Assembly (NCBI GenBank): GCA_030536315.1
Contig: JAUNQF010000002.1
Location: 1-64,000 of the forward strand
Direction: 5' to 3'
Origin: Coriobacteriia bacterium
GTDB lineage: Bacteria; Actinomycetota; Coriobacteriia; Coriobacteriales; Eggerthellaceae
Length of the DNA: 64,000 bases
The notes below the pieces were generated by a model that ran no database searches, had not been told where the DNA came from, and saw nothing but the letters and a program-made list of their open reading frames with translations. This document shows, piece by piece, positions 1 through 64,000 of the stretch (positions are counted from its first letter, which is position 1; each line of letters opens with the position of its first letter). The translations under genes were made by a program, and so were the position numbers.

Positions 1-2164
1 CAAGTTTATCGGCGGTTAGCTTCTCACCAACTTGAGCATAAACCGTATTCGAAGAAACTTCTGTAGCGCGCGAAAGAGTAATTCGCCCATATTCGGTTTT
101 CGCATAATTTGTAACCTTGCCACCATAAAAATCAAGCGTTCCAGGAGCGTCAAAAACATCATCTTCCTTGCAAACATTTTCCATGAAAGAGCTGGCCAAA
201 CTTAGGATTTTGAAAGTTGAACCAGGCGCGTAAAGAGCCTGCGAAGCCCTGTTAAACATTGCACTTGAATCTCCGCTTTGATCAGCCAGCAGCGATTCAA
301 TATCATTGTTATTATATGTAGGCGCCGAAGCCAAGGCCTTAACCGCACCATTGCTTGAATCCACAATTACGCACGCACCCTTACGGCCCGCGATTGCTTT
401 TTCAGCAGCTTCTTGAACATCAGAATCAATAGTGAGCGTTACATCGTTGCCTTGCTCAGTCTTACCCATCATATTATTTAGCACGTCTTGCCACGTGGCG
501 AAGTTCTGTTCGCCCTTTAAGGTATCATTGCAATGCGACTCAATTCCAGATGTGCCGTATTTAGTCGAAGCATATCCAATCAAGTGAGCAGCAAATTCGT
601 TTTCCGGATAAATGCGCTTATAAGTTCCATCTTCTTGCTTTTCGCTCTTGGCGAGGACCTTGCCGTCTTCGGTTTCGATGTTGCCTCGCTTGTTGTATTG
701 CTCTTTGATCAAAACATGATTATTACCTGGCATGTGTTTGATTTCATCCGCTTGAATAACCATAATATATGTGAGATTTGCAACCAAAATTGCAAACAAA
801 ACGCTAAACACAATCAAAGTTCCAGTTAGCCGCTTACCCAAACTAACGCGTCCCAAAACTCCGTTGCTAAACAAAATCTCGTTGGCTTTCAAATCATTTT
901 CGTGGCCCGTGCCTTCGTCACCACAACGAAGCAAAAATCCCACAATGATAAAACTTGCCAAAAGCGAAGAACCACCCTGACTTATAAATGGAAGAGTAAG
1001 ACCTGTCAGCGGAATAAGCTTCGTCACGCCACCAACAATGATAAAAGCTTGAAGGATTATCGTTGTGGTAAGACCAACAGCAACAAAAGAACTTACATCA
1101 GTTTTAGCACGAGCAGCAGATAGGAAGCCTCGAATTGCAAAGCACAAAAAGAGAAGCAAAACGGCGGCTCCGCCCAAAAGTCCAAGCTCTTCACAGATTG
1201 CAACGAAGATAAAATCACTCTCTACAACAGGAATTTGAGTGCATAAGCCTTGACCAATTCCTGTTCCAAAAAGGCCACCATCAGCCAGCGAATATAGCGA
1301 TTGAACCAACTGATAACCAGTTCCGGTTGGATCTTGAAAAGGGTCAAGCCAAATGCTAACGCGGTCTTGAACATGTCCGAAGAAAGAATAGAGAATAAAG
1401 CCCGCAACAACGGCCAAGCCACCAGCGGCTGCAAGATAGAACTTCTTTCCACTTGCAACATATAACATAGTAATAAAGACAGAGAAGAAAACAAGGGCGC
1501 TTCCCAAATCCTTTTCAAAAATTACAATTAAAATAGAAATTGCTCACATGATGAGCAATGGCATAATGGTGCGAAGGTCAGGCAACTTAAAGATGCCAAT
1601 TTGATGAGTGAAAACAGAAAGCATTTCTCGGTTGTGAGCTAAATAGCCAGCCAAGAAAAGCGCGATAGCAATCTTTGCAAGCTCGCCTGGCTGAAATGAA
1701 AAAGGACCAATGCCAATCCAAATTCGCGAGCCGTAAATTTCTTGACCAATGAACGGAATCAATGGCGAGAGCAACAAAATAAAACCAGCAATAGCCAAAG
1801 TGTATTTATAATTTGCTACTTTTGCAACAGCCTTTACTAAAACCAAGGTCAAAATCATGCAAACTACACCAGCAAAAAGCCACATTACCTGGCGAAGCGC
1901 CAGATCTTCGTTGATGCGTGTAATAAATGTAATTCCAATGCCTGTTAGCACTAGCACTATAGGCAAAATAACAGGGTCGGCCGAAGGTGCCAATTTTCGG
2001 ACGGCAAAATGAGCAAGCAAAAATGAAACAATTATTCCAATTGGAATTAAAACATTGCCAAGGGTTAAGTCAAGACCGCTTATAACAACAAGCATGCCAT
2101 ACATTATCATGACAATGACTGCTGCAATGCCAAGCAATAAAAGTTCTGTTGATCTTCGTGTCAT
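1..2164 (-). CDS. SEDS glycosyltransferase (FtsW/RodA) fused to a penicillin-binding protein (PbpA type), 3' end outside window
   Basis: Peptidoglycan polymerase and cross-linking transpeptidase in one polypeptide, in the cytoplasmic membrane. Residues 1 to about 395 form a multi-helix FtsW/RodA domain with the family motif TLPFISQGGSS near its end. The frame then runs on with no TAA, TAG or TGA into a further transmembrane helix and a PbpA-like domain, with SxxK as GSTFK (Ser about 649) and an SSN motif near base 60. The KTG box would lie outside the window. One in-frame TGA (about 1541-1543, MWAIS) is read as Trp. In most actinobacteria rodA and pbpA are separate neighbouring genes after fhaA-fhaB-pstP. 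The order is the same here but the two are joined. It follows the PP2C gene closely and is probably co-transcribed with it. The ATG at 2164 opens directly into the first membrane helix. The fusion is read directly from the sequence; which complex it serves is inference. Confidence 0.9.
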
Positions 2165-2168
2165 TTAA

Positions 2169-3284
2169 CTACTTCTTCCCCGAATTCAAACTTTGCTTTT
2201 TAGCGTTTTGCTCTTTTTGCTCTTGCGCTTCTTGCTTGTAATTATCAAGCGCACGCCAAGCGGCATCCAAATTATCAACGCGAATCACACCATCCTTAAA
2301 ATGTTCTTGAGTGCTTTCGCGAAGGTCTTTAACTCAAACATCGCTTCCATATTCTTTTTGCGAAAGGTCGAAGCCAGCGAAAGTGCCTGGCAGACCCTTA
2401 TAAATTGAGACATAACCTTCCTCTTCGCAAAGGTATGCCGAATTATTAATGATGGCCCCTGCGCCAACAACTCCTCCAATAAGAATAGCGACGGCAGCCA
2501 CAACAACAATTATTGCGTTTCGGCGCGACTTCTTAATTCCCTTCTTCTTTTTTGCACTAAATGAATTAAGATCGGCCACAATTACAGTGATGTTGTCCAG
2601 ACCGCCGAAGGAATTCGCCTGCTCAATCAACTTATTTGCGCATTCTTGTGGGTCTTGGACCTTGTTCATCCATCCTTCGATAATGTCATCTGTAAGCATT
2701 CCACAAAGACCATCAGAACATAAAAGCAAGCGGTCGCCTTCTTCGATATCAATCTCATATTGGTCGGCAAACATTTCAGGGTCGTTGCCAAGTGCCCTGG
2801 TAATAAGCGATCTATTTGGATGAACGCGAGCCTCGGCAGGAGTGATTTGCCCTTGCTCGATAAGATCGGCCATCAAGCTATGGTCGCGAGTAATTTGTTG
2901 CAACCTTCCATTGTGAAGCAAGTAAGCACGCGAATCTCCAACTTGAGCAATGCAAAGTCGATTGCCTTCAATAACGGCTGCGGTCATGGTTGTTCCCATG
3001 CCTTCTTTGCCCTTGCCTTCAAGCGCCGCCTTAATAATTTCTTGGTTGGCACCCTCAACAGCTTTGGCCAGGCCTTCGCAATCTGCCTCTCGAGGTGCAT
3101 TTTTACGCATGCTTTCAATTGCAATCTCCGAAGCCACCTCGCCAGCTGCATGTCCTCCCATGCCATCGGCCACAACGAAAAGTGGACTTTCAGCAAGAAG
3201 GCTGTCTTCGTTGTGCTCGCGAACTTGACCTATATCGGTCCTGCAACCATATCTTATGTCTTGATCAATTTTAGATTTAGGCAT
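2169..3284 (-). CDS. PP2C-family Ser/Thr protein phosphatase, membrane anchored (PstP/PrpC type)
   Basis: Dephosphorylates Ser/Thr-phosphorylated proteins, normally opposing PknA/PknB-type kinases that control wall synthesis. About 371 residues. The metal-binding PP2C motifs are intact: an early RxxNED, VADGMGGH at about residues 38-45, GDSRAYL, and late CSDGL and LDNITVIV segments. A single membrane helix at about 258-280 is followed by a Gln/Lys-rich tail that continues through one TGA (2334-2336, read as Trp) to a TAG at 2169-2171. I chose the ATG at 3284 because AGGG lies just upstream and its first codons overlap the fhaB stop, suggesting translational coupling. A start 18 bases earlier is possible. 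It sits between fhaB and the SEDS-PBP gene as in other actinobacteria. Confidence 0.92.
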
Positions 3285-3690
3285 ATCTGACCCTAATGTC
3301 AACGTCCCCTACGCTTACAGTATCTTTATCACGAAGGTTGTATGGGCCTTCGATAATTTTTCCATTTACAGCAGTGCCGTTTGTAGAGCCGAGGTCTTCG
3401 ATGAACAAATCATTTCCCATGAGCGAAAACCTTGCATGTCGACCACTAACGTACCCAGCACCAATGACGATATCGCAACCAGCACTTCGGCCAACAATAA
3501 CAGGACCGTTTACTTGAATGGACACACCACGAAGCTCCTTCGGGCCTCGCTCGACAGCGATATTCCAAGTTTTATCAGCCTTACGCTGGCCTTTTACAAG
3601 ACCAATGCCAGTCTTCATAATTGCGAACAAGAAAAGGTATAAAAGCGCGATTAGCGCAAGCTTACAAATTAGAAGGATAATATCAATCAC
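3277..3690 (-). CDS. fhaB: FHA-domain protein with N-terminal membrane helix (FhaB/FipA type)
   Basis: Phosphothreonine-binding adaptor, expected at the membrane face near the division or elongation machinery. Only 137 residues: one transmembrane helix (about 3-25), a linker, then a forkhead-associated domain (about 60-137) with the phosphopeptide-binding residues visible as VGRS, SGRHARF and GSTNGTAVNG. It lies between fhaA and the phosphatase, with an 8-base overlap to the latter. Length and layout match mycobacterial FhaB. No TGA codon is used. Its role as a kinase/phosphatase adaptor comes from the family. Confidence 0.9.
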   Translation of the reverse strand: MIDIILLICKLALIALLYLFLFAIMKTGIGLVKGQRKADKTWNIAVERGPKELRGVSIQVNGPVIVGRSAGCDIVIGAGYVSGRHARFSLMGNDLFIEDLGSTNGTAVNGKIIEGPYNLRDKDTVSVGDVDIRVRYA

Positions 3691-3705
3691 GTCAACCTCG
3701 CTTTT

Positions 3706-4803
3706 TTAGCCAACGTTAAAGGTCAACTTCGTAACACCAATTGTAATTACATCCCCGGGATGAATTTCGCGAGTTGTAATTTCTTGGTTGTTAACAAAGG
3801 TTCCATTTGTAGATCCAAGGTCATTGCAAAGCCAAAGACCCTGGTTATATGTAATTTGTGCGTGCTGCCTGCTTGCATTAGCATCAGGAAGAACAATGTT
3901 ACATGTATTTTCACGGCCAATAACAACAGTTGCAGCATTTAGAGTATAAACTCGACCAGTGGCTTGCTCCATTAAATGAGCTGGTGGAATAGCTGCGTTT
4001 TGTTGAGGCGCGGCGTTTGCATTTGGTGTATCAAAATTTCCTGCAAATACAGCAGTTTTTGCGCTGGATACAGGAACAGGGTTAGCATTTCCTCCAACTG
4101 CTTCTGCTTGCTTCGGCTCTTGAACAGGAACTTCAACAGGAGCTGGCGTAGCCTGTGGAACCGGAGTCGGTTGAGGAGCAGGTGTTGCTTGTGGAGCTGG
4201 AGTATTTTGAACTGCTGGAGCTGGCGAAGCAACGCCTTGGGCTGGAACTTCCTCGAAAGGTGCAAAAGGACTGCTAACATTTTGAGGAGTTGAAACCTGA
4301 GGAGTTGGATTAACTTGGGCTTGAGCAGCAACTTCGGCAGCAGCTTGTTGCGGAGTTTGAGACACAACAGGTTGATTTTGATTGTTAATCCCGTAGCGCT
4401 CCATCTCTTCGGCACGAAGCTGAGTAATAATGTCCGCAGCTACAGGCTCTGCAATTACGTCAAACTTCCCAGCCTTAAGGTCATTATCAACAATGAATCG
4501 AACCAAAGGGTCACCATCCATAGCAAGCCCAGATTCGTTTGCCTTTGCTTTTAGGTAAGTTTCTGTCTCACCAGCCAAAGTTGGATAATAGCCAAAAAGT
4601 CGAGCATCATCATTTGCGTTAACCAAAACAGTGTAAAGCGTTGGAGCAAACTGCTTCCCCGCGCCTAACATTTTATTGCGACGCATTTGCTTTTCTGCTT
4701 TTTTGGCAATTTGAACTGGTGAAATTGGAGAATCGAAGAATTTATCGCCAAGATCGTCGATAGCATCTTCCATCTTGTTTTCGAACTTTGAGAAAATACC
4801 CAT
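3706..4803 (-). CDS. fhaA: FHA-domain protein with DUF3662 N-terminal domain (FhaA type)
   Basis: Cytoplasmic phosphothreonine adaptor. In mycobacteria FhaA binds the phosphorylated MviN/PknB machinery and tunes wall synthesis. 365 residues: an N-terminal DUF3662 domain (about 1-125, beginning MGIFSKFENKMEDAIDDLG), a low-complexity linker rich in Pro, Ala, Gln and Val (about 145-260), and a C-terminal FHA domain (about 290-365) with VIGRENTCNI, SRQHA and GSTNGTFVNN. First gene of the minus-strand wall cluster, preceded by AAAGGAG, so the promoter should lie in the divergent gap upstream. No TGA codons. Confidence 0.92.
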   Translation of the reverse strand: MGIFSKFENKMEDAIDDLGDKFFDSPISPVQIAKKAEKQMRRNKMLGAGKQFAPTLYTVLVNANDDARLFGYYPTLAGETETYLKAKANESGLAMDGDPLVRFIVDNDLKAGKFDVIAEPVAADIITQLRAEEMERYGINNQNQPVVSQTPQQAAAEVAAQAQVNPTPQVSTPQNVSSPFAPFEEVPAQGVASPAPAVQNTPAPQATPAPQPTPVPQATPAPVEVPVQEPKQAEAVGGNANPVPVSSAKTAVFAGNFDTPNANAAPQQNAAIPPAHLMEQATGRVYTLNAATVVIGRENTCNIVLPDANASRQHAQITYNQGLWLCNDLGSTNGTFVNNQEITTREIHPGDVITIGVTKLTFNVG

Positions 4804-5015
4804 AATTGCTCCTTTTAATTTACGTTTGTACTATTTCGCAGTTCTCTCATTCTCGCTAATATTATCTCATATTTTGGGCATAAATTACCCATTATAATGT
4901 GTCAAAACTTGTTCAAGATTTTTCGATTTTATGTATAATTTAGTCGTTAAAATTGACATGCTAAATTACAAAATTAAGTTTATAATATTGCACGGCCCCA
5001 TCAAGTTGGTAAATA
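4804..5015. promoter_or_regulatory. Divergent intergenic region between fhaA and the ABC exporter
   Basis: About 212 bases, very AT rich, with no open frame of note. Several -10-like hexamers are present: TATAAT on minus at 4891-4896 and on plus at 4934-4939 and 4981-4986. A TTGACA on plus at 4953-4958 is 22 bases from the last of these, too far for a standard promoter. It must carry start signals for both directions, but I cannot assign them with confidence. Confidence 0.4.
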
Positions 5016-6785
5016 TTGATTAAATTATTCAGACATATGAAAAGACGCGAAGTACTGATGATTTTAGTTTCGTGCGTACTGATTTGCGGCCAAGTATATT
5101 TCGATTTAAGAATTCCAGACTTCATAGATGAGATGACAATTCTTATTAATACTGCCGGAGCTAATGCTAGCAGAACTTGGATTATTGGCGCTCAAATGCT
5201 TGGGTGTTTGGCAGCAAGTTTGGCTTTAAGTGTGTTGACTGGATACTTAGCGGCGAAGGCTGCGGCAGGGTTTACTTTTAGTCTTCGTAAAGAATTGTTT
5301 GATAAGGTTATGAGTTTTGGTGACGAAGAAATTATGAAGTTCACCATTCCAAGTTTGATCACCAGAACCACAAATGATATATCACAAATTCAAACCTTAA
5401 TTTCGATGGGTTTACAAATTGCTGTTAAGGCACCAATTACTGCTATATGAGCTATTTGCAAAATTATTGGCAGGAATTGACAACTCACTGCTCTTACCGG
5501 AGCTTTTGTTGCGGTTGTTGTAGTAAGCGTTTTGGTTGTTATGAGCATCGTGCTTCCTCGCTTCCGCAGAATTCAGAAGTTGACTGACCGAATCAATTTG
5601 CTTGTTCGTGAAAACCTAAGCGGTATTAATGTTGTTCAAGCTTTTAACGCACAAGATTATCAAAACGATAAATTCCAAGACGTTAACATTGAAATGACGT
5701 TTACTCAATTGTTTAACCAAAGAGTATTTGCTGGACTTCAACCTATTATTGAACTTGCAACAACTGGTTTATGGTTCTCTATTTATTGGTTGGGCGCCGC
5801 ACTTTTGATTCCAATGGCTCTTGAAAACCGCGTTGCATTCTTTGGTGATATTGTTGCTTTTGCAATGTATGCAAATTACATCTTGTCTGCTTTTATGATG
5901 ATGGTTATGATTTTTATGATGATCCCGCCTGCCCTTGCTTCGGCAGAACGTATAATGGCGGTTCTAAATTCTGATATAAGTATCACCGAAGGCAAGAAAA
6001 ATAACAAAGACGCATGTGAAAATATATTTGAATTTTACGATGTTTATTTCAAATATCCAAACACAAGAAATGACATGCTCAAAAAAATCAACTTTAAAAT
6101 TAAAAAAGGTGAAACTGTTGCAATCATTGGTTCAACTGGAAGCGGAAAAACCACGCTCGTTAATTTAATGATGCGTTTTTATGATTCTACTGCAGGTCTT
6201 GTTCTTCTAAACGGCGTTGACATTAAAGAATACGATTTTGAAACTCTTTACAATACAGTTTGCCTTGCCACACAAAAACCTGTTATCTTTTACGGAAGCA
6301 TTGAAGACAACATTAAATTTGGAGAACCTGACCATAAACTTAATGATAAAGAAATTGACGAAGCAATTGAGGTGGCTCAAGCTTCGGAATTTATTGGAAA
6401 ATTAAAAGATAAGAAGAACACAATTGTTAGCCAAGGCGGAAAAGACATTTCTGGTGGTCAAAAACAAAGGCTTTCAATTGCGCGTGCAATAGCAAGAAAA
6501 CCAGAAGTTCTAATTTTGGATGATTCTTTTAGCGCACTTGATTATAAAACAGATGCTGCGCTTCGTCGCGAAATCAAGGAAAAGCTATCTGACACAACAG
6601 TTGTTATGGTAGCGCAACGCATCGGTACAATCAAAAATGCAGATAAAATTTTAGTTCTCGAAAACGGAGAACTTGTTGGCATAGGAAAGCACGAAGAACT
6701 GCTTCAAAATTGCGGCACTTATCAGGAGATTGCAATTTCGCAGTTGAAGACAGAAGAGTTGGCAAAGATTACAAAAAATGGCTAA
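5016..6785 (+). CDS. ABC exporter half-transporter, subunit 1 (permease-ATPase)
   Basis: Multidrug/lipid-type ABC exporter half: six membrane helices (about 1-300) followed by a nucleotide-binding domain with Walker A GSTGSGKTT (about 371-379), signature DISGGQKQR and Walker B LILDDSFSALD. About 589 residues, normal for the family. Two in-frame TGA codons near 5448 and 5487 (APITAIW and IGRNW) split it under the standard code; the family has aromatic residues there and the frame continues. The acidic residue after Walker B is Asp-Ser rather than Glu-Ala, a feature of the degenerate site in heterodimeric exporters. The start is TTG at 5016. The last 8 bases overlap the partner gene. Substrate unknown. 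Confidence 0.88.
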
Positions 6786-8661
6786 GAAAAAAGAAGATAC
6801 AAGTTTCGATTACGCCCAAAAGAAAGATAACTTTCAAGGTAATAAGGGCATGAAAGGCGCACCTACAGACGGCGGCGTTAACATGGTGTCTTCAAAAGAT
6901 AAGCAAAGCTTTAAAGATATTATCTCAACTCTTGGAAAAGTATTTCAATACGTTGGAAGGCACAAAAAAGTTTTATATGCCGGTTTCATATTAGCTGCGG
7001 CTAGTTCAATACTTTTAATGCTTGGTCCAAATTTAGTTGGACAAATGGCGGATGCAATAAAAGAATCTCTTGACGGTGAGATTAATATAGGGACTGTTTC
7101 ACTTCTTGGATTTACATTAATTATTATCTATGGTTCAAGCAACGCATTTGGTTTTATCCAACAATATATCATGGCTGGAATGACAGCAAAGGTATGCATG
7201 CGTCTTCGTTCTGACTTTATTCAAAAATTAAATAAACTGCCGCTTAGCTATTTCAACACACACTTGCAAGGTGACATCTTATCTTGCATTACAAACGATA
7301 TTCAAACGCTTCGTCAGGGAATTTCACGTTGTTTGCCAGGCCTAATTAAGGCTCTTGCACAGTTTTTTACTTGCCTTATTATGATGATAATTACTGAATG
7401 GCACCTTACTCTTTGTGTATATGGAGTTGTTTTGCTTGGTCTTGTTGCAATTATGATGATCATGAAAATGTCGCAAAAATTCTTTGATCAAAGGCAAAGT
7501 AACTTAGGTGCCTTGAATGGTTTAATCGAAGAGATGTATTCTGGCTATCAAGTAATTAAGATGTCATTGGCAAAGAAAAAAGTTATAGAGCAATTTGACG
7601 AAGGTAATGAAAAGCTCTACAAAACAGATTATATGTCACAATTTATTTCTGGCATTATGGCACCAATGATGGTTATTATTGGTAACGTTGCAATTTTAGT
7701 TGTGATTGTAGTAGGTGCAAATCTTGCAATTTCTGATGTAATTTCTTTTGGTGCTGTTGCTGCATTCTTACTATTTTGTAATTACTGTACTCAACCACTT
7801 ACAAGAATCACTCAATATCTCACAGACCTTCAAGGTGTTTGCGCAGCTGCGGTTCGTCTCTTCGCTTTCTTGGAATCCGAAGAAATGCCAAACGAGCTTT
7901 TGAAAGAAACTGAAATTACAGATCCTAAAGGAGATGTCGAATTTAACCATGTAACATTTAGCTATCCTTCAAATCCGGACAAAATTATTATTAACGATTT
8001 CTCAGCAAAAGTTAAATCGGGTCAAAAGGTTGCTATTGTAGGACAGACCGGCGCAGGAAAGACAACACTAATCAATTTGTTAATGCGATTCTACGATGTT
8101 AATAGTGGAGAAATCAAGATTGATGGCGTTCCGATTAACGATCTTCGCCGCGATAATATTCATGATTTATTTGGAATGGTACTTCAAGAAACTTGGCTAT
8201 TCGAAGGAACTGTAAAAGAAAACTTGGTTTATAACATGCATAATGTTGAAGATTCTAAGCTCAAAGAAGTTACAGAAATTTGCGGAATTTATGACTTTAT
8301 CAATACCTTACCAGATGGATTTAATACAGAAATGAACGAAAGCCTTGCAATTTCTGCTGGTCAAAAACAGCTTTTAACAATTGCAAGAGCAATGCTTCAA
8401 AACGCACCAATGCTAATTCTTGACGAAGCTACATCTTCGGTTGATACAAGAACAGAACTTGATATCCAACTTGCAATGGACATGTTGACACGCGGAAGAA
8501 CAAGCTTCGTAATTGCTCATAGGCTATCTACAATTCAAAATGCTAGCCTTATCTTAGTTATGGAAGATGGCGATGTTGTTGAATCTGGAACTCACGAAGA
8601 ACTGCTTGAGCTTGGTGGAAAGTACTTCGAGCTTTACAATAGTCAGTTCCAGGAATCATAA
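6778..8661 (+). CDS. ABC exporter half-transporter, subunit 2 (permease-ATPase)
   Basis: Partner of the preceding half-transporter. 627 residues: a charged N-terminal extension (about 1-60), six membrane helices (about 65-340) and an ATPase domain with GQTGAGKTT (about 423), signature SAGQKQLL and Walker B LILDEATSSVD with the canonical Glu. It therefore carries the consensus Walker B while subunit 1 does not, as in heterodimers of the BmrCD/TM287-288 class. The start overlaps the previous stop by 8 bases (ATGGCTAA) and the stop overlaps the tilS start (TAATG), so the three genes are translationally coupled. No TGA codons. Substrate unknown. Confidence 0.9.
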   Translation: MAKKKEDTSFDYAQKKDNFQGNKGMKGAPTDGGVNMVSSKDKQSFKDIISTLGKVFQYVGRHKKVLYAGFILAAASSILLMLGPNLVGQMADAIKESLDGEINIGTVSLLGFTLIIIYGSSNAFGFIQQYIMAGMTAKVCMRLRSDFIQKLNKLPLSYFNTHLQGDILSCITNDIQTLRQGISRCLPGLIKALAQFFTCLIMMIITEWHLTLCVYGVVLLGLVAIMMIMKMSQKFFDQRQSNLGALNGLIEEMYSGYQVIKMSLAKKKVIEQFDEGNEKLYKTDYMSQFISGIMAPMMVIIGNVAILVVIVVGANLAISDVISFGAVAAFLLFCNYCTQPLTRITQYLTDLQGVCAAAVRLFAFLESEEMPNELLKETEITDPKGDVEFNHVTFSYPSNPDKIIINDFSAKVKSGQKVAIVGQTGAGKTTLINLLMRFYDVNSGEIKIDGVPINDLRRDNIHDLFGMVLQETWLFEGTVKENLVYNMHNVEDSKLKEVTEICGIYDFINTLPDGFNTEMNESLAISAGQKQLLTIARAMLQNAPMLILDEATSSVDTRTELDIQLAMDMLTRGRTSFVIAHRLSTIQNASLILVMEDGDVVESGTHEELLELGGKYFELYNSQFQES

Positions 8662-9692
8662 TGGCGGCTGGCCAAAAAAATACTCTGGATGTGGTTGAGA
8701 CCACTATCAAAAATCATCACCTTTTTAAGAAAACTGATTATTTAATTCTAATGGTGTCTGGCGGAAGTGATTCTGTTGCTCTTGCATATATCATCAAAGA
8801 TATCTTCCCTAAAAAATTTGCAATTATGCATCTAAATCACAACCTTCGCGTTGAAGCAAACGAAGATGCGCAATTTGTCGAATCTCTTGCGCAGCATTTG
8901 GGGTCTCCATATTTTGGTTTTAGCGAAAACGTTTCAGAACTTGCAACGCAGGCAAATGAAAATATCGAAGCTTGCGGACGGGAACTTCGTTATAAATACG
9001 CAAACTTTGTAGCTTCAAAATTTAGTGGAAATGTAAAAATTTGCACGGCTCATACCGCTGATGACAGGATTGAAAATTTCTATATGCGCTCAATTATAGG
9101 CACTGGTCCAGGTGGCTTCGCAAGCATCAACTACACAACAAATAACGTGATTCGCCCACTTCTTGATCTTCCAAAAGAAGCACTTATTGATTACATAAAG
9201 TCATATCCAAATGCGTTTAAAGACAGAAATGGAAATTTATGGCGTGAAGATAAAACTAACGAAGACACAGACCGCTTTCGGGCTTATGTTCGACACGAAA
9301 TTATTCCTCTTGCAAAACGTCAAAACCCACAAATACTTACAAACCTCACAAATTCTATGAACTTAATTGCAGATGAAAGTGACTACATCGAAGAAAAGGT
9401 TGCCGAGCTTACAATTGAACATTTTGAATTTAGCGATAATTCATTTTTGATTCGACCAGGATTTAAAAATGAAAATATTGCGCTAAAACGTCGTGCAATT
9501 TACAATGCGCTTCTAAAAGTTTTTCCTAAAGGAACTCGGCTTGAAACAAAAAGTATCGCGTCAATCTTGGAGGCTTCAGAAAAACCAAATTACACGGACA
9601 ATATTCAAGAAAATTATTCCGTTCATTCAAATAAGAATGGAGTTTTGGTTCAACCTATGGAAGAATATCGCAAATCTAGGAATAGGTTATAA
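8661..9692 (+). CDS. tilS: tRNA(Ile)-lysidine synthase
   Basis: Attaches lysine to C34 of the CAU anticodon of tRNA-Ile2, changing its reading from AUG to AUA; cytosolic ATP-dependent enzyme. 343 residues. The PP-loop SGGSDS is at 33-38, followed by MHLNHNLR and the AHTADDRIENFYMR segment typical of TilS. The C-terminal substrate-recognition region is short, as in many actinobacteria. The ATG overlaps the upstream stop by one base. The gene's tail overlaps the convergent thiI end by 17 bases. No TGA codons. Confidence 0.9.
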   Translation: MAAGQKNTLDVVETTIKNHHLFKKTDYLILMVSGGSDSVALAYIIKDIFPKKFAIMHLNHNLRVEANEDAQFVESLAQHLGSPYFGFSENVSELATQANENIEACGRELRYKYANFVASKFSGNVKICTAHTADDRIENFYMRSIIGTGPGGFASINYTTNNVIRPLLDLPKEALIDYIKSYPNAFKDRNGNLWREDKTNEDTDRFRAYVRHEIIPLAKRQNPQILTNLTNSMNLIADESDYIEEKVAELTIEHFEFSDNSFLIRPGFKNENIALKRRAIYNALLKVFPKGTRLETKSIASILEASEKPNYTDNIQENYSVHSNKNGVLVQPMEEYRKSRNRL

Positions 9693-10848
9693 CCTTAGAA
9701 TCTTTTATCGCTTCGTCGATTCAGTCATTTATAGGAAGATCTTTTTCCGCAAGTTCAACGTACTTAATTTTTGCATGAGTTTCAGGTGTCTTTGGCATAT
9801 AAAGAGTGCAACAATCCGGAGCCTCTTGCGAAGATAGGTCAAAAGTTCCAATCTCAATTGCTCTGTCAGTGATCTCTTGCTTATCGCTTCCAATTAGAGG
9901 CCTAAAAACTTGCATATCAACTGCAGCATTTGTAACTGACAAATTATCTATAGTTTGCGAAGCAACTTGGCCCAAGCTCTCGCCCGTCACAATTGCTTTT
10001 GCTTCTTCGGCATTTGCAATAGATTGCGCCAAGCGATACATAAATCTTCTATATAAAATTATGCGAAGTCGTTCAGGGCATTCTTCGGCGATTTGTTTTT
10101 GAAATTTTCCAATACGAACAATATAAAGTTTGTCAACTAATCCATATTTTGAAAAGTTGTCGCAAATCTCTTTTACAAGATATTCACTTTCGCTAGTAAC
10201 AATTGGCGCTCCAGAAAAATGAACTGCGCAAACTTCAGCACCTCTGCGAGCCATAGATCACAGCGAAACAGGAGAATCAATTCCGCTTGATAGCATCGCA
10301 ACAACTTTGCCACCAGTTCCAACAGGCAGGCCACCAACGCCAACAACGCTGTCTCCGTAAACGTAGGCGCCGCCTTCGATAACTTCTACTCTTATGTCAA
10401 GCTCTGGGTCTTTCATTTGAACTTTGACTTCTGGGAAAGCATCCGAAATACTTCCTCCAACCAATTGGTTGATTTCCATGGAATCTTTTTCGAAGTTTGT
10501 GTGATTTCGCCTTGCAGAAACCTTAAAACTTTCTGGAAGACGTCCTTCAGAGAAGTTGCGCATTACCTCGCAACCTGCTTCGATCATTGCATCAATAGTC
10601 TGATCACATTTATATCCTGCCGAAGTCCTCGCGCAACCTGGAATATTTTTAACTAAGTTTAAAATAGACTCCGAATCCCCGTCATGTTCGATAAGTATTC
10701 GACCAGAAATTCGCCTTAAAGAAAAATCTTTGAAACCATTAAGTTCCAAAGATTTTTTAATGTTTGATTCAAGCTTCTTTTCAAAGAAAGATCTATTTTT
10801 GCCCTTTAGACCAATCTCATGATAGTGTACTAAACAAATTCTATTCAT
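9676..10848 (-). CDS. thiI: tRNA 4-thiouridine synthase ThiI
   Basis: Adenylates U8 of tRNA and transfers sulfur to make s4U; may also serve thiamine thiazole synthesis. About 390 residues: an N-terminal ferredoxin-like and THUMP region (to about 165), then the PP-loop SSGIDSPVS at about 187, and GESLGQVASQTIDNL, diagnostic of ThiI. There is no C-terminal rhodanese domain, as in Bacillus-type ThiI, so the sulfur donor must come from elsewhere. Two TGA codons are read as Trp: 10255-10257 inside the PP-loop domain and 9721-9723 near the C-terminus. The second extends the protein 15 residues to a TAG and creates the overlap with tilS. It lies 8 bases downstream of rpoZ. Confidence 0.9.
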
Positions 10849-10856
10849 AGATAGAA

Positions 10857-11117
10857 CTAGTGAGCTTTAATATCAATACTGTCAGGGTCAGGGCTGACTT
10901 CGCCTCGAGCAACTTCTTCGAAAGCCATCGAAAGTGGACGATTGTGGTTAGCACGAGCAAGTTCAACAGCAGCATCAACAGTCAATGCACGAACGTGTTG
11001 GCCATGCATCATGTCGTTAATGTCCTCAGCGCGCTGAGCAGCTTCGGCGCATAACAAAAATCTGTCGTTGTCTGCCTTGTCTAACAAAACATCAATTTTT
11101 GGATCTGTAATACTCAT
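10857..11117 (-). CDS. rpoZ: RNA polymerase omega subunit
   Basis: Small assembly subunit that clamps the beta-prime C-terminus of RNA polymerase. 86 residues, with the family core around ITDPKIDVLL near the start, an Ala/Arg-rich helix, and the NHNRPLSMAFEEVARGEV stretch matching the conserved KPLxxAxEEIxxGKI block. Preceded by AAAGGAG. Gene order gmk-rpoZ is standard in actinobacteria. A separate promoter appears to lie in the gap after gmk. Confidence 0.85.
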   Translation of the reverse strand: MSITDPKIDVLLDKADNDRFLLCAEAAQRAEDINDMMHGQHVRALTVDAAVELARANHNRPLSMAFEEVARGEVSPDPDSIDIKAH

Positions 11118-11143
11118 TTTTACTCCTTTAACCGGAATTGCGT

Positions 11144-11172
11144 ATTCTACTCCGAAATGTCAAGAAAAACAA
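11144..11172 (-). promoter_or_regulatory. Candidate promoter for rpoZ
   Basis: On the minus strand TTGTTT (11167-11172), a 17-base spacer and TAGAAT (11144-11149). It lies between the gmk stop and the rpoZ start, so rpoZ-thiI may be transcribed independently of gmk. Identified by eye only. Confidence 0.45.
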
Positions 11173-11186
11173 GGTTTTGATAAAAA

Positions 11187-11744
11187 TTAATCTAGAAATT
11201 GCTTAATGTAGCTGGTGATTTGCTCACAACATTTTTTTAAGTCATCGTTGCAAAAAATGACATCAAAAAGAGGTTTTTTATCTAATTCGCTCTTAACTAT
11301 TGCAAGACGCTTTTCGATATATTCAGGGCTTTCTGTTCCCCTTTTGAGTAATCGGTTACGAAGCTCATCTAAGCTTGGGGGTTCTATGAAAATCAAATTA
11401 GCTTGAGGAAATTCCTTCTTAACGTTTTCTGCACCATGAACATCAATGGCTGTAATAATGTTTTCGCCTGCCTCTAGCATTTCTTTGGCAAAAGCTTTTG
11501 GCGTTCCATAAAAGTTCCCAGCAAATTCGTTGTGCTCAACAAGTTCATTGTTGTCAATCATTTGCTTAAACTCTTCAGGAGTTTTGAAGAAGTATTGCAC
11601 ACCGTCAACTTCGCCTTCGCGAGGCGGACGCGTTGTACAAGTAACTCATCTTTTAAGTGATGGGATTTGTTTAAAAATTAAGGCCATCAAAGTGTCTTTT
11701 CCGACACCTGATGGCCCAGAGATTACGAATAGATTACTATTCAC
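11187..11744 (-). CDS. gmk: Guanylate kinase
   Basis: Phosphorylates GMP to GDP in nucleotide metabolism. 185 residues with P-loop SGPSGVGKDT (about 9-18), the GMP-binding TTRPPREGEVDGVQYFF block and a late FIEPPSLDELRNRLLKRGTE segment (lid). One in-frame TGA just before TCTTRPP (LKRWV) is read as Trp; without it the P-loop would be cut from the rest. The start is GTG at 11744, chosen because it lies 8 bases upstream of the P-loop strand and just after the mihF stop. No ATG fits the family N-terminus. Confidence 0.92.
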
Positions 11745-11751
11745 GTCAGGA

Positions 11752-12063
11752 TTAACCTAAACGCTCAAGCAAACCATCGATTTGGCGAGTGCCAAGACCT
11801 TGAACACGACGATTGTCAGCAATCTTAAGATCGGCCATGATCTTTTCGCACTTGACCTTACCGCAACCTGGAAGAGCTTCGATAAGAGTCTTAACCTTCA
11901 TACGACCAACAATAGGATCGTTAGCGCTGTTTAGAACAGCCTTAAGGTCTTTTTTGCCAGAAGCAATTTCCTTGCGAAGTTGAGCTCTCTTTGTACGAGC
12001 TTCTTTAGCCTTAGCAAGAGCCTTAGCGCGATCCTCTGGTGATAGTTGTGGTGGTGTAGCCAT
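11752..12063 (-). CDS. mihF: Actinobacterial integration host factor mIHF
   Basis: Nucleoid-associated DNA-binding protein found in actinobacteria, unrelated to the proteobacterial IHF alpha/beta dimer. 103 residues beginning MATPPQLSPEDRAKAL, with the helix-two-turn-helix region IEALPGCGKVKCEKIM and the C-terminal RRVQGLGTRQ segment that is nearly invariant in the family. I chose the ATG at 12063 rather than the longer frame because AAGGAG sits 6 bases upstream. Just upstream of gmk, as in other actinobacteria. It is one of the strongest taxonomic markers in the window. Confidence 0.95.
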   Translation of the reverse strand: MATPPQLSPEDRAKALAKAKEARTKRAQLRKEIASGKKDLKAVLNSANDPIVGRMKVKTLIEALPGCGKVKCEKIMADLKIADNRRVQGLGTRQIDGLLERLG

Positions 12064-12082
12064 ACTAATCTCCTTTTCTCTT

Positions 12083-12096
12083 GGGACAGAAGTCCC
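12083..12096 (-). promoter_or_regulatory. Small GC hairpin in the mihF leader
   Basis: GGGAC-TTCT-GTCCC on the minus strand, a perfect 5-base stem with a 4-base loop, about 10 bases before the mihF Shine-Dalgarno. Among AT-rich sequence it stands out. It may protect the 5' end of the message or modulate translation. Function not shown. Confidence 0.4.
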
Positions 12097-12107
12097 GCCT
12101 AACATTT

Positions 12108-12124
12108 GTACACATATCGTGTAC
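12108..12124. promoter_or_regulatory. Perfect palindrome GTACAC-N5-GTGTAC at the mihF transcription start
   Basis: Six-base arms around ATATC, just downstream of the -10 element, where an operator would overlap the transcription start. Candidate repressor site, possibly autoregulatory. The regulator cannot be named from the sequence. Confidence 0.4.
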
Positions 12125-12130
12125 GCTCGT

Positions 12131-12159
12131 ATTATACACAAAAAATAGGCTGTTTGCAG
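12131..12159 (-). promoter_or_regulatory. Promoter for mihF-gmk
   Basis: On the minus strand CTGCAA (12154-12159), a 17-base spacer and a consensus TATAAT (12131-12136). It lies between secA and mihF and faces mihF. The best-formed promoter I found beside that of sufC. Confidence 0.6.
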
Positions 12160-12257
12160 GAAAAATGTAATTTTTTTATTTCAAGCATCTGACCTGGTCT
12201 TTTAGCATTAAACGAAGCTTAAATCCTGGTAGATAATACAATTCCGAACATAATTTC

Positions 12258-15041
12258 TTACAAATTTGCGCCGTGACATTTTTTGAACTTTTTGCCAGAG
12301 CCACAAGGGCATGGATCGTTACGGCCAACGTTTGCATATGGATCATTTTTGTCTTTAACATATGTGCGAGCTTTAATCTCTTCCTTCGGAGCTTGCTTTG
12401 GCATACCCTTCGCATTTGATGCAGCCCTCGCAGGAGCCGGAGCCGCGTTGCGTTCCTTCGCATCCAAATTTTCTTCAGGGTTTGAATAATTAACATTATT
12501 AGACAAAGCAGACTTTTGCTCAGGCAAAGGTTGCTCGACAGCCATTTGCAAACGCAAAAAGGTGCGCAAGAAATCTTCATACATTGTCTCTGTCAAATTC
12601 TTGAAAGCCTTATAAGCCTCTTGCTTGTATTCAACAAGAGGATCCAACTGACCATAAGCACGAAGCCCAATACCTTGTTTCAAGTAATCCATTTCTTGAA
12701 GGTGAGACATCCATCGAGTATCCAAAATACGAAGCATAATTTGCGGCTGCAATACTTTCACAATTGGTTCAGACAGCTCTTCGCATTTTTCATCATAAAC
12801 GGTTTGCAAGTATGCAAGCAAAGCTTGAGCGGCAACTTCGACATCGCCATCATGAGAAATCGAAGCAAGGTCAAAGTCATTTCGACCGGTTAAGTTTGCA
12901 ACTCACAAATTAACATTCTTAATATCCCATTCATCTGCAGTTGATTTATCAGGACAATATTCACTCATAATGCGTTCAACCGCATCCTCAAACATTTCAG
13001 TTACACGCTCGCCTAAATCCTTGCCATCCAAAATATCATTACGCTCATCATAAATTGCTTTACGTTGAAGATTCATAACATCGTCATATTCCAAAACGTG
13101 CTTTCTGGAACCGAAGTGCATACTTTCAACTTGACGCTGCGCGCTCTCGATAGCTTTTGAAACCATACCAGCCTGAATTGGAGTGTCTTCGGGGATGTCG
13201 TTTTTCGCCATCATATTAGCGATGCTTTCCATACGAGGTCCACCGAACAGACGCATCAAGTCATCCTCTAATGAAAGGTAGAATTGCGTAACGCCAGGGT
13301 CTCCCTGCCTACCAGAACGACCACGAAGCTGATTATCAATACGACGAGATTCATGACGCTCTGTACCAATTACTGCAAGGCCTCCAGCTGACAAAACTGT
13401 CTCGCGCTCGCTTTCCGTAATTTCATTCGCACGAGCAAGAGCATCTTCCCTATCTTTATCAGTTGGAATCTTGGCTTCTTCGTCTTCCGGGTCGGCATTT
13501 AAATCAAAGCCATCCTCACGAAGGAAAGATAGCGCCATTCCTTCAGGATTACCACCGAGCAAAATATCTGTACCACGACCAGCCATGTTAGTAGCAATTG
13601 TTACAGCACCTGCACGTCCTGCCTGAGCAACAATCTCAGCTTCAAAAGCATGGTTTTTCGCATTTAAAGTGTTGTGCTTAATTCCCTGTTTATCAAGTAA
13701 GCGAGACAACCTCTCCGAATTTTCAATTGAAACAGTACCAACCAAGCAGGGCTGACCATTTTCATGACGCTCTTTAATATCGGCAGCAACTGCATAAAAC
13801 TTCGCATCTACATTTCTATAGACCAAGTCATTTTTATCATCACGGATAACAGGTTTGTTTGGAGGAATTGCAACAACTGGCAATTTGTAAATCTCACGAA
13901 ACTCAGCATCCTCTGTCATAGCTGTACCTGTCATGCCAGAAAGCTTCTCATAAAGGCGGAAGTAATTTTGAAGAGTGATAGTGGCCAAAGTCTGGTTTTC
14001 CTCTTTAATGGCAACGCCTTCCTTAGCCTCAATAGCTTGGTGCAAACCTTCGGAATAACGGCGACCTTCCATAATACGACCAGTAAACTCATCAACAATT
14101 TTAACTTCTCCATCAACAACAACGTATTCATCATCTCTGTGAAATAAAAATTGAGCACGAAGGGCTTGCTGCAAATGATTGGCTAACTGTCCCGAAGGAT
14201 CACTGTAGATATCTTCGATGCCTGTAGCAGCCTCAACTTTTGCAAGACCAACTTCGGTAGTAAATATAGTGTGCTTGGCTTCGTCCATTTCAAAATCAGC
14301 ACCAGGAGTAAGTCCAACAACTGCACGTGCAAAACTCTTATAGGTATCAGCTGCCTTGGTTCCAGCACCAGAAATAATAAGAGGCGTTCTTGCTTCGTCG
14401 ATCAAGATCGAGTCAACCTCATCAACGATAGCAAAAGTGTGTCCTCGCTGAACTCTCATATCCGCTTTTGTAACCATGTTGTCACGAAGATAATCAAAGC
14501 CAAATTCGCTGTTTGTTCCATATGTAATATCGGCTTGATATGCAGGAATTTTAGCAGCTGGCATCATACCATTTAAGATAAGACCAACCTTCATTCCCAA
14601 GAATTTATAAATTTGACCCATTCAAACACTATCGCGCTCTGCTAAGTAATCATTAACTGTAACAATATGAACATTATTTCCTGGAAGGGCATTTAGGTAG
14701 CCTGCCAAAGTTGAGACGAGTGTCTTACCTTCACCAGTTTTCATCTCGGCAATTTGTCCATCATTTAGAGCCATACCGCCAATTAGCTGGACATCAAAAT
14801 GCCGAAGACCCGTCGTGCGAACACTCGCTTCCCTAACAGCTGCGAAAGCTTCAGGTAAAATTGCCTTTAAGTCTTCGCCGTTTTCAAGTCTTTCCTTAAA
14901 CTTATTAGTTAAGTCTGCAAGCTGCTTATCGGTCTTTTTTTTCATATCGGCTTCTAGAGTGCCAATATATGCGGCCATATCCTGGTAGGCCTTCATCTGC
15001 CTACCTTCACCAGCCGTTAATATTTTTGACAATATACCCAC
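12258..15041 (-). CDS. secA: Preprotein translocase ATPase SecA
   Basis: Motor that pushes unfolded preproteins through SecYEG. About 927 residues: Walker [10 protein letters not shown] (from residue 100), the DEAD-like [16 protein letters not shown], the preprotein cross-linking and helical regions, [11 protein letters not shown] and [24 protein letters not shown] in the second motor domain, and a C-terminal zinc-binding tail [17 protein letters not shown]. Two TGA codons: 14622-14624 in AERDSVWMGQ, where SecA proteins have an invariant Trp, and 12903-12905 (NVNLW). The GTG start at 15041 has TATAAT only 8 bases upstream on the minus strand and no Shine-Dalgarno, suggesting a leaderless message. 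It carries the window's sole SecA. Confidence 0.96.
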
Positions 15042-15049
15042 GACGGAGC

Positions 15050-15055
15050 ATTATA
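15050..15055 (-). promoter_or_regulatory. -10 element immediately before secA
   Basis: TATAAT on the minus strand ending 8 bases before the GTG start of secA. If used, transcription would begin at or next to the start codon. No good -35 hexamer was seen at 16-18 bases. Confidence 0.4.
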
Positions 15056-15104
15056 TACCAAAACTCATAATTCTATTTACTAATATGTATTCATTTAATA
15101 TTTA

Positions 15105-18100
15105 TTAAATGTCACCAAAATACAAATTAAAACTCTTTAAAGACTCTTTACTTAATATTCTTGAATTAATCCTAAACAGCCTTAACAAAAACGTTTTCAA
15201 TGATATTCTGTGTCAATAATATAAATAAAACTTAAATGATATTAGTGCAATAAAAAATGCAATACAGGCAATAAATGGCGGTCAAATATTGTCTGAAGTT
15301 TTAGCTAATATGCCTGGAAGAGGTTCAGGATTATCTTTTTTAACCAACTCTAAAGTTTCTTTTTCATCAACAATGTCCTTATGGTCAATTACTAATTGCG
15401 AAAATTCATTTGAATAAATCTCAACAAATCAAACTAACTTGCAATTAACAAATGGCCTTGAATCTATCACTGTATCGATATCTACAAAACCAACACTATC
15501 GTTAGAAATAAATGAATCTAAAACATAATTATTTTTACTTTGAGAATTATTTGTAGGTATTATTTCTCCATTTTTTTGATTAACAAGTCATGCTTTAATA
15601 TCATAAGTTTGACCATTAACTAATCCGCCATAATATATTCTGTCATATACCTTTACATTTTCTCCTTCATTAATTTGTTGACTACCATCTTCACCCCTTG
15701 CTTCAGTCACACATGAACTTTTACTATTTACTCAATTTCCTCCAGCAATGTTGTAATCACTGTTTGATATCACAAAAGACCTAGTTCCAAATGGATAATA
15801 AGGTTGATTTTTAGAGACCAACAACTCCTCAATAATATAAGTACCATAAGGAATAGCTCCCCTTTCGTCATTAGCTTCACTAAAAACATCAGTTTTATTA
15901 TTCAAGCCGAACCAGCATCCAGACTCAGCTATCAGGGAACTTTCATCAGTAATTTGACCAGTAGTTTCATCAAATAGCGAATCATTGATATTTGTATTGT
16001 TTGAATGAGGATAATGTTTTGAAGACGTATCCACTACTCCACTTGTATCACTAACAACAATATGCCATTCTCCCGTACTTAAGCTTGTTATTTTAAAAGG
16101 GATATTGCTCATTTCGTGCATATTTTCATCTACCTTTGTAAAATTGTAATCTCCCCTAATTAAATCTTCTAGAGCAAGAACATAGTAATTGCCTGACTGT
16201 GGATCTTCGATGGTATCTAATCTTAAACCAGTGTCGCCATCAAATATAGATAAACAAGTTCAACGAGACGCGACGTCTTCGTCATATACTCAGATAATAT
16301 AATATTTATCACTAATAAGATAACCTTCTGGTGCTTTTATCTCATGAACCACATAGGTACCCATAGGATTGGCAACACAACCATCTTCATCATAAAAGAA
16401 ATCATCTCCATCAACTTTGTTATTTCTATATTCTTCACTAATACCAACTTTTCCATTTTCATCTGTCTTCATAACTCAATGTCTTTGATAACTTTCTTTG
16501 TGATAGTCAATTTCTGACTTCTTTTTAAAATAATCTGTATAAAATTTATAATCGTATAAAGCTCCTTCAAAAGAAGGCAAGCCCGCTCCAGGAACACCTG
16601 GTTCACCAATTTGACTATCGGCTTTTCATATTCCAATAGCAGTTGAATCATAAGATGGAATATCATAAGTTTTTAATCCCGTATCTCACATAACGGTATT
16701 TTCATACGAATTAATATTTTCTATATAAACACTACCAACTGTAGGGTTGTGCAAGTAATTTATGCCTGTACCACCATATTTTTCTCTAACATAATAAGTT
16801 CTATAAGCTTCTAAAGTATTTGTGTCAGTATGACCAAAACCATTTTCGTCAAGATTTATTCAAAAACCAGTTCAACTTTGACATTCCGAATCATAATATA
16901 TTTCATATGTGGCAGTCTTTAAAGTGTAATTATTGTTAGTCCTAGATCAATCAAGCAGCGAGTCTTTCCTCATCTGACAGCCACCCCTGGATTCATATTT
17001 AACTTTATAAATTCCACATGCTCCCTGACCTGTATAACCAGCTGTAGCTGTAACAAAACCTAAAAGAGCATATTGACGGTCTTCGTTAATAACAAGAATC
17101 TTTGTCCTAACTTCTTTATTGTCTCCGTCGTGAGCAGCTGGTGTTCCAATATGACCACACTTCAATGCTAAACCATCTGTCAATTCCCTAAAAACATTAA
17201 TTGGATAAAAAGTGAATAAATTATAAATTCTATTGCTTACATTCTTGAGATTAGATAAATCAACAGAACCGATATCATTTCAAATACTATTTGCAAATGT
17301 CTGCATATTTTCATCTGTAACAAAACCATTAACCCCATAAAGGCGATCTTGGTAAGGAGCAGAACTCGGTGTTTCATCATAATGAACACACATAACCTCA
17401 TTATATTTAGCTCCTACATAATTAAAATAACCACCACTTGTAGCGGCAAGATCTCTATTCAAGGAATATGGAAGTGCTGGGATATCATCTAACGGAGTCT
17501 TGAAGCCCGATTTGTTTTCGTCTTCGTTATTTTCAATCTTAACTTTTATAGATATCAAATTTGCTGGAGATTCATTTATTAATATAACACCATCACTATA
17601 ATACGATTTATCCGTAATATTTATATTATCATTAGCAAGAACTGATATCTGTTTACTATTTTCATTTTGGAAAGGAATAGCAATTGTTGTGTCTAAAGCA
17701 TTAAGCATGGGTGTTGCATTTTCTTTATTTGCCTCATCATATTCTATAGATATATTTAATGGCGTAGCAACTTTGTTATTAGAATTCATCCAAACACCGA
17801 TTAACATTTGCATTTGAACTTCAAGGACAGATTCCTTGTTTTCCAACCCCTTACTCTTTGTATAAGATTTAGGAACATAGATTAATCCAGTATCATAATC
17901 ATAAATGCAATCATTTAATACTTCACCATTGTAATTTGTACGTGCAAAAACAACATCTTGAACATGTCCTTGAACTGTATTTACATAACCAACATAATAA
18001 TCTGAATTTTCATCTAGTTCATACAAAACACAATAATCATCATACATTGCAATTTCTGCTTCAGAATAAGATCCATAATGCAATTCATCTAAAGTAGTAT

Positions 18101-18437
18101 CTGTATTCATTTTTGAAAGATCAGCTAAAGTTTGTTTTAGGATAATTATGTTTTTTGATTCAAACTTATTATTTTTACAATAATCTTGTTTGATATTTTC
18201 TTCAATATAATCTTTGTAAGAATAGCGATAATCTCGATTCAATAATAAAGAATTATTTTCATTGTTGCTGTTTAAGTCTCTTGAATTATTTATGTCTATG
18301 CAAGCATTATAAAAATCATCATTACTACTTGCTATGGCATTATCAACCAATTTTAAAACAACTAAAATAGATAAAAATAAAACTATTGTTATACAAACAT
18401 AAACTTTTAAACTTCTAATCCATTTGTTGTGCGTCAT
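15105..18437 (-). CDS. Large wall-anchored surface protein with SpaA/VaFE-type domains
   Basis: About 1110 residues, exported and probably sortase-anchored. An N-terminal membrane/signal segment (about 13-35) precedes a unique region to about 560. SpaA-type (Cna B-like, isopeptide-forming) modules follow, recognisable by GTYVVHEIKAPEGYLIS and GTYIIEELLVSKNQPYYPF, then a VaFE-like repeat with AWLVNQKNGEII and IDHKDIVDEKETLEL. Near the end, LAKTSDN precedes a hydrophobic helix, like the LAXTG sorting signals of actinobacterial class E sortases. By hand count about 15 Trp are TGA and 4 TGG. The last TGA (15213-15215) lies after the anchor helix; reading it as Trp adds about 36 residues to a TAA at 15105. 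It follows the regulator by 30 bases with AAAGGAG. The ligand is unknown. Confidence 0.82.
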
Positions 18438-18467
18438 TTTTGCTCCTTTCGTAGTGCATTTATAATT

Positions 18468-21020
18468 TTAAGCGGGTGTTTCTTTCACCACCCTTGAATA
18501 CAAATCTGTAATTTGTCTTGAAGGCTCAATCCCTAATTCTTCGTCTAAGAATTTTTTGCAGGCAAAATACGTCTCTATAGCAGGGGTGCGTTGACCCGCC
18601 TTTAACTGAGCCTTCATTAAAGTTATAAAAACGTCTTCTCTTGAATCGTCTCTTGATAATGCCTTGTGAGCAAACCACAAAGCTTGATGAATTTCTCCTG
18701 CATCAATTAATCTTTCTGCTGCAGCAACCAAGGCATCAACAACCTTATTTTTATATTCATTTCTTTTTTGTTTTATATAAGCATTTTCAGTTTCGCTTGG
18801 AAGGAGTGTTCCGTCAACAACATTTCTATTTTTCTCAACGGCCTCTCATCATGCTTGCGAATCAAGAGTTCCTAAAGTTAAATCTGAACATAAACTTTCA
18901 AGATCTTGAAGGTCGCTATTAAAATAAGACTTTGCTAATTTATAACTATTTTGACTTTTAATAAGATACGGACAATCACCATTTTCAAGAACAAACAAAT
19001 TCCTAAATATAGACCAATGCGAATTAATATTCACCCTGCAACATTCTTCGTCACTGTCTGGTCAAATTAGCTTAGCTAATTCAATTTTGCCAATTTCATT
19101 TCCATTTTCAAGAGCCAAAATACAACAAATTAATTTTATATTTTGCCTTCCAAAATTAGTATTAATAATTTCTCTGTCTCCAATAAAAGCGCTAAGACCA
19201 CCGAAGATATTAATCCTTAGCTTTGGTACTTTATTCCAAGGAAACATAACATCAACTAAACTATTATCAATATTTCCATGCAGCCTGTTAGAATTTCCAA
19301 TCCTACTTAGCGAAGTATATTTTCCTGAATCCTTATTTTCGGCAGAAAACTTTTTCTTATAATCAAGATATTCGTTTTTTAGATATTCATTAACCTTTCA
19401 CAATGGTGCAGTTGAGCAATTTATCAATTCCTCATATTCATTTAGATAAGTGTTAATCAATGCAAACGTATAAAAATTAAAGTCGAATTTTGAATCGAGA
19501 TTAAATTGCCTGGAGAGTGTAGTCATAAAGCTTGAAAAATCATCCGAAGCGAAAAATGTTCTTTTAATGTGCTTATGGGAATACAAAATAAGTTCAGCAC
19601 AAATGATATCTTCTAAAGATAATTCATCTTCAATATTAGAATTTCAAACTGCAAACGGGTTCTTAGAATTCGAATGAATTGCAAAACAAACTTCTGTAAG
19701 TCTATTAATTACCTTGCATTTAAATCTATCTTCATCACTTAAATTTTCATTATTTAGAAAAGTATCAATTTTAAAATCGTTAATTAAGTGCCTGATAATT
19801 TTTATAGCTTGATTTATCTCATTTGTATTTCCAAAACGAATAAATATTAAAGCCGCAAGCAACATATTATCTATAGTTGAATTTTTATTATCTAAAACAC
19901 TATACGAATAACGAAACGCATCACCTACATTACCAAGAATTGCCAAACGAAGAGCATTGTAAGTAATTAGCGACCCGTCATTATTCTTGGGCAAGTTAAT
20001 CTTATCAAACAAGCTACAAGCTGTGTTTAGATATAAATTACGAATACTGTCTTCGTTAAACTTAGTTAAGGTTTTTATTTGCAAAACCCTATTCCCCAAA
20101 CATCTTGCAACTTCTAATGATTTTTCATTTTTATTAGATTCTTCCAACAGAGAACACAGCTTTTCGGCAAAATCTGAACGATCTGTGCACTTTGCAATAC
20201 TAATTAAAGTTTGCAAATCAGAGTTAAATAATGAAATTAGTTTTGAGGTAAAAATATTAGGTACCGAAAAGCTGTCCTTGTTTTCGTTAATTCCAAAATA
20301 AATATATTCATCATTAATGTCATTTAACAAGCTAAAATCACTCTTAGATAAAAAGACAGATAAGATGTCTAAACTTTCTTCTTCAAATAAATAAATGATA
20401 AACAACGAATATAAAATAGCATCAGTAAAATTTTCTGAAAGAGCACATTTGATCAAAGAACTAACCGAATAATTATCTTTTCAAGCAACAATGGGGATTC
20501 TTTCAATGTCAGTGTTGACCTCCCCATCAATTTCATTATCACCAAGCAATAAATCTTTTGATTTTAAAATTAAAGAATCGTTTTGATATTTAATAAAGCC
20601 ATCATTAAAGGGAGATGCATTAACTATAACTTCGCAATTGTGGTCAAGAAAAGTGTCTATAACTTCGGAAAACAACTTAGATCTATCATCGTCAAGATTT
20701 TTGAAGTCATCAAAAACGACCAGCTTTGGATTTTCACATAATTGAATAATTTCAGAAACAAGTACACCTGAATCTAAATCTCTTATAAAACAAGGTGATG
20801 AGCAATCTATTCAAAACACTTTAAAGAAGGAAAAAACTAATTCGGCATATTGAGCACATAAAGTAGATTTTCCAAAGCCATTTGGGGCACTTATAAAACG
20901 AAGAACAGACCGTTGAGACATCAATTTTGATATTAATTCTTCCCTGACACACTTATTCTTTAGCTCGACCTTCTTTGGTCTTGAGCCTCTTAATGCACAT
21001 TTGGATAAAAAACTTGCCAT
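18468..21020 (-). CDS. Large STAND-type ATPase transcriptional regulator with C-terminal winged helix and BTAD domain
   Basis: About 850 residues. N-terminal P-loop ATPase with PNGFGKST at 46-53 and Walker B LVVFDDF near 107; a long helical middle region; from about 592 an OmpR/SARP-like winged helix (KLRINIFGGLSAFIGDRE is the typical opening strand) and a bacterial transcriptional activator domain, with EIHQALWFAHKALSRDD and YFACKKFLDEELGIEPS (the classic YxxxxxxLxxELGxxPS block). Broken six times by TGA under the standard code, all in one frame. I chose the ATG at 21020. The adjacent surface-protein gene 30 bases downstream is the likely target. In Coriobacteriia such MalT/SARP hybrids commonly sit beside surface genes (recollection, not checked). 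Confidence 0.85.
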
Positions 21021-21125
21021 CCAAAAACCTTTCAAAATAGCCTAAACATTTTGGGTGGCTAATATACAAATTATTTAATTAAGCATTAACCAGAATTTTA
21101 AAAAGACCGTAAAACTCTTAATATA

Positions 21126-21587
21126 TTAGAGAATTCCCAGGTCAGAGTTTTGGCCTAAAGCTTCGTAAGCAGCAACTGCAACCGCATTAGAAAGGTTCAA
21201 ACTCCGAAGCCCCGGCTTCATCGGGATTCGAAGGCAATTGTCCTTATTATCTTCAATAAGCTTGGGAGGAAGACCCGCAGTTTCTCTTCCAAAAACTAAT
21301 CATGAATTTTCAGTGAATTTAGCGGCTCGGAAGGATTTTTCCACACGCCCCGTAAAAAATCACATATCTTTACATTGATTTTCTTCAAGAAATTTATCAA
21401 GACTGGGTCAGCGAATAAGTTCTACCTTGTCTCAATAATCACAACCGCTACGAGAAAAATATTTATCGCTAAGTCTAAAACCAAAAGGCTCAACCATATG
21501 AAGCTGCGCCCCAATGCAGGCACAAGTCCGTGCAATGTTTCCTGCATTTTGTGGAATCTCTGGTTCAACTAAAACAATTTTTAACAT
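21126..21587 (-). CDS. trmL: tRNA (cytidine/uridine-2'-O-)-methyltransferase TrmL (SPOUT family)
   Basis: Methylates the 2'-OH of the wobble nucleotide 34 in tRNA-Leu. 153 residues, the normal length. Starts [20 protein letters not shown], the signature N-terminus; later [10 protein letters not shown] and [19 protein letters not shown] form the trefoil-knot SAM site. Several Trp are TGA (for example DYW, LIRW and SWLVFG), so no long open frame is seen with the standard code. The ATG at 21587 follows a weak purine-rich stretch. Divergent from the plus-strand gene at 21636. Confidence 0.9.
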
Positions 21588-21635
21588 AATTTCACCTTCG
21601 ATTACATTATAATATAACAGGCTATGGAGGTTAGC

Positions 21636-23606
21636 ATGAAAGACACAAAATCTAAAAGATCGTCTTTAATAAAAATTATTGCTTTAATTGTTGTTTGCTT
21701 AGCAGTTGGAGTGTTTATCAACAATTGTTCAAAAGAACACACCGAAGACAAATTCGAAATTTTATCCACTACCGATATGGGCGGACATATTTGAGATCAA
21801 AATATACTAACTGGAGAAAACTTCCCTAATAACCTATTAGCAGCAAGTACTGCAATTAAAAACTCCCGTCAAGATTACGACGATAGAACAATCACATGAG
21901 ACAGTGGAAATTTATGGCAAGATACATTAATTGAAAGCCTTGGACTTGCTAAAGTCACAGACCCAAAACTTACAGACATTCATTCATGTGCTGTTGCTGT
22001 TGACGAAATTGGATATGATGGTTTTTCGATTGGTAACCACGAATATAATTACAACTATGATGTCCTGGATAGAAACTATAATTATTTCAAAGATAAAACT
22101 ACTTATGTTTGTGCAAACCTATACGATAAAGTTACTGGTGAGCGAATGTTTAAGCCTTATCTCACAAAATCATTTAAGGTAGATGGTGACTTTTTGAAAG
22201 TTGGAGTTATTGGTTTAGAATGTCCAAATCTAACTCTTTGAGATGCCAGTTCAGAATATCCAAACTTAATTGCTCACTCACCTGAAAACACCACCGGAGA
22301 CCTTGCATATGAAATTACTAAAGTTCAAAAAGAAATGAACGAAGTTGGCGAAGATTGTGACTTTATCATCGTTTCAATGTATAACGGATTTTTCTACGAT
22401 GACGATTACGAATATAACTCAATGAATGACAAAGCTTATAAGACTTTAATTGATCGAACTAATCAACCACTTGTTTATGGAGAAAACACCGAAGCTCAGG
22501 CTTATCGTGCTGTAACTAACACAACTGGTGTAGATATGTTTATTTGTGGTGCTGATAAAAAATCCTTCTATTCAAACATGACTTTTAAAAATGCTGACGA
22601 AAGTAAAGATGTTCTGGTTGTTAATGGTGCTTCGGAAGCAGTAACAAAATCTGTCTTTAGAGCAAAATATAACAAGGAAACTGAAAAATACAAGATTGAT
22701 TTAGTAACATCTGAAAACTTGAATTTGAATTTATATTCTCCGGATCAGGTTCTTAAAAATCGTATTAGGCCATATGTAACTGATATTGATAATAAGCTTA
22801 AGAATACACCTGGTCAAATTGTTGGAGATTGAAACAACGAACATGAATACATGGATTACTACACAAAGCAAACTGATTATGCGGACTTTATAAATCGTGC
22901 ACAAATTTGAGCTGGATATAAAATTGCAAACCATTCAAGCAGAAGCGTTGACGACATTAATTTAAAGCTCAAACTGCTAAATGGAAAGGACACGAACTTA
23001 CAATTTGCTTCAAATACAATATATCCAGATATGTCTATTACTCAAGTCCCTGGAGATAAAGCTAATAAAGAAATTAAAAATGGTGAGTTCAAGATGAAAG
23101 AAGCCACCGACATGTTCCCTGACAATTATTATCTATGCGCTGCGGCAATGACAGGCGCAGAGATTAAAGAAATGCTTGAATATAATGCTGAACACAAATA
23201 CAACATTAAAATGAATGAACTAAACCAAAAAACAATTGTTGTAGATGGCGAACCTGAGGCTGCTCCAATAACATATGGACTTAATTTCCACTATCAAATG
23301 AACATGCCAGTTGGTCACAAGGCAATAATTGAAGGTTTTGCAAACGGAAAACCTTTTGATATGAATGGTGTATATGTTGTTATGGTAAATGACTTTATTA
23401 TTAATAGTTCTGCAACTGCAATATATGACACTATCGGCTGGAATCGTGTAATTTGAGATCAAGAATTAAACAATAACGAATCATTTATTCGAAGCATAAT
23501 AGACCTCTATGCAAGTGATATGACTTCAAAATATGGTGGAGTTTATCCAAGCAAAGATGCACTTAAGAATAACGAATACATCTCAAAGTGATACATCGAA
23601 TACTAA
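21636..23606 (+). CDS. 5'-nucleotidase/UshA-like membrane-anchored protein with degenerate metal site
   Basis: About 656 residues, with an N-terminal signal/anchor helix (about 10-27) and then the two-domain layout of 5'-nucleotidases: a metallophosphatase domain (about 40-330) and a C-terminal substrate domain (about 390-600). The fold markers remain ([23 protein letters not shown]), but ligands usual in active enzymes differ: DxH is DMG, GD is GN, the His after the fourth strand is absent (SMYNG), and GHxH is GADK. Only the first Asp and the GNHE Asn appear kept. It may be a binding or structural protein. GGAGG lies 5 bases before the ATG. The end overlaps the convergent gene by 4 bases. 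Several Trp are TGA. Confidence 0.7.
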
Positions 23607-24349
23607 TTTTGTTCAATAGTAATTGTAATTAGCCTAATTGTTTCAGACAGGTCGCCCTTTGAGTTGGCGAGCGAATAATTGAAGTTTAAGTTTGAACTCC
23701 ACTTATAGTTTCTTCCATCTTGTCATTGGTTGCCAGAAAAATCGCAAGACTCCATGACTACGGTAGTTCCGTCGCTGTCATAAGTTGTCCAACTTGCTCT
23801 ATTGTCTGGAACCTTAACCTTGCCACTTTCAACATTTAAGCCTGCTTCGGTTAAAGTTTTCTCAACAATGTGCAAATTATCAACGTAGTCAACAAAACTG
23901 TAATTTGCATATCCTAAGAGTCAGGTGTTACAGCTGAAAGATATCTTCGTAATTCTATGAGATCTATTAGTTGTTGCAATAATACTTGGAGTGCCAGCCT
24001 TGTCGTTTCCGGATTCGTTATTTAAATTAATTACAGTTTCGCTTGTAGTTGAAGAAACAATTGTTGCGCCCTGGCCGATATTTGCAACGGCCTGGTCAAC
24101 AGTTTTTCCCAATTGCTCAACTAAATTTGGAATGTATAAAGTTTTATCCGGCGTTTCTTTGTCAGAAGCCGCAATTTCATATGCCTTATCGAAGCTGTCT
24201 TTCCCGCTTGACCATTGTTGCTGAATTCCCAAATTTGCCGAAGCTTTCGAAAACGTGGCTATCAGCACCACAAGAACAGCAACAAGTACAATAATTGCAA
24301 TAATACAAGCAATAACAGGGGCCTTTTGATTGTTCAAAAATTTTTTCAT
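23603..24349 (-). CDS. Unrecognised membrane-anchored exported protein
   Basis: About 248 residues. One hydrophobic helix at about 12-33 with a short basic N-terminus (MKKFLNNQK), then a soluble Ser/Thr/Asn-rich extracytoplasmic region. I recognise no domain. Two TGA codons are read as Trp (23921-23923 in SFSCNTW, and GNQW further on), leading to a TAG at 23603. A TATAAT on the minus strand ends 8 bases before the ATG with no Shine-Dalgarno, so it may be leaderless. Convergent 4-base overlap with the nucleotidase-like gene; divergent from malQ. Confidence 0.65.
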
Positions 24350-24356
24350 AGGTGCA

Positions 24357-24362
24357 ATTATA
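24357..24362 (-). promoter_or_regulatory. -10 element just before the 248-residue protein gene
   Basis: TATAAT on minus with 7 bases to the ATG at 24349. A second TATAAT on plus (24374-24379) faces malQ. The gap therefore seems to carry divergent promoters. Confidence 0.4.
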
Positions 24363-24407
24363 CTAAATTAAATTATAATTTGTGCAGTTAAAAGACAAGG
24401 AGAAGGC

Positions 24408-26006
24408 ATTACAGCGTTTAAAAATAGAACTTCAGGCATACTTATGCCAATTTTTTCACTTCCAAGTAAAACTGGAATTGGAACTCTTGGAGAAAATGCC
24501 TATGAATTTATCCGATTTTTAAAAGAAGCGGGCCAAAAATATTGGCAGATTTTGCCAATTTGCCCTCCTTCGAAAGCCGATTCCCCTTATCTAAGTTATT
24601 CTTCGCGAGCAGGAAACCCAAATTTAATTGACATAGATTGACTTGTTGGAGATGGTTGGTTAACAAACGAAGATGTCCAAGACGCCAATATTATGCCTGC
24701 TCCACTTGCCGAAGACGAGGCAAGACGCTTCGGCAGCAAATTACCAAGTGCAAAAATTGACTATGAACAAGTCAAAGAATCTCGTGAAAAATTGTTCGGC
24801 AAATTATTTGTAAACTTCTTTAAGAAACTTCCAGATGATTATTCGACATTTTGTGAAGAACATGAAGATTGGCTAAACGATTACGCTTTGTTTATGACTT
24901 TGCTAAAGGAATTTGGCGGAGCAGAACTTCACGAATGACCTGATATTTATAAATATCGTGACAAAGAAGCGCTAAACGCTTATGCAAAAGAACACGAAGA
25001 CGAACTCAACTATCACAAAATGCTTCAATACTTTTTCTACACACAATGACGAAGCCTTCAAAAGTTCGCTCATGAAAACGACATCAAAATTATTGGAGAC
25101 ATTCCCCTATATGTTGCTCTAACAAGCGCCGATGCCTGGGTTGATCCTCATATTTTTGACATCAACGATGATTTCACGGTCTCTGTTTATTCTGGATGCC
25201 CACCAAACAAGGCTCATAACAAGCAAGGTAAGGGTCAAATTTGAGACAGCCCAGTTTATGATTGGGAATATTTGAAGTCCACAAATTATAGGTGGTGAAT
25301 AAATCGTCTTCGCACTGCTTTAGATTTGTATGACATTGTTCGCCTTGATCACTTTAAGGGTTTTGAAAAATATTACAACGTTTCAGCTGAAACTCGTGAT
25401 CCAAAATCTGGTGTTTGGAAGAAGGGCCCTGGTTTTGAATTTTGGCAAACCGCAGCGGATCAGCTTGGTTTTAATAGTGTCTCTGACATGCCAATATTTG
25501 CTGAAGACCTTGGCATTTATACGCCTGAGCTCAAAAAGCTTGTTAACGATTGCAACTTCGAAGGCATGAAGGTCTTGCAATACGCATTTAACGAAACAAA
25601 GCACGCTGATCAATACATTGGCGATGCTCGCAAAAGCTACAAGAACAAATACTTGCCTCAAAATTATGAAAAGCCATTTGTCGCCTATCTTGGAACGCAT
25701 GATACAAACACAATTATTGGATATATCGACGAAGCGCTTCCGGAAGTTCGCAAGAATTTTGAGAATTTCTACGAAGAAACTGATCCTCACAAATTGTTGC
25801 ATATAATGATGGATGACATTGTTCAAAGTGGTGCAAATATTTGTATCTTGATGGTGCAAGATTTGTTAGAATTGGCGCAAGATGCCCGCATAAATACTCC
25901 GGGCACAACAGGAATTAATTGAAAATGGCAGATGAGCTATGAGCAATTTAGCAGCTTGGATGCCAAAAAATTGTTAGAGATGACAAAAAATAGCGAAAGG
26001 TTTTAA
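24408..26006 (+). CDS. malQ: 4-alpha-glucanotransferase (amylomaltase, GH77), ATT start
   Basis: Transfers glucan segments between maltodextrins; cytosolic. About 532 residues. Catalytic motifs of GH77: VRLDHFKGF (nucleophile Asp), FAEDLG (acid Glu) and GTHDTNTIIGY. In-frame TGA codons fall exactly on family-conserved Trp: 25047-25049 (YTQWRS), 25242-25244 (GQIWDSPVYDW), 25296-25298 (second Trp of YRWWINRL) and in INWKWQM near the end. They are the cleanest evidence for the recoding. The family N-terminus SGILMP lies upstream of the first ATG (24444). No ATG, GTG or TTG is available in frame before it, but ATT at 24408 follows AAGGAG at 5 bases, so ATT initiation is likely. Abuts glgP. Confidence 0.93.
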
Positions 26007-26007
26007 A

Positions 26008-28368
26008 ATGGCAACTACTGATTTTCGCAAGGTTATTGAAGTTATTCGAAAAACAATCTATCAATATGATTTAAAAAGCCTAAAGGTTGGTCAGCTTCAC
26101 AATGTTGTTTCAAAAGCTGTTATTGAATCTATCACACCAAATTGGCTTGCTTCGGAAGAATTGCACATTAAAGATAAAAGAGCTTGTTATTTTTCTGCCG
26201 AATTTTTGATGGGTCGTGCAATTTATAACAACCTTTTTTGTTCGGGTCTTCTTAATGCTACAAAAGTAATTTTGAACCGCGAAAAAATCAACATCGATTG
26301 CTTCGAAGAGATCGAAGACGCCGCACTTGGGAACGGTGGCCTTGGCCGTTTGGCAGCTTGTTACCTGGACAGCGCTGCAACTTGCAATTATCCCCTAACT
26401 GGATATGGAATTCGATATGGTTATGGTCTTTTCAAGCAAACTTTTGACAAAGGTTTTCAACACGAAGAAATTGATAACTGACGAAGATTAGGCGACCCTT
26501 GGAGTGTTCGTCAATCAGTTGACACCGTTACAGTTCATCTTCGTCATGGAGATGTTTATGCCGTGCCTTACGATATGCCAATAATTGGCTATGGCACAAC
26601 TCACTTGGCTACGCTTCGTTTGTGGCAAGCTGAACCTGTTCACGAATTTGATTTTGCCTTGTTTGATCAGGGAAGATACGATGAAGCAGTAAGCGAGAAA
26701 ACTCACACCGAAAACATTTCTCGCGTGCTCTACCCTAACGATTCAAGCGATGCTGGGCGTCAGCTTCGTTTGACTCAGCAATATTTTTTCTGCTCTGCAA
26801 GTTTACAAGATATTTTGAAAAAGTTTGAACAGGAGCACGGCCAAGATTGGAAGAAGCTTCCTGACTTTATTCAAATTCAGCTGAATGATACTCACCCAAC
26901 GATTTCGATTCCGGAGCTTATTCGTTTGCTTGGTGAGCGTGGAGTTGAATTTGAGCCTGCGCTAAAAATTGCGTGCAAGGTATTTAATTACACAAATCAC
27001 ACAATTATGGCTGAAGCGCTTGAGAAGTGGGACATGAAGTTTGTTCGTCACGTTTCTCACGATATTGCAAGAATCATCAAAATGATTTCTGACTATTTTT
27101 GCGAAACTAAAGAATTTAAGAAACTTTCTACAAAAGAGCAGGCAAGCGTCAAAATTCTTCAGGGCTCAACTGTTCATATGGCGCATATGGCATGTTGGTG
27201 CTCAAGCCACATTAACGGCGTTGCTCAACTTCACACTAACTTGCTAACGAGCACTGTGCTTTCAACTTTCTATAAAATTTTCCCGAAGAAGTTCATCAAC
27301 GTAACAAACGGAATTACTCAACGAAGATGGCTTGGCGTGTGCAACCCTGAACTTAGCAAGTTAATTACAAAACTTATTGGTAGCGATAAGTGGCTTAGCA
27401 ATCTTGAGATGCTCGAAGGCCTGAAAAAATACGCCGATGATGACAAAGTCATTGACAAGTTCATTGCAATTAAGGCGCACAATAAAGAAGAGCTTAACAA
27501 ATACATTCAAAAAAAGGATGGCAAGGGCTTCGACACCAATACAATTGTTGATGTTCAAGTTAAGCGCATGCATGAATACAAGCGTCAATTCTTAAATATT
27601 TTGACCATCCTTGAGCTCTACTTCATGATTAAGGAAGGCGAACTGAAAGACTTCGTCCCTACTACATTTATCTTTGGAGGCAAAAGCGCTCCAGGTTATA
27701 TGAAGGCAAAGGCAATCATTAAAGTCATTAATGCTGTTGCTGATTTGATTGACAATGACCCGGTTGTTAGCAAATACATTAAGGTAATTTTTGTAAGCAA
27801 TTATGATGTTTCTTATGCTGAAAAAATTATGGCTGCTGCTGATATTTCTGAGCAAATTTCAACTGCTGGCACCGAAGCAAGTGGCACTGGCAACATGAAA
27901 TTGATGTTAAATGGTGCGGTTACGCTGGGAACTTACGATGGTGCAAACATTGAAATTGTCGAAGAAGCTGGCAAAGAAAACAATTATATCTTCGGCGCTC
28001 GCGTTGAGGATTTGGATAAAATTCGTGACTCCTACAACCCAAGAAAACATTATCGCGAGACAAAAGGCGTTCGCCGTGTTTTGGATGCCTTAATTAACGG
28101 CACTCTTGACGATGACGGAAGCGGATTTTTCGAAATGCTTTATGGCGGAATGATGCACGAAGACAAATACTTCGTTCTGGAAGATTTTAGAAGTTGCTTG
28201 GAAGCTAAACTTAAGGCTAATGAAGATGCGAAGAATATGCGCGCTTTTGCTCGCAAGCAATTCTTAAATATGTGCAGTGCTGGAAAGTTTTCTTCGGATA
28301 GAAGTGTTAAGGAATATGCTGAAAACATTTGGCATATTGATCCTGTTAACCCAAAGAAGATTAAATAA
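26008..28368 (+). CDS. glgP: Glycogen/maltodextrin phosphorylase
   Basis: Releases glucose-1-phosphate from alpha-1,4-glucans using pyridoxal phosphate. 786 residues. ALGNGGLGRLAACYLDS and the EASGTGNMKLMLNGAVTLGT segment are diagnostic; the PLP-binding Lys is about 631. TGA at 26479-26481 (IDNWRRLGDPW) sits where the family has PDDWLxxGNPW. Most other Trp are TGG. Starts one base after the malQ stop and ends with TAATG overlapping the next gene, so malQ-glgP-peptidase form one operon. The polymer could be stored glycogen or imported maltodextrin. Confidence 0.94.
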
Positions 28369-31250
28369 TGCCTGACAACAAAATTAAAATCGGCGAAGAA
28401 ATTCATGACTTCAAGCTCCTAAAAATTGAAGATATTCCCGAAATTAAATTCACGGGCAATATCGATGATAATGGAAATCATAATGCTTATGAATATGTTC
28501 ACACATCAGGCGCTAAGCTTCTCCATTTAGAAAACGAAGACCCAGAGCTTGCCTTTACTATTGGGTTTAAAACCCTCCCGAAAGACAGCACAGGAGTTTT
28601 TCATATATTAGAGCACAGCGTTTTGTGTGGGTCGAAGAAATTCCCAGTTAAAGAGCCGTTTACAAATTTGCTTAAGTCTTCTATGCAAACATTTTTAAAT
28701 GCGATGACTTTTCCAGACAAAACAATTTATCCTGTGGCTTCAACCAATGAAAAGGACTTCTATAATTTGGTAGATGTTTATATGGATGCAGTGCTCTACC
28801 CTAACATTTACAAAAATAAAAACATTTTTTATCAAGAAGGCGGCCACAAAACGCCTGAAGGTTTTAGCGGAGTTGTATTTAACGAGATGAGTGGCGTTTA
28901 TTCTGACCCTCAAGAGCATATCTTCGAAGGTCTAATGCAGCAACTTTTCCCTGATTCTTGCTATGCTTATTCTTCTGGTGGCGCCCCTGAAGTTATTAAA
29001 AAACTAACTTACGAAGAATATCTTGCGCAGCACAACACAAACTATAGCCTGAGCAACGCATATATTATTGTCTATGGAAATCTTGACATTACAAAAATGT
29101 TTAAGTTTCTAAATGACAATTATCTTTCAAAAGAAAATGACTTAAAAGAATGGCGAGGCTCTACGCCTGTAACTTCGCAAGGAAAATGGGACAGTAATTA
29201 CTCTTACGATGTAAATTCAAAACCTTATATTAGAGAAGTTGCAACTGCAAAAGAAAATGCAGAATGCGGCGCGGGCTTCGTTGTTAAAAGAGACCACAGG
29301 CAATTAGCTGCAACTCGAATTCTTCTAAACACAATTGCGGGCTCTAATGAAAGCCCTCTTAAGAAGGCACTTTTAGATGAAAACTTTTGCGCTGACATTG
29401 ACTTTGACATGCTTAGCGAAGTTTATGAGCCGTTTATTATTGTTGAGTGCAAAAGTTCAAAGAAAGATGCTTCCAAAAATTTATTAAAGTTGATCTCTGA
29501 TAAAGTCACCCAAATTGCTGATGGTGGAATTTCGAAGGATATGCTTCAAGCAACAATATCTAATGTTGAATTCAAGCTAAAGGAAAAACTTCCAGATTGC
29601 ACAAATGGACTTGATTATTCAATTTGTGCTATGTCTGAATGGTTATATGACAGCGATGCCTCGACTTCGGCGCTTAAATATTTAGATGACATTAAGTGGC
29701 TAAAAGAGCAAGTCAAAACAGATTATTTTGAAAAGCTTGCAAAGGAAATTTTTGTTGAGAATAAGCATGTTGCGGTTGTTGAGGTTGTTCCTGTAGAAAA
29801 AACCGAAACAAAGAAGCCTAATTATTCAGACGAAGAGCAAAAGGAAATAATCGAGCTTTGTCAAAACTTGGTAAAGTGGCAAGCAACTCCAGACTCCAAA
29901 GAAGACGAAGCAAAAATCCCCGTCATGAGCATCGATGACATTGGGGAAATGCCAAAAATGACCAAAAGAACTGTTGAGGAAAAGGATATAACCCTTGTTA
30001 AATATGACATAAACACAAATGGAATTACATATGTCAACAGGTATTATCCCCTAAATGATTTTGACGGTGAAGACATTCATATAATAAGTATGCTCACCGA
30101 ACTTTTGGGAAAACTTGATACAGAAAAATATTCAAGCGAAGAAATAGATGTTATTGCTCGAGAAAAACTTGGGCGCTTGGGATTTAGGTGTGCATTTTTT
30201 GAGAAGTTTGATAACCCGAGTAATTTGGATCTTCGTTTGGCAATTCGAAGCGCTGCTTTAGATGAAAATTCAAAATATTTGGCAACGCTTATAGATGAAA
30301 TCATTTTCCGGACTAAATTTGAAGACAGCGATAAAATTTTCAAAATTCTAAAACAAAAACAAGTTAGCTTAGAGCAAGGTTTTATTGCTGCCGGCCATTC
30401 TGCAGCGCTAAATAATGCTGCAAGCAGGATTTTGCCTGTTTATAAAATGAGCGAAATGGCAAGTGGCGTTGCGTTTTACCATTATTTAAAGCAAATTCTC
30501 AACACTTGAGAAAAGTCTAAAGATAATTTAATCAAAAAATTGCAAGACTTATCAGCCGATGTATTTAATTGCAAACCAATCATTACATATGCTGGAACAA
30601 ATGAATGTATTTCTCAAATTACAATCGGCGAAAAAGATGCAAAAGCTATGGCGAATATCTCAATCGACGAAGCTAAAGATTCGGCGTTCATCATCCCTGG
30701 AGATGTCAACTATTGTGCGATGGTAAATGATCTTCGCCTAAATAACGAAAAGATGGATGGGACAAAAGTTGCAAGCTCAAAAATTGTAGCTTTAGATTAT
30801 TTGTGGAATAATGTTCGTGTTAAAAATGGTGCTTATGGTTCTGGAATGATTGCATCACCTCGTGGAACTATTCAATTCTACAGTTTCCGTGACCCTCAAA
30901 TTCAAAAGACATTTGAAAATTTTGAAAATAGCACAAAATGACTAAGCGAACTTGAATTAGATAAACAAAGTTTGGATAACTACATAATAAGTTCGGTCGC
31001 AAAGATTGATGCTCCGTCTTCGGCACTTGCAAAAATACAAATTTTGGACACTTATTATTTCTCGGATATTGATCTTAACTTAATCGAGAAAAACAGAGAT
31101 CAAATCATTCACACAACACTGGATGATGTTCACGAAGCCGGACGCGTATTTGCTAAACTTAGCAAAAATTCAAGCAAATGTGTGTTTGGAACAAAGGCAC
31201 TTAATAAATGCTCTGACCAGTTCAATATTGTTGACTTATTCAGCGTTTAG
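28368..31250 (+). CDS. M16C zinc metallopeptidase (PreP/presequence-protease type)
   Basis: Large peptide-degrading metallopeptidase of the pitrilysin superfamily; cytosolic because no signal peptide is visible. 960 residues, typical for subfamily M16C. The inverted zinc motif HILEH is at 79-83 with the distal Glu in NEMSGVYSDP (about 173). The C-terminal half carries RxxxxY-type elements and the second M16 fold. Two TGA codons (30507-30509 and near 30939) are read as Trp; without them the C-terminal third is lost. It probably clears peptides of up to about 60 residues. Genomic link to glycogen enzymes looks incidental. Confidence 0.9.
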
Positions 31251-31258
31251 TGTAGAAT
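31231..31258 (+). promoter_or_regulatory. Promoter for the sufC-led operon, inside the end of the peptidase gene
   Basis: TTGACT (31231-31236), a 16-base spacer and TAGAAT (31253-31258). The sufC ATG lies 10 bases after the -10 hexamer and there is no Shine-Dalgarno, so the transcript would begin within a few bases of the start codon. Confidence 0.55.
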
Positions 31259-31268
31259 TATTCCTCCA

Positions 31269-32042
31269 ATGTTAGAGTTGAAAAACATAAGCTTTTCTGT
31301 TAAAGACGAAGCCACATCTAAGGCTCGCAAGATTATTGATGATTTGTCGCTAAAAATTGATGCTGGCAAATTAATTGTAATCACAGGTCCTAATGGAAGT
31401 GGTAAATCGACCCTTGCAAAACTTATTATGGGAATTGAACAGCCTACAAGTGGCCAGATTTTGTTCGAAGGCAAGGACATTACCGGCAAAAGCTTAACCG
31501 ATGTTGCAAACGCTGGTATTTGCTATGGTTTTCAACAACCTGCCCGTTTCAAAGGTATGACAATTAAGAAATTGCTTGATATTGCAGCTGGTAAGCGTCT
31601 TCCAATGCTTGCTTGTAATGAATACTTAGCGAAGGTTGGGCTTTGCAGTGCTGGATACTTGACTCGCGAAATTGATAAATCACTTAGTGGTGGAGAGATC
31701 AAACGCATTGAAATTGCAACTGTCCTGGCGCGTGACCCTAAACTTGCAATTTTCGATGAGCCCGAAGCTGGCATCGATCTTTGAAGTTTTGACAGACTGA
31801 CGCAGACCTTCGCCGCTATTCACGAAGAACATAAGGACAAAACCATCGTGATAATTTCGCATCAAGAACGCATTTTGGCGCTCGCCGATGAAATTATGCT
31901 TCTTGACGAAGGCAAAATCACCGCAAGTGGCACGCCAGATGAAATATTGCCAAACCTTGGTTTTGTTGCAAAGGAAAACCCAGATTGCCAATTGAGTGCT
32001 CCTACTGCCCTGCATGGAGCAAAGATTGCAACTACATGTTAG
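31269..32042 (+). CDS. sufC: SufC-like ABC ATPase for Fe-S cluster assembly
   Basis: Cytosolic ATPase that works with SufB on the scaffold for iron-sulfur clusters. 257 residues with Walker A GPNGSGKST (40-48), signature SLSGGEIKRIE and Walker B LAIFDEPEAGIDLW. The TGA at 31782-31784 supplies the Trp of GIDLWSF, a conserved feature of the short SufC-like clade. Only B and C partners are present with no sufD, sufS or sufU beside them, resembling the minimal SUF-like (Sms) systems described in anaerobes. First gene of an operon with sufB and rubredoxin. Confidence 0.88.
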
Positions 32043-32049
32043 GAAAGCC

Positions 32050-32976
32050 ATGAGTGTTGATTTAAGTCCAATAGATAAAGATCTTTTAGAAAACATCGCG
32101 GGTATCCACGGGCTTCCTAAAGGTGCTTTTAACGTTCGCAAAAATGGCGAACTTGTCGAGCGTCATTCTTCGGCAAACGTTGATATTGAGACAAATGACC
32201 AAGGTGGCCTTGAGGTTAAAATTAAGGATAAGGCGCCTCGTGAAACTATATTTGTGCCTGTAATACTTACAAAAGTTGGAATGACCGACACAGTTTATAA
32301 CAACTTCCATATTGGCAAAGGCGCAAGCGTTGAGATTATTGCAGGTTGCGGAATTCATAACGATGAACACAAAACCACTCAGCACGATGGCATCCACAGC
32401 TTTTTCTGTGGCGAAGGCTCATATACCAAATATGTTGAAAAGCACTACGGTAATGGTAAGGCGGATGGAAGCAGAGTGCTAAATCCGCAAACAAAAGTTG
32501 TGCTTGAGAAAAATGCGGTTTGTGAGATGGAAATGAGCCAAATTGGTGGCGTTACCAGTACAATTCGCAATAGTGATATCACGATCAAAGAAGGCGCAAA
32601 GCTTATCATTACTGAAAAACTTATGACCGAAGACAAACAAACGGCTGAGTCTAACATGAAAATTGAACTTGTTGGAGACGGCAGCAGCGTTCAAGTAATT
32701 TCACGAAGCGTTGCGAAGGATGAATCCAAGCAAGTTTTCAATCCCCTTGTAATTGGCAGATGCAAGTGCCATGGTCATGTTCAATGTGATGCTATAATAA
32801 TGGGAAATGCAAGCGTTAAAAGCGTTCCTGCAATTGAGGCGGCAAGCGAAGACGCACAACTAATCCACGAAGCTGCCATCGGAAAAATTGCAGGTGATCA
32901 ACTTACCAAATTAATGACTCTCGGTCTATCTGAAGAAGAGGCCGAAAATGAAATACTTAATGATTTTTTGAATTAG
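32050..32976 (+). CDS. sufB: SufB/SufD-family Fe-S scaffold protein (short form)
   Basis: Scaffold partner of SufC. 308 residues, much shorter than classical SufB (about 470), and lacking the N-terminal region; it has the beta-helix core with VCEMEMSQIGGV, a GRCKCHGHVQCDAII segment carrying clustered Cys/His likely to bind the cluster, and the closing SEDAQLIHEAAIGKI block typical of SufB/D. I chose the ATG at 32050, after AGGAAAG, rather than the longer in-frame start inside sufC. Most likely a homodimer with SufC. Confidence 0.88.
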   Translation: MSVDLSPIDKDLLENIAGIHGLPKGAFNVRKNGELVERHSSANVDIETNDQGGLEVKIKDKAPRETIFVPVILTKVGMTDTVYNNFHIGKGASVEIIAGCGIHNDEHKTTQHDGIHSFFCGEGSYTKYVEKHYGNGKADGSRVLNPQTKVVLEKNAVCEMEMSQIGGVTSTIRNSDITIKEGAKLIITEKLMTEDKQTAESNMKIELVGDGSSVQVISRSVAKDESKQVFNPLVIGRCKCHGHVQCDAIIMGNASVKSVPAIEAASEDAQLIHEAAIGKIAGDQLTKLMTLGLSEEEAENEILNDFLN

Positions 32977-32986
32977 GAGGTAAATT

Positions 32987-33124
32987 ATGAAGTACAAGTG
33001 CAATTTATGTGGTTGGATTTATGACGAAGAAGCTGAAGGAACAAAGTTCGAAGATCTTCCTGAGGATTGGACTTGCCCAATGTGTGGCGCTCCAAAAAGC
33101 GAATTTACTAAGCTGGAGGATTAA
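32987..33124 (+). CDS. Rubredoxin
   Basis: Small electron carrier with one iron on four Cys. 45 residues, with both knuckles visible: CNLCGWIYD near the start and [13 protein letters not shown]. Strong AGGAGG 6 bases before the ATG. The stop shares one base with the next start (TAATG). It is the last of the Fe-S related genes in the operon and suggests anaerobic redox chemistry or oxygen detoxification. Confidence 0.95.
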
Positions 33125-34110
33125 TGCCAAAAACCTTTAAGCGAACATTTGCAATTGTTCTTACAATTGCCATTGCTGTGTGCGCGTTGGCGTTTATGTC
33201 TTCGTGCGAAAAATCCGAAAAGGTTTGTGTAGGGTCTCTATACGGCCCTACTTCGGTTAGCTTGTTGCAGCTAACTGGTAATGAAAATTACGAACTAAAA
33301 GCAGTTGCGCAAACAGATGCACTGGTGGCAGACATGGCTTCGGAGAAATTAGACATTGCGCTGTTGCCATCAAACCTTGCTGCGAATATGTATCAAAAAA
33401 TGAATGGCGGCGTTAAGGTGATTGATGTAAACACAACTGGAGTTTTGAAGTTTATCAGCCAGGACGCAAGCATTGATAGCTTAAAGAACAAAACGCTTTA
33501 TGCAACTGGAAAAGGGACTGTTGTTCAAGCTACCCTTGACATTATGTTAGCTGCAAGCAATATGACCGAGCGTGACATCAACCTGCAATTTAAATCTGAT
33601 GCATCCGAAGTTATTGCCTATATTAAAAATGACCCAAGTGCAGTTGGTTTGGTTAACGAACCTCAAGCAAGCGTTGCCCTTACAGAATTTAGCGAGCTGC
33701 ACCAAATTTGGGACATCAACGATATTTGGAAGGGCATCTTCGGTCCAAACAGCGACATTTTAACAGCGGTTACAATTGTCCGCACAAAGTATTTGGAAGA
33801 AAACCAAGCAAAGGTTGACAGGTTCATTCAAGATCATAAATCGTCAATTAACTTTGTAAATTCCAGGGCCGATGTTGCTGTAGGCATATTTAATAAGTTC
33901 TACGCAAACACTGGCATTAAAGCAACGGAGCGAAGCATCCTTAATTCGAACTTGAAATTTATCGAAGGCGAGGAAATGCACCAAAAACTTGAAGAATTCC
34001 TCAATAAATTATATACTTACGACCACAACCTTGTTGGTGGTCAAATGCCAGACGAAAAATTCTACTATTATGCGGGTCAAAACTTAGAAGAGGACGTAGA
34101 TAATGGATAA
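33124..34110 (+). CDS. NitT/TauT-family ABC substrate-binding lipoprotein
   Basis: Extracytoplasmic binding protein of an importer. 328 residues. Signal peptide with a lipobox-like AFMSSC ending near residue 28, then an SsuA/NMT1-like fold: a GPTSVSLLQL segment near the start, DIALLPSNLAANMY and VGLVNEPQASVAL, the hinge regions seen in this family. Directly overlaps the rubredoxin stop and, by 8 bases, the permease-ATPase start. The ligand is not predictable: sulfonates, nitrate, pyrimidine precursors or others. Confidence 0.85.
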   Translation: MPKTFKRTFAIVLTIAIAVCALAFMSSCEKSEKVCVGSLYGPTSVSLLQLTGNENYELKAVAQTDALVADMASEKLDIALLPSNLAANMYQKMNGGVKVIDVNTTGVLKFISQDASIDSLKNKTLYATGKGTVVQATLDIMLAASNMTERDINLQFKSDASEVIAYIKNDPSAVGLVNEPQASVALTEFSELHQIWDINDIWKGIFGPNSDILTAVTIVRTKYLEENQAKVDRFIQDHKSSINFVNSRADVAVGIFNKFYANTGIKATERSILNSNLKFIEGEEMHQKLEEFLNKLYTYDHNLVGGQMPDEKFYYYAGQNLEEDVDNG

Positions 34111-35443
34111 GAAAATTCGTATCATAATGGTAATATCATTTTGGGTAGGTCTATGAGGCATACTCGCGCTAATCTTTAACAACCAAGTTGTATTCCCTGG
34201 TCCATATGATGTTTTGCGCACAATGTTTTATAAAATGGTAGAGCCTATATTTTGGCTAACCATTGGCGGTTCCCTACTTAGAATTCTTATTGGATTTCTA
34301 ATTGCATGTGTAGCTGGATGTTTGCTTGCAATTATAGGTTACAGGATTCCGCTAATACACGATTTTGTTAGTCCAATTATCCAACTTATGAAAAGCGCTC
34401 CAATTGTTTGCTTTATTGTTTTGTTGCTGGTTTGATTTGGCGTAGACATAGTTGATGTAATCACGGTTATTATCGCTTGCACGCCAATTTTCTTCTTCGC
34501 AATTGCCGAAGCATGCCAAAACCGCGACAAGAACATCGCTAATATGCTTAGGGTTCACAAGGTTCCAACTGACACAATTTGGAGAGTCTTTGAATGGCCG
34601 GGCGTTCTTCCCTATTTTAATCAAGCCGCGCAAACTGGTATTGGTATTTCGTGGAAGAGTGCCGTAACAGCGCAAATGATTGGCGTTGTTGCTTATACAA
34701 TCGGCGAAGGCGTGTTCACATCCAAGATTACCTTAGATTCATCTACACTTGTTGTTTGGCTTATTGTTGTTGTAGTTCTTGGTTGGGCATGTGAGAAAAT
34801 TGTTATTACTATCATCAAAAACCTAACGAAACGCTGGGAACTTAAGGGTGTAGAAATTGCTGAGCGCGACCCTGAAAATGAAATTGTTGTTGATAAGGAT
34901 GCTAATTTAATTATCTCTGAAATAACTAAAATCTATAACAAGAAGAAAGTTTTGGATAAGTTTACAATGACCATTGGAGCCGGTGAGCGTGTTGCTCTTA
35001 CAGGACCTACAGGCTCTGGTAAAACAACTCTCATTCGGATTATTCTTGGCATTGAATCTTGCAACCACGGCGAGGTCTTCGTTAAGGATTATGAACCAAG
35101 AACATATAGTGCAGTTTTCCAGGAGTCAACATTGCTTCCAAACCTAAGCGTTGATGAAAACATTATGGTTATTGCTAATAAATATTCAAACGATGAACTT
35201 GTTCCTGGCAATTTAATGCCTGATGAGCTTTCTGGCGGAATGAAACGATGCGCCGAAATTGAACGCGCTTTGCTGGCTCAAAGTCAAATTGTTATATTAG
35301 ATGAACCATTTGCTGGGCTTGATAGCGCAACAAAAACTAAGGCTATTAAATATATTGATGATAATCTAAAAGGAAGATCGTTAATATTAATTACTCATGA
35401 TAAAAAAGATGCGAAGCGCTTGAAGTGCGCGATAAGCGAATAG
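34103..35443 (+). CDS. ABC importer permease fused to its ATPase (NitT/TauT type)
   Basis: 446 residues joining two normally separate subunits. Residues 1 to about 240 are a BPD-type permease with about six helices and a SAVTAQMIGVVAYTIGEGVF loop (EAA-like); about 270-446 is a short ATPase with GPTGSGKTT at 301-309, AVFQESTLLPNLSV (Q-loop), LSGGMKRCAEIERALL and VILDEPFAGLD. No stop or start separates the two. TGA codons near 34154 (GLWGIL) and 34435 (LLVWFG) fall on Trp; the second is conserved in this permease family. The ATPase is about 30 residues shorter than usual at its C-terminus. The ATG overlaps the binding-protein gene by 8 bases. Confidence 0.85.
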
Positions 35444-35454
35444 CAAAATAATTG

Positions 35455-36156
35455 CTACATTTTATATTCATCTACTTTATTTTTCTTGCGCCTGTCAATA
35501 GCAGCAAGCAATAAACACAAGAGCAGAATGCCAATAGCGGCAGCTGTAATTATTAAATTTGCATCGAATGTTTGAGGCGTATTTGTAGGTTCAGGCTCTG
35601 GTCCAGGGCTAGGCTCATTATAAGTAATTGTCCAACCTGGGTCATAAACCTTCTCGCCAATTGGATTAAAACAATAAACGTGAATCTTTTCAGTCGAGCC
35701 AGGGTCATAATTCGCTTCAACACGAACATCAAAATAAGTCTCATCATAAGTGTAATAAGGCTTTGGTTCTGGTGGTATCATGCTTGATTTGTATTTGAAT
35801 GTACCAGTTCTTGTATATTCAATATAAAAGGTTAAAACCTCATCATCTGTCATAGTGAAATAATACTTGTCTCCAACACTTCCCTCTGGCATGGGGGCAC
35901 CCGGAGTCAGCGTTTCAAAAACATAATTATATGTTTCCTCCATTGGTTGCCCAGTAATACTTACAGTCTTTTGCCAAAAAGTAAATGGAACTTTATCATC
36001 CTCAGCCATAAAATTACTTGATGTAGGAATTTCACCACGAGGCGAATCAGGGCTGGCGAAAGCCTTCCCCGAATTTAGCACTCCATTAATGCAGCACAGA
36101 GCGCAAAAAACAGCTAATAATAGCGCAATACAATATTTCTTACTAATACGTTCCAT
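35455..36156 (-). CDS. Minor pilin / wall-anchored protein with FctA-like domain
   Basis: 233 residues. N-terminal signal peptide (about 9-34, ending at FASPDS), then one streptococcal-pilin-like isopeptide domain (VLTFYIEYTRTGTFKYK, with DETYFDVRVE), a Pro/Glu linker, TPQTFD as a variant sorting motif, a membrane helix and a basic RRKKNK tail. Last gene of the pilus operon; its start overlaps the sortase end by 14 bases. Position and size suggest a basal or minor pilin. No TGA codons are used; Trp are TGG. Confidence 0.78.
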   Translation of the reverse strand: MERISKKYCIALLLAVFCALCCINGVLNSGKAFASPDSPRGEIPTSSNFMAEDDKVPFTFWQKTVSITGQPMEETYNYVFETLTPGAPMPEGSVGDKYYFTMTDDEVLTFYIEYTRTGTFKYKSSMIPPEPKPYYTYDETYFDVRVEANYDPGSTEKIHVYCFNPIGEKVYDPGWTITYNEPSPGPEPEPTNTPQTFDANLIITAAAIGILLLCLLLAAIDRRKKNKVDEYKM

Positions 36157-37096
36157 ACTTATTAATTTCTGGAATATCTACTACCTTTTTCTTCTTCTCT
36201 TTCTTCTTCTTGTCAGCCTGCCACAAAATGTAGGCAACAATCATAACAATTACTATTAAAGCTACAAACCATCCTGCTCACGGGAATCCAAGTCAACCTT
36301 CCAAATCTTCAACCCCCGGCCAAGAATAACCATCATTAGTTTTAAAAATATCTTCATATGTTTCATCAGTAATTTCGGCAACCAAGACTGTTCTTGCTTC
36401 AGTTTCAGCTGTTGAACAAGTTGATAAAACTAACAAATGTTGATTTGGATAATAAGATGTATCCCTTCAATATAATGATTTATCATGAATTCTTGATAAG
36501 TTCTGAATCTTTGCAATCTCTGAGTTAATTCCAAAATTATAAATTACAGAATCTTTTGAAGTCGTTTTAATATATGAAAAAATTTTTAGGCCATGGTCTT
36601 TATCATTATAAAATAGATTGCCATACAAGTGTTCATTAAAAAATTCTTGTTTGTCAAACAAATCAAGATCACCTAACATAACATGGGAATCCATGTGATG
36701 TCCATACAAAATGCTCTTATAATCAGAAAAATCCGAACTGCAATTTGTATCCATAAATATACTGCCAATTATTGACGGCTTCCCAGTTGGATCGCGAAAT
36801 AAATAATAATCAGTATCTACGCTGCTATGCATAACTGGATAATCTATGCCAGTACCATATATGGTCACTCAACCTATTACGTCTGAATTTATCTCTCTTA
36901 GATCATCATATGACAATACATTATTGCTTGTAGGTTTATAAGCTTTTCAGTGAGAACCGCTAGCTTGTGTGTGTACTAACTTGGTATCTCATATGGCATA
37001 ACAACCAATAATGAGTAGCAAAACAAGGAAAACCATCACGGCAATGTTAATTAAAGAATTACAAGCCGCGATGATTTTCCTTCATGCTTTTTTCAT
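36143..37096 (-). CDS. Class B-like sortase (pilus or anchoring sortase)
   Basis: Membrane transpeptidase that cuts sorting signals and links pilins or anchors them to the wall. About 317 residues. N-terminal helix (about 8-32), the class B opening LREINSDVIGWVTIYGTGIDYPVM, catalytic His in YGHHM (about 133), Cys in LSTCS (227) and a downstream Arg in EARTVLV, then a C-terminal membrane helix (about 277-297) and Lys-rich tail. Two membrane segments are unusual for class B and recall pilus sortases. Eight or so Trp, mostly TGA; one TGA is the fifth codon (MKKAW). The start at 37096 is the only in-frame ATG near the helix. Confidence 0.85.
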
Positions 37097-37132
37097 AGCA
37101 ATTATTATTTCAAGGTACGAAAATTACAAAAA

Positions 37133-38686
37133 TTATCTATTAAGTTTTCTTTTTCTTCCAACCATCCAAATAATGAATGCGGCCAGAGGAATGCCGACCA
37201 TTAAAATGTAAGGTAATGCATCAATCAAAAATCCTGTAGGTGTAGGTGACATTGTGTTTGTAACAATTGACTTGTTTTCCTGTGCTGGTGCAGAACTAGG
37301 TGCAGCTGAAATTCTAGCTGTAGCAACTGCTGGTGTAACAGCAGGTGTCGTAGTGCCATCATAAGCTACTGTCAAACGATGAGGGTCAGCAGTTTGAGCA
37401 CTAGCAACTGGATCAGCTGTATCGGCAGTATAAGTTTGAGCAGCACCAACTACATCAGTAGCAGAAAAATCTGCCAAATCTTCGTAATAACCATAAGTTG
37501 TACCAACAGGTAATTTAGTTGTTGCTTGTCCACCGACTGTAGTACCATCAAAAATTAATCTCTGTCCATGTTTTAAAGGAAGACTAGATGCTGGTGTAGG
37601 TGTAGCGCCGCCTACTTGAGTAACTCTTGCGGCATTATAAGTTACACCCTCTACAGTAACCTCAGAATTAGTGAATTGAACCAAAACATCTGTGCCTGAG
37701 CCATCTACATTATGAATATACCCGTAAATAACAGTGCCTACAGTTCAGTCATAATTATAAAATTCAGGGTAAAATCTAAACTCATGCCCATAGTCAGGAT
37801 ATTGACCATCAACTACTTTCTCAATGTAGAAATTTTGATCATCCTCAGTGATTTTAGATGTATAAGTAAAACCACGATACCAATTTACAGCATTACCGCC
37901 TGCAAGAGGTGTAGTTGTACTATTGCTATCATTACTTTGTCCATAATTCTTACGAGGATCTTTCTTCTCTATAAGAACATCAGTACCGTCATCAATTTTA
38001 TTTTGATCCATAATAAAACCAGTAACAGTCTTAGTGCCTTCATTATCCGCAACATAAATGGTTAAAGTATATTTTGCAGAAGAAGCGGAGTCAGCATAAT
38101 CGCCAGTTCGACTGGTCTCAGTAATGTTGTAGACATATTCACCACCAGAAGGCCAGTTAAATCCAGTAAGAGTAAAAATTGATGTTAATCTTTGTTGAAC
38201 TTCATAAGCACAATTTGAACTAGACTCAGCTCAAGTTACTTGCAAACCCGTAGCATCAACGTTTGTGCCATCCGAATCTTCAGTGGTGATTGTACCTGGA
38301 CCAGACTTTTTAGCATACATAAAATTACCAGCATCTGCAGGAACATTACCATTAGTAATTTGTAATGGTAAAGTTACAGTTCCGTCTGTCCCTGCTGTAG
38401 GCATATTAGTGTCCGATTGATCAGTAACAGGAATACCTGCATGTGATACTTTGGTAAAAGTATAAGTAAAAGTCCCATTCAAATTAGCACCATCAGCAGC
38501 ATGAATAATCCTTGTTAATACAACTTGATCGGTATTAGTTCATGGATTTTGATGTGGGTCTTCGTTAGGATCAGCTTTTGCCTGAATGCTAAACGCAGCA
38601 ACCATTACTAAAGAGATGAGTATCGCAATAATACCCCCCCCTATGAGTGCCATCCTCCTTCCAAAATTTTCCTTAATTCTTTCCAT
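37133..38686 (-). CDS. Major pilin-like protein with isopeptide (FctA/Spy0128-like) domains
   Basis: About 517 residues. Signal peptide containing a Gly run encoded by eight consecutive G (38634-38641), then domains with the pilin pattern NGTFTYTFTKVSH and EYVYNITETSRTGDY (the Glu catalyses Lys-Asn isopeptide bonds in this family). A Thr/Ala/Pro-rich stalk follows, then a SPTPTGF sorting motif, a membrane helix and GRKRKLNR. Three TGA codons or more are read as Trp (for example LQVTW and YNYDW). It has the best Shine-Dalgarno of the locus (AAAGGAG) and a hairpin upstream, consistent with high expression as the shaft. The N-terminal frame depends on the G tract. Confidence 0.82.
38634..38641 (-). 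repeat. Homopolymeric G8 tract in the pilin signal peptide
   Basis: Eight G on the coding strand (C on plus) within codons 16-18 of the pilin gene, in otherwise AT-rich DNA. The present length keeps the frame open. Change by one base would abolish the protein, the classical layout of a slipped-strand contingency site. Confidence 0.75.
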
Positions 38687-38718
38687 AATTTTCTCCTTTC
38701 CTTAAAAATTACATTTAT

Positions 38719-38756
38719 TTTAGACAAGGGTTCCTCTACATACCCCTGTGTCTAAA
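38719..38756 (-). terminator. Hairpin between the signal-peptidase-like and pilin genes
   Basis: TTTAGACA (38719-38726) pairs with TGTCTAAA (38749-38756), with GGG/CCC pairs inside. It spans the upstream stop codon. There is no clear T tract after it on the minus strand, so partial termination or mRNA stabilisation of the pilin message are both possible. Confidence 0.45.
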
Positions 38757-39311
38757 CAATCCTATGACCTTACCTTCGGTCTTTTCAATTTCAACACATC
38801 CAAACGTCCTGCTATCTATTGCAATATCTCTGTTATCTCCCAATACAAAAACTTCGCCCTTTGGGACTATTAGGGGAAACTGAACCGCATCTTTTACCTG
38901 GGTTGTTTCTTTGGTTATATTGGGCTCACTCAACCTTGTTCCATTAACAAACAAACCACGAGAATCAATATTAACCTCGTCCCCCTCAAGCGCAATAACA
39001 CGAGAAACATTGGGTTTGTTATTATACCAAAAAACAAGCAAATCATTATTAAAAAATCGTTTATCTCACCTGTAAGAGATAACCATATCGCCATCTTTTA
39101 CAGCGGGACTCATTGACAAGTCGTTATAGCGATATGCGCCAAAAATAAAGCTAAATACCAGCACGAATGCTAGTGCTATAGCAGCTATCTTGATCAATAG
39201 CTTAATTACATCTTGCAAAAGCGAAGGCTGAGCAGTAGGCTGTGGTTGTTTTACCTGCTCAACAGTCTTATTTACTTCAGGAATATTTTTTAATCTCTTC
39301 TTTTTTAGCAT
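38736..39311 (-). CDS. Pilus-associated signal peptidase I-like protein lacking the usual catalytic Lys
   Basis: 191 residues, S26 family. A cytoplasmic Lys/Gln-rich N-terminus, one membrane helix (about 37-60), box B NDLSMSPAV (Ser66) and box E GDNRDIAIDSRTFG are present. In box D, normally KRVxxxPGD, the sequence is VSRVIALEGDEV, so the general-base Lys is Ser103. In Streptococcus pyogenes the pilus-locus SipA likewise lacks catalytic residues yet is needed for pilus assembly (from the literature as I recall it), so this may be a chaperone-like homologue. One TGA is read as Trp (ISYRWDK). The ATG at 39311 overlaps the adhesin stop by 7 bases. Confidence 0.82.
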
Positions 39312-42300
39312 ATAAAACCTTCTTTGATAAACAAATTATCGTTAAAAACGTCATCATCTGGGGAGAATAGTTTTCGTCTCCTTCTTCGAACGTTAATTAT
39401 TTTAATAGGTCCAGCAATCATTAATGTAAGCAAAACCGCAAGTATACATATCCACAAATCCGGATTCTTAAAAATATCAAAACCTGTTGGCGGTGTATCG
39501 TTATCATTTTTCATATAGAAGGAATTGGTTATGGTCTCGCCTGTTTGTTCATCGGTAACAAGTTGAATTAAAGACTCTCCGTTAGTGCTAATGTATTCTT
39601 TTTCTGCGGTTGGAGATACTGGCGTGTATACATCAGGCAAGTCAATTCCGGTAATTTCTGCTGTTACGTGATTAAAAGTTTGAACATAATCAGTGTCTTT
39701 TTCCTCTCAACCAAGGACTGAACCTCCATTTGGTGGCAAAATACTATATATTACAATGTAATCACCATTTGCTAAGTCAGGGTACTTATAAGTGTATGGT
39801 TCAGCTTGGCTTTCGCTAATTAATACTTCACCAGAACTATTTACTGTAGCATGAATGTCCAGCGTGGCTTCGGTACCAGAAACTCGATAAAGCTTACCAG
39901 TAAAAGTATCTGGAGGAGCATAAATTGTTCCATCAGGATTATGCAAAACAAGGCTCATTTCGAATTTCTTAGTCTTGTCTGCATATGTACCAACAGTATC
40001 TTTTGCAAGCATCAAAGTGTTTGACGGATTAACAACCTCAAAGTTAATTTGACCATATTTATCAGTAACCCCATCAGGAATTTCAGGAGGCATATTGGCT
40101 GCATATTTGGCTATGAAATCGTCATAAGCTTCAATCATAGAGCCTTCTTGATAATTATCATAATCATACGCAATTACGGAATACGCAATTGTTTTTGGCG
40201 AAAGATCAACTGCCTCGACCGTAACTAAAGTATCCAGCTGGACTTTTTGAATAACAACAGTATAACCATCTTCGACACTAATTACACCTTCGGCACCAGT
40301 GGTCTTTTCAGTTCTATTGCCATCTGGATCCTGGTATAAATAAGTTCCTTCAAAAAGCTTGGTGTCCGAAGGAGGATTATCACCTTCAACTACACCATCA
40401 AGATAAATCCTTATATCGGTAGGTTCTTCATCATGACCTATCTTATGTACTCGTGCTTCAAGAAGGTTTTCTTCGTTTACTACATTTATGAACTGGACGC
40501 CAGCTGTCTGACCAGCAATTAGGCCTTCTTCTTGACCATATCAGGAACCTTCTCCCGGAATATCAATTTTATTTGCAGGATGTTCTTCGTCATTAAGATA
40601 GACAACCCACTTAATGCCAACATCAACATCACGAGGGTCAAACTCAACCACTCGAAATTTTGTACCATCGTCAAAGCCCGTTAGCTGTGCAACTTGACCA
40701 TCTTCAATTCACACTACACCATTAACAGTTGTACCGCTTTTGCCAAGAGTGATTTGCTCAGCATGACGCGTGGCAATAATTTCGTCAGTATGACCACCTA
40801 CAACTCCCTCGTAGACATTATAATCACCATCATAGTCAATTCAGTAACCACCCTCTGTTTGAGTTGCATCTTCAACTCATTGCTGAGCTTTGTAGTAAAA
40901 TTTGCCTTCGGTTTGAGCATGTACAGATTCTGGAACATCAACAGTTTTACCAACTTCAATAGCACCTTCTGGAATTGTTGGAAGGTTAAACGCACAATAA
41001 CAATCGCTCTGACCTTCACCGCGCTCGAAATAATAGAATGCAAATGAGTGTGAAGTATAGTTCTTAAATATCTTATACGGAACATTTAGTTCATGAGAAA
41101 TCTCAGGATCAAACACGGGGTCAACATCAACTCATTCAAATTGGTCTGCAATCCCGGCATCTACATAACGTTGATATAAGCTTACATCTTCAACGACACC
41201 TGAAGTAGTATCTGATTGTCTCCTAACAATACCTGTTGAAAAATTTACATGGCCTTGACAAATACCATGAATACCACCAAGGTCCAAAACAAGTACACCA
41301 TCAATATAGAGATATACATCATCATCTCCCCTAAATTGGAAGGTCATGTCTTCTAAAGGACGCTCACCTCACTGAATTTGACCATTTTTTGGTTGGATGA
41401 AATTAGTTAGAATTTGCATGCCAAATAACATGTTTCGGTTATCTGCAACTGCGTTATCTTTATCATTTCATGGACCAAACTTAACTTCATCAGTACTTGG
41501 TTCAGTAAATAAAACAAAGTCACTGCCAGTGTCATAGCAGTCAGTACCCTCACCAGTTGCCGAACCAACGTTGTCTGCTTTTTTACGCAATTGTGCAAAG
41601 TGACCAGCATCTAATCCAGCCATACCACCACTATCAAAATAATAATATCCATTAGTGTCATATGTAGATTGGTAGAACAAATGATTTAGATTTCTGTAAT
41701 CCCGCTTATAAGGATTATTATTTTCTGTAAATAAATAGCTAAGATCAACATTCGATTTGTTTCAAATGCTATCTGGATTTAACTCGGGATAACCAGTGGC
41801 GCCTAATTTGTTTGCCCAAATACCACGCCGACAATATAAATCATGTCCTGTACCACCCGTGACAGTTCTGTTTATATTTTTCTCATTTCTATGCGATTCT
41901 TGATCTTCTCAATCCTCAACTTCACCACCATTACCATTTCTTGCACTTGAAAATTTAAAATCACTCTGAAGGTTTATTGCATTGTTATATCTATATGGTT
42001 GACGATTTCCGGAAGTTGTAGCAGTAAGGTCTCTCCAGCCATCATAGTCGAAACAGTTGATAGTAATATTTTGGGAAGCACTATCAACAGTTGGTGTAAC
42101 CGACTCACTTGAATAATCATATGTAATTGAAACACAAACTGGTGTTGACGCCGATCCTAGCTCTATTCATGTACCATTACCATTATCGTAATATCATGTA
42201 CTGTTTGCACACGTAAGACGAGTTGCTATATGATATTCTGGATCGGCCCCTTCTGCAGGCATCAAATATATGTAAGTAATGTAATAAACACAATCATAAG

Positions 42301-43351
42301 TTCCTATGCCTGGCTCTACTTGTCGAACATACCTTCCACAATAATTTTTAAATGTCATAGGAGAAGCACTTGTTGTACTTGATGAATGTTCTAAATTCAA
42401 ATCACCAGCAAAAGGTGGATCTAATTTATAATAATTTTGAGCAGTAATCGGAATACTTGCATCAGTATAGCAATACTGACAATATGCAGTTGGTGGCTTT
42501 TCGGCGCCATTATCTCAAACTGCTTTAAAATCAACCTGATCTAGGGCTTCTGTCCTGCCTTTTCTTGTAACATCTTTGAAAACAACTCAAACATCAGTTG
42601 CATTTTGTCCAGCTGCAGAATACAAATGTCATGGAGCAGCAGAAGTTTCGGAACCAAGATCGTTTCTATAAAACCATCCATAATTGTTGCCATAACGCGC
42701 ATATGTAAGCTTTGTTAGCTGCACGGCATTTGCAGCAGTAGCATCAGAACCTAAATAGCAATCACAAAAAGCATAAGTATGACCATCATATGTAAATGTT
42801 TCTTCGTAATAACGAACGTCTCAATGACTTCACTGAAAATCTGAAACGGTTGTAGCTTGAGTGCCTCCATCTTGGAAAATATAACCTTGACCAGAAGAAG
42901 TCAGTCTGGAATAATCTTTTTCGACAGATGCGGTTTGAAATGCCGGTATGTCAATAAAGTTGTCTTCTGTATCCAAGTAACCATAGTGAATTGTAGAGGT
43001 ACGTGTGGTTTGTCCAGTATATGAAAAGTTAACTGGATAAGTGCTTACATAGTTTGGATTTGAAATTTCACTGTTTATTTTAAATTGAGTTTCTGCTAAT
43101 TTTGCGGGATCGTCCTCAACTTCAGCGGTTTGGGTTTCGGTATCATCGGTTTGGGTTTGGGTGGTTTCGGTTTGGTTGGTTTGGAGTTTATTTATGAGTG
43201 GTTCCGATGTGCCATAGCCCATTGCGGCCGAGACAGACAAAAATACCATAAAGGCACTAAGGACAAACATGCCAAAGACAAAACGAATTTTGCTTTGGGC
43301 ATTTTCGCCAAAGTGTATAAAAGAACTATTATTTTTAGTAAAACCCCTCAT
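39305..43351 (-). CDS. Giant pilus-tip adhesin with fibro-slime domain
   Basis: About 1348 residues. Signal segment (about 24-46), Thr/Gln-rich linker, a long unique region, a fibro-slime/PA14-like domain around residues 600-800 with FRGDDDVYLYIDGVLVLDLGG, then repetitive Ig-like/Cna B-like modules, the sorting motif TPPTGF, a helix and an RRRRR stop-transfer followed by an unusual 25-residue tail. By hand count about 17 of 22 Trp are TGA, so the gene is unreadable with the standard code. The ATG at 43351 (or TTG just before) has no clear Shine-Dalgarno. First and largest gene of the pilus operon, hence the probable tip. The receptor is unknown. Confidence 0.8.
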
Positions 43352-43414
43352 CAAACTAAAAATTTAATAGAACATAAATACGTTTTTGCTACTTTTTTAT
43401 TCTATTTTGTGTAC

Positions 43415-43451
43415 ATCACCTCCAAATTATATACACCCGTATAATATTATA
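43415..43451 (-). promoter_or_regulatory. Pilus operon leader: -10 box, strong Shine-Dalgarno and tiny ORF
   Basis: On minus a TATAAT (43446-43451) is followed by GGAGGTGAT (43415-43423), a near-perfect ribosome-binding sequence about 65 bases before the adhesin start. It would serve only a four-codon ORF (ATG TAC ACA AAA TAG). The region 43352-43565 holds nothing else that I can identify. Confidence 0.35.
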
Positions 43452-43565
43452 CCTTTTTTCCCAGGTCAAAGACCAAAAATTCTAATTTGGTGATTCGCGT
43501 ATATAAGTGTTTTAAAAATAGAAAGATAAAGAAAATATTAGATTTTTTAGAAGTAGGAAAAATTA

Positions 43566-44477
43566 TTAATCTTCGGTGATTTCTACCCTATCTAAAGCGT
43601 TATTTATTTGTCTGCTTCTGTCTTTTGCATCAGTTAAACCCCTGGAAGCTGTTGCTATACCGCTTTCGATTGTTTCGAAATTCTTATTAAACTTTTCGAA
43701 TTGCTGCTTGATGTTTCCAAGCATTTTGCGAATTTCATCGGCGCTTTCGTTAATTTCTATCATGTTAAAGCCCATGGAAAGCGAATTTAGCAAGGCCAAA
43801 ATAGTGCTTGGACCTGCAATCATAATGCCTCGTTCTTGAAGTTTATATTGAATGTTCCCTGGATCTTTTACAGCTTCAAGATATAAACCTTCGGTGGGCA
43901 AAAACATAATTGCAAAATTAGTGGTTTGAGGAACTCGGATGTATTTATTTTTTATTGTTGTTGCGCTTCTGTCAATGAAGGTTATTAAATCCTTGCGGGC
44001 GGCTTCGACTTCGTCAGGATTGTTGCCTTCTGAAGCTTGAACCAAAACTGAATATTTGTCCATAGGAAACTTAGAATCTACAGGAAGATAGGTAAAGTCT
44101 TTATTTTTTCCATTAGGAATTTTAATTGCATATTCAACATGGTCGGTAGAGCGCGGATTAGGTTTGTAATTGCGCACGTACATGCCAGGAATAGTTTGTT
44201 CAAGCATACGACCAAGCTGAGCTTCGCCAAAAGCGCCTCGAGTTCCAACATTAGTCAGCACCTTGCTTAAATTATCAACTTCATCAGATATTCTTTCCAT
44301 GTGAATAATGCGCTCAAAAACATTGTCAAGCTGCTTTGACACAGCATCCATCTTGACATTTTGCTCGACAGCAGCCTTGGTTAATTGGTCAGTGCCAGTT
44401 TTAGGCTTTTTGAAAACCAAGATTAAAATTGCGATAATTAGCAGGGCAATAATTACGAAACACAAAATCTCTACCAT
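43566..44477 (-). CDS. rmuC: RmuC-family protein (DNA recombination/inverted-repeat stabilising)
   Basis: Membrane-tethered PD-(D/E)xK nuclease-related protein that limits recombination at inverted repeats. 303 residues: an N-terminal helix (about 3-22), a short coiled-coil region, then the RmuC core with GAFGEAQLGRMLEQ, LPVDSKFPMDKY and FLPTEGLYLEAV. Shorter than the E. coli protein because the coiled coil is brief. I chose the ATG at 44477, which has GGAGG 5 bases upstream, over the ATG at 44489. No TGA codons. Confidence 0.9.
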   Translation of the reverse strand: MVEILCFVIIALLIIAILILVFKKPKTGTDQLTKAAVEQNVKMDAVSKQLDNVFERIIHMERISDEVDNLSKVLTNVGTRGAFGEAQLGRMLEQTIPGMYVRNYKPNPRSTDHVEYAIKIPNGKNKDFTYLPVDSKFPMDKYSVLVQASEGNNPDEVEAARKDLITFIDRSATTIKNKYIRVPQTTNFAIMFLPTEGLYLEAVKDPGNIQYKLQERGIMIAGPSTILALLNSLSMGFNMIEINESADEIRKMLGNIKQQFEKFNKNFETIESGIATASRGLTDAKDRSRQINNALDRVEITED

Positions 44478-44501
44478 TTCTTCCTCCATTCATCTAATTT
44501 C

Positions 44502-44547
44502 ATTATAACGCGAAAATACAAACTTTTTTTAAATTTTTGTATATAAT
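44502..44547. promoter_or_regulatory. Divergent -10 elements for rmuC and the lipase gene
   Basis: TATAAT on minus at 44502-44507 toward rmuC and on plus at 44542-44547 toward the lipase gene. Neither has a convincing -35. AAAGGAG follows for the plus gene. Confidence 0.4.
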
Positions 44548-44574
44548 AATCGGTGTCGAGTAAAGGAGTTCGAT

Positions 44575-46593
44575 ATGGGTGCTCAATCCATTTTAACAAC
44601 AAGTATTAGTGTTATTGCTTCACAAAACGCGACTACTGGAACTTCCGATAATCTACTCTTTATAGCAATACCAATCATTGCCGCAGTTATTGCTTTGGCG
44701 CTGTCCCCTTTTGCTTTTAAGCGAATTCATTCAAACCACGGCGCAAGCGTAATTGAGGTCCGCAAAATTACACTTGTTTCTATTGCTTCGGTCCTTATTA
44801 GTGCGTTGTGCATTCTATTCTTTTTGAGCAATGCGCAACCTGCAAGTGCTGCGAATGGAAGCATTAGCATTAACGATCATATTGATTTAGTCTTGGATGA
44901 AAATAACGAAGTTGCAAGCGCCGATGCAAAAATAACCAATGGAACAGGTGAAATATATAGCTTGGACACAATTCGTGTCATATCAAATAACGAAAGCATT
45001 GGTGATGATTTATGAAGTATTAAGATTGTTGAGCAAGATTATGAAATTTACGATGGGGGCGCTGATTCTAAAAATGACATCGCGAATGTTTTGCAGCCGA
45101 ATCAAAGTGCAACTGTTCGAATTAGCTTGCAGCTTAGTGGTGACGAAGAAAATATCCTTAGCGGAAACATTGCCTCTCTTGAGATTGCAACAAAACCAAC
45201 AAAAGTTAGTGTTTATTACACCAATGAAAACGTGAAAAAGTCCAACAACATAGACTTAAATTTTGATTTTGCAGAATTTGAGAATGCAGATAACACTGTG
45301 GTGAACAGAAAGCTGGCAACTGTGGCTTCGTTGTTAGATACTAAGATGTATGCAGCTGAGCAAATTGTTGTCCAGGGTCAAACATATGACAAGAAGAATA
45401 AGATTGCTCTTGAAAAAGCTTTGGGCTTTGAAGATAACTATTACTATTCAATGTGGGATAAAAACGAGCAGCATGATCCTGGTGTAAGCATTGTCAAACC
45501 AGATCTAAACACCGAGAAAAATGATACAACTTCATATGAATTTGCGCATAAGAAAATCTTTTTTGGTGACCACTATAGCGAGATTGTTTCGGTTAATATT
45601 GCCGGCACTCAATGTAGCAACGAATGGGTAAGCAATCTTGACTTTGGGGCTGATACAGATAACTATTTTGATGCAACAGGAGAGCATCCGCTATGAATAG
45701 ATAAGCATATGCATAAGGGTTTTGAAATTGCGGCGAACCGTGTTGAATATGCCTTGAATGATTATCTTAATAAATACGTTCAAGATGACGCTAACACAAA
45801 CAGAATACTTTTTATTAGCGGTCATTCACGAGGAGCTGGCGTCGCAAATATTGTAGGCAGAGATTTCGAAGACCTAGCAAATGCCAAGACATTTACTTAT
45901 ACTTTTGCAGCGCCTAACACAACCGATGACGTTGCTTCGAAGCTTAATTATTCGACAATTTTTAACATCATGAATATGGATGATATTGTTTGTCAAATAC
46001 CTTGCACGAATATGGGCTATGACAAATATGGAAGAGATGTTCGCCTGTCAATTTCGACTGGAAAATCTATAAGTGGTGGCGATTTAGAAAACTCCTTCAA
46101 GTCTATTATGATAGATCATGAATATGATGGAAATACGCCAACCGAAATTGCTGAATTTGTAGAATTGCTCAAAAAAAATATCAATAAAGGAACCAGGGAG
46201 CAAATTTATGAAATTGACAAAGATAAGGATGTTTGAGATTTTTGTGTCCACGACGATGAAATAGGACCTCTTCCCGCTGCAGAAGCAGATGCAAAAATTG
46301 CTGAAATTAAACAAAACCTTGCAGAAAACGGTTTGAATTATTACAGCATTATAGAGAAAGAACAAATTGAAGGCACGGACGAATATAGGATCATTAGATG
46401 ATATAACCCAGCTTTCTTACTGAAAGACATTTCTAATATAATTCTTGGAAACAAACAACTTCCTGATGATTTATATGATTACAGCGATGCTGTTTGAGAG
46501 ACTATTAAAGAAGTTATTCCGCTTGTTTTTGGTGTTGCGGATGGGCATATTCCAATGTCTTATGTAGTACTTGCCACAAACGCAGTCTACTAA
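44575..46593 (+). CDS. Membrane-anchored class 3-type lipase/esterase
   Basis: About 672 residues. Two hydrophobic helices at about 25-45 and 65-85, an Asn/Asp-rich linker domain (about 95-210), and an alpha/beta-hydrolase domain with the nucleophile elbow SGHSRGAGVANIVG (Ser418), a candidate Asp in MNMDDIVCQIP and a candidate His in VADGHIPMSYVV near the end. Substrate may be host or bacterial lipid; the hydrolase should face outward after the second helix, but topology is uncertain. Broken five times by TGA (for example 45013-45015 and 46234-46236). Good AAAGGAG before the ATG. The tail overlaps the convergent pepD by 4 bases. Confidence 0.78.
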
Positions 46594-48113
46594 TTTAGAG
46601 TTTCTAAAGTTCTAATTAGTGTTGCAAAATAATACGGCAATGATTTTGTATAGAAAGTTTCGTTTGTCGAATGTTCGCCTTTGACATCGGCGCCAAAAGA
46701 TATGCATTGCATGCTTGGGCGTTTATCAAGGAAAACACCAACTTCTAAACCGCCATGCGTTCCATTTACAATAACGTCAACGTCGCAAACTTCTTTCGAT
46801 GCTCGTGTGTAAGCATTTAGCAATTTGCGATCTTTGGAAGGATATCAAGCCGGAAGCGTCTCGATAACTTCGTAATTAATTTGTAAATTTTTGGAAACTT
46901 CGTCGTTAAACTTCTCAAGTTTTTTTAAGAATTCCTCTTCCCCGAACCTATACATTAAAGTAAAATCAAGAGCACCATCTTTAATGCTAGCCACTCCCAT
47001 ATTTAAAGAATTCTTAGGGACTAATTCAACCTCTTCGAACATGTCAAAAAGTTCATTGTGAAAGGCGTTGAGCAATTCTGAAATTTGCTTGGTATCAACG
47101 CTTGCAAACACATCCGAAGTTAAGTCGCTCACTTCGAAATTGCACTTGCCATTTTTATCATCGACGCTATTTGCCATTTGCTCGTCTATTACAGAATTAC
47201 TAATTTCTTTAATTGCGTCAACATCATCATTTGAGCAGGCCAGCTTCATTTCTGCCGAATAAGCAATTGCGTTGAAGTTTTGACCGCCTTCGAGACTAAT
47301 GAAATCGAAGTTGGTGTTGCGCTCAACTAAGCGGTTCATCACATTACGAAGAACATCTATGGCGCTAACTCGTTTGTAAATTATTGAGTTAGCAGAATGA
47401 CCTCCAAGCAATCCATCAACATTAATTTTTAGTTGAGTATCATGCTCAGATTTTGTCATTTCATAGTTCTTTTTATAAACGAAGGTCCGAACACCACAAG
47501 AAAAAATTCGGACAATGCCAGCTTGACGACCATCGATGTTAATCATGAAGTCCGAATCAAGAACTTCGCTGCTTAGGCCATATGCACCATCCATTGTTGT
47601 TTCTTCTTTGGTGGTAAATATAACACGAAGCGGCCCGTGCTTGAAACCATAGTCTTTTGAAATTGCAAGAAGAGTGATTATGCCTTCGCCAGGATCGGCG
47701 CCTAAAGTTGTTTCGAAATTTCTTGAATGAATTGCACCGGTTTCTTCGTCATAAACGACGTCAACTGGTTTTGGATCTGGCGATGCGGTGTTCTTAGTCT
47801 CCCAAACCATGTCCTGGTGAGTTTGAAAGATTATTTTAGGCCAATTTTCACAACCCGGACTTGCAGGAACATCCCAATAAACATTTAGGAATTCATCAAC
47901 AACTGGATTTAGATTATGCGCCTTCGCTCAATTAGCAAGGTACGCAGAAATGTGAGCGCAATCAGCGGTTGTTCGAACAACTTTGCATAAATCAAGAAAA
48001 TCGGCAATGGCAGATTCAGCAACTTTATGCGCTGCTTCCTTGTAGTTTTCGTTTATCGTAGCGTTTTGGGCAACAGTATTAGGGTATTCGTCTATAACGA
48101 CACTGTTTGCCAT
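46590..48113 (-). CDS. pepD: M20 family Xaa-His/beta-Ala-His dipeptidase (PepD type)
   Basis: Dizinc dipeptidase of broad specificity, cytosolic. 507 residues, near the family length. Metal-site motifs: QTHQDMVWE (His and Asp), TLGADPGEG (bridging Asp), FTTKEETTMDGA (Glu-Glu), NIDGRQAG and GEHSTNE near the end; GLLGGHSANSI marks the dimerisation domain. Position two of GADNG is Pro (GADPG), a departure from the usual sequence. Several Trp are TGA, such as LANWAKAH and ETLPAWYPS. It follows the amino-acid transporter gene by 2 bases, suggesting a peptide/amino-acid operon. Confidence 0.88.
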
Positions 48114-48115
48114 AA

Positions 48116-49666
48116 TTATTTTGTTTTGACGCCTTTTTTATTGTTATATGCTTTTGCGATCAACGGCAAAATTAGACCCATCGCAATTAGTACAATAGGA
48201 ATTGCGACGTTCATAATAAACTTCGCAGGGTCGTCGTTTTGCATCTTCATTACCATGCCAGCAAATGTTATGACCGCACACCAAAGACCAACAAATATAC
48301 CAAGACCTTTATTCTTGATAAAAATGAAGTCATCTTTATGCTTCTTAACTTTCTTCTTATCTACCTTTAATGCTATATATGCAACAAATACGCAAATGTA
48401 GAAAATTGGCATAACAATTGAGCAAATCTCAAGCAACCATTTAATTAAGTCGTCCGCTGTACCCATTGAAAGAGTTGGAACAACAAGCAAGAAAACAGTA
48501 ATTATGGTAACAACTAACAACCAATAAGGATAAGCACCATATTTATTCTTCTTCAAAGAACCCTTAGGGATAAATCTTTGATCGCTATCTTCTAATAACA
48601 AACGAAGAGGAACATCAATGCTAACAATTAATACAGCTGCATCCGTGATAAGTTTGATTGCCGCATAAAGAACCATCAAAACATTACCCAAGCCAAATGC
48701 TTGACCAACCTTTTGGAAACAGACGTATTGACCGTTAGTAATGAAGTTTGGATCCATGAGCACTGTTGTTGTTTCACCATTTGCGACAATTTGCATTGGA
48801 GTATAAGTCTTGTTTGGATCAAGATTATTTGGATCAGCAATCATGCCTTGGCAATCTTGACCGAACATTAGACCCATAGCAATTGCACCAGCGAAAGCAG
48901 CAACTGCAACCATAATTACAACTGCGATAATTCCCTTCGGGAAGTCCCGTCCAGGCTTTTCCATTCTATTAACATAAGGAGCAATTTTTTCGGCGCCTCC
49001 AACACCAAACAGCAAAATTGAAAGCGAAGCAAAGACCGACATGTCTGTTGGAACGAAACTTGTAGGATCAAGATTTAAGCTGTAAGTTGGAACTTCGCTT
49101 GGGTTGACATTGAAAATTGGAGCTAAAAGACCAAAAACAATGAACAACATTGCCATAATAAAACTACCAGTACCAGCAATTGATGCAATTGTTTTAACAA
49201 CCTTAATGCCTCGGCTTGCCAAAAATACGCAAACCAAGAAAATCACAACACCAATTAGCTGAACAGTCATAGGATCAATGCTTGAAATATCACCATTTTG
49301 GTTAACCATCCAGTTAAATGCAACAATAATTAGACTTGGCTTCTGAGCAAGATACGGAAGGATTACTACCCAACCAATCCATCCTGCAAAATAACCCATT
49401 TTAGGTCCAATTGTCTCAAGTGTTCAGGAACTAACTCCACCACCATGAGATCTAAATACAGAACCAAGTTCTCCTACCATCAATGAATACGGCAAAAAAT
49501 ACAGCAAGAATAAAACGAACCAAACACTCATAACACGAGTTTGTCCGAAGTAAAAACATCCATTGATTAAGTTGTTAAACCCCCATAAAGTACAAAAAGT
49601 CATAACAGCAATAGAAGGTCAGGAAATTGTAGTTTCCATTTTTGGTTTAGCCACTTCTTTAGCCAT
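48116..49666 (-). CDS. APC-superfamily amino-acid transporter (glutamate:GABA antiporter-like)
   Basis: Membrane transporter of 516 residues with about twelve helices. The N-terminal consensus SLMVGELGSVFRSHGGGVSSW (GELG and GG motif of helix 2) is typical of the group. Substrate cannot be fixed; pairing with PepD suggests amino acids freed from peptides. TGA codons at about 49620 (TISWPS) and 49425 (VSSWTLE) are read as Trp. ATG at 49666 with AAGGAG upstream; a TATAAT faces it at 49697-49702. Confidence 0.88.
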
Positions 49667-49696
49667 GATTTCTCCTTAAGTCTCGCTTGTTGCGGT

Positions 49697-49702
49697 ATTA
49701 TA
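49697..49702 (-). promoter_or_regulatory. -10 element for the transporter-pepD operon
   Basis: TATAAT on minus, 30 bases before the AAGGAG-preceded ATG at 49666. The -35 is not evident. Confidence 0.4.
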
Positions 49703-49738
49703 CTAAAAAGCCTGCTTATTTAACCAAAAAATGAAAAT

Positions 49739-50578
49739 TTAAGAAATTGTGTGCTGAATTAGGATTGCGGAGGTTACTGAGCCTACTCCACCAGGTACAG
49801 GGGTTATTGCGCCAACGATTGACTCGGCTTCGTCAAAATTGACGTCTCCACAAAGTTTCTTTGCGATAGGATCTCAATTGATACCAGCATCGATGACAAC
49901 TTGACCTTTTGTGAAATACTTTGCGCCGAATTTTTTAGGAGTGCCCGTTGCAACAATAACTATGTCTGCATCTTTCGTGATTTTTTCCATATTTTGAGTC
50001 TTGGAATGACATACCGTGACAGTGGCATTTTCATTTTGAAGCATATTTGCAACAGGTTTGCCCACAACAAGGCTACGTCCAATCACAACAGCTCGCTTTC
50101 CTTCGACTTCGATGCCGAAGTGATGCAAAATTGCCATGCAACTTTCCGCCGTGCACGGAGCAAAAGCATTATTTCCTAAGTAAGGACCAGCAACAGAAAG
50201 CTGTCTTGCAGCATCAATATCTTTAGAAGCCGAAATTGCTTCGCAAATTTCATTTTCACACTGCTTTAGCTCCCCTGGAAGCGGTCTCATGAGCAAAATG
50301 CCTTGAACCTTATCATCTTCGTTTAGCTCTTCAATCAAATCAAGCAAGTCTTGTTTGTCAATGGTGCTCTCGCATTTGTGAACATCAAACAAAACACCAG
50401 CTTCACCTGCCTTCTTTTCGATACCTTTTAAGTAGGAAGCACTTGAGCCGTCTTCGCCAACACAAACAACATCAAGCTTTGGAACAAAACCATCTGATGT
50501 GAGCATATCGCTAACTTTAGATGCGCATTCAGAAATAATTTTCGAAGCAACTTCTTTGCCGTCTAAAATTTTGGCCAT
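49739..50578 (-). CDS. folD: Methylenetetrahydrofolate dehydrogenase/cyclohydrolase FolD
   Basis: Interconverts methylene-, methenyl- and formyl-tetrahydrofolate; cytosolic. 279 residues. The motifs GILLMRPLP, VVIGRSLVVGKPVANML and TPVPGGVGSVTSA are intact. The active-site YxxxK Lys may be represented in ASYLKGIEKKAGEAG. TGA at 49874-49876 (DAGINWDP) is Trp; stopping there would remove the PGGVG block. It starts directly after fhs (TAA then ATG, no gap), forming the formate-tetrahydrofolate arm of one-carbon metabolism. Confidence 0.95.
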
Positions 50579-52279
50579 TTAGAACAACCCCGAAATTACG
50601 CCGTCTTCGCTGACGTCAATTTTTTCAGCAGCAGGAACTTTTGGAAGGCCAGGCATTGTCATAATCTCCCCAGTAAGAGCAACGATAAACCCAGATCCAG
50701 CAGCAAGCTTAAGATTTCTAACCGTAATTTTGAAATCTTTTGGAACTCCGCGCTTGTTAGGGTCGTCCGAAAAACTGTATTGAGTTTTAGCAACACAAAC
50801 TGGAAGCTTTCCAAAACCTTGCTTTTCTAAAACTGGAAGTTGCTTGACAGCGTTTCCGATAAACTCAACTCCATCAGCGTGATAAATCTTTGTAGCCAAA
50901 TCGTTGAGCTTCTCTGCAATACCCTTATCCAAGTCATAACTAAACTCAAACTTAGAACTGTCTTGCTCACACAAATCAATTGCGGCCTGGGCCAGGTCTT
51001 CGGAGCCTTTAGAACCATTCATGCAAGTATGCGAAACTTGAACGTTAACATTAGCATCCTTGCAAAGTTTGTAGAGAAGTTCAATTTCTTTATCAGTATC
51101 TGTTGGGAAGACGTTGATAACAGCCAAGCATGGAAGCTTGTAGACGTCTTCGATGTTCTTAACGTGCTGGAGCAAGTTCGGGAAACCAGCTTCGAGAGCC
51201 TTGAGGTCTTCTTTCTTGAGCTCCTCTTTCATCTCGGCAGCCTTCATACCAGCAGCTGCACCACCATGAAGCTTGAGAGCGCGAACGGTCGCAACCATAA
51301 CAACAGCAGCAGGGCGAATTCCACTCATCCTACATTTAATGTCGAGGAACTTCTCCGCACCAAGGTCAGCACCGAAGCCGGCTTCGGTAACAACATAATC
51401 TGCAAGCTGAGTTGCGGTCTTCGTTGCAATTACCGAATTGCATCCGTGGGCAATATTTGCGAAAGGACCACCATGAACAAATGCTGGAGTGTGCTCGAGC
51501 GTTTGAACAAGGTTAGGTTTAATAGCATCTTTCAATAACGCGGTCATTGCGCCTTGAGCTTTTAAATCTGAAGCTGTAACAGGCTTTTCGTCATAAGTAT
51601 AACCAACAACAATGTTGCCCAAACGCTTCTTTAGATCATTTAAGTCAGTTGCCAAGCAAAAGACAGCCATGATTTCACTAGCAACGGTAATGTCGAAGCC
51701 GTCTTCGCGAGGAACACCTTGCATCTTTCCGCCAAGGCCATCCACAATGTTACGAAGCTGGCGGTCGTTCATGTCAACCGCGCGGCGCCAAGTGATACTC
51801 TTCGGATCAATGCCAAGTTCATTGCCCTGTTGAATGTGATTGTCCAACATTGCAGCAAGCAAATTGTTTGCAGCACCAATTGCGTGGAAATCGCCAGTAA
51901 AGTGAAGGTTGATATCTTCCATAGGAACTACCTGGCTATATCCACCACCGGCAGCTCCACCTTTAATTCCAAAAACAGGACCAAGCGAAGGTTCACGAAG
52001 AACAAGCATCACGTTTTTATCGCTGTCTTTCAAATAAGCACGCATAGAATCAGCCAAGCCAACAGAGATGGTTGTCTTACCTTCGCCAGCAGGCGTTGGA
52101 GTTAGAGCGGTAACCAAAATTACCTTTCCATTTTTGTTAGCCTTAACTTTGTGAATGTTGACCTTCGCTTTATAGTTGCCGTAAAGCTCGAGCGAATCTT
52201 CGGCGATTCCAGCTTCCTTCGCAACTTCGCGAATGTCATTCATTGGGGTTTCTTGAGCGATTTCAATATCAGATTTCAT
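50579..52279 (-). CDS. fhs: Formate-tetrahydrofolate ligase
   Basis: ATP-dependent formation of 10-formyl-tetrahydrofolate from formate, used for purines or in acetogenic/anaerobic folate metabolism. 566 residues, full length. P-loop [11 protein letters not shown] at about 59-69, [38 protein letters not shown] and the EIMTMPGLP tail are all present. Trp is TGG and no TGA occurs. Preceded by AAAGGAC 12 bases after the RecJ-RecQ stop; fhs-folD adjacency is common. Confidence 0.97.
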
Positions 52280-52291
52280 TTTTGTCCTTTC

Positions 52292-55200
52292 CTAGATGCT
52301 TTCACCTGGTAATATTGGGTGCCGAAGCAATTTCGTTAGCTCTTCACGCGTCTTTCGCATTGCGGTGATTCTGTAATCTTCGAAATTCTCAATTTCATTT
52401 CTGCCTTCACAGAATCGCGAACTATCTTCTAAATTAACTTTGCTTGACACATCAACAAGCGCAATTTTACTATAAGTTTGACCATCGCGAGCGACAGTTT
52501 CAACATTTAGCAAACCCAATTCGGCAAAAATATCAATAGCTGTAAGCATGGTTGCCGCCGAAGCCACAACCGCAGCTTGCTCGAACAATTTTTGATGAGC
52601 TTCGTGGCAAAATTCTCAAGTGCCGTTGTTGTTTTTGACGTTTTCGCGAATTGCCGCATAAATTCCACGAAGGTTTTCTTCCGTTGGGTTAGTCATTTCC
52701 AAAATTTGCGTGTTGATTGTGGCATCCGCCCTATTGTAGAGAAGGTGAACAATTGCCGGATTGTTGTCGCGGCCACATCGCCCAGCCATTTGATTAAATT
52801 CAACATTACTAAATGGCAAATGATACAAACAAACGTGTCGAATGTCCGGGATGTTGACGCCTTCGCCAAATGCCGAAGTTGCAACCAACACGCTTAGCTC
52901 ATTTTCGCGGAACAAAGTTTCAATTTTGTTGCGGTCTTCCCTGCTCATGCCTGCATTATAAAATCCGACTTTCATAGCAATATGAGGCGCGCGGGATTTT
53001 ATAAGGCGAGCAAGGTCAACAGTTTGCTGTCGCGAATTAACATAAATTACAATTTTTTCACCACTGGCGCAAAGCGCAACCAAATAATCATCCCTACTTT
53101 TAATGTTACGTCTGTCATCAACAAACAAATTCTCACGCTCAAAATTATCTTTAACAACTTCTTCAATTGGCAAGAACTTTTTAATCTCATTGCAAATGTC
53201 ATCATTAACGGTCGCGCTCAAAGCCAACACTTGCGGATGGTTTAACTTCTCAATAATTTTTGGCATATGACCATAAGCGGTGCGCTCGCCAATTTTTACT
53301 TGCCCCATGTGGTGAGATTCGTCAATAACAATAAAACCAATTTTTGCATGTTGCGCAATCTTATCAATATGAATTGCCAAAAATTCCGGAGTGGTCAACA
53401 TAATGTCAAGCTTGCCCTCGCTCATAAGCTTGTAATTTTCTTCGCGTTCATCGGCAGGAGTCTCGCCATTCATAACGCGAATATTCAATCCAAAATCCTT
53501 TAGGTTTTTTTGCAAATGGAAAGCTTGATCAGAAATTAAAGCGCGAAGCGGGTAAACAAAAATGCTCATCTTCTTATTGCAAACAGCTTGAGCAGAGGCG
53601 AAGACCTGGAAAATCAAGCTTTTACCTCGGCCTGTTGGCATAACGGACAAAACCGATTTCCCTTTAGCTAGCAAATCCAGCGTCTCTTGTTGCGATTGGT
53701 GCAGTTTCCCATCCTTGCCAATCATAGCTTCAACAATCAGTTGCTGGACTTCGTCGATTTTTTTATCTCTAAAATCTTGAGCGCCATTCAAATTTTCAGC
53801 GCTTTGATTTTGAGCAGAGCGCTTCATCATATCGCTCGAAAGTTCACGGACGGAATCTTTAATGAAATCGCCAACGCTTACAAGATTTTTTTCCTTCACT
53901 TCGAACTTATCAAAAAGCTGACTAACGAAGTTGCCACCCGCATTTGTGTCTTCGGAGTTATAAAGCTCATCGGTCGGGATAATGTGGTCAATGTGCATCT
54001 TGACGTTTTTGCGACCTTGGAACTCCTCAACCTTCGGCGTGTAAATGACGCTCACAGTGCTGTTTAAGGCCAGGTACTTATCAATATTTGCAACATTGAA
54101 CATAATTCCCATGCCGCCGTAAGCGCCATCTGTGATGTTGCAAGATAAGTGGTTGTGGTTTTGGCCGACAGCCTTCGCGCGCCTAATAAACGCATTGGTG
54201 GTTATGAACTTCGGCTCTTCGTTAGCATTACCAAAAGGCTCCATCACGTTCAAACTTTCAATGTCTTCCACGTTAAGCTCATGCAAACGAAGCTCCAGAT
54301 CCGACTTCAAGACTTTTTGAAATTCAGAGATGTCTAAACTTTGCATGTAGCCTTCAAGCTTCTCACTAAATTCAGCAACGTCTTCCGCTTTTAGAGTTGC
54401 TCCACAAGCACCTTTGTGGCCTCCAAACTTAATGAACTTATCAAAACTTTTGCTGCATGCTTCATGCAAGTCAACGTTGCCAACGCTTCGACCACTTCCA
54501 TGAGCAACGCCATCTTTCACAGACATCACCAAAGTTGGAACGTTATAAGATTCGGCAAGCTTAGCTGACACAATTCCGAGCACACCCGGTTGCCAAGCTT
54601 CGTCGCTTAAGACTAAACTGCGCTTGCCAGGGTTGTCCTCTATGATTTTTTGTGCGCGGAATTCTGCCTGTTCAAGCATCTTCTCGGTAATTTCTCGACG
54701 CTGGTTATTAAACGCCTCAATCTCAATTGCTATGTTATAAGCTTGAGCGTAATCATCACACAGCAGCAAGTCCACTGCCTTTTCAGGCTCATCCATCCTG
54801 CCCGCTGCATTTAATCGAGGCGTCAAAACATAGGACACATCCTTCGCCGTCATGCTACCAGCTTTTCTTCCAGCAACATCCAAAATAGCACGAAGAGAAG
54901 GCCTCGGCTGCTTATTGATCATCTCAAGACCTTGAGTTACCAAAGCTCTGTTTTGCCCAATAAGCGGCATCACATCTGCAATTGTTCCAAGGGTGGCAAG
55001 GTCAATAAACTCCATCCATAAATGCGGAAGCCCAAGTCTGCCTCCCAAACTTTGAATAAGTTTTAGCGCAACACCAACGCCAGCTAAAATTTTATCGGGA
55101 CTGTCCCCGTCTTCAGCTTCGGGGTCAGCCATCGCAATACCAACGGGAATGTCGCCAGATTTTTCGTGATGGTCGGTTACAACAACATCAATTCCGTGCG

Positions 55201-55630
55201 ACTTCAAAGTCTCAATATAAGGCGCCGAAGTAATTCCGCAATCGACCGTAATAATAGTTTGCGGCAGCGGGTCCATCTCAAGCAACCTGTTAACACTGTC
55301 TTCGCTTAAACTATAACCTTCGCTAAAACGCTTCGGCAAAAAATAATCCACTGTCATACCAGCATTTATATGCTTATCAATTTCACGAAGCCCCCGCATC
55401 ATCACAACAGTTGCACTAATTCCATCCAAGTCATAATCACCATAAATTAAAATTCTGTGGCCCGCGCGAACAGCGTTCTCGACAGCATCGGCAACTTGTT
55501 CCATGCCTTTTATGTCATAGGGATTCCCCCAATCTCGCTCAAGACTGGGCTGCAAAAACTTTTCAATTTCAGTTTGGTCAGTGATGCCTCGAACTTCAAG
55601 CATCCTCGCCAACAACGGCGAAATCTCCAT
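52292..55630 (-). CDS. RecJ single-strand exonuclease fused to a RecQ-like helicase
   Basis: About 1112 residues. Part one (to about 560) is RecJ: IYGDYDLDGISAT, TVDCGITS, VVTDHHEKSGDIP (DHH motif), LNAAGRMDEPEKAV, and a GSGRSVGNVDL with FGGHKGACG (DHHA1). Part two (about 640-1010) is a superfamily 2 helicase: MPTGRGKS, VYPLRALISDQ, IDESHHMGQ (DEAH box variant), LALSATV, VATSAFGEGVNIPD and FNQMAGRCGRD. A 100-residue tail after TGA 52616-52618 (NNGTW) ends at TAG. Standard RecJ lacks the helicase. Such a fusion could couple strand opening to 5'-3' degradation. ATG at 55630 chosen; a GTG at 55639 is possible. Confidence 0.9.
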
Positions 55631-55695
55631 ACTGCTCACCTTACTTAATACTCACTAACGTTTCTTTAAATTAAATTTATTCTATCACAAAATAT

Positions 55696-56088
55696 TTACA
55701 GTGACATATCTTTTGCTCACTGTTTGTCAATGTCGACTTGGGCTTTGACCTCTTCAAGGGAGTTGAATTTTTTAATATCTCTAATGTGCTTGACAATGCG
55801 AACGGACAGTTCTTGGCCGTATAAATCCCCGTCAAAATCGAGGATGTGAGTTTCAACGTTGTGAGCGCCAGATTCATCAACCGAAGGCTTTGTTCCAATG
55901 TTGGTAACGCCGAATTTCTCTTCGCCATTTGGAAGTGTTACGATGGATCCATAAACACCATCTTTTGGAAGGTCAACAGTGATTTGTGATGAATCAAAAT
56001 TTGCAGTTGGCATACCAACGGTACGACCAAGCTGGTTCCCCATAACAACAATAGATTTTATTTCGCAAATTGTTTGATAATTATCCAT
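55696..56088 (-). CDS. Stand-alone riboflavin kinase domain
   Basis: Phosphorylates riboflavin to FMN. 130 residues corresponding to the C-terminal half of the bifunctional RibF: NQLGRTVGMPTANF, VYGSIVTLPNG, NIGTKPSV and ETHILDFDGDLYGQ are the kinase signature. The N-terminal FAD synthetase half is missing here, so FAD synthesis must be encoded elsewhere. The TGA at 55717-55719 is read as Trp and adds a short tail (KDMSL). Its ATG abuts the stop of the ATP-grasp gene. Confidence 0.88.
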
Positions 56089-57369
56089 TTAAGCAAGAGT
56101 CCACATCGAGTCGTATTCTTCGCGCTCGATTCTATCAATTTCCATACAATCGTGCTTGGCCTGCTGCGCATCATGGCTGGCAAAAGCAAACTTTCCACCA
56201 TTAGTGTAGAGGTCGACCGTCTTTGTCATATGAAGTTTTTTATTTGGTTCAATACCAACATATGAAATAAACGAAGGCATTTTCTCCGCAATCCTGCAAA
56301 TTGGAGCATCAACAATATCAATTGATTCCAAAACACGAAGCAATTTAAAGTAGCCTTTCCCGGCAGTTTTGTAGCCAGTCTTCATGCGCTCGGTAAACTT
56401 ATCTTCGTCAAGGTAAGCTTCCAAACTTCTATCAGTTTCATGATGCCCAAACTGAACGTCAAGAAACTTCATGCTCATGTCGCCACCGCAAATTCTGCAA
56501 TTAACTTCCATGAGGACTGGGCCTTCGTCATCTAGCATATATTCACCATGAACAGGGCCATATTCAATACCGATGGCAGACACAACCTTTTGCGCGTAGT
56601 CCATAATTCCTTGAATTTCGGGAGTGACTTCGCTATCCATGATGTTTTCATTGATGTCATAGAGCATCGCGCCGCCTGGTATAGCTCGCTTTTTATACTT
56701 ATATACTGCGCTAACGTAATTTTGGCCCTTGCAACTAATTGTGTTTACAATAAATTCAGTGCCGTTAATGCGCTCCTGGATTAGAGCCTTGTCATTTACA
56801 GCGCCAAACATATCAAGCTGGCCAACAATATTTTCAACACCATTGCGAATTTGACTTTCGGTGTTGCAGATGTGAACGCCCACTGCACCAGCACTATGAG
56901 TTGGCTTAATAACAACGTCTCGCCTGCCGATGCTCTCTCAAAACGCGATTGCTTCTTCGGCATTTGCAACCATTTGCCCACGAATATAACGAAGTCCAGC
57001 ACGCTTGCAAGCCTCATGCATTTCAGATTTACGAGTCATTTGCGGCAAGTTTTCTGGATTGTTAGATTTAAGCCCTAAGTCATGAGCCAGATTTGTTGCA
57101 AGCTCAACTGACATCTCGGCCCCAGGTAAAACCAGGATGGGATTTTCACTACGGACAAGCTTTAACGTGTCTTCGTAATTTGGAAGCGCTTGAATGCGGC
57201 GAGGCAAAGGCTTTTCCATGTGAACATAATTTTCCTGACGACGAGCCTCTTCCTTGCCACCATCGTCATTATAGGTTTCCAAAATCACAGGCTCAAGCCC
57301 TCGCTCACGCAGGTCATGAACGTAATTCATGCTTGTGGAAATACATTCTACAATAACAACTTTATCCAC
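56089..57369 (-). CDS. ATP-grasp domain protein (carboxylate-amine ligase-like)
   Basis: 426 residues. N-terminal pre-ATP-grasp region with VVIVECISTS, then an ATP-grasp fold with VIKPTHSAGAVGVHIC, IQERINGTEFIVNTI, GPVHGEYMLDDEGPVLMEVNCRICG (metal-binding EVN). It resembles L-amino acid ligases or BtrJ-type enzymes that join amino acids by acyl-phosphate chemistry. The substrate is not predictable. Start is GTG at 57369 with AGGAG 7 bases upstream. The TGA at about 56938 (IAFWESIGR) is Trp. It follows the aminopeptidase by 12 bases and abuts the riboflavin kinase. Confidence 0.8.
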
Positions 57370-57381
57370 AAAACTCCTAAA

Positions 57382-58845
57382 TTAGCAATCTTTCAAAAAC
57401 GAAACATAACCCTTGAAGGCTTCGTAAATATCAGCCTTGCTAACAACTTCCCAAGGACCATGCATGCTAAGAACAGCAACGCCGGCATCGATAACATCCA
57501 TACCATAATTAGCAGGGATCGCAGCAATAGTACCACCACCGCCAACGCCAACTTTTCCAAGTTCACTTGTTTGATAAATTACATCATTGTCATTACAAAT
57601 TTTGCGAAGCTTAGCCATAAATTCCGGACGAGCATCATTGCTCATCTTTTTACCATTGCTTCCGCCGTATTTATTCAAAACAAAGCCGTCACCCATAAAG
57701 CATGAATTCATCATTTCGAATTTGTCGTGGAAGTTAGGGTCTACAGCTGCAGAAACGTCACTTGAAATCATTGACGAAGCGCTCATCGCACGGCGAAGTT
57801 TCAGCATTCCGCTTTCGCCGCAAAGTTCCATAACTTCGGCGATTGTATTTTCGAAGAAACGGCATTCCATACTTGTGGCGCCAAGGCTTCCCACCTCTTC
57901 TTTATCAACAAGCACACACATGCAAGTTTTTTCTGGCTTTTCCATTTCTAACAAAGCACGAAGCGATGGATACGCGCATGCACTATCATCATGGCCGTAA
58001 CCCATAACCATGCTTGAATCGAAGCCGCAATCCCTTGCTGGACCAATTGGAACAGCTTCAAGCTCAGCAGATTCCAAATCAAGCTCTTGAATTCCGTATT
58101 TGTCAAACAAAATCTTCAAAATATTTTGAGTGATAGATTTATTTCCAGGCTCCGAAGCACTCGAATACTTCTCAACCAGTTCCTTCTCTTCGAAGATGCC
58201 CTTATATTTTCTCATGCTTTTAACATCGTCTTTTACAAGAGGCCTGCTACCAACTAAAAGATCCATCTTTTCAGGATCGATGAAATCTTTAACTGGCTTT
58301 TCTTGGTCCTTGTGGTTTAGATGAATAAGCAAATCATTGACGAAAAATACAGGTTCGTCAGGTTTTTCGCCAATATTAATTGTAACCTTGCTTCCATCTT
58401 TCTTACAAACGATACCATGCAAAGACATTGGAACGTCAACCCACAAATAAAGGCTTATACCACCATAGTAATGAGTTTCGAACATGCAAACTCCATCGCT
58501 TTGATAGAGCGGATTTTGCTTGATGTCAATTCTTGGGCTATCAACATGAGCACCCAAAATGTTAAGCCCATGCTTTTCCATGCTTTTCTTGCCGATAACA
58601 GCCATAATGGTGTATCTGTCCTGAATTTGAGAGTAAACCTTGTCTCCAGCCTTAAGCTTAGTGCCTTTCTCGACCAGGTTCTCCAACCTCTTGAAGCCCT
58701 TCGCCTCAGCCAACTTGACAGCACCAGTGCTAAATTCGCGAGCAGTCTTATACTCGCTGATAAACTGCCTGTACTCCTCGCCGAAGGTCATGACTTTCTC
58801 GACATCCTTCTTACCGTAAGTTGTCCATGCGTTAATATGTATCAT
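57382..58845 (-). CDS. M18 family aminopeptidase (aspartyl-type)
   Basis: Dizinc aminopeptidase, cytosolic oligomer. 487 residues. Metal-binding motifs GAHVDSPRID, VDKEEVGSLG and GYGHDDSACAYPSL (DD-type), and the C-terminal AVLSMHGPWEVVSKAD are typical of M18. Start ATG 58845 with AAGGTGAGGG upstream. No TGA codons; Trp are TGG. Likely role is recycling of acidic N-terminal peptides. Confidence 0.93.
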   Translation of the reverse strand: MIHINAWTTYGKKDVEKVMTFGEEYRQFISEYKTAREFSTGAVKLAEAKGFKRLENLVEKGTKLKAGDKVYSQIQDRYTIMAVIGKKSMEKHGLNILGAHVDSPRIDIKQNPLYQSDGVCMFETHYYGGISLYLWVDVPMSLHGIVCKKDGSKVTINIGEKPDEPVFFVNDLLIHLNHKDQEKPVKDFIDPEKMDLLVGSRPLVKDDVKSMRKYKGIFEEKELVEKYSSASEPGNKSITQNILKILFDKYGIQELDLESAELEAVPIGPARDCGFDSSMVMGYGHDDSACAYPSLRALLEMEKPEKTCMCVLVDKEEVGSLGATSMECRFFENTIAEVMELCGESGMLKLRRAMSASSMISSDVSAAVDPNFHDKFEMMNSCFMGDGFVLNKYGGSNGKKMSNDARPEFMAKLRKICNDNDVIYQTSELGKVGVGGGGTIAAIPANYGMDVIDAGVAVLSMHGPWEVVSKADIYEAFKGYVSFLKDC

Positions 58846-58887
58846 TTACTACCCTCACCTTTCATCAAATTATGTGGTAAATGCGGA

Positions 58888-58893
58888 ATTATA
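58888..58893 (-). promoter_or_regulatory. -10 element for the M18 gene
   Basis: TATAAT on minus, 30 bases before the Shine-Dalgarno of the M18 gene and directly beyond the palindrome at the end of ispH. No good -35 seen. Confidence 0.4.
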
Positions 58894-58902
58894 CTACAAA
58901 TC

Positions 58903-58933
58903 GATGAAATTAAGACATCGTCTTAATTTCATC
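58903..58933 (-). terminator. Perfect 14-base inverted repeat at the ispH stop
   Basis: GATGAAATTAAGAC and its exact reverse complement with a 3-base loop, spanning the last codons and stop of ispH. There is no T run, so it could be an I-shaped terminator, common in actinobacteria, or a stabilising hairpin. Confidence 0.5.
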
Positions 58934-59779
58934 TAAGATTTTGTCTATTTGGGATTTTGGAGTTGAAGCACCTGCTGTGATTCCCAATTTATTTACTGAA
59001 GACAAATCTACGCCTTTAAGTTCTTCGACAGATTCAATATGAAAAACCTTCTCACAATTCTCTTTGCACAAATCTGCAAGATGATTAGTGTTAGACGAGT
59101 TGTGGCCGCCGATGACCAGCATTGCATCTACCTGCTTTGCTAGTTCAGCTGCAGATTCCTGACGCTTCTTTGTTGCCACACAGATTGTATTCTCAACTTC
59201 AACTTTTACGCCACTGTCTTTTAGATACTTAACCATGTCTTCAAAAACTTCAACACTTTGTGTGGTCTGTGATACAACACCTACTGAATCGTTTAATTCT
59301 TTTAATTCAGGAAGGAATTTATCAACTTCTTCAACTGTCTCACCAATATAAACCTCCGAAGCTGCAGCTCTAATATAGGAAGCTACGCTTCCAACTTCAG
59401 GATGTCCATGCTTTCCAATTATTACAACTGCGGGATACAATCCGGCGAGTAAGCTCGCGGAGCTCGCGACATTTTTAACATACGGACACGTTGCATCCAC
59501 AATTTCAATACCTGATTCTTCAGCTTCGCGAAGAACTTCCAATGGGACACCATGACTTCGAATGATTAGTTTTTCTATACCCTTTTCAGCTGCTTCCTTG
59601 ACAGAATCAACAACACTCACACCAAGTTCTTCCGAAAGCTCTTTAACAACTAATGGGTTGTGGATTAATTCTCCAAGTGTAGCTATTTTTCTACTGTCAT
59701 TGCAAGATCCCTTGACGATGTCAAGTGATCTTGACACCCCATAACAAGCGCCAGCATTTTTTGCTACGCAAATTTCCAT
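58910..59779 (-). CDS. ispH: 4-hydroxy-3-methylbut-2-enyl diphosphate reductase
   Basis: Last step of the MEP isoprenoid pathway, a [4Fe-4S] enzyme. 289 residues. Cys ligands are in NAGACYGV, DATCPYVKNV and ENTICVATKKRQ; GITAGASTPKSQIDKI closes the protein as in the family. ATG at 59779 overlaps the plsC stop by one base. No TGA codons. It ends within a long hairpin. Confidence 0.96.
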   Translation of the reverse strand: MEICVAKNAGACYGVSRSLDIVKGSCNDSRKIATLGELIHNPLVVKELSEELGVSVVDSVKEAAEKGIEKLIIRSHGVPLEVLREAEESGIEIVDATCPYVKNVASSASLLAGLYPAVVIIGKHGHPEVGSVASYIRAAASEVYIGETVEEVDKFLPELKELNDSVGVVSQTTQSVEVFEDMVKYLKDSGVKVEVENTICVATKKRQESAAELAKQVDAMLVIGGHNSSNTNHLADLCKENCEKVFHIESVEELKGVDLSSVNKLGITAGASTPKSQIDKILDEIKTMS

Positions 59780-60567
59780 TAGGAAAGACCTTTAACGATC
59801 TCTTCAGATGTATGATGTGGGATAGGATTTTCTTCGAAAATCTTGCTATAGTCTTTTGTGTCAGGGAATAAATCTACCATGTCGACTTCTTCAGGTTTGC
59901 AACCGTAGAACATTGAGAAGCTCTCACGCATCGCATACCAAGTGCAGGCTTCCAGTCGGTCTTCCTTCGGGAGGAAATCGAAATCGGAAAGTAAAATTGG
60001 ATCGCCAAAAGCAACTGTAATCTTTGGGAAGCGGACAAACTTACCCTTTTGCTTTACCTTTTCTGCATTGATTGTTGTTGCTGGAAGGATTGGAACATTA
60101 CCTCCCATGCGAGCTATAAATGCAGCGCCAGCATGAAGAGTTGGCTTCCTTCCGCTTTTGCCTCGACGGGTGCCTTCTGGCATGATGCCAACTATTTCTT
60201 TATTTTTTAAAAGATATGCGGCGCGTTTCAATGCACGGCGATCAGCGCTATCACGTTTAATTGGTATAGCACCACATCTACTTAAGATAAAGCCTAAAGC
60301 TTTATGATCATAAAGAGTTTCTCTGGCGAGAAACCTTGGCCACTGCTTCAATCGAATGCAAAGATATTGGCAAAAAACATCTAAGAAACTTGTGTGATTC
60401 GAAATTACAACAACGCCTGTTTTTCCTTGAAATGCTCGTAAATTTTCACGATTTCTATGACCAAGCCTAAAAATTACCATTATTGGTCGGAGCACAAAGA
60501 AAATTAAATTACCTCAGAAATGAGGCATTTCATCAGAAGTTTTATCCCAAAATTTAGGCGTTTTCAC
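59779..60567 (-). CDS. plsC: 1-acyl-sn-glycerol-3-phosphate acyltransferase
   Basis: Makes phosphatidic acid by acylating lysophosphatidate at the membrane. 262 residues from a GTG start. Catalytic NHTSFLD (the NHX4D motif, with the conserved His-Asp), FPEGTRR-like MPEGTRRGKSGR, and GAIPIKRDS are visible. The TGA at 60514-60516 (PHFWGN) precedes the first helix, so the open frame with standard code starts too late. I took GTG 60567, preceded by AAGGA and overlapping cmk by 14 bases; ATG 60528 is the alternative. Confidence 0.88.
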
Positions 60568-61237
60568 TCTGCTTTTCCTTAGCCAGGCGAACAATTTCGT
60601 CAATTACTTCTTGCTTGCTTTTCAATGTAGAGTCTAACTGAACCGAATCTTCAGCGGGACGAAGCGGAGCAACCGTGCGGTTTGAGTCTTCTTCGTCACG
60701 ACGATTGATATCAGCTAAAACCTCATCATAATCAGTTGAGCCAACACCGCTTTGTTCATTTTGAAGTACGCGGCGCTTCGCTCGTTCTTCGGCACTTGCG
60801 TCCAAGAAAATTTTAAGTTCTGCGTCTGGAAAAACGACTGTGCCAATATCGCGACCATCTAAAATATAATTTCCAGATTTTCCAATCTCACGTTGTTGAC
60901 GAAGCAAAGCTTCTCGCACTTTTGGATGCTTACAAACAGGAGTGACGGCCTTCGTTACTTCGTCAGTTCGAATTTGCGAAGTAATGTCTTCGCCTGCCAT
61001 CAAAATACTTTTATAAGCTGGGTTGCCATCTTCGGTTTCGAAAACAATCTTGTCATTCTCAGCAATTTGAGCAAGGCCATCTTCGTCAGAAACGTCAACG
61101 CCGTTTTTTAGAGCGCCATATGCAACAGCGCGAAACATAGCGCCAGTATCTAAATGCGAAAAGCCGAGGATTTTCGCGACTTCATCACTAACTGTAGATT
61201 TACCTGCTCCACTTGGGCCATCAATAGCAATTATCAT
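60554..61237 (-). CDS. cmk: Cytidylate kinase
   Basis: Phosphorylates CMP/dCMP. 227 residues, with P-loop GPSGAGKST at 6-14, HLDTGAMFRAVA, and YILDGRDIGTVVFPDAELK, the CMP-binding signature. ATG at 61237 overlaps the aroA stop. In this aroA-cmk-plsC-ispH order the whole set is likely one transcript. No TGA codons. Confidence 0.96.
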   Translation of the reverse strand: MIIAIDGPSGAGKSTVSDEVAKILGFSHLDTGAMFRAVAYGALKNGVDVSDEDGLAQIAENDKIVFETEDGNPAYKSILMAGEDITSQIRTDEVTKAVTPVCKHPKVREALLRQQREIGKSGNYILDGRDIGTVVFPDAELKIFLDASAEERAKRRVLQNEQSGVGSTDYDEVLADINRRDEEDSNRTVAPLRPAEDSVQLDSTLKSKQEVIDEIVRLAKEKQSENA

Positions 61238-62673
61238 TATTTGTCCCCTTTGCTTTCCAAAACTAATTCATTGAAGTCATCCAAAAATTGCGGATAACTA
61301 ACATGCGAAACTTCGAAGTGACGCATCTTGACTGGCACGTAAGAACACAAACCCATAAGTGCCCAACAAATTGCAAGACGATGATCATAATGATGCTTGA
61401 GCAAAACCACGCCATCGTCATCTTTATCGACTTTACCCTTGGCGCGCTTGGCTTCAATGTCAATTCCACCTTCAACAGTTAATGTATCAGCGGCGTCGCT
61501 CGCCTTCGCGCCAAGTTTGCGAAGCCCCTCAGAAATCGCATGAATTCGGTTGCTTTCCTTAAGCTTAAGTTCCTTAACGCCGTAGAAAATGCTTTCGCCT
61601 TCGGCACATGCAGCTGCCATAGCCAAAATTGGGATCTCATCAATCATCGATGGAATTTTATCCGGGCTAACAACGATGCTATTTAGGCGACCCGCATATT
61701 GAACGGTGATGTCCCCCACAGGCTCGCCTTGATAATTTATATTTTTCTCAAGGCATTCCTTTTCATCAAGCTCATGAATTTCAATTCGCGAACCCATCTC
61801 TTTCAGCGCGTCAATAAAACCAAGACGCGTCGGGTTGATACCAATATTATGAATGGTAATTTTACTTCCTGGAACAAGTGCCGCAGCAGTTAAATAATAA
61901 GCTGCCGAAGACACATCTCCAGGAATTCAAATGTCACAAGCTTTCAAATCCGCCGGACCATTAATAGCGACGCTTAACATATCTTTGTTAACTTTGATGT
62001 TTGCACCAAAAGCCTTAAGCAACATTTCATCATGATTTCTTGACTGGAAAGGTTCAACGACAGTTGTCTCTCCCTTGATATTTGCACCAGCAAACAAAAT
62101 CGAGCTTTTAACCTGCGAAGATGCAACCGGCATTTCGTAATAAATTGGATTGCAATCGCTGTTGCCAATAACTTCCATTGGCAAACTTGAGCGCTGAGGC
62201 TTCCCATTTTTTTGAGCAACAACTCTAAAATTTGCACCCATTTGCATGAGCGGATCAACAATTCTCATAAAAGGTCTGCGGTGAAGAGATTCGTCGCCAT
62301 CAACAATCATCGCAATATCAAAAGGAGCAATCACTCCCATTCCAATACGAGCACAAGTTGCAGAATTTCCACAATAAATTGAAGTCTTTTTAGGGTTCGG
62401 GCCTTTTTTGCCCCAGCCTGTAATTTCCAAATCGAAGTTGACTGAATTTCTGTGATTCGAATCAAGAATTTTTACCTTCGCACCAAGGTCGCGAACAACA
62501 GCAACAACTGTCATAACATCATTGGACCTGGGCAAATCAAATATATGCGAAGTACCTTCGGCCATTGCCGCAAGATAAATAGCCCTACTTGCGATGGATT
62601 TATCACCCGGAACTGTCAAGGAACCTCGCAGGGGCATATTTATAGGTTCAAAAGTTTGATATTCTTCGCTCAT
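61237..62673 (-). CDS. aroA: 3-phosphoshikimate 1-carboxyvinyltransferase (EPSP synthase)
   Basis: Sixth step of the shikimate pathway. 478 residues, slightly longer than usual. GDKSIASRAI near residue 25, GNSATCARIGMGVI, MIVDGDESLHRRPF, the VPGDVSSAAY-type block and VKELKLKESNRI match the family. The TGA at 61927-61929 provides Trp in CDIWIPGDVSSAAY; without recoding the second lobe would be lost. ATG 62673 lies 8 bases after the rluB stop. Confidence 0.95.
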
Positions 62674-62681
62674 ATTCCTTC

Positions 62682-63509
62682 CTATTCTTTCATCAATTCA
62701 ATATCGCTATCTTTAAGTTTAGCCCATTTTCCGCATTCTAGATTATCTAATTTTAAATTGCCGATGCTGATGCGTTTTAGCAACAAGACATTGAATCCAA
62801 CAGCTTCAAACATGCGTCGAACCTGGCGGTTCTTGCCTTCGTGAATTTCAATTTCAACACGGCTAAATTTCTTGTCAATCAAATCCTTCTCTTTTGGAAG
62901 CGCAGAAGAATCATTCTTGGTTGCACAATTCTTGAAAAATTCATTTTCAAATTCCAAGTATTTGTCAAAACCAAAATGCTCAAGAATCTTTAATTTCGAA
63001 GGCGAGGTCTTACCTCCAAGAATTTCAACACCCTCGGTCAACTTTTTATATGCCTCCGAAGACGAGGTCAGCTCCCCATCAATCACTGCTTCGTATTTTT
63101 TACCAACCTCATTTTTAGGATGAAGCAAATCCTGTCCAAGCTGGCCATCTGTTGTAAAAATCAACATACCACGCGTTAACCTGTCAAGCCTTCCAACAGG
63201 GAAAAGCGAAGGATATTCATCAACTGGAATAAGGTCTGCAACACAGGGACGACCTTGAGGATCGTTCATCGTGCTAACATAACCCGCAGGTTTGTTTAGC
63301 ATCAAAGTTATGTTTTCGTTTGTGGGCTTAATTACTTCGCCGTCAAATTTAACAACATCATTTTCGGGATCAACCTTTGTCCCCATCTTCGTTGTTATTT
63401 TGTCATTGACAGAAATCCTGCCTTCTGTGATTAACTTTTCACAGGAACGACGCGAAGCAATTCCGCACCTCGCAAGGTATTTTTGTAGCCGAAGCTCTTG
63501 GTTACTCAT
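62682..63509 (-). CDS. rluB: rRNA pseudouridine synthase, RsuA/RluB family
   Basis: Converts uridine to pseudouridine in 23S (RluB) or 16S (RsuA) rRNA. 275 residues: an N-terminal S4 domain (RLQKYLARCGIASRRSCE), and the catalytic GRLDRLTRGMLIFTTDG with the nucleophilic Asp. GKNRQVRRMFEAVGF is the family's last conserved block. An insertion around 175-200 (acidic/Lys-rich) is unusual. Overlaps scpB by 8 bases. No TGA codons. Confidence 0.92.
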   Translation of the reverse strand: MSNQELRLQKYLARCGIASRRSCEKLITEGRISVNDKITTKMGTKVDPENDVVKFDGEVIKPTNENITLMLNKPAGYVSTMNDPQGRPCVADLIPVDEYPSLFPVGRLDRLTRGMLIFTTDGQLGQDLLHPKNEVGKKYEAVIDGELTSSSEAYKKLTEGVEILGGKTSPSKLKILEHFGFDKYLEFENEFFKNCATKNDSSALPKEKDLIDKKFSRVEIEIHEGKNRQVRRMFEAVGFNVLLLKRISIGNLKLDNLECGKWAKLKDSDIELMKE

Positions 63510-64000
63510 CTTCGGTGTTTAATTTAATTTCATCAAGATTGACTTTTTCAGTAACTCCGAATGCTCCAGCCAATGCACTTTCAAACATATCTTTAGAATC
63601 AAGTTCTGGCTTTTCTTCAGAAGAGCTATCCCCAACTTCGCTTTCAAACGCTTCCATCTGATCAAGTTGATCAGTTTGAGTTGCGCTCAAACGCTCAAAG
63701 ATAAACCTCTTGGTTTCTTCATCCGGAGCGAAGTCTTCGATGTTCGGCAAATCCTTGATAGAGTTAAGGCCGAAGTTTTCAAGAAACTTATTTGTTGTGG
63801 CATAAAGGATTGGACTTCCAGCAGTGTCGGCAACGCCAGCTTCCTTAACAAGACCTTTTTCGATTAGCGAATTGATGGAGCTGTCGCTGTTAACTCCACG
63901 GACAGAAGCCACGCCAGCGCGAGTAACAGGTTGACTATATGCAATGATTGACAAAGTTTCAAGTGCTGCAGCAGATAATTTACGAGGGTCAAGAGACAAA
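63502..64000 (-). CDS. scpB: Chromosome segregation protein ScpB, 5' end outside window
   Basis: Kleisin-partner of ScpA in the SMC condensin complex. The window holds about 165 C-terminal residues: ALETLSIIAYSQPVTR, GVNSDSSINSLIEKGLV and ILYATTNKFLENFGLNS, the second winged-helix signature. An acidic tail follows. The true start lies beyond base 64000; the TTG at 63999 is not a start. Neighbour order scpB-rluB is conserved in actinobacteria. Confidence 0.93.
   Translation of the reverse strand, partial: LSLDPRKLSAAALETLSIIAYSQPVTRAGVASVRGVNSDSSINSLIEKGLVKEAGVADTAGSPILYATTNKFLENFGLNSIKDLPNIEDFAPDEETKRFIFERLSATQTDQLDQMEAFESEVGDSSSEEKPELDSKDMFESALAGAFGVTEKVNLDEIKLNTEDE

Follow-up and report, generated by a model that had tools for sequence, protein, structure and literature searches.

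The window, the whole 64,000-nucleotide stretch of DNA analyzed in this study, was covered by 45 open reading frames (ORFs) when TAA and TAG were the sole stops and each frame was started at its first possible start codon. At least one TGA was found in 32 of these 45 ORFs, with totals of 101 TGA and 106 TGG codons, although a few of these TGAs may precede the true starts because of this start rule. The first-pass annotation had reported that many genes of the window are interrupted by in-frame TGA, and the ORF set agrees with it. On the minus strand, secA (12258..15041; NCBIfam SecA, 1130.8 bits) contains TGA at codons 140 and 713. On the same strand, TGA occurs 14 times in a VaFE-repeat surface protein assigned by profile match (15105..18437), four times in a TrmL-like methyltransferase of tRNA position 34 (21126..21587; 178.4 bits, just below the curated 190.6), seven times in a class B sortase with a profile score over the cut-off (36143..37096), and 17 times in a large protein whose fibro-slime-like domain scored below the curated cut-off (39305..43354). 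On the plus strand, malQ (24444..26006; profile match to 4-alpha-glucanotransferase) contains six TGA codons. It is followed by a glgP-like phosphorylase (26008..28368), a sufC-like ATPase (31269..32042) and an ABC permease (34103..35443), three genes for which the names of the first-pass annotation were kept.

Sequence comparison placed the relatives of the window genome within the Coriobacteriia and not within the Mollicutes. A Coriobacteriia-like host had been claimed from the letters alone, with a position in the Mollicutes named as the finding that would speak against the recoding; the placement upholds the claim. A relative in the same family uses the standard code, is syntenic with the window and keeps release factor RF2, and its SecA is 78% identical. 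With its RF2, its UGA stops and its synteny, this relative makes a clean before-and-after pair with the window genome. A stretch of it, L049, was used for the window comparison. The glgP-like product is 77% identical to its L049 counterpart. Two further minus-strand genes next to secA are also found there. The first, which we take to be an mIHF-like gene (11752..12141, likely start near 12063), is 71.6% identical to L049 1088-765; the second, presumably a guanylate kinase-like gene (11187..11744), is syntenic and 55% identical to L049 759-226.

In the larger comparison, 400 kb of the window genome's stretches together with the window were compared with 418 kb of the relative, and 77 reciprocal best pairs were obtained. 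Every TGA had been replaced by X in the protein comparisons, which were therefore unable to favor Trp. Trp was found opposite TGA at 66 of 101 aligned letters and opposite TGG at 106 of 161, which is the same rate. Similarly, in L049 alone Trp faced 15 of 20 aligned TGA letters and 24 of 32 TGG letters. Gly faced TGA only once in the 101 letters. A Gly reading, as in genetic code 25, was therefore rejected, as the first-pass annotation had also concluded.

The individual sites named earlier were located correctly. In malQ, the TGA codons 202, 267 and 285 (25047, 25242 and 25296) are Trp in L049, and all six TGA codons of the gene stand opposite Trp in the relative. Both secA sites, including codon 140 at 14622-14624, codon 158 of the glgP-like gene (26479-26481) and codon 172 of the sufC-like gene (31782-31784) also align with Trp in L049. 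The ABC permease, which is without an ortholog in L049, carries TGA at 34154 and at 34433-34435, where the Trp reading gives VWFG. The recoding of UGA to Trp in this Coriobacteriia genome, as claimed for the whole window, is close to certain.

The ends of orthologues were compared because an ORF list made with code 4 cannot show the absence of TGA ends. Among the 53 pairs in which the C-terminus of the relative was aligned to within 5 amino acids, 50 proteins of the window genome end no more than 10 amino acids from the end of the relative's orthologue. The remaining three extend 15, 67 and 764 amino acids further, and the first 12 codons past their alignments contain no TGA. No sign of TGA stops was found among the 53 ends, in line with the earlier statement that no gene ends at TGA and that TAA and TAG are kept as stops. 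The 394 code-4 ORFs end with TAA in 306 cases and with TAG in 88, TGA ends being excluded by construction. The comparison supports the reading that UGA is an ordinary Trp codon in this genome, with TAA and TAG as stops.

RF1, whose gene itself contains one TGA, was the sole release factor found over the cut-off in the assembly, which is 75% complete; RF2 (prfB) was not found at its profile cut-off in the same assembly. In the relative, prfB lies between secA and its neighbor, the order in L049 being secA (2256-5075), prfB (1187-2317) and the mIHF-like gene (762-1160), all on the minus strand. The same spot in the window is an interval of about 190 nt without prfB (12064..12257). It has secA on one side, and on the other begins the mIHF-like gene, which is the syntenic neighbor beyond the missing gene. 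When RF2 of L049 was searched by tblastn, no match was obtained in this gap at E values up to 10 or in the window at E values up to 1. Of 297 genomes in the order, 285 have a prfB over the cut-off, as does the nearest relative. RF2 is thus gone from its syntenic place, as would follow from the first-pass reading, and RF1 is left for UAA and UAG. A displaced RF2 could lie in the missing part of the 75%-complete assembly; the empty syntenic site argues against this. These results also bear on whether the TGAs are assembly errors, pseudogenes of a standard-code organism or the product of a mixed bin. The draft consists of 31 contigs, which gives this explanation some room. However, Trp is as frequent opposite TGA as opposite TGG, 32 of 45 ORFs on a single contig contain such codons, and this contig also lacks RF2 at a precisely defined position, so that an artifact is hardly credible.

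One tRNA with a UCA anticodon was found in the assembly. It sits outside the window, among chromosomal genes on contig C4. This contig is linked to the window genome only by binning, G+C content and in-frame TGA in its genes; when its proteins were compared with the sampled part of the relative, a single match of 39% identity was found, in which two aligned TGAs stand opposite Tyr and not Trp. The tRNA is 96 nt long and has two tandem anticodon-type arms. The second hairpin, CUCGU-GUCCAAA-GCGAG, has a 5-bp stem, and its loop (UCCAA) copies the anticodon loop of tRNA-Trp. Both arms are present in the RNAfold structure (-33.8 kcal/mol). The acceptor stem has 7 bp (ACCUCCU/AGGAGGU) with A1-U72 and is followed by G73. 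A canonical tRNA-Trp(UCA) is a class I cloverleaf of about 76 nt with a short variable loop. The tRNA found here shares A1-U72 and G73 with that form, but not its length and short variable loop. The tRNA-Trp(UCA) that had been proposed as a check is therefore present as a UCA tRNA, but not as a plain one.

The 96-nt length, the UCA anticodon and the long extra arm are features of tRNA-Sec, and ARAGORN with table 11 labels the tRNA SeC, so that UGA might be selenocysteine or ambiguous. However, the score against the tRNA-Sec model (Rfam RF01852) was 42.1 bits, below the cut-off of 47 and no better than the 42.3 bits of the same genome's tRNA-Ser. The 7-bp acceptor with A1-U72 and the second arm with its UCCAA loop are also unlike tRNA-Sec, and no SelB match over the cut-off was found in the draft assembly, whereas genomes G252 and G001 have SelB. 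Selenocysteine was rejected for this genome on the sub-cut-off score and the missing SelB, and together with the frequent Trp opposite TGA these data make a tRNA-Sec very improbable. The long arm and G73 could invite SerRS, but Ser stands opposite TGA only four times in the 101 aligned letters.

An ordinary tRNA-Trp(CCA) is also present in the assembly. A completeness of 75.36% with 37 tRNA matches leaves a quarter in which a plain tRNA-Trp(UCA) might be encoded, or the tRNA-Trp(CCA) might read UGA as a near-cognate, the two-armed tRNA being a bystander. The tRNA-Trp(CCA) has an ordinary 5-bp anticodon stem and is identical in sequence to the copy of the standard-code relative, and a cognate UCA tRNA exists, all of which makes another reader improbable. 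A tRNA-Trp(CCA) with a 4-bp anticodon stem is another route to UGA-Trp without an ordinary UCA tRNA; near-cognate reading of that kind was rejected here because the stem has 5 bp.

When the tRNAs of the two genomes were ranked against the UCA tRNA (37 unique in the window genome, with the query counted, and 39 in the relative), the best score was that of the window genome's own tRNA-Trp, tied with the relative's identical copy. Descent from it was rejected, as only 53 of 75 aligned positions match and the acceptor stem is different. No BLAST match to the UCA tRNA was found in the 99 other genomes of a set of 100 relatives, and no record at 80% coverage in named phages and plasmids. The two-arm pattern, searched as an exact pattern that misses variants, occurred in one of 395 genomes of the order and one of 396 of the phylum, each time in the window genome itself.

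The same two-armed design was found in phage contigs of IMG/VR. A collection of long-arm UCA tRNAs, for which the arm itself was left unconstrained, comprises 42 distinct members. A CCA hairpin (TCCA in the second arm) occurs in 28 of them; the 3' end is readable in 27 of the 28 and always shows U72-G73. The other 14 all end in C72-G73 and look like tRNA-Sec, an assignment that Rfam gave to all five that were submitted. No acceptor stem was detected by the test in five of the 42, namely L188, L211, L219 and L229 (without TCCA) and L242 (with TCCA, truncated by the end of its contig); the counts of set A are 20 of 27 by unique tRNA with an acceptor stem and 17 of 27 by distinct arm. In set B, 26 tRNAs chosen by TCCAA, so that its pairing and control statistics are no measure of loop frequency, the second-arm stem is paired at 90% of positions compared with 49% after shuffling, and none of 2000 shuffles reached 90%. 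Compensatory changes occur in the stem, and the loop is preserved. TCCA is found in 0 of 12 Tyr, 1 of 46 Ser and 2 of 27 Leu control long-arm tRNAs. A long arm is entirely lacking in 13 phage UCA tRNAs, and therefore the second arm is not the sole solution. ARAGORN labels the two-armed phage tRNAs SeC as well.

The bacterial tRNA has the three features that define the phage group, a UCA arm, a second hairpin with a UCCA loop, and U72-G73. The phage tRNA most like it, that of locus L270, is only 81% identical over its length, and for this reason no donor phage was identified. In two members of the phage group, the part that runs from approximately the second arm to the 3' end matches tRNA-Trp genes. 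For the first, 14 of the best 20 of 22 matches are annotated as tRNA-Trp and one is an att site in tRNA-Trp(CCA), at 82-89%; for the second, the best 20 of 146 matches are all tRNA-Trp, at 82.8%. An origin of the second arm from a phage attachment site, which the att-site match had prompted, is opposed by the compensated variation of the second stem.

The reading of TGA was also scored at the phage loci with two-armed tRNAs, 41 in number after five of 46 were dropped as too short. TGA was the best-gaining codon in 19 loci. Since TAA often beats TGA in AT-rich loci, the count was restricted to loci in which TGA clearly outperformed both table 11 and TAG; these are 16, L270 among them, and 25 show no clear gain. 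Two of eight tRNA-Sec control loci (L200 and L232, both above 60% G+C) passed the same test. When eight code-4 phage proteins were compared with PHROGs, four matched families, one of them weakly, and four had no match.

These observations suggest a mechanism in which the two arms divide the work. The UCA arm would pair with UGA on the ribosome, and the CCA arm would provide C34-C35-A36, the identity on which bacterial TrpRS normally depends; a change of TrpRS would therefore be unnecessary. The Trp identity elements described in PMC9976931, in the part available, are the anticodon, G73 and the first base pair, and the G2-C71, G3-C70 and G4-C69 pairs help the B. subtilis TrpRS. The acceptor stem ACCUCCU lacks these three pairs, which counts against charging by TrpRS. 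The tRNA may derive from phages that encode tRNAs of this kind and translate through TGA, or may go back to the same source as theirs. After its establishment in the cell and the loss of RF2, UGA could have spread through genes as Trp; no SelB was found in the assembly, and its pathway would be a competitor for this codon. Judged from the sequences, the CCA arm may well act in charging, and a phage is the probable source from which the two-armed tRNA was captured. The combined reading, a UGA-Trp Coriobacteriia genome with RF2 loss, a two-armed UCA tRNA charged via its CCA arm and a phage-linked origin, is considered quite probable. The stronger proposal, that the cell changed its code by capturing a two-headed opal-suppressor tRNA from a phage, with UCA for the ribosome and CCA for an unevolved TrpRS, is given an even chance.

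UGA could also be read as Trp with the second hairpin being merely a long variable arm. A TrpRS adapted to the UCA anticodon is assumed in mycoplasmas, whose type of tRNA-Trp(UCA) functions without such an arm, and the 13 arm-less phage UCA tRNAs fit this explanation. The UCCAA loop would then have another role (stability, modification or processing) or be a relic of the tRNA's origin. However, the loop is conserved while the stem changes with compensation, and among long-arm UCA tRNAs the TCCA arm goes with U72-G73 in 27 of 27 while C72-G73 goes with its absence in 14 of 14. An adapted TrpRS is therefore a less likely, though serious, alternative to charging via the CCA arm.

If CCA-arm charging is true, it gives a concrete and testable answer to how a stop codon is taken over without a change of TrpRS. 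It links code change in cells to phage recoding and points to a way in which a cellular genetic code could be altered. The same design would then account for the Trp charging of the UGA suppressors of recoded phages in hosts that are themselves unmodified, as well as for the failure to detect some of these suppressors. The bacterial tRNA resembles the opal suppressor tRNAs of TGA-recoded phages (crAss-like and others) as a UCA tRNA for Trp at TGA, but it lies among the chromosomal genes of a cell without RF2. In comparison with code 4 bacteria, UGA is likewise assigned to Trp, but the host belongs to the Coriobacteriia, has about 39-40% G+C and carries a UCA tRNA with two anticodon-type arms instead of the plain tRNA-Trp form. 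The code 4 bacteria named in the available parts of PMC8629427 and PMC13092985 are the Mycoplasmatales, the Entomoplasmatales, several insect endosymbionts and the family JAKLIH01 of Patescibacteriota; a UGA-Trp Coriobacteriia would add a lineage outside these. JAKLIH01 is described there as having no RF2, a UCA tRNA in two of four genomes and no UGA stops, and the window genome is similar in its UCA tRNA, in the RF2 not found and in showing no sign of UGA stops. For the suppressors of recoded phages, a second anticodon arm is without mention in the portions available of PMC7886860 and PMC12386605, where a suppressor is described as undetectable in some recoded phages.

Databases in which this lineage is translated with table 11 will contain broken proteins. 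In the window, ORFs under table 11 amount to 39,396 bases, compared with 67,170 when TGA is read as sense, 56,634 for TAA and 44,652 for TAG. Reading TAA as sense thus also lengthened the ORFs of the window.

TGA was masked as X, and the ORFs of the window and of 400 kb of stretches were aligned with the table-11 ORFs (20 stretches plus L049) of a syntenic genome of the same family, probably Eggerthellaceae. This was the closest named relative found, Coriobacteriia bacterium isolate S32M_St_metabat_43, of which stretch L049 (JAUNNF010000011.1) carries secA, prfB and an mIHF-like gene. The glgP-like protein is 77% identical between the two and SecA 78%. Against the other genomes of the 119 in the family, SecA identity was at most 74% among the full-length matches listed, with partial matches up to 85% (genome G252). 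No second genome of the window's genus was found among the 395 genomes of the order.

Within 77 reciprocal best pairs, W was found opposite TGA in 66 of 101 letters (plus 8 gaps) and opposite TGG in 106 of 161 (plus 11 gaps). For the other codons printed from the same alignments, such as GGA, CGA and TTA, the standard residue was the commonest partner. Sorted by pair identity, the residue opposite TGA was W versus another residue in 16 vs 19 cases below 40%, 13 vs 4 at 40-55%, 29 vs 11 at 55-70% and 8 vs 1 above 70%. Where the C-terminus of the relative was aligned, 50 of 53 proteins ended no more than 10 amino acids from it, in agreement with the first-pass annotation, where no gene placed ended at TGA. 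In the relative, TGA served as the stop in 37 of its 328 mechanical ORFs, and in 6 of the 62 whose C-terminus was aligned; the relative also has RF2 and therefore reads the standard code.

The window contains 45 mechanical ORFs under code 4; 32 of them have TGA, and the totals are 101 TGA and 106 TGG codons. Stop-to-stop ORFs of at least 200 codons, with overlaps counted, total 67,170 bases when TGA is read, 56,634 when TAA is read and 44,652 when TAG is read, against 39,396 under table 11. The TGA sites previously placed in malQ, secA, glgP, sufC and the permease were correct by the code-4 ORFs and, for the first four, by alignment to L049. The TGA-richest genes include surface proteins: a VaFE-repeat protein (15105-18437, 14 TGA), a class B sortase (36143-37096, 7) and a fibro-slime-like protein (39305-43354, 17).

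The assembly (1,089,702 bases, 31 contigs), in which the window is C5:1-64000, is 75.36% complete. A prfB profile search of it returned a single protein, with a score under the prfB cut-off. Against the prfA model this protein, which contains one TGA, scored 486.8 bits (cut-off 423.25); the sole release-factor match is therefore RF1. Across the order, prfB was over the cut-off in 285 of 297 genomes, and the window's genome is among the 12 below. In the relative, prfB sits between secA and the mIHF-like gene; the source genome of L049, G308, has prfB at the same place and with the same score as G252. In the window, secA and the mIHF-like gene are about 190 nt apart, and no RF2 match was found in this gap. 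The predicted absence of prfB was thus seen as an empty syntenic place, a local loss independent of assembly completeness. The textbook RF2 motif is SPF; the RF2 ORFs found by script in stretches L041-L049, L058 and 23 of loci L061-L089 had SPT in 33 of 33, with L049 and L058 being one gene.

All 37 tRNA matches in the genome were read as sequence. The tRNA-Trp(CCA) has the ordinary form and is identical in sequence to that of the relative. One tRNA has a UCA anticodon (contig C4:4024-4119, minus strand). A tRNA-Trp(UCA) had been anticipated; the anticodon is present, while the plain form was not found and a 96-nt two-armed tRNA stands in its stead. It folds into an acceptor, a D arm, a UCA arm (CCGGU-CUUCAAA-ACCGG), a second arm (CUCGU-GUCCAAA-GCGAG) and a T arm. 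From U33 to A38 (U-CCA-AA), the loop of the second arm is identical to the anticodon loop of tRNA-Trp. Chromosomal genes accompany this tRNA on contig C4 (gltS-like, FtcD, UDP-galactopyranose mutase, phosphate acetyltransferase, YhgE/Pip), and several of them have in-frame TGA. A tRNA-Sec identity was ruled out by score, and no SelB was found in the genome.

A TrmL-like methyltransferase of tRNA position 34 is encoded at 21126-21587 of the window by a gene with 4 TGA codons of its own, and may modify U34 of the UCA arm. The relative's tRNA-Sec (L093 1501-1597; G252 C6:15597-15689) is flanked by selB and a yedF-selD-like pair, and its anticodon is CUA, not UCA. Because of this anticodon, UAG may be the selenocysteine codon of the sister lineage, and UGA would then be free from Sec.

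Full-text searching of the PMC library, judged by titles and the beginnings of abstracts, gave no report of UGA as Trp in Coriobacteriia. For a two-anticodon-arm tRNA, the search listing gave only a chloroplast transcript paper. The consulted passages of PMC7609411, which reviews non-canonical tRNAs, describe no such tRNA. The main text of PMC8629427 names neither Coriobacteria nor Actinobacteria. The abstract, outline, section 19 and retrieved passages of PMC13092985 contain no Coriobacter, Actinobacteri or Actinomycet; its supplementary table holds 201 UGA-to-Trp genomes from four phyla and about 30 genera, among which the window's lineage may already figure.

The two-armed design was also found in IMG/VR phage contigs. 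A pattern of the UCA arm and anything up to the T arm gave 49 stretches, and two patterns with other stems gave 14 and 5. The distinct arms comprised 42 long (28 with TCCA, 14 without) and 13 short. Long-arm tRNAs with TCCA had U72-G73 in 27 of 27 members with a readable end, and those without had C72-G73 in 14 of 14. Rfam called tRNA-Sec in 5 of 5 tested among these 14. Of six two-armed tRNAs, four passed the Rfam tRNA cut-off and those of loci L187 and L213 went undetected, which agrees with the statements in PMC7886860 and PMC12386605 that no suppressor could be detected in some recoded phages.

The second stem was paired at 90% of positions versus 49% when shuffled, over a pool of 46 two-armed tRNAs: the one from this genome, 19 from phage set A and 26 from phage set B, the last preselected by TCCAA. 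Some two-armed tRNAs are not independent of each other, since L242 and L254, phage contigs of different datasets, have an identical second arm. BLAST with one phage two-armed tRNA returned mostly tRNA-Trp genes, with alignments confined to the part between roughly the second arm and the 3' end, and a second query gave the same. These alignments suggest that the second arm is the ancestral Trp anticodon arm and that the UCA arm was added in front of it.

Bacterial TrpRS is described as recognising the anticodon and G73 (passage in PMC9976931). An unchanged TrpRS would be expected to charge a UCA-only tRNA poorly. Changing the host TrpRS would be beyond the power of a phage, and CCA kept in the second arm would solve charging. 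A cell inheriting the two-armed tRNA and losing RF2 would at once read UGA as Trp. We infer charging by TrpRS via the second arm and transfer from phage to cell. Transfer may equally have gone from host to phage, as the searches revealed no donor; the most similar phage tRNA, that of L270, is 81% identical.

A clear gain from reading TGA was obtained in 16 of 41 phage loci. The L270 locus is one of the 16, and its coverage rose from 0.08 under table 11 to 0.59 with TGA read. In L286, a large terminase in which 10 codons differ from table 11 matched phrog_6681 over residues 43-663. Just before the two-armed tRNA of L225, a phage ORF with 11 TGA (6203-7909) matches the heptose-phosphate kinase/adenylyltransferase and phosphoheptose isomerase families.
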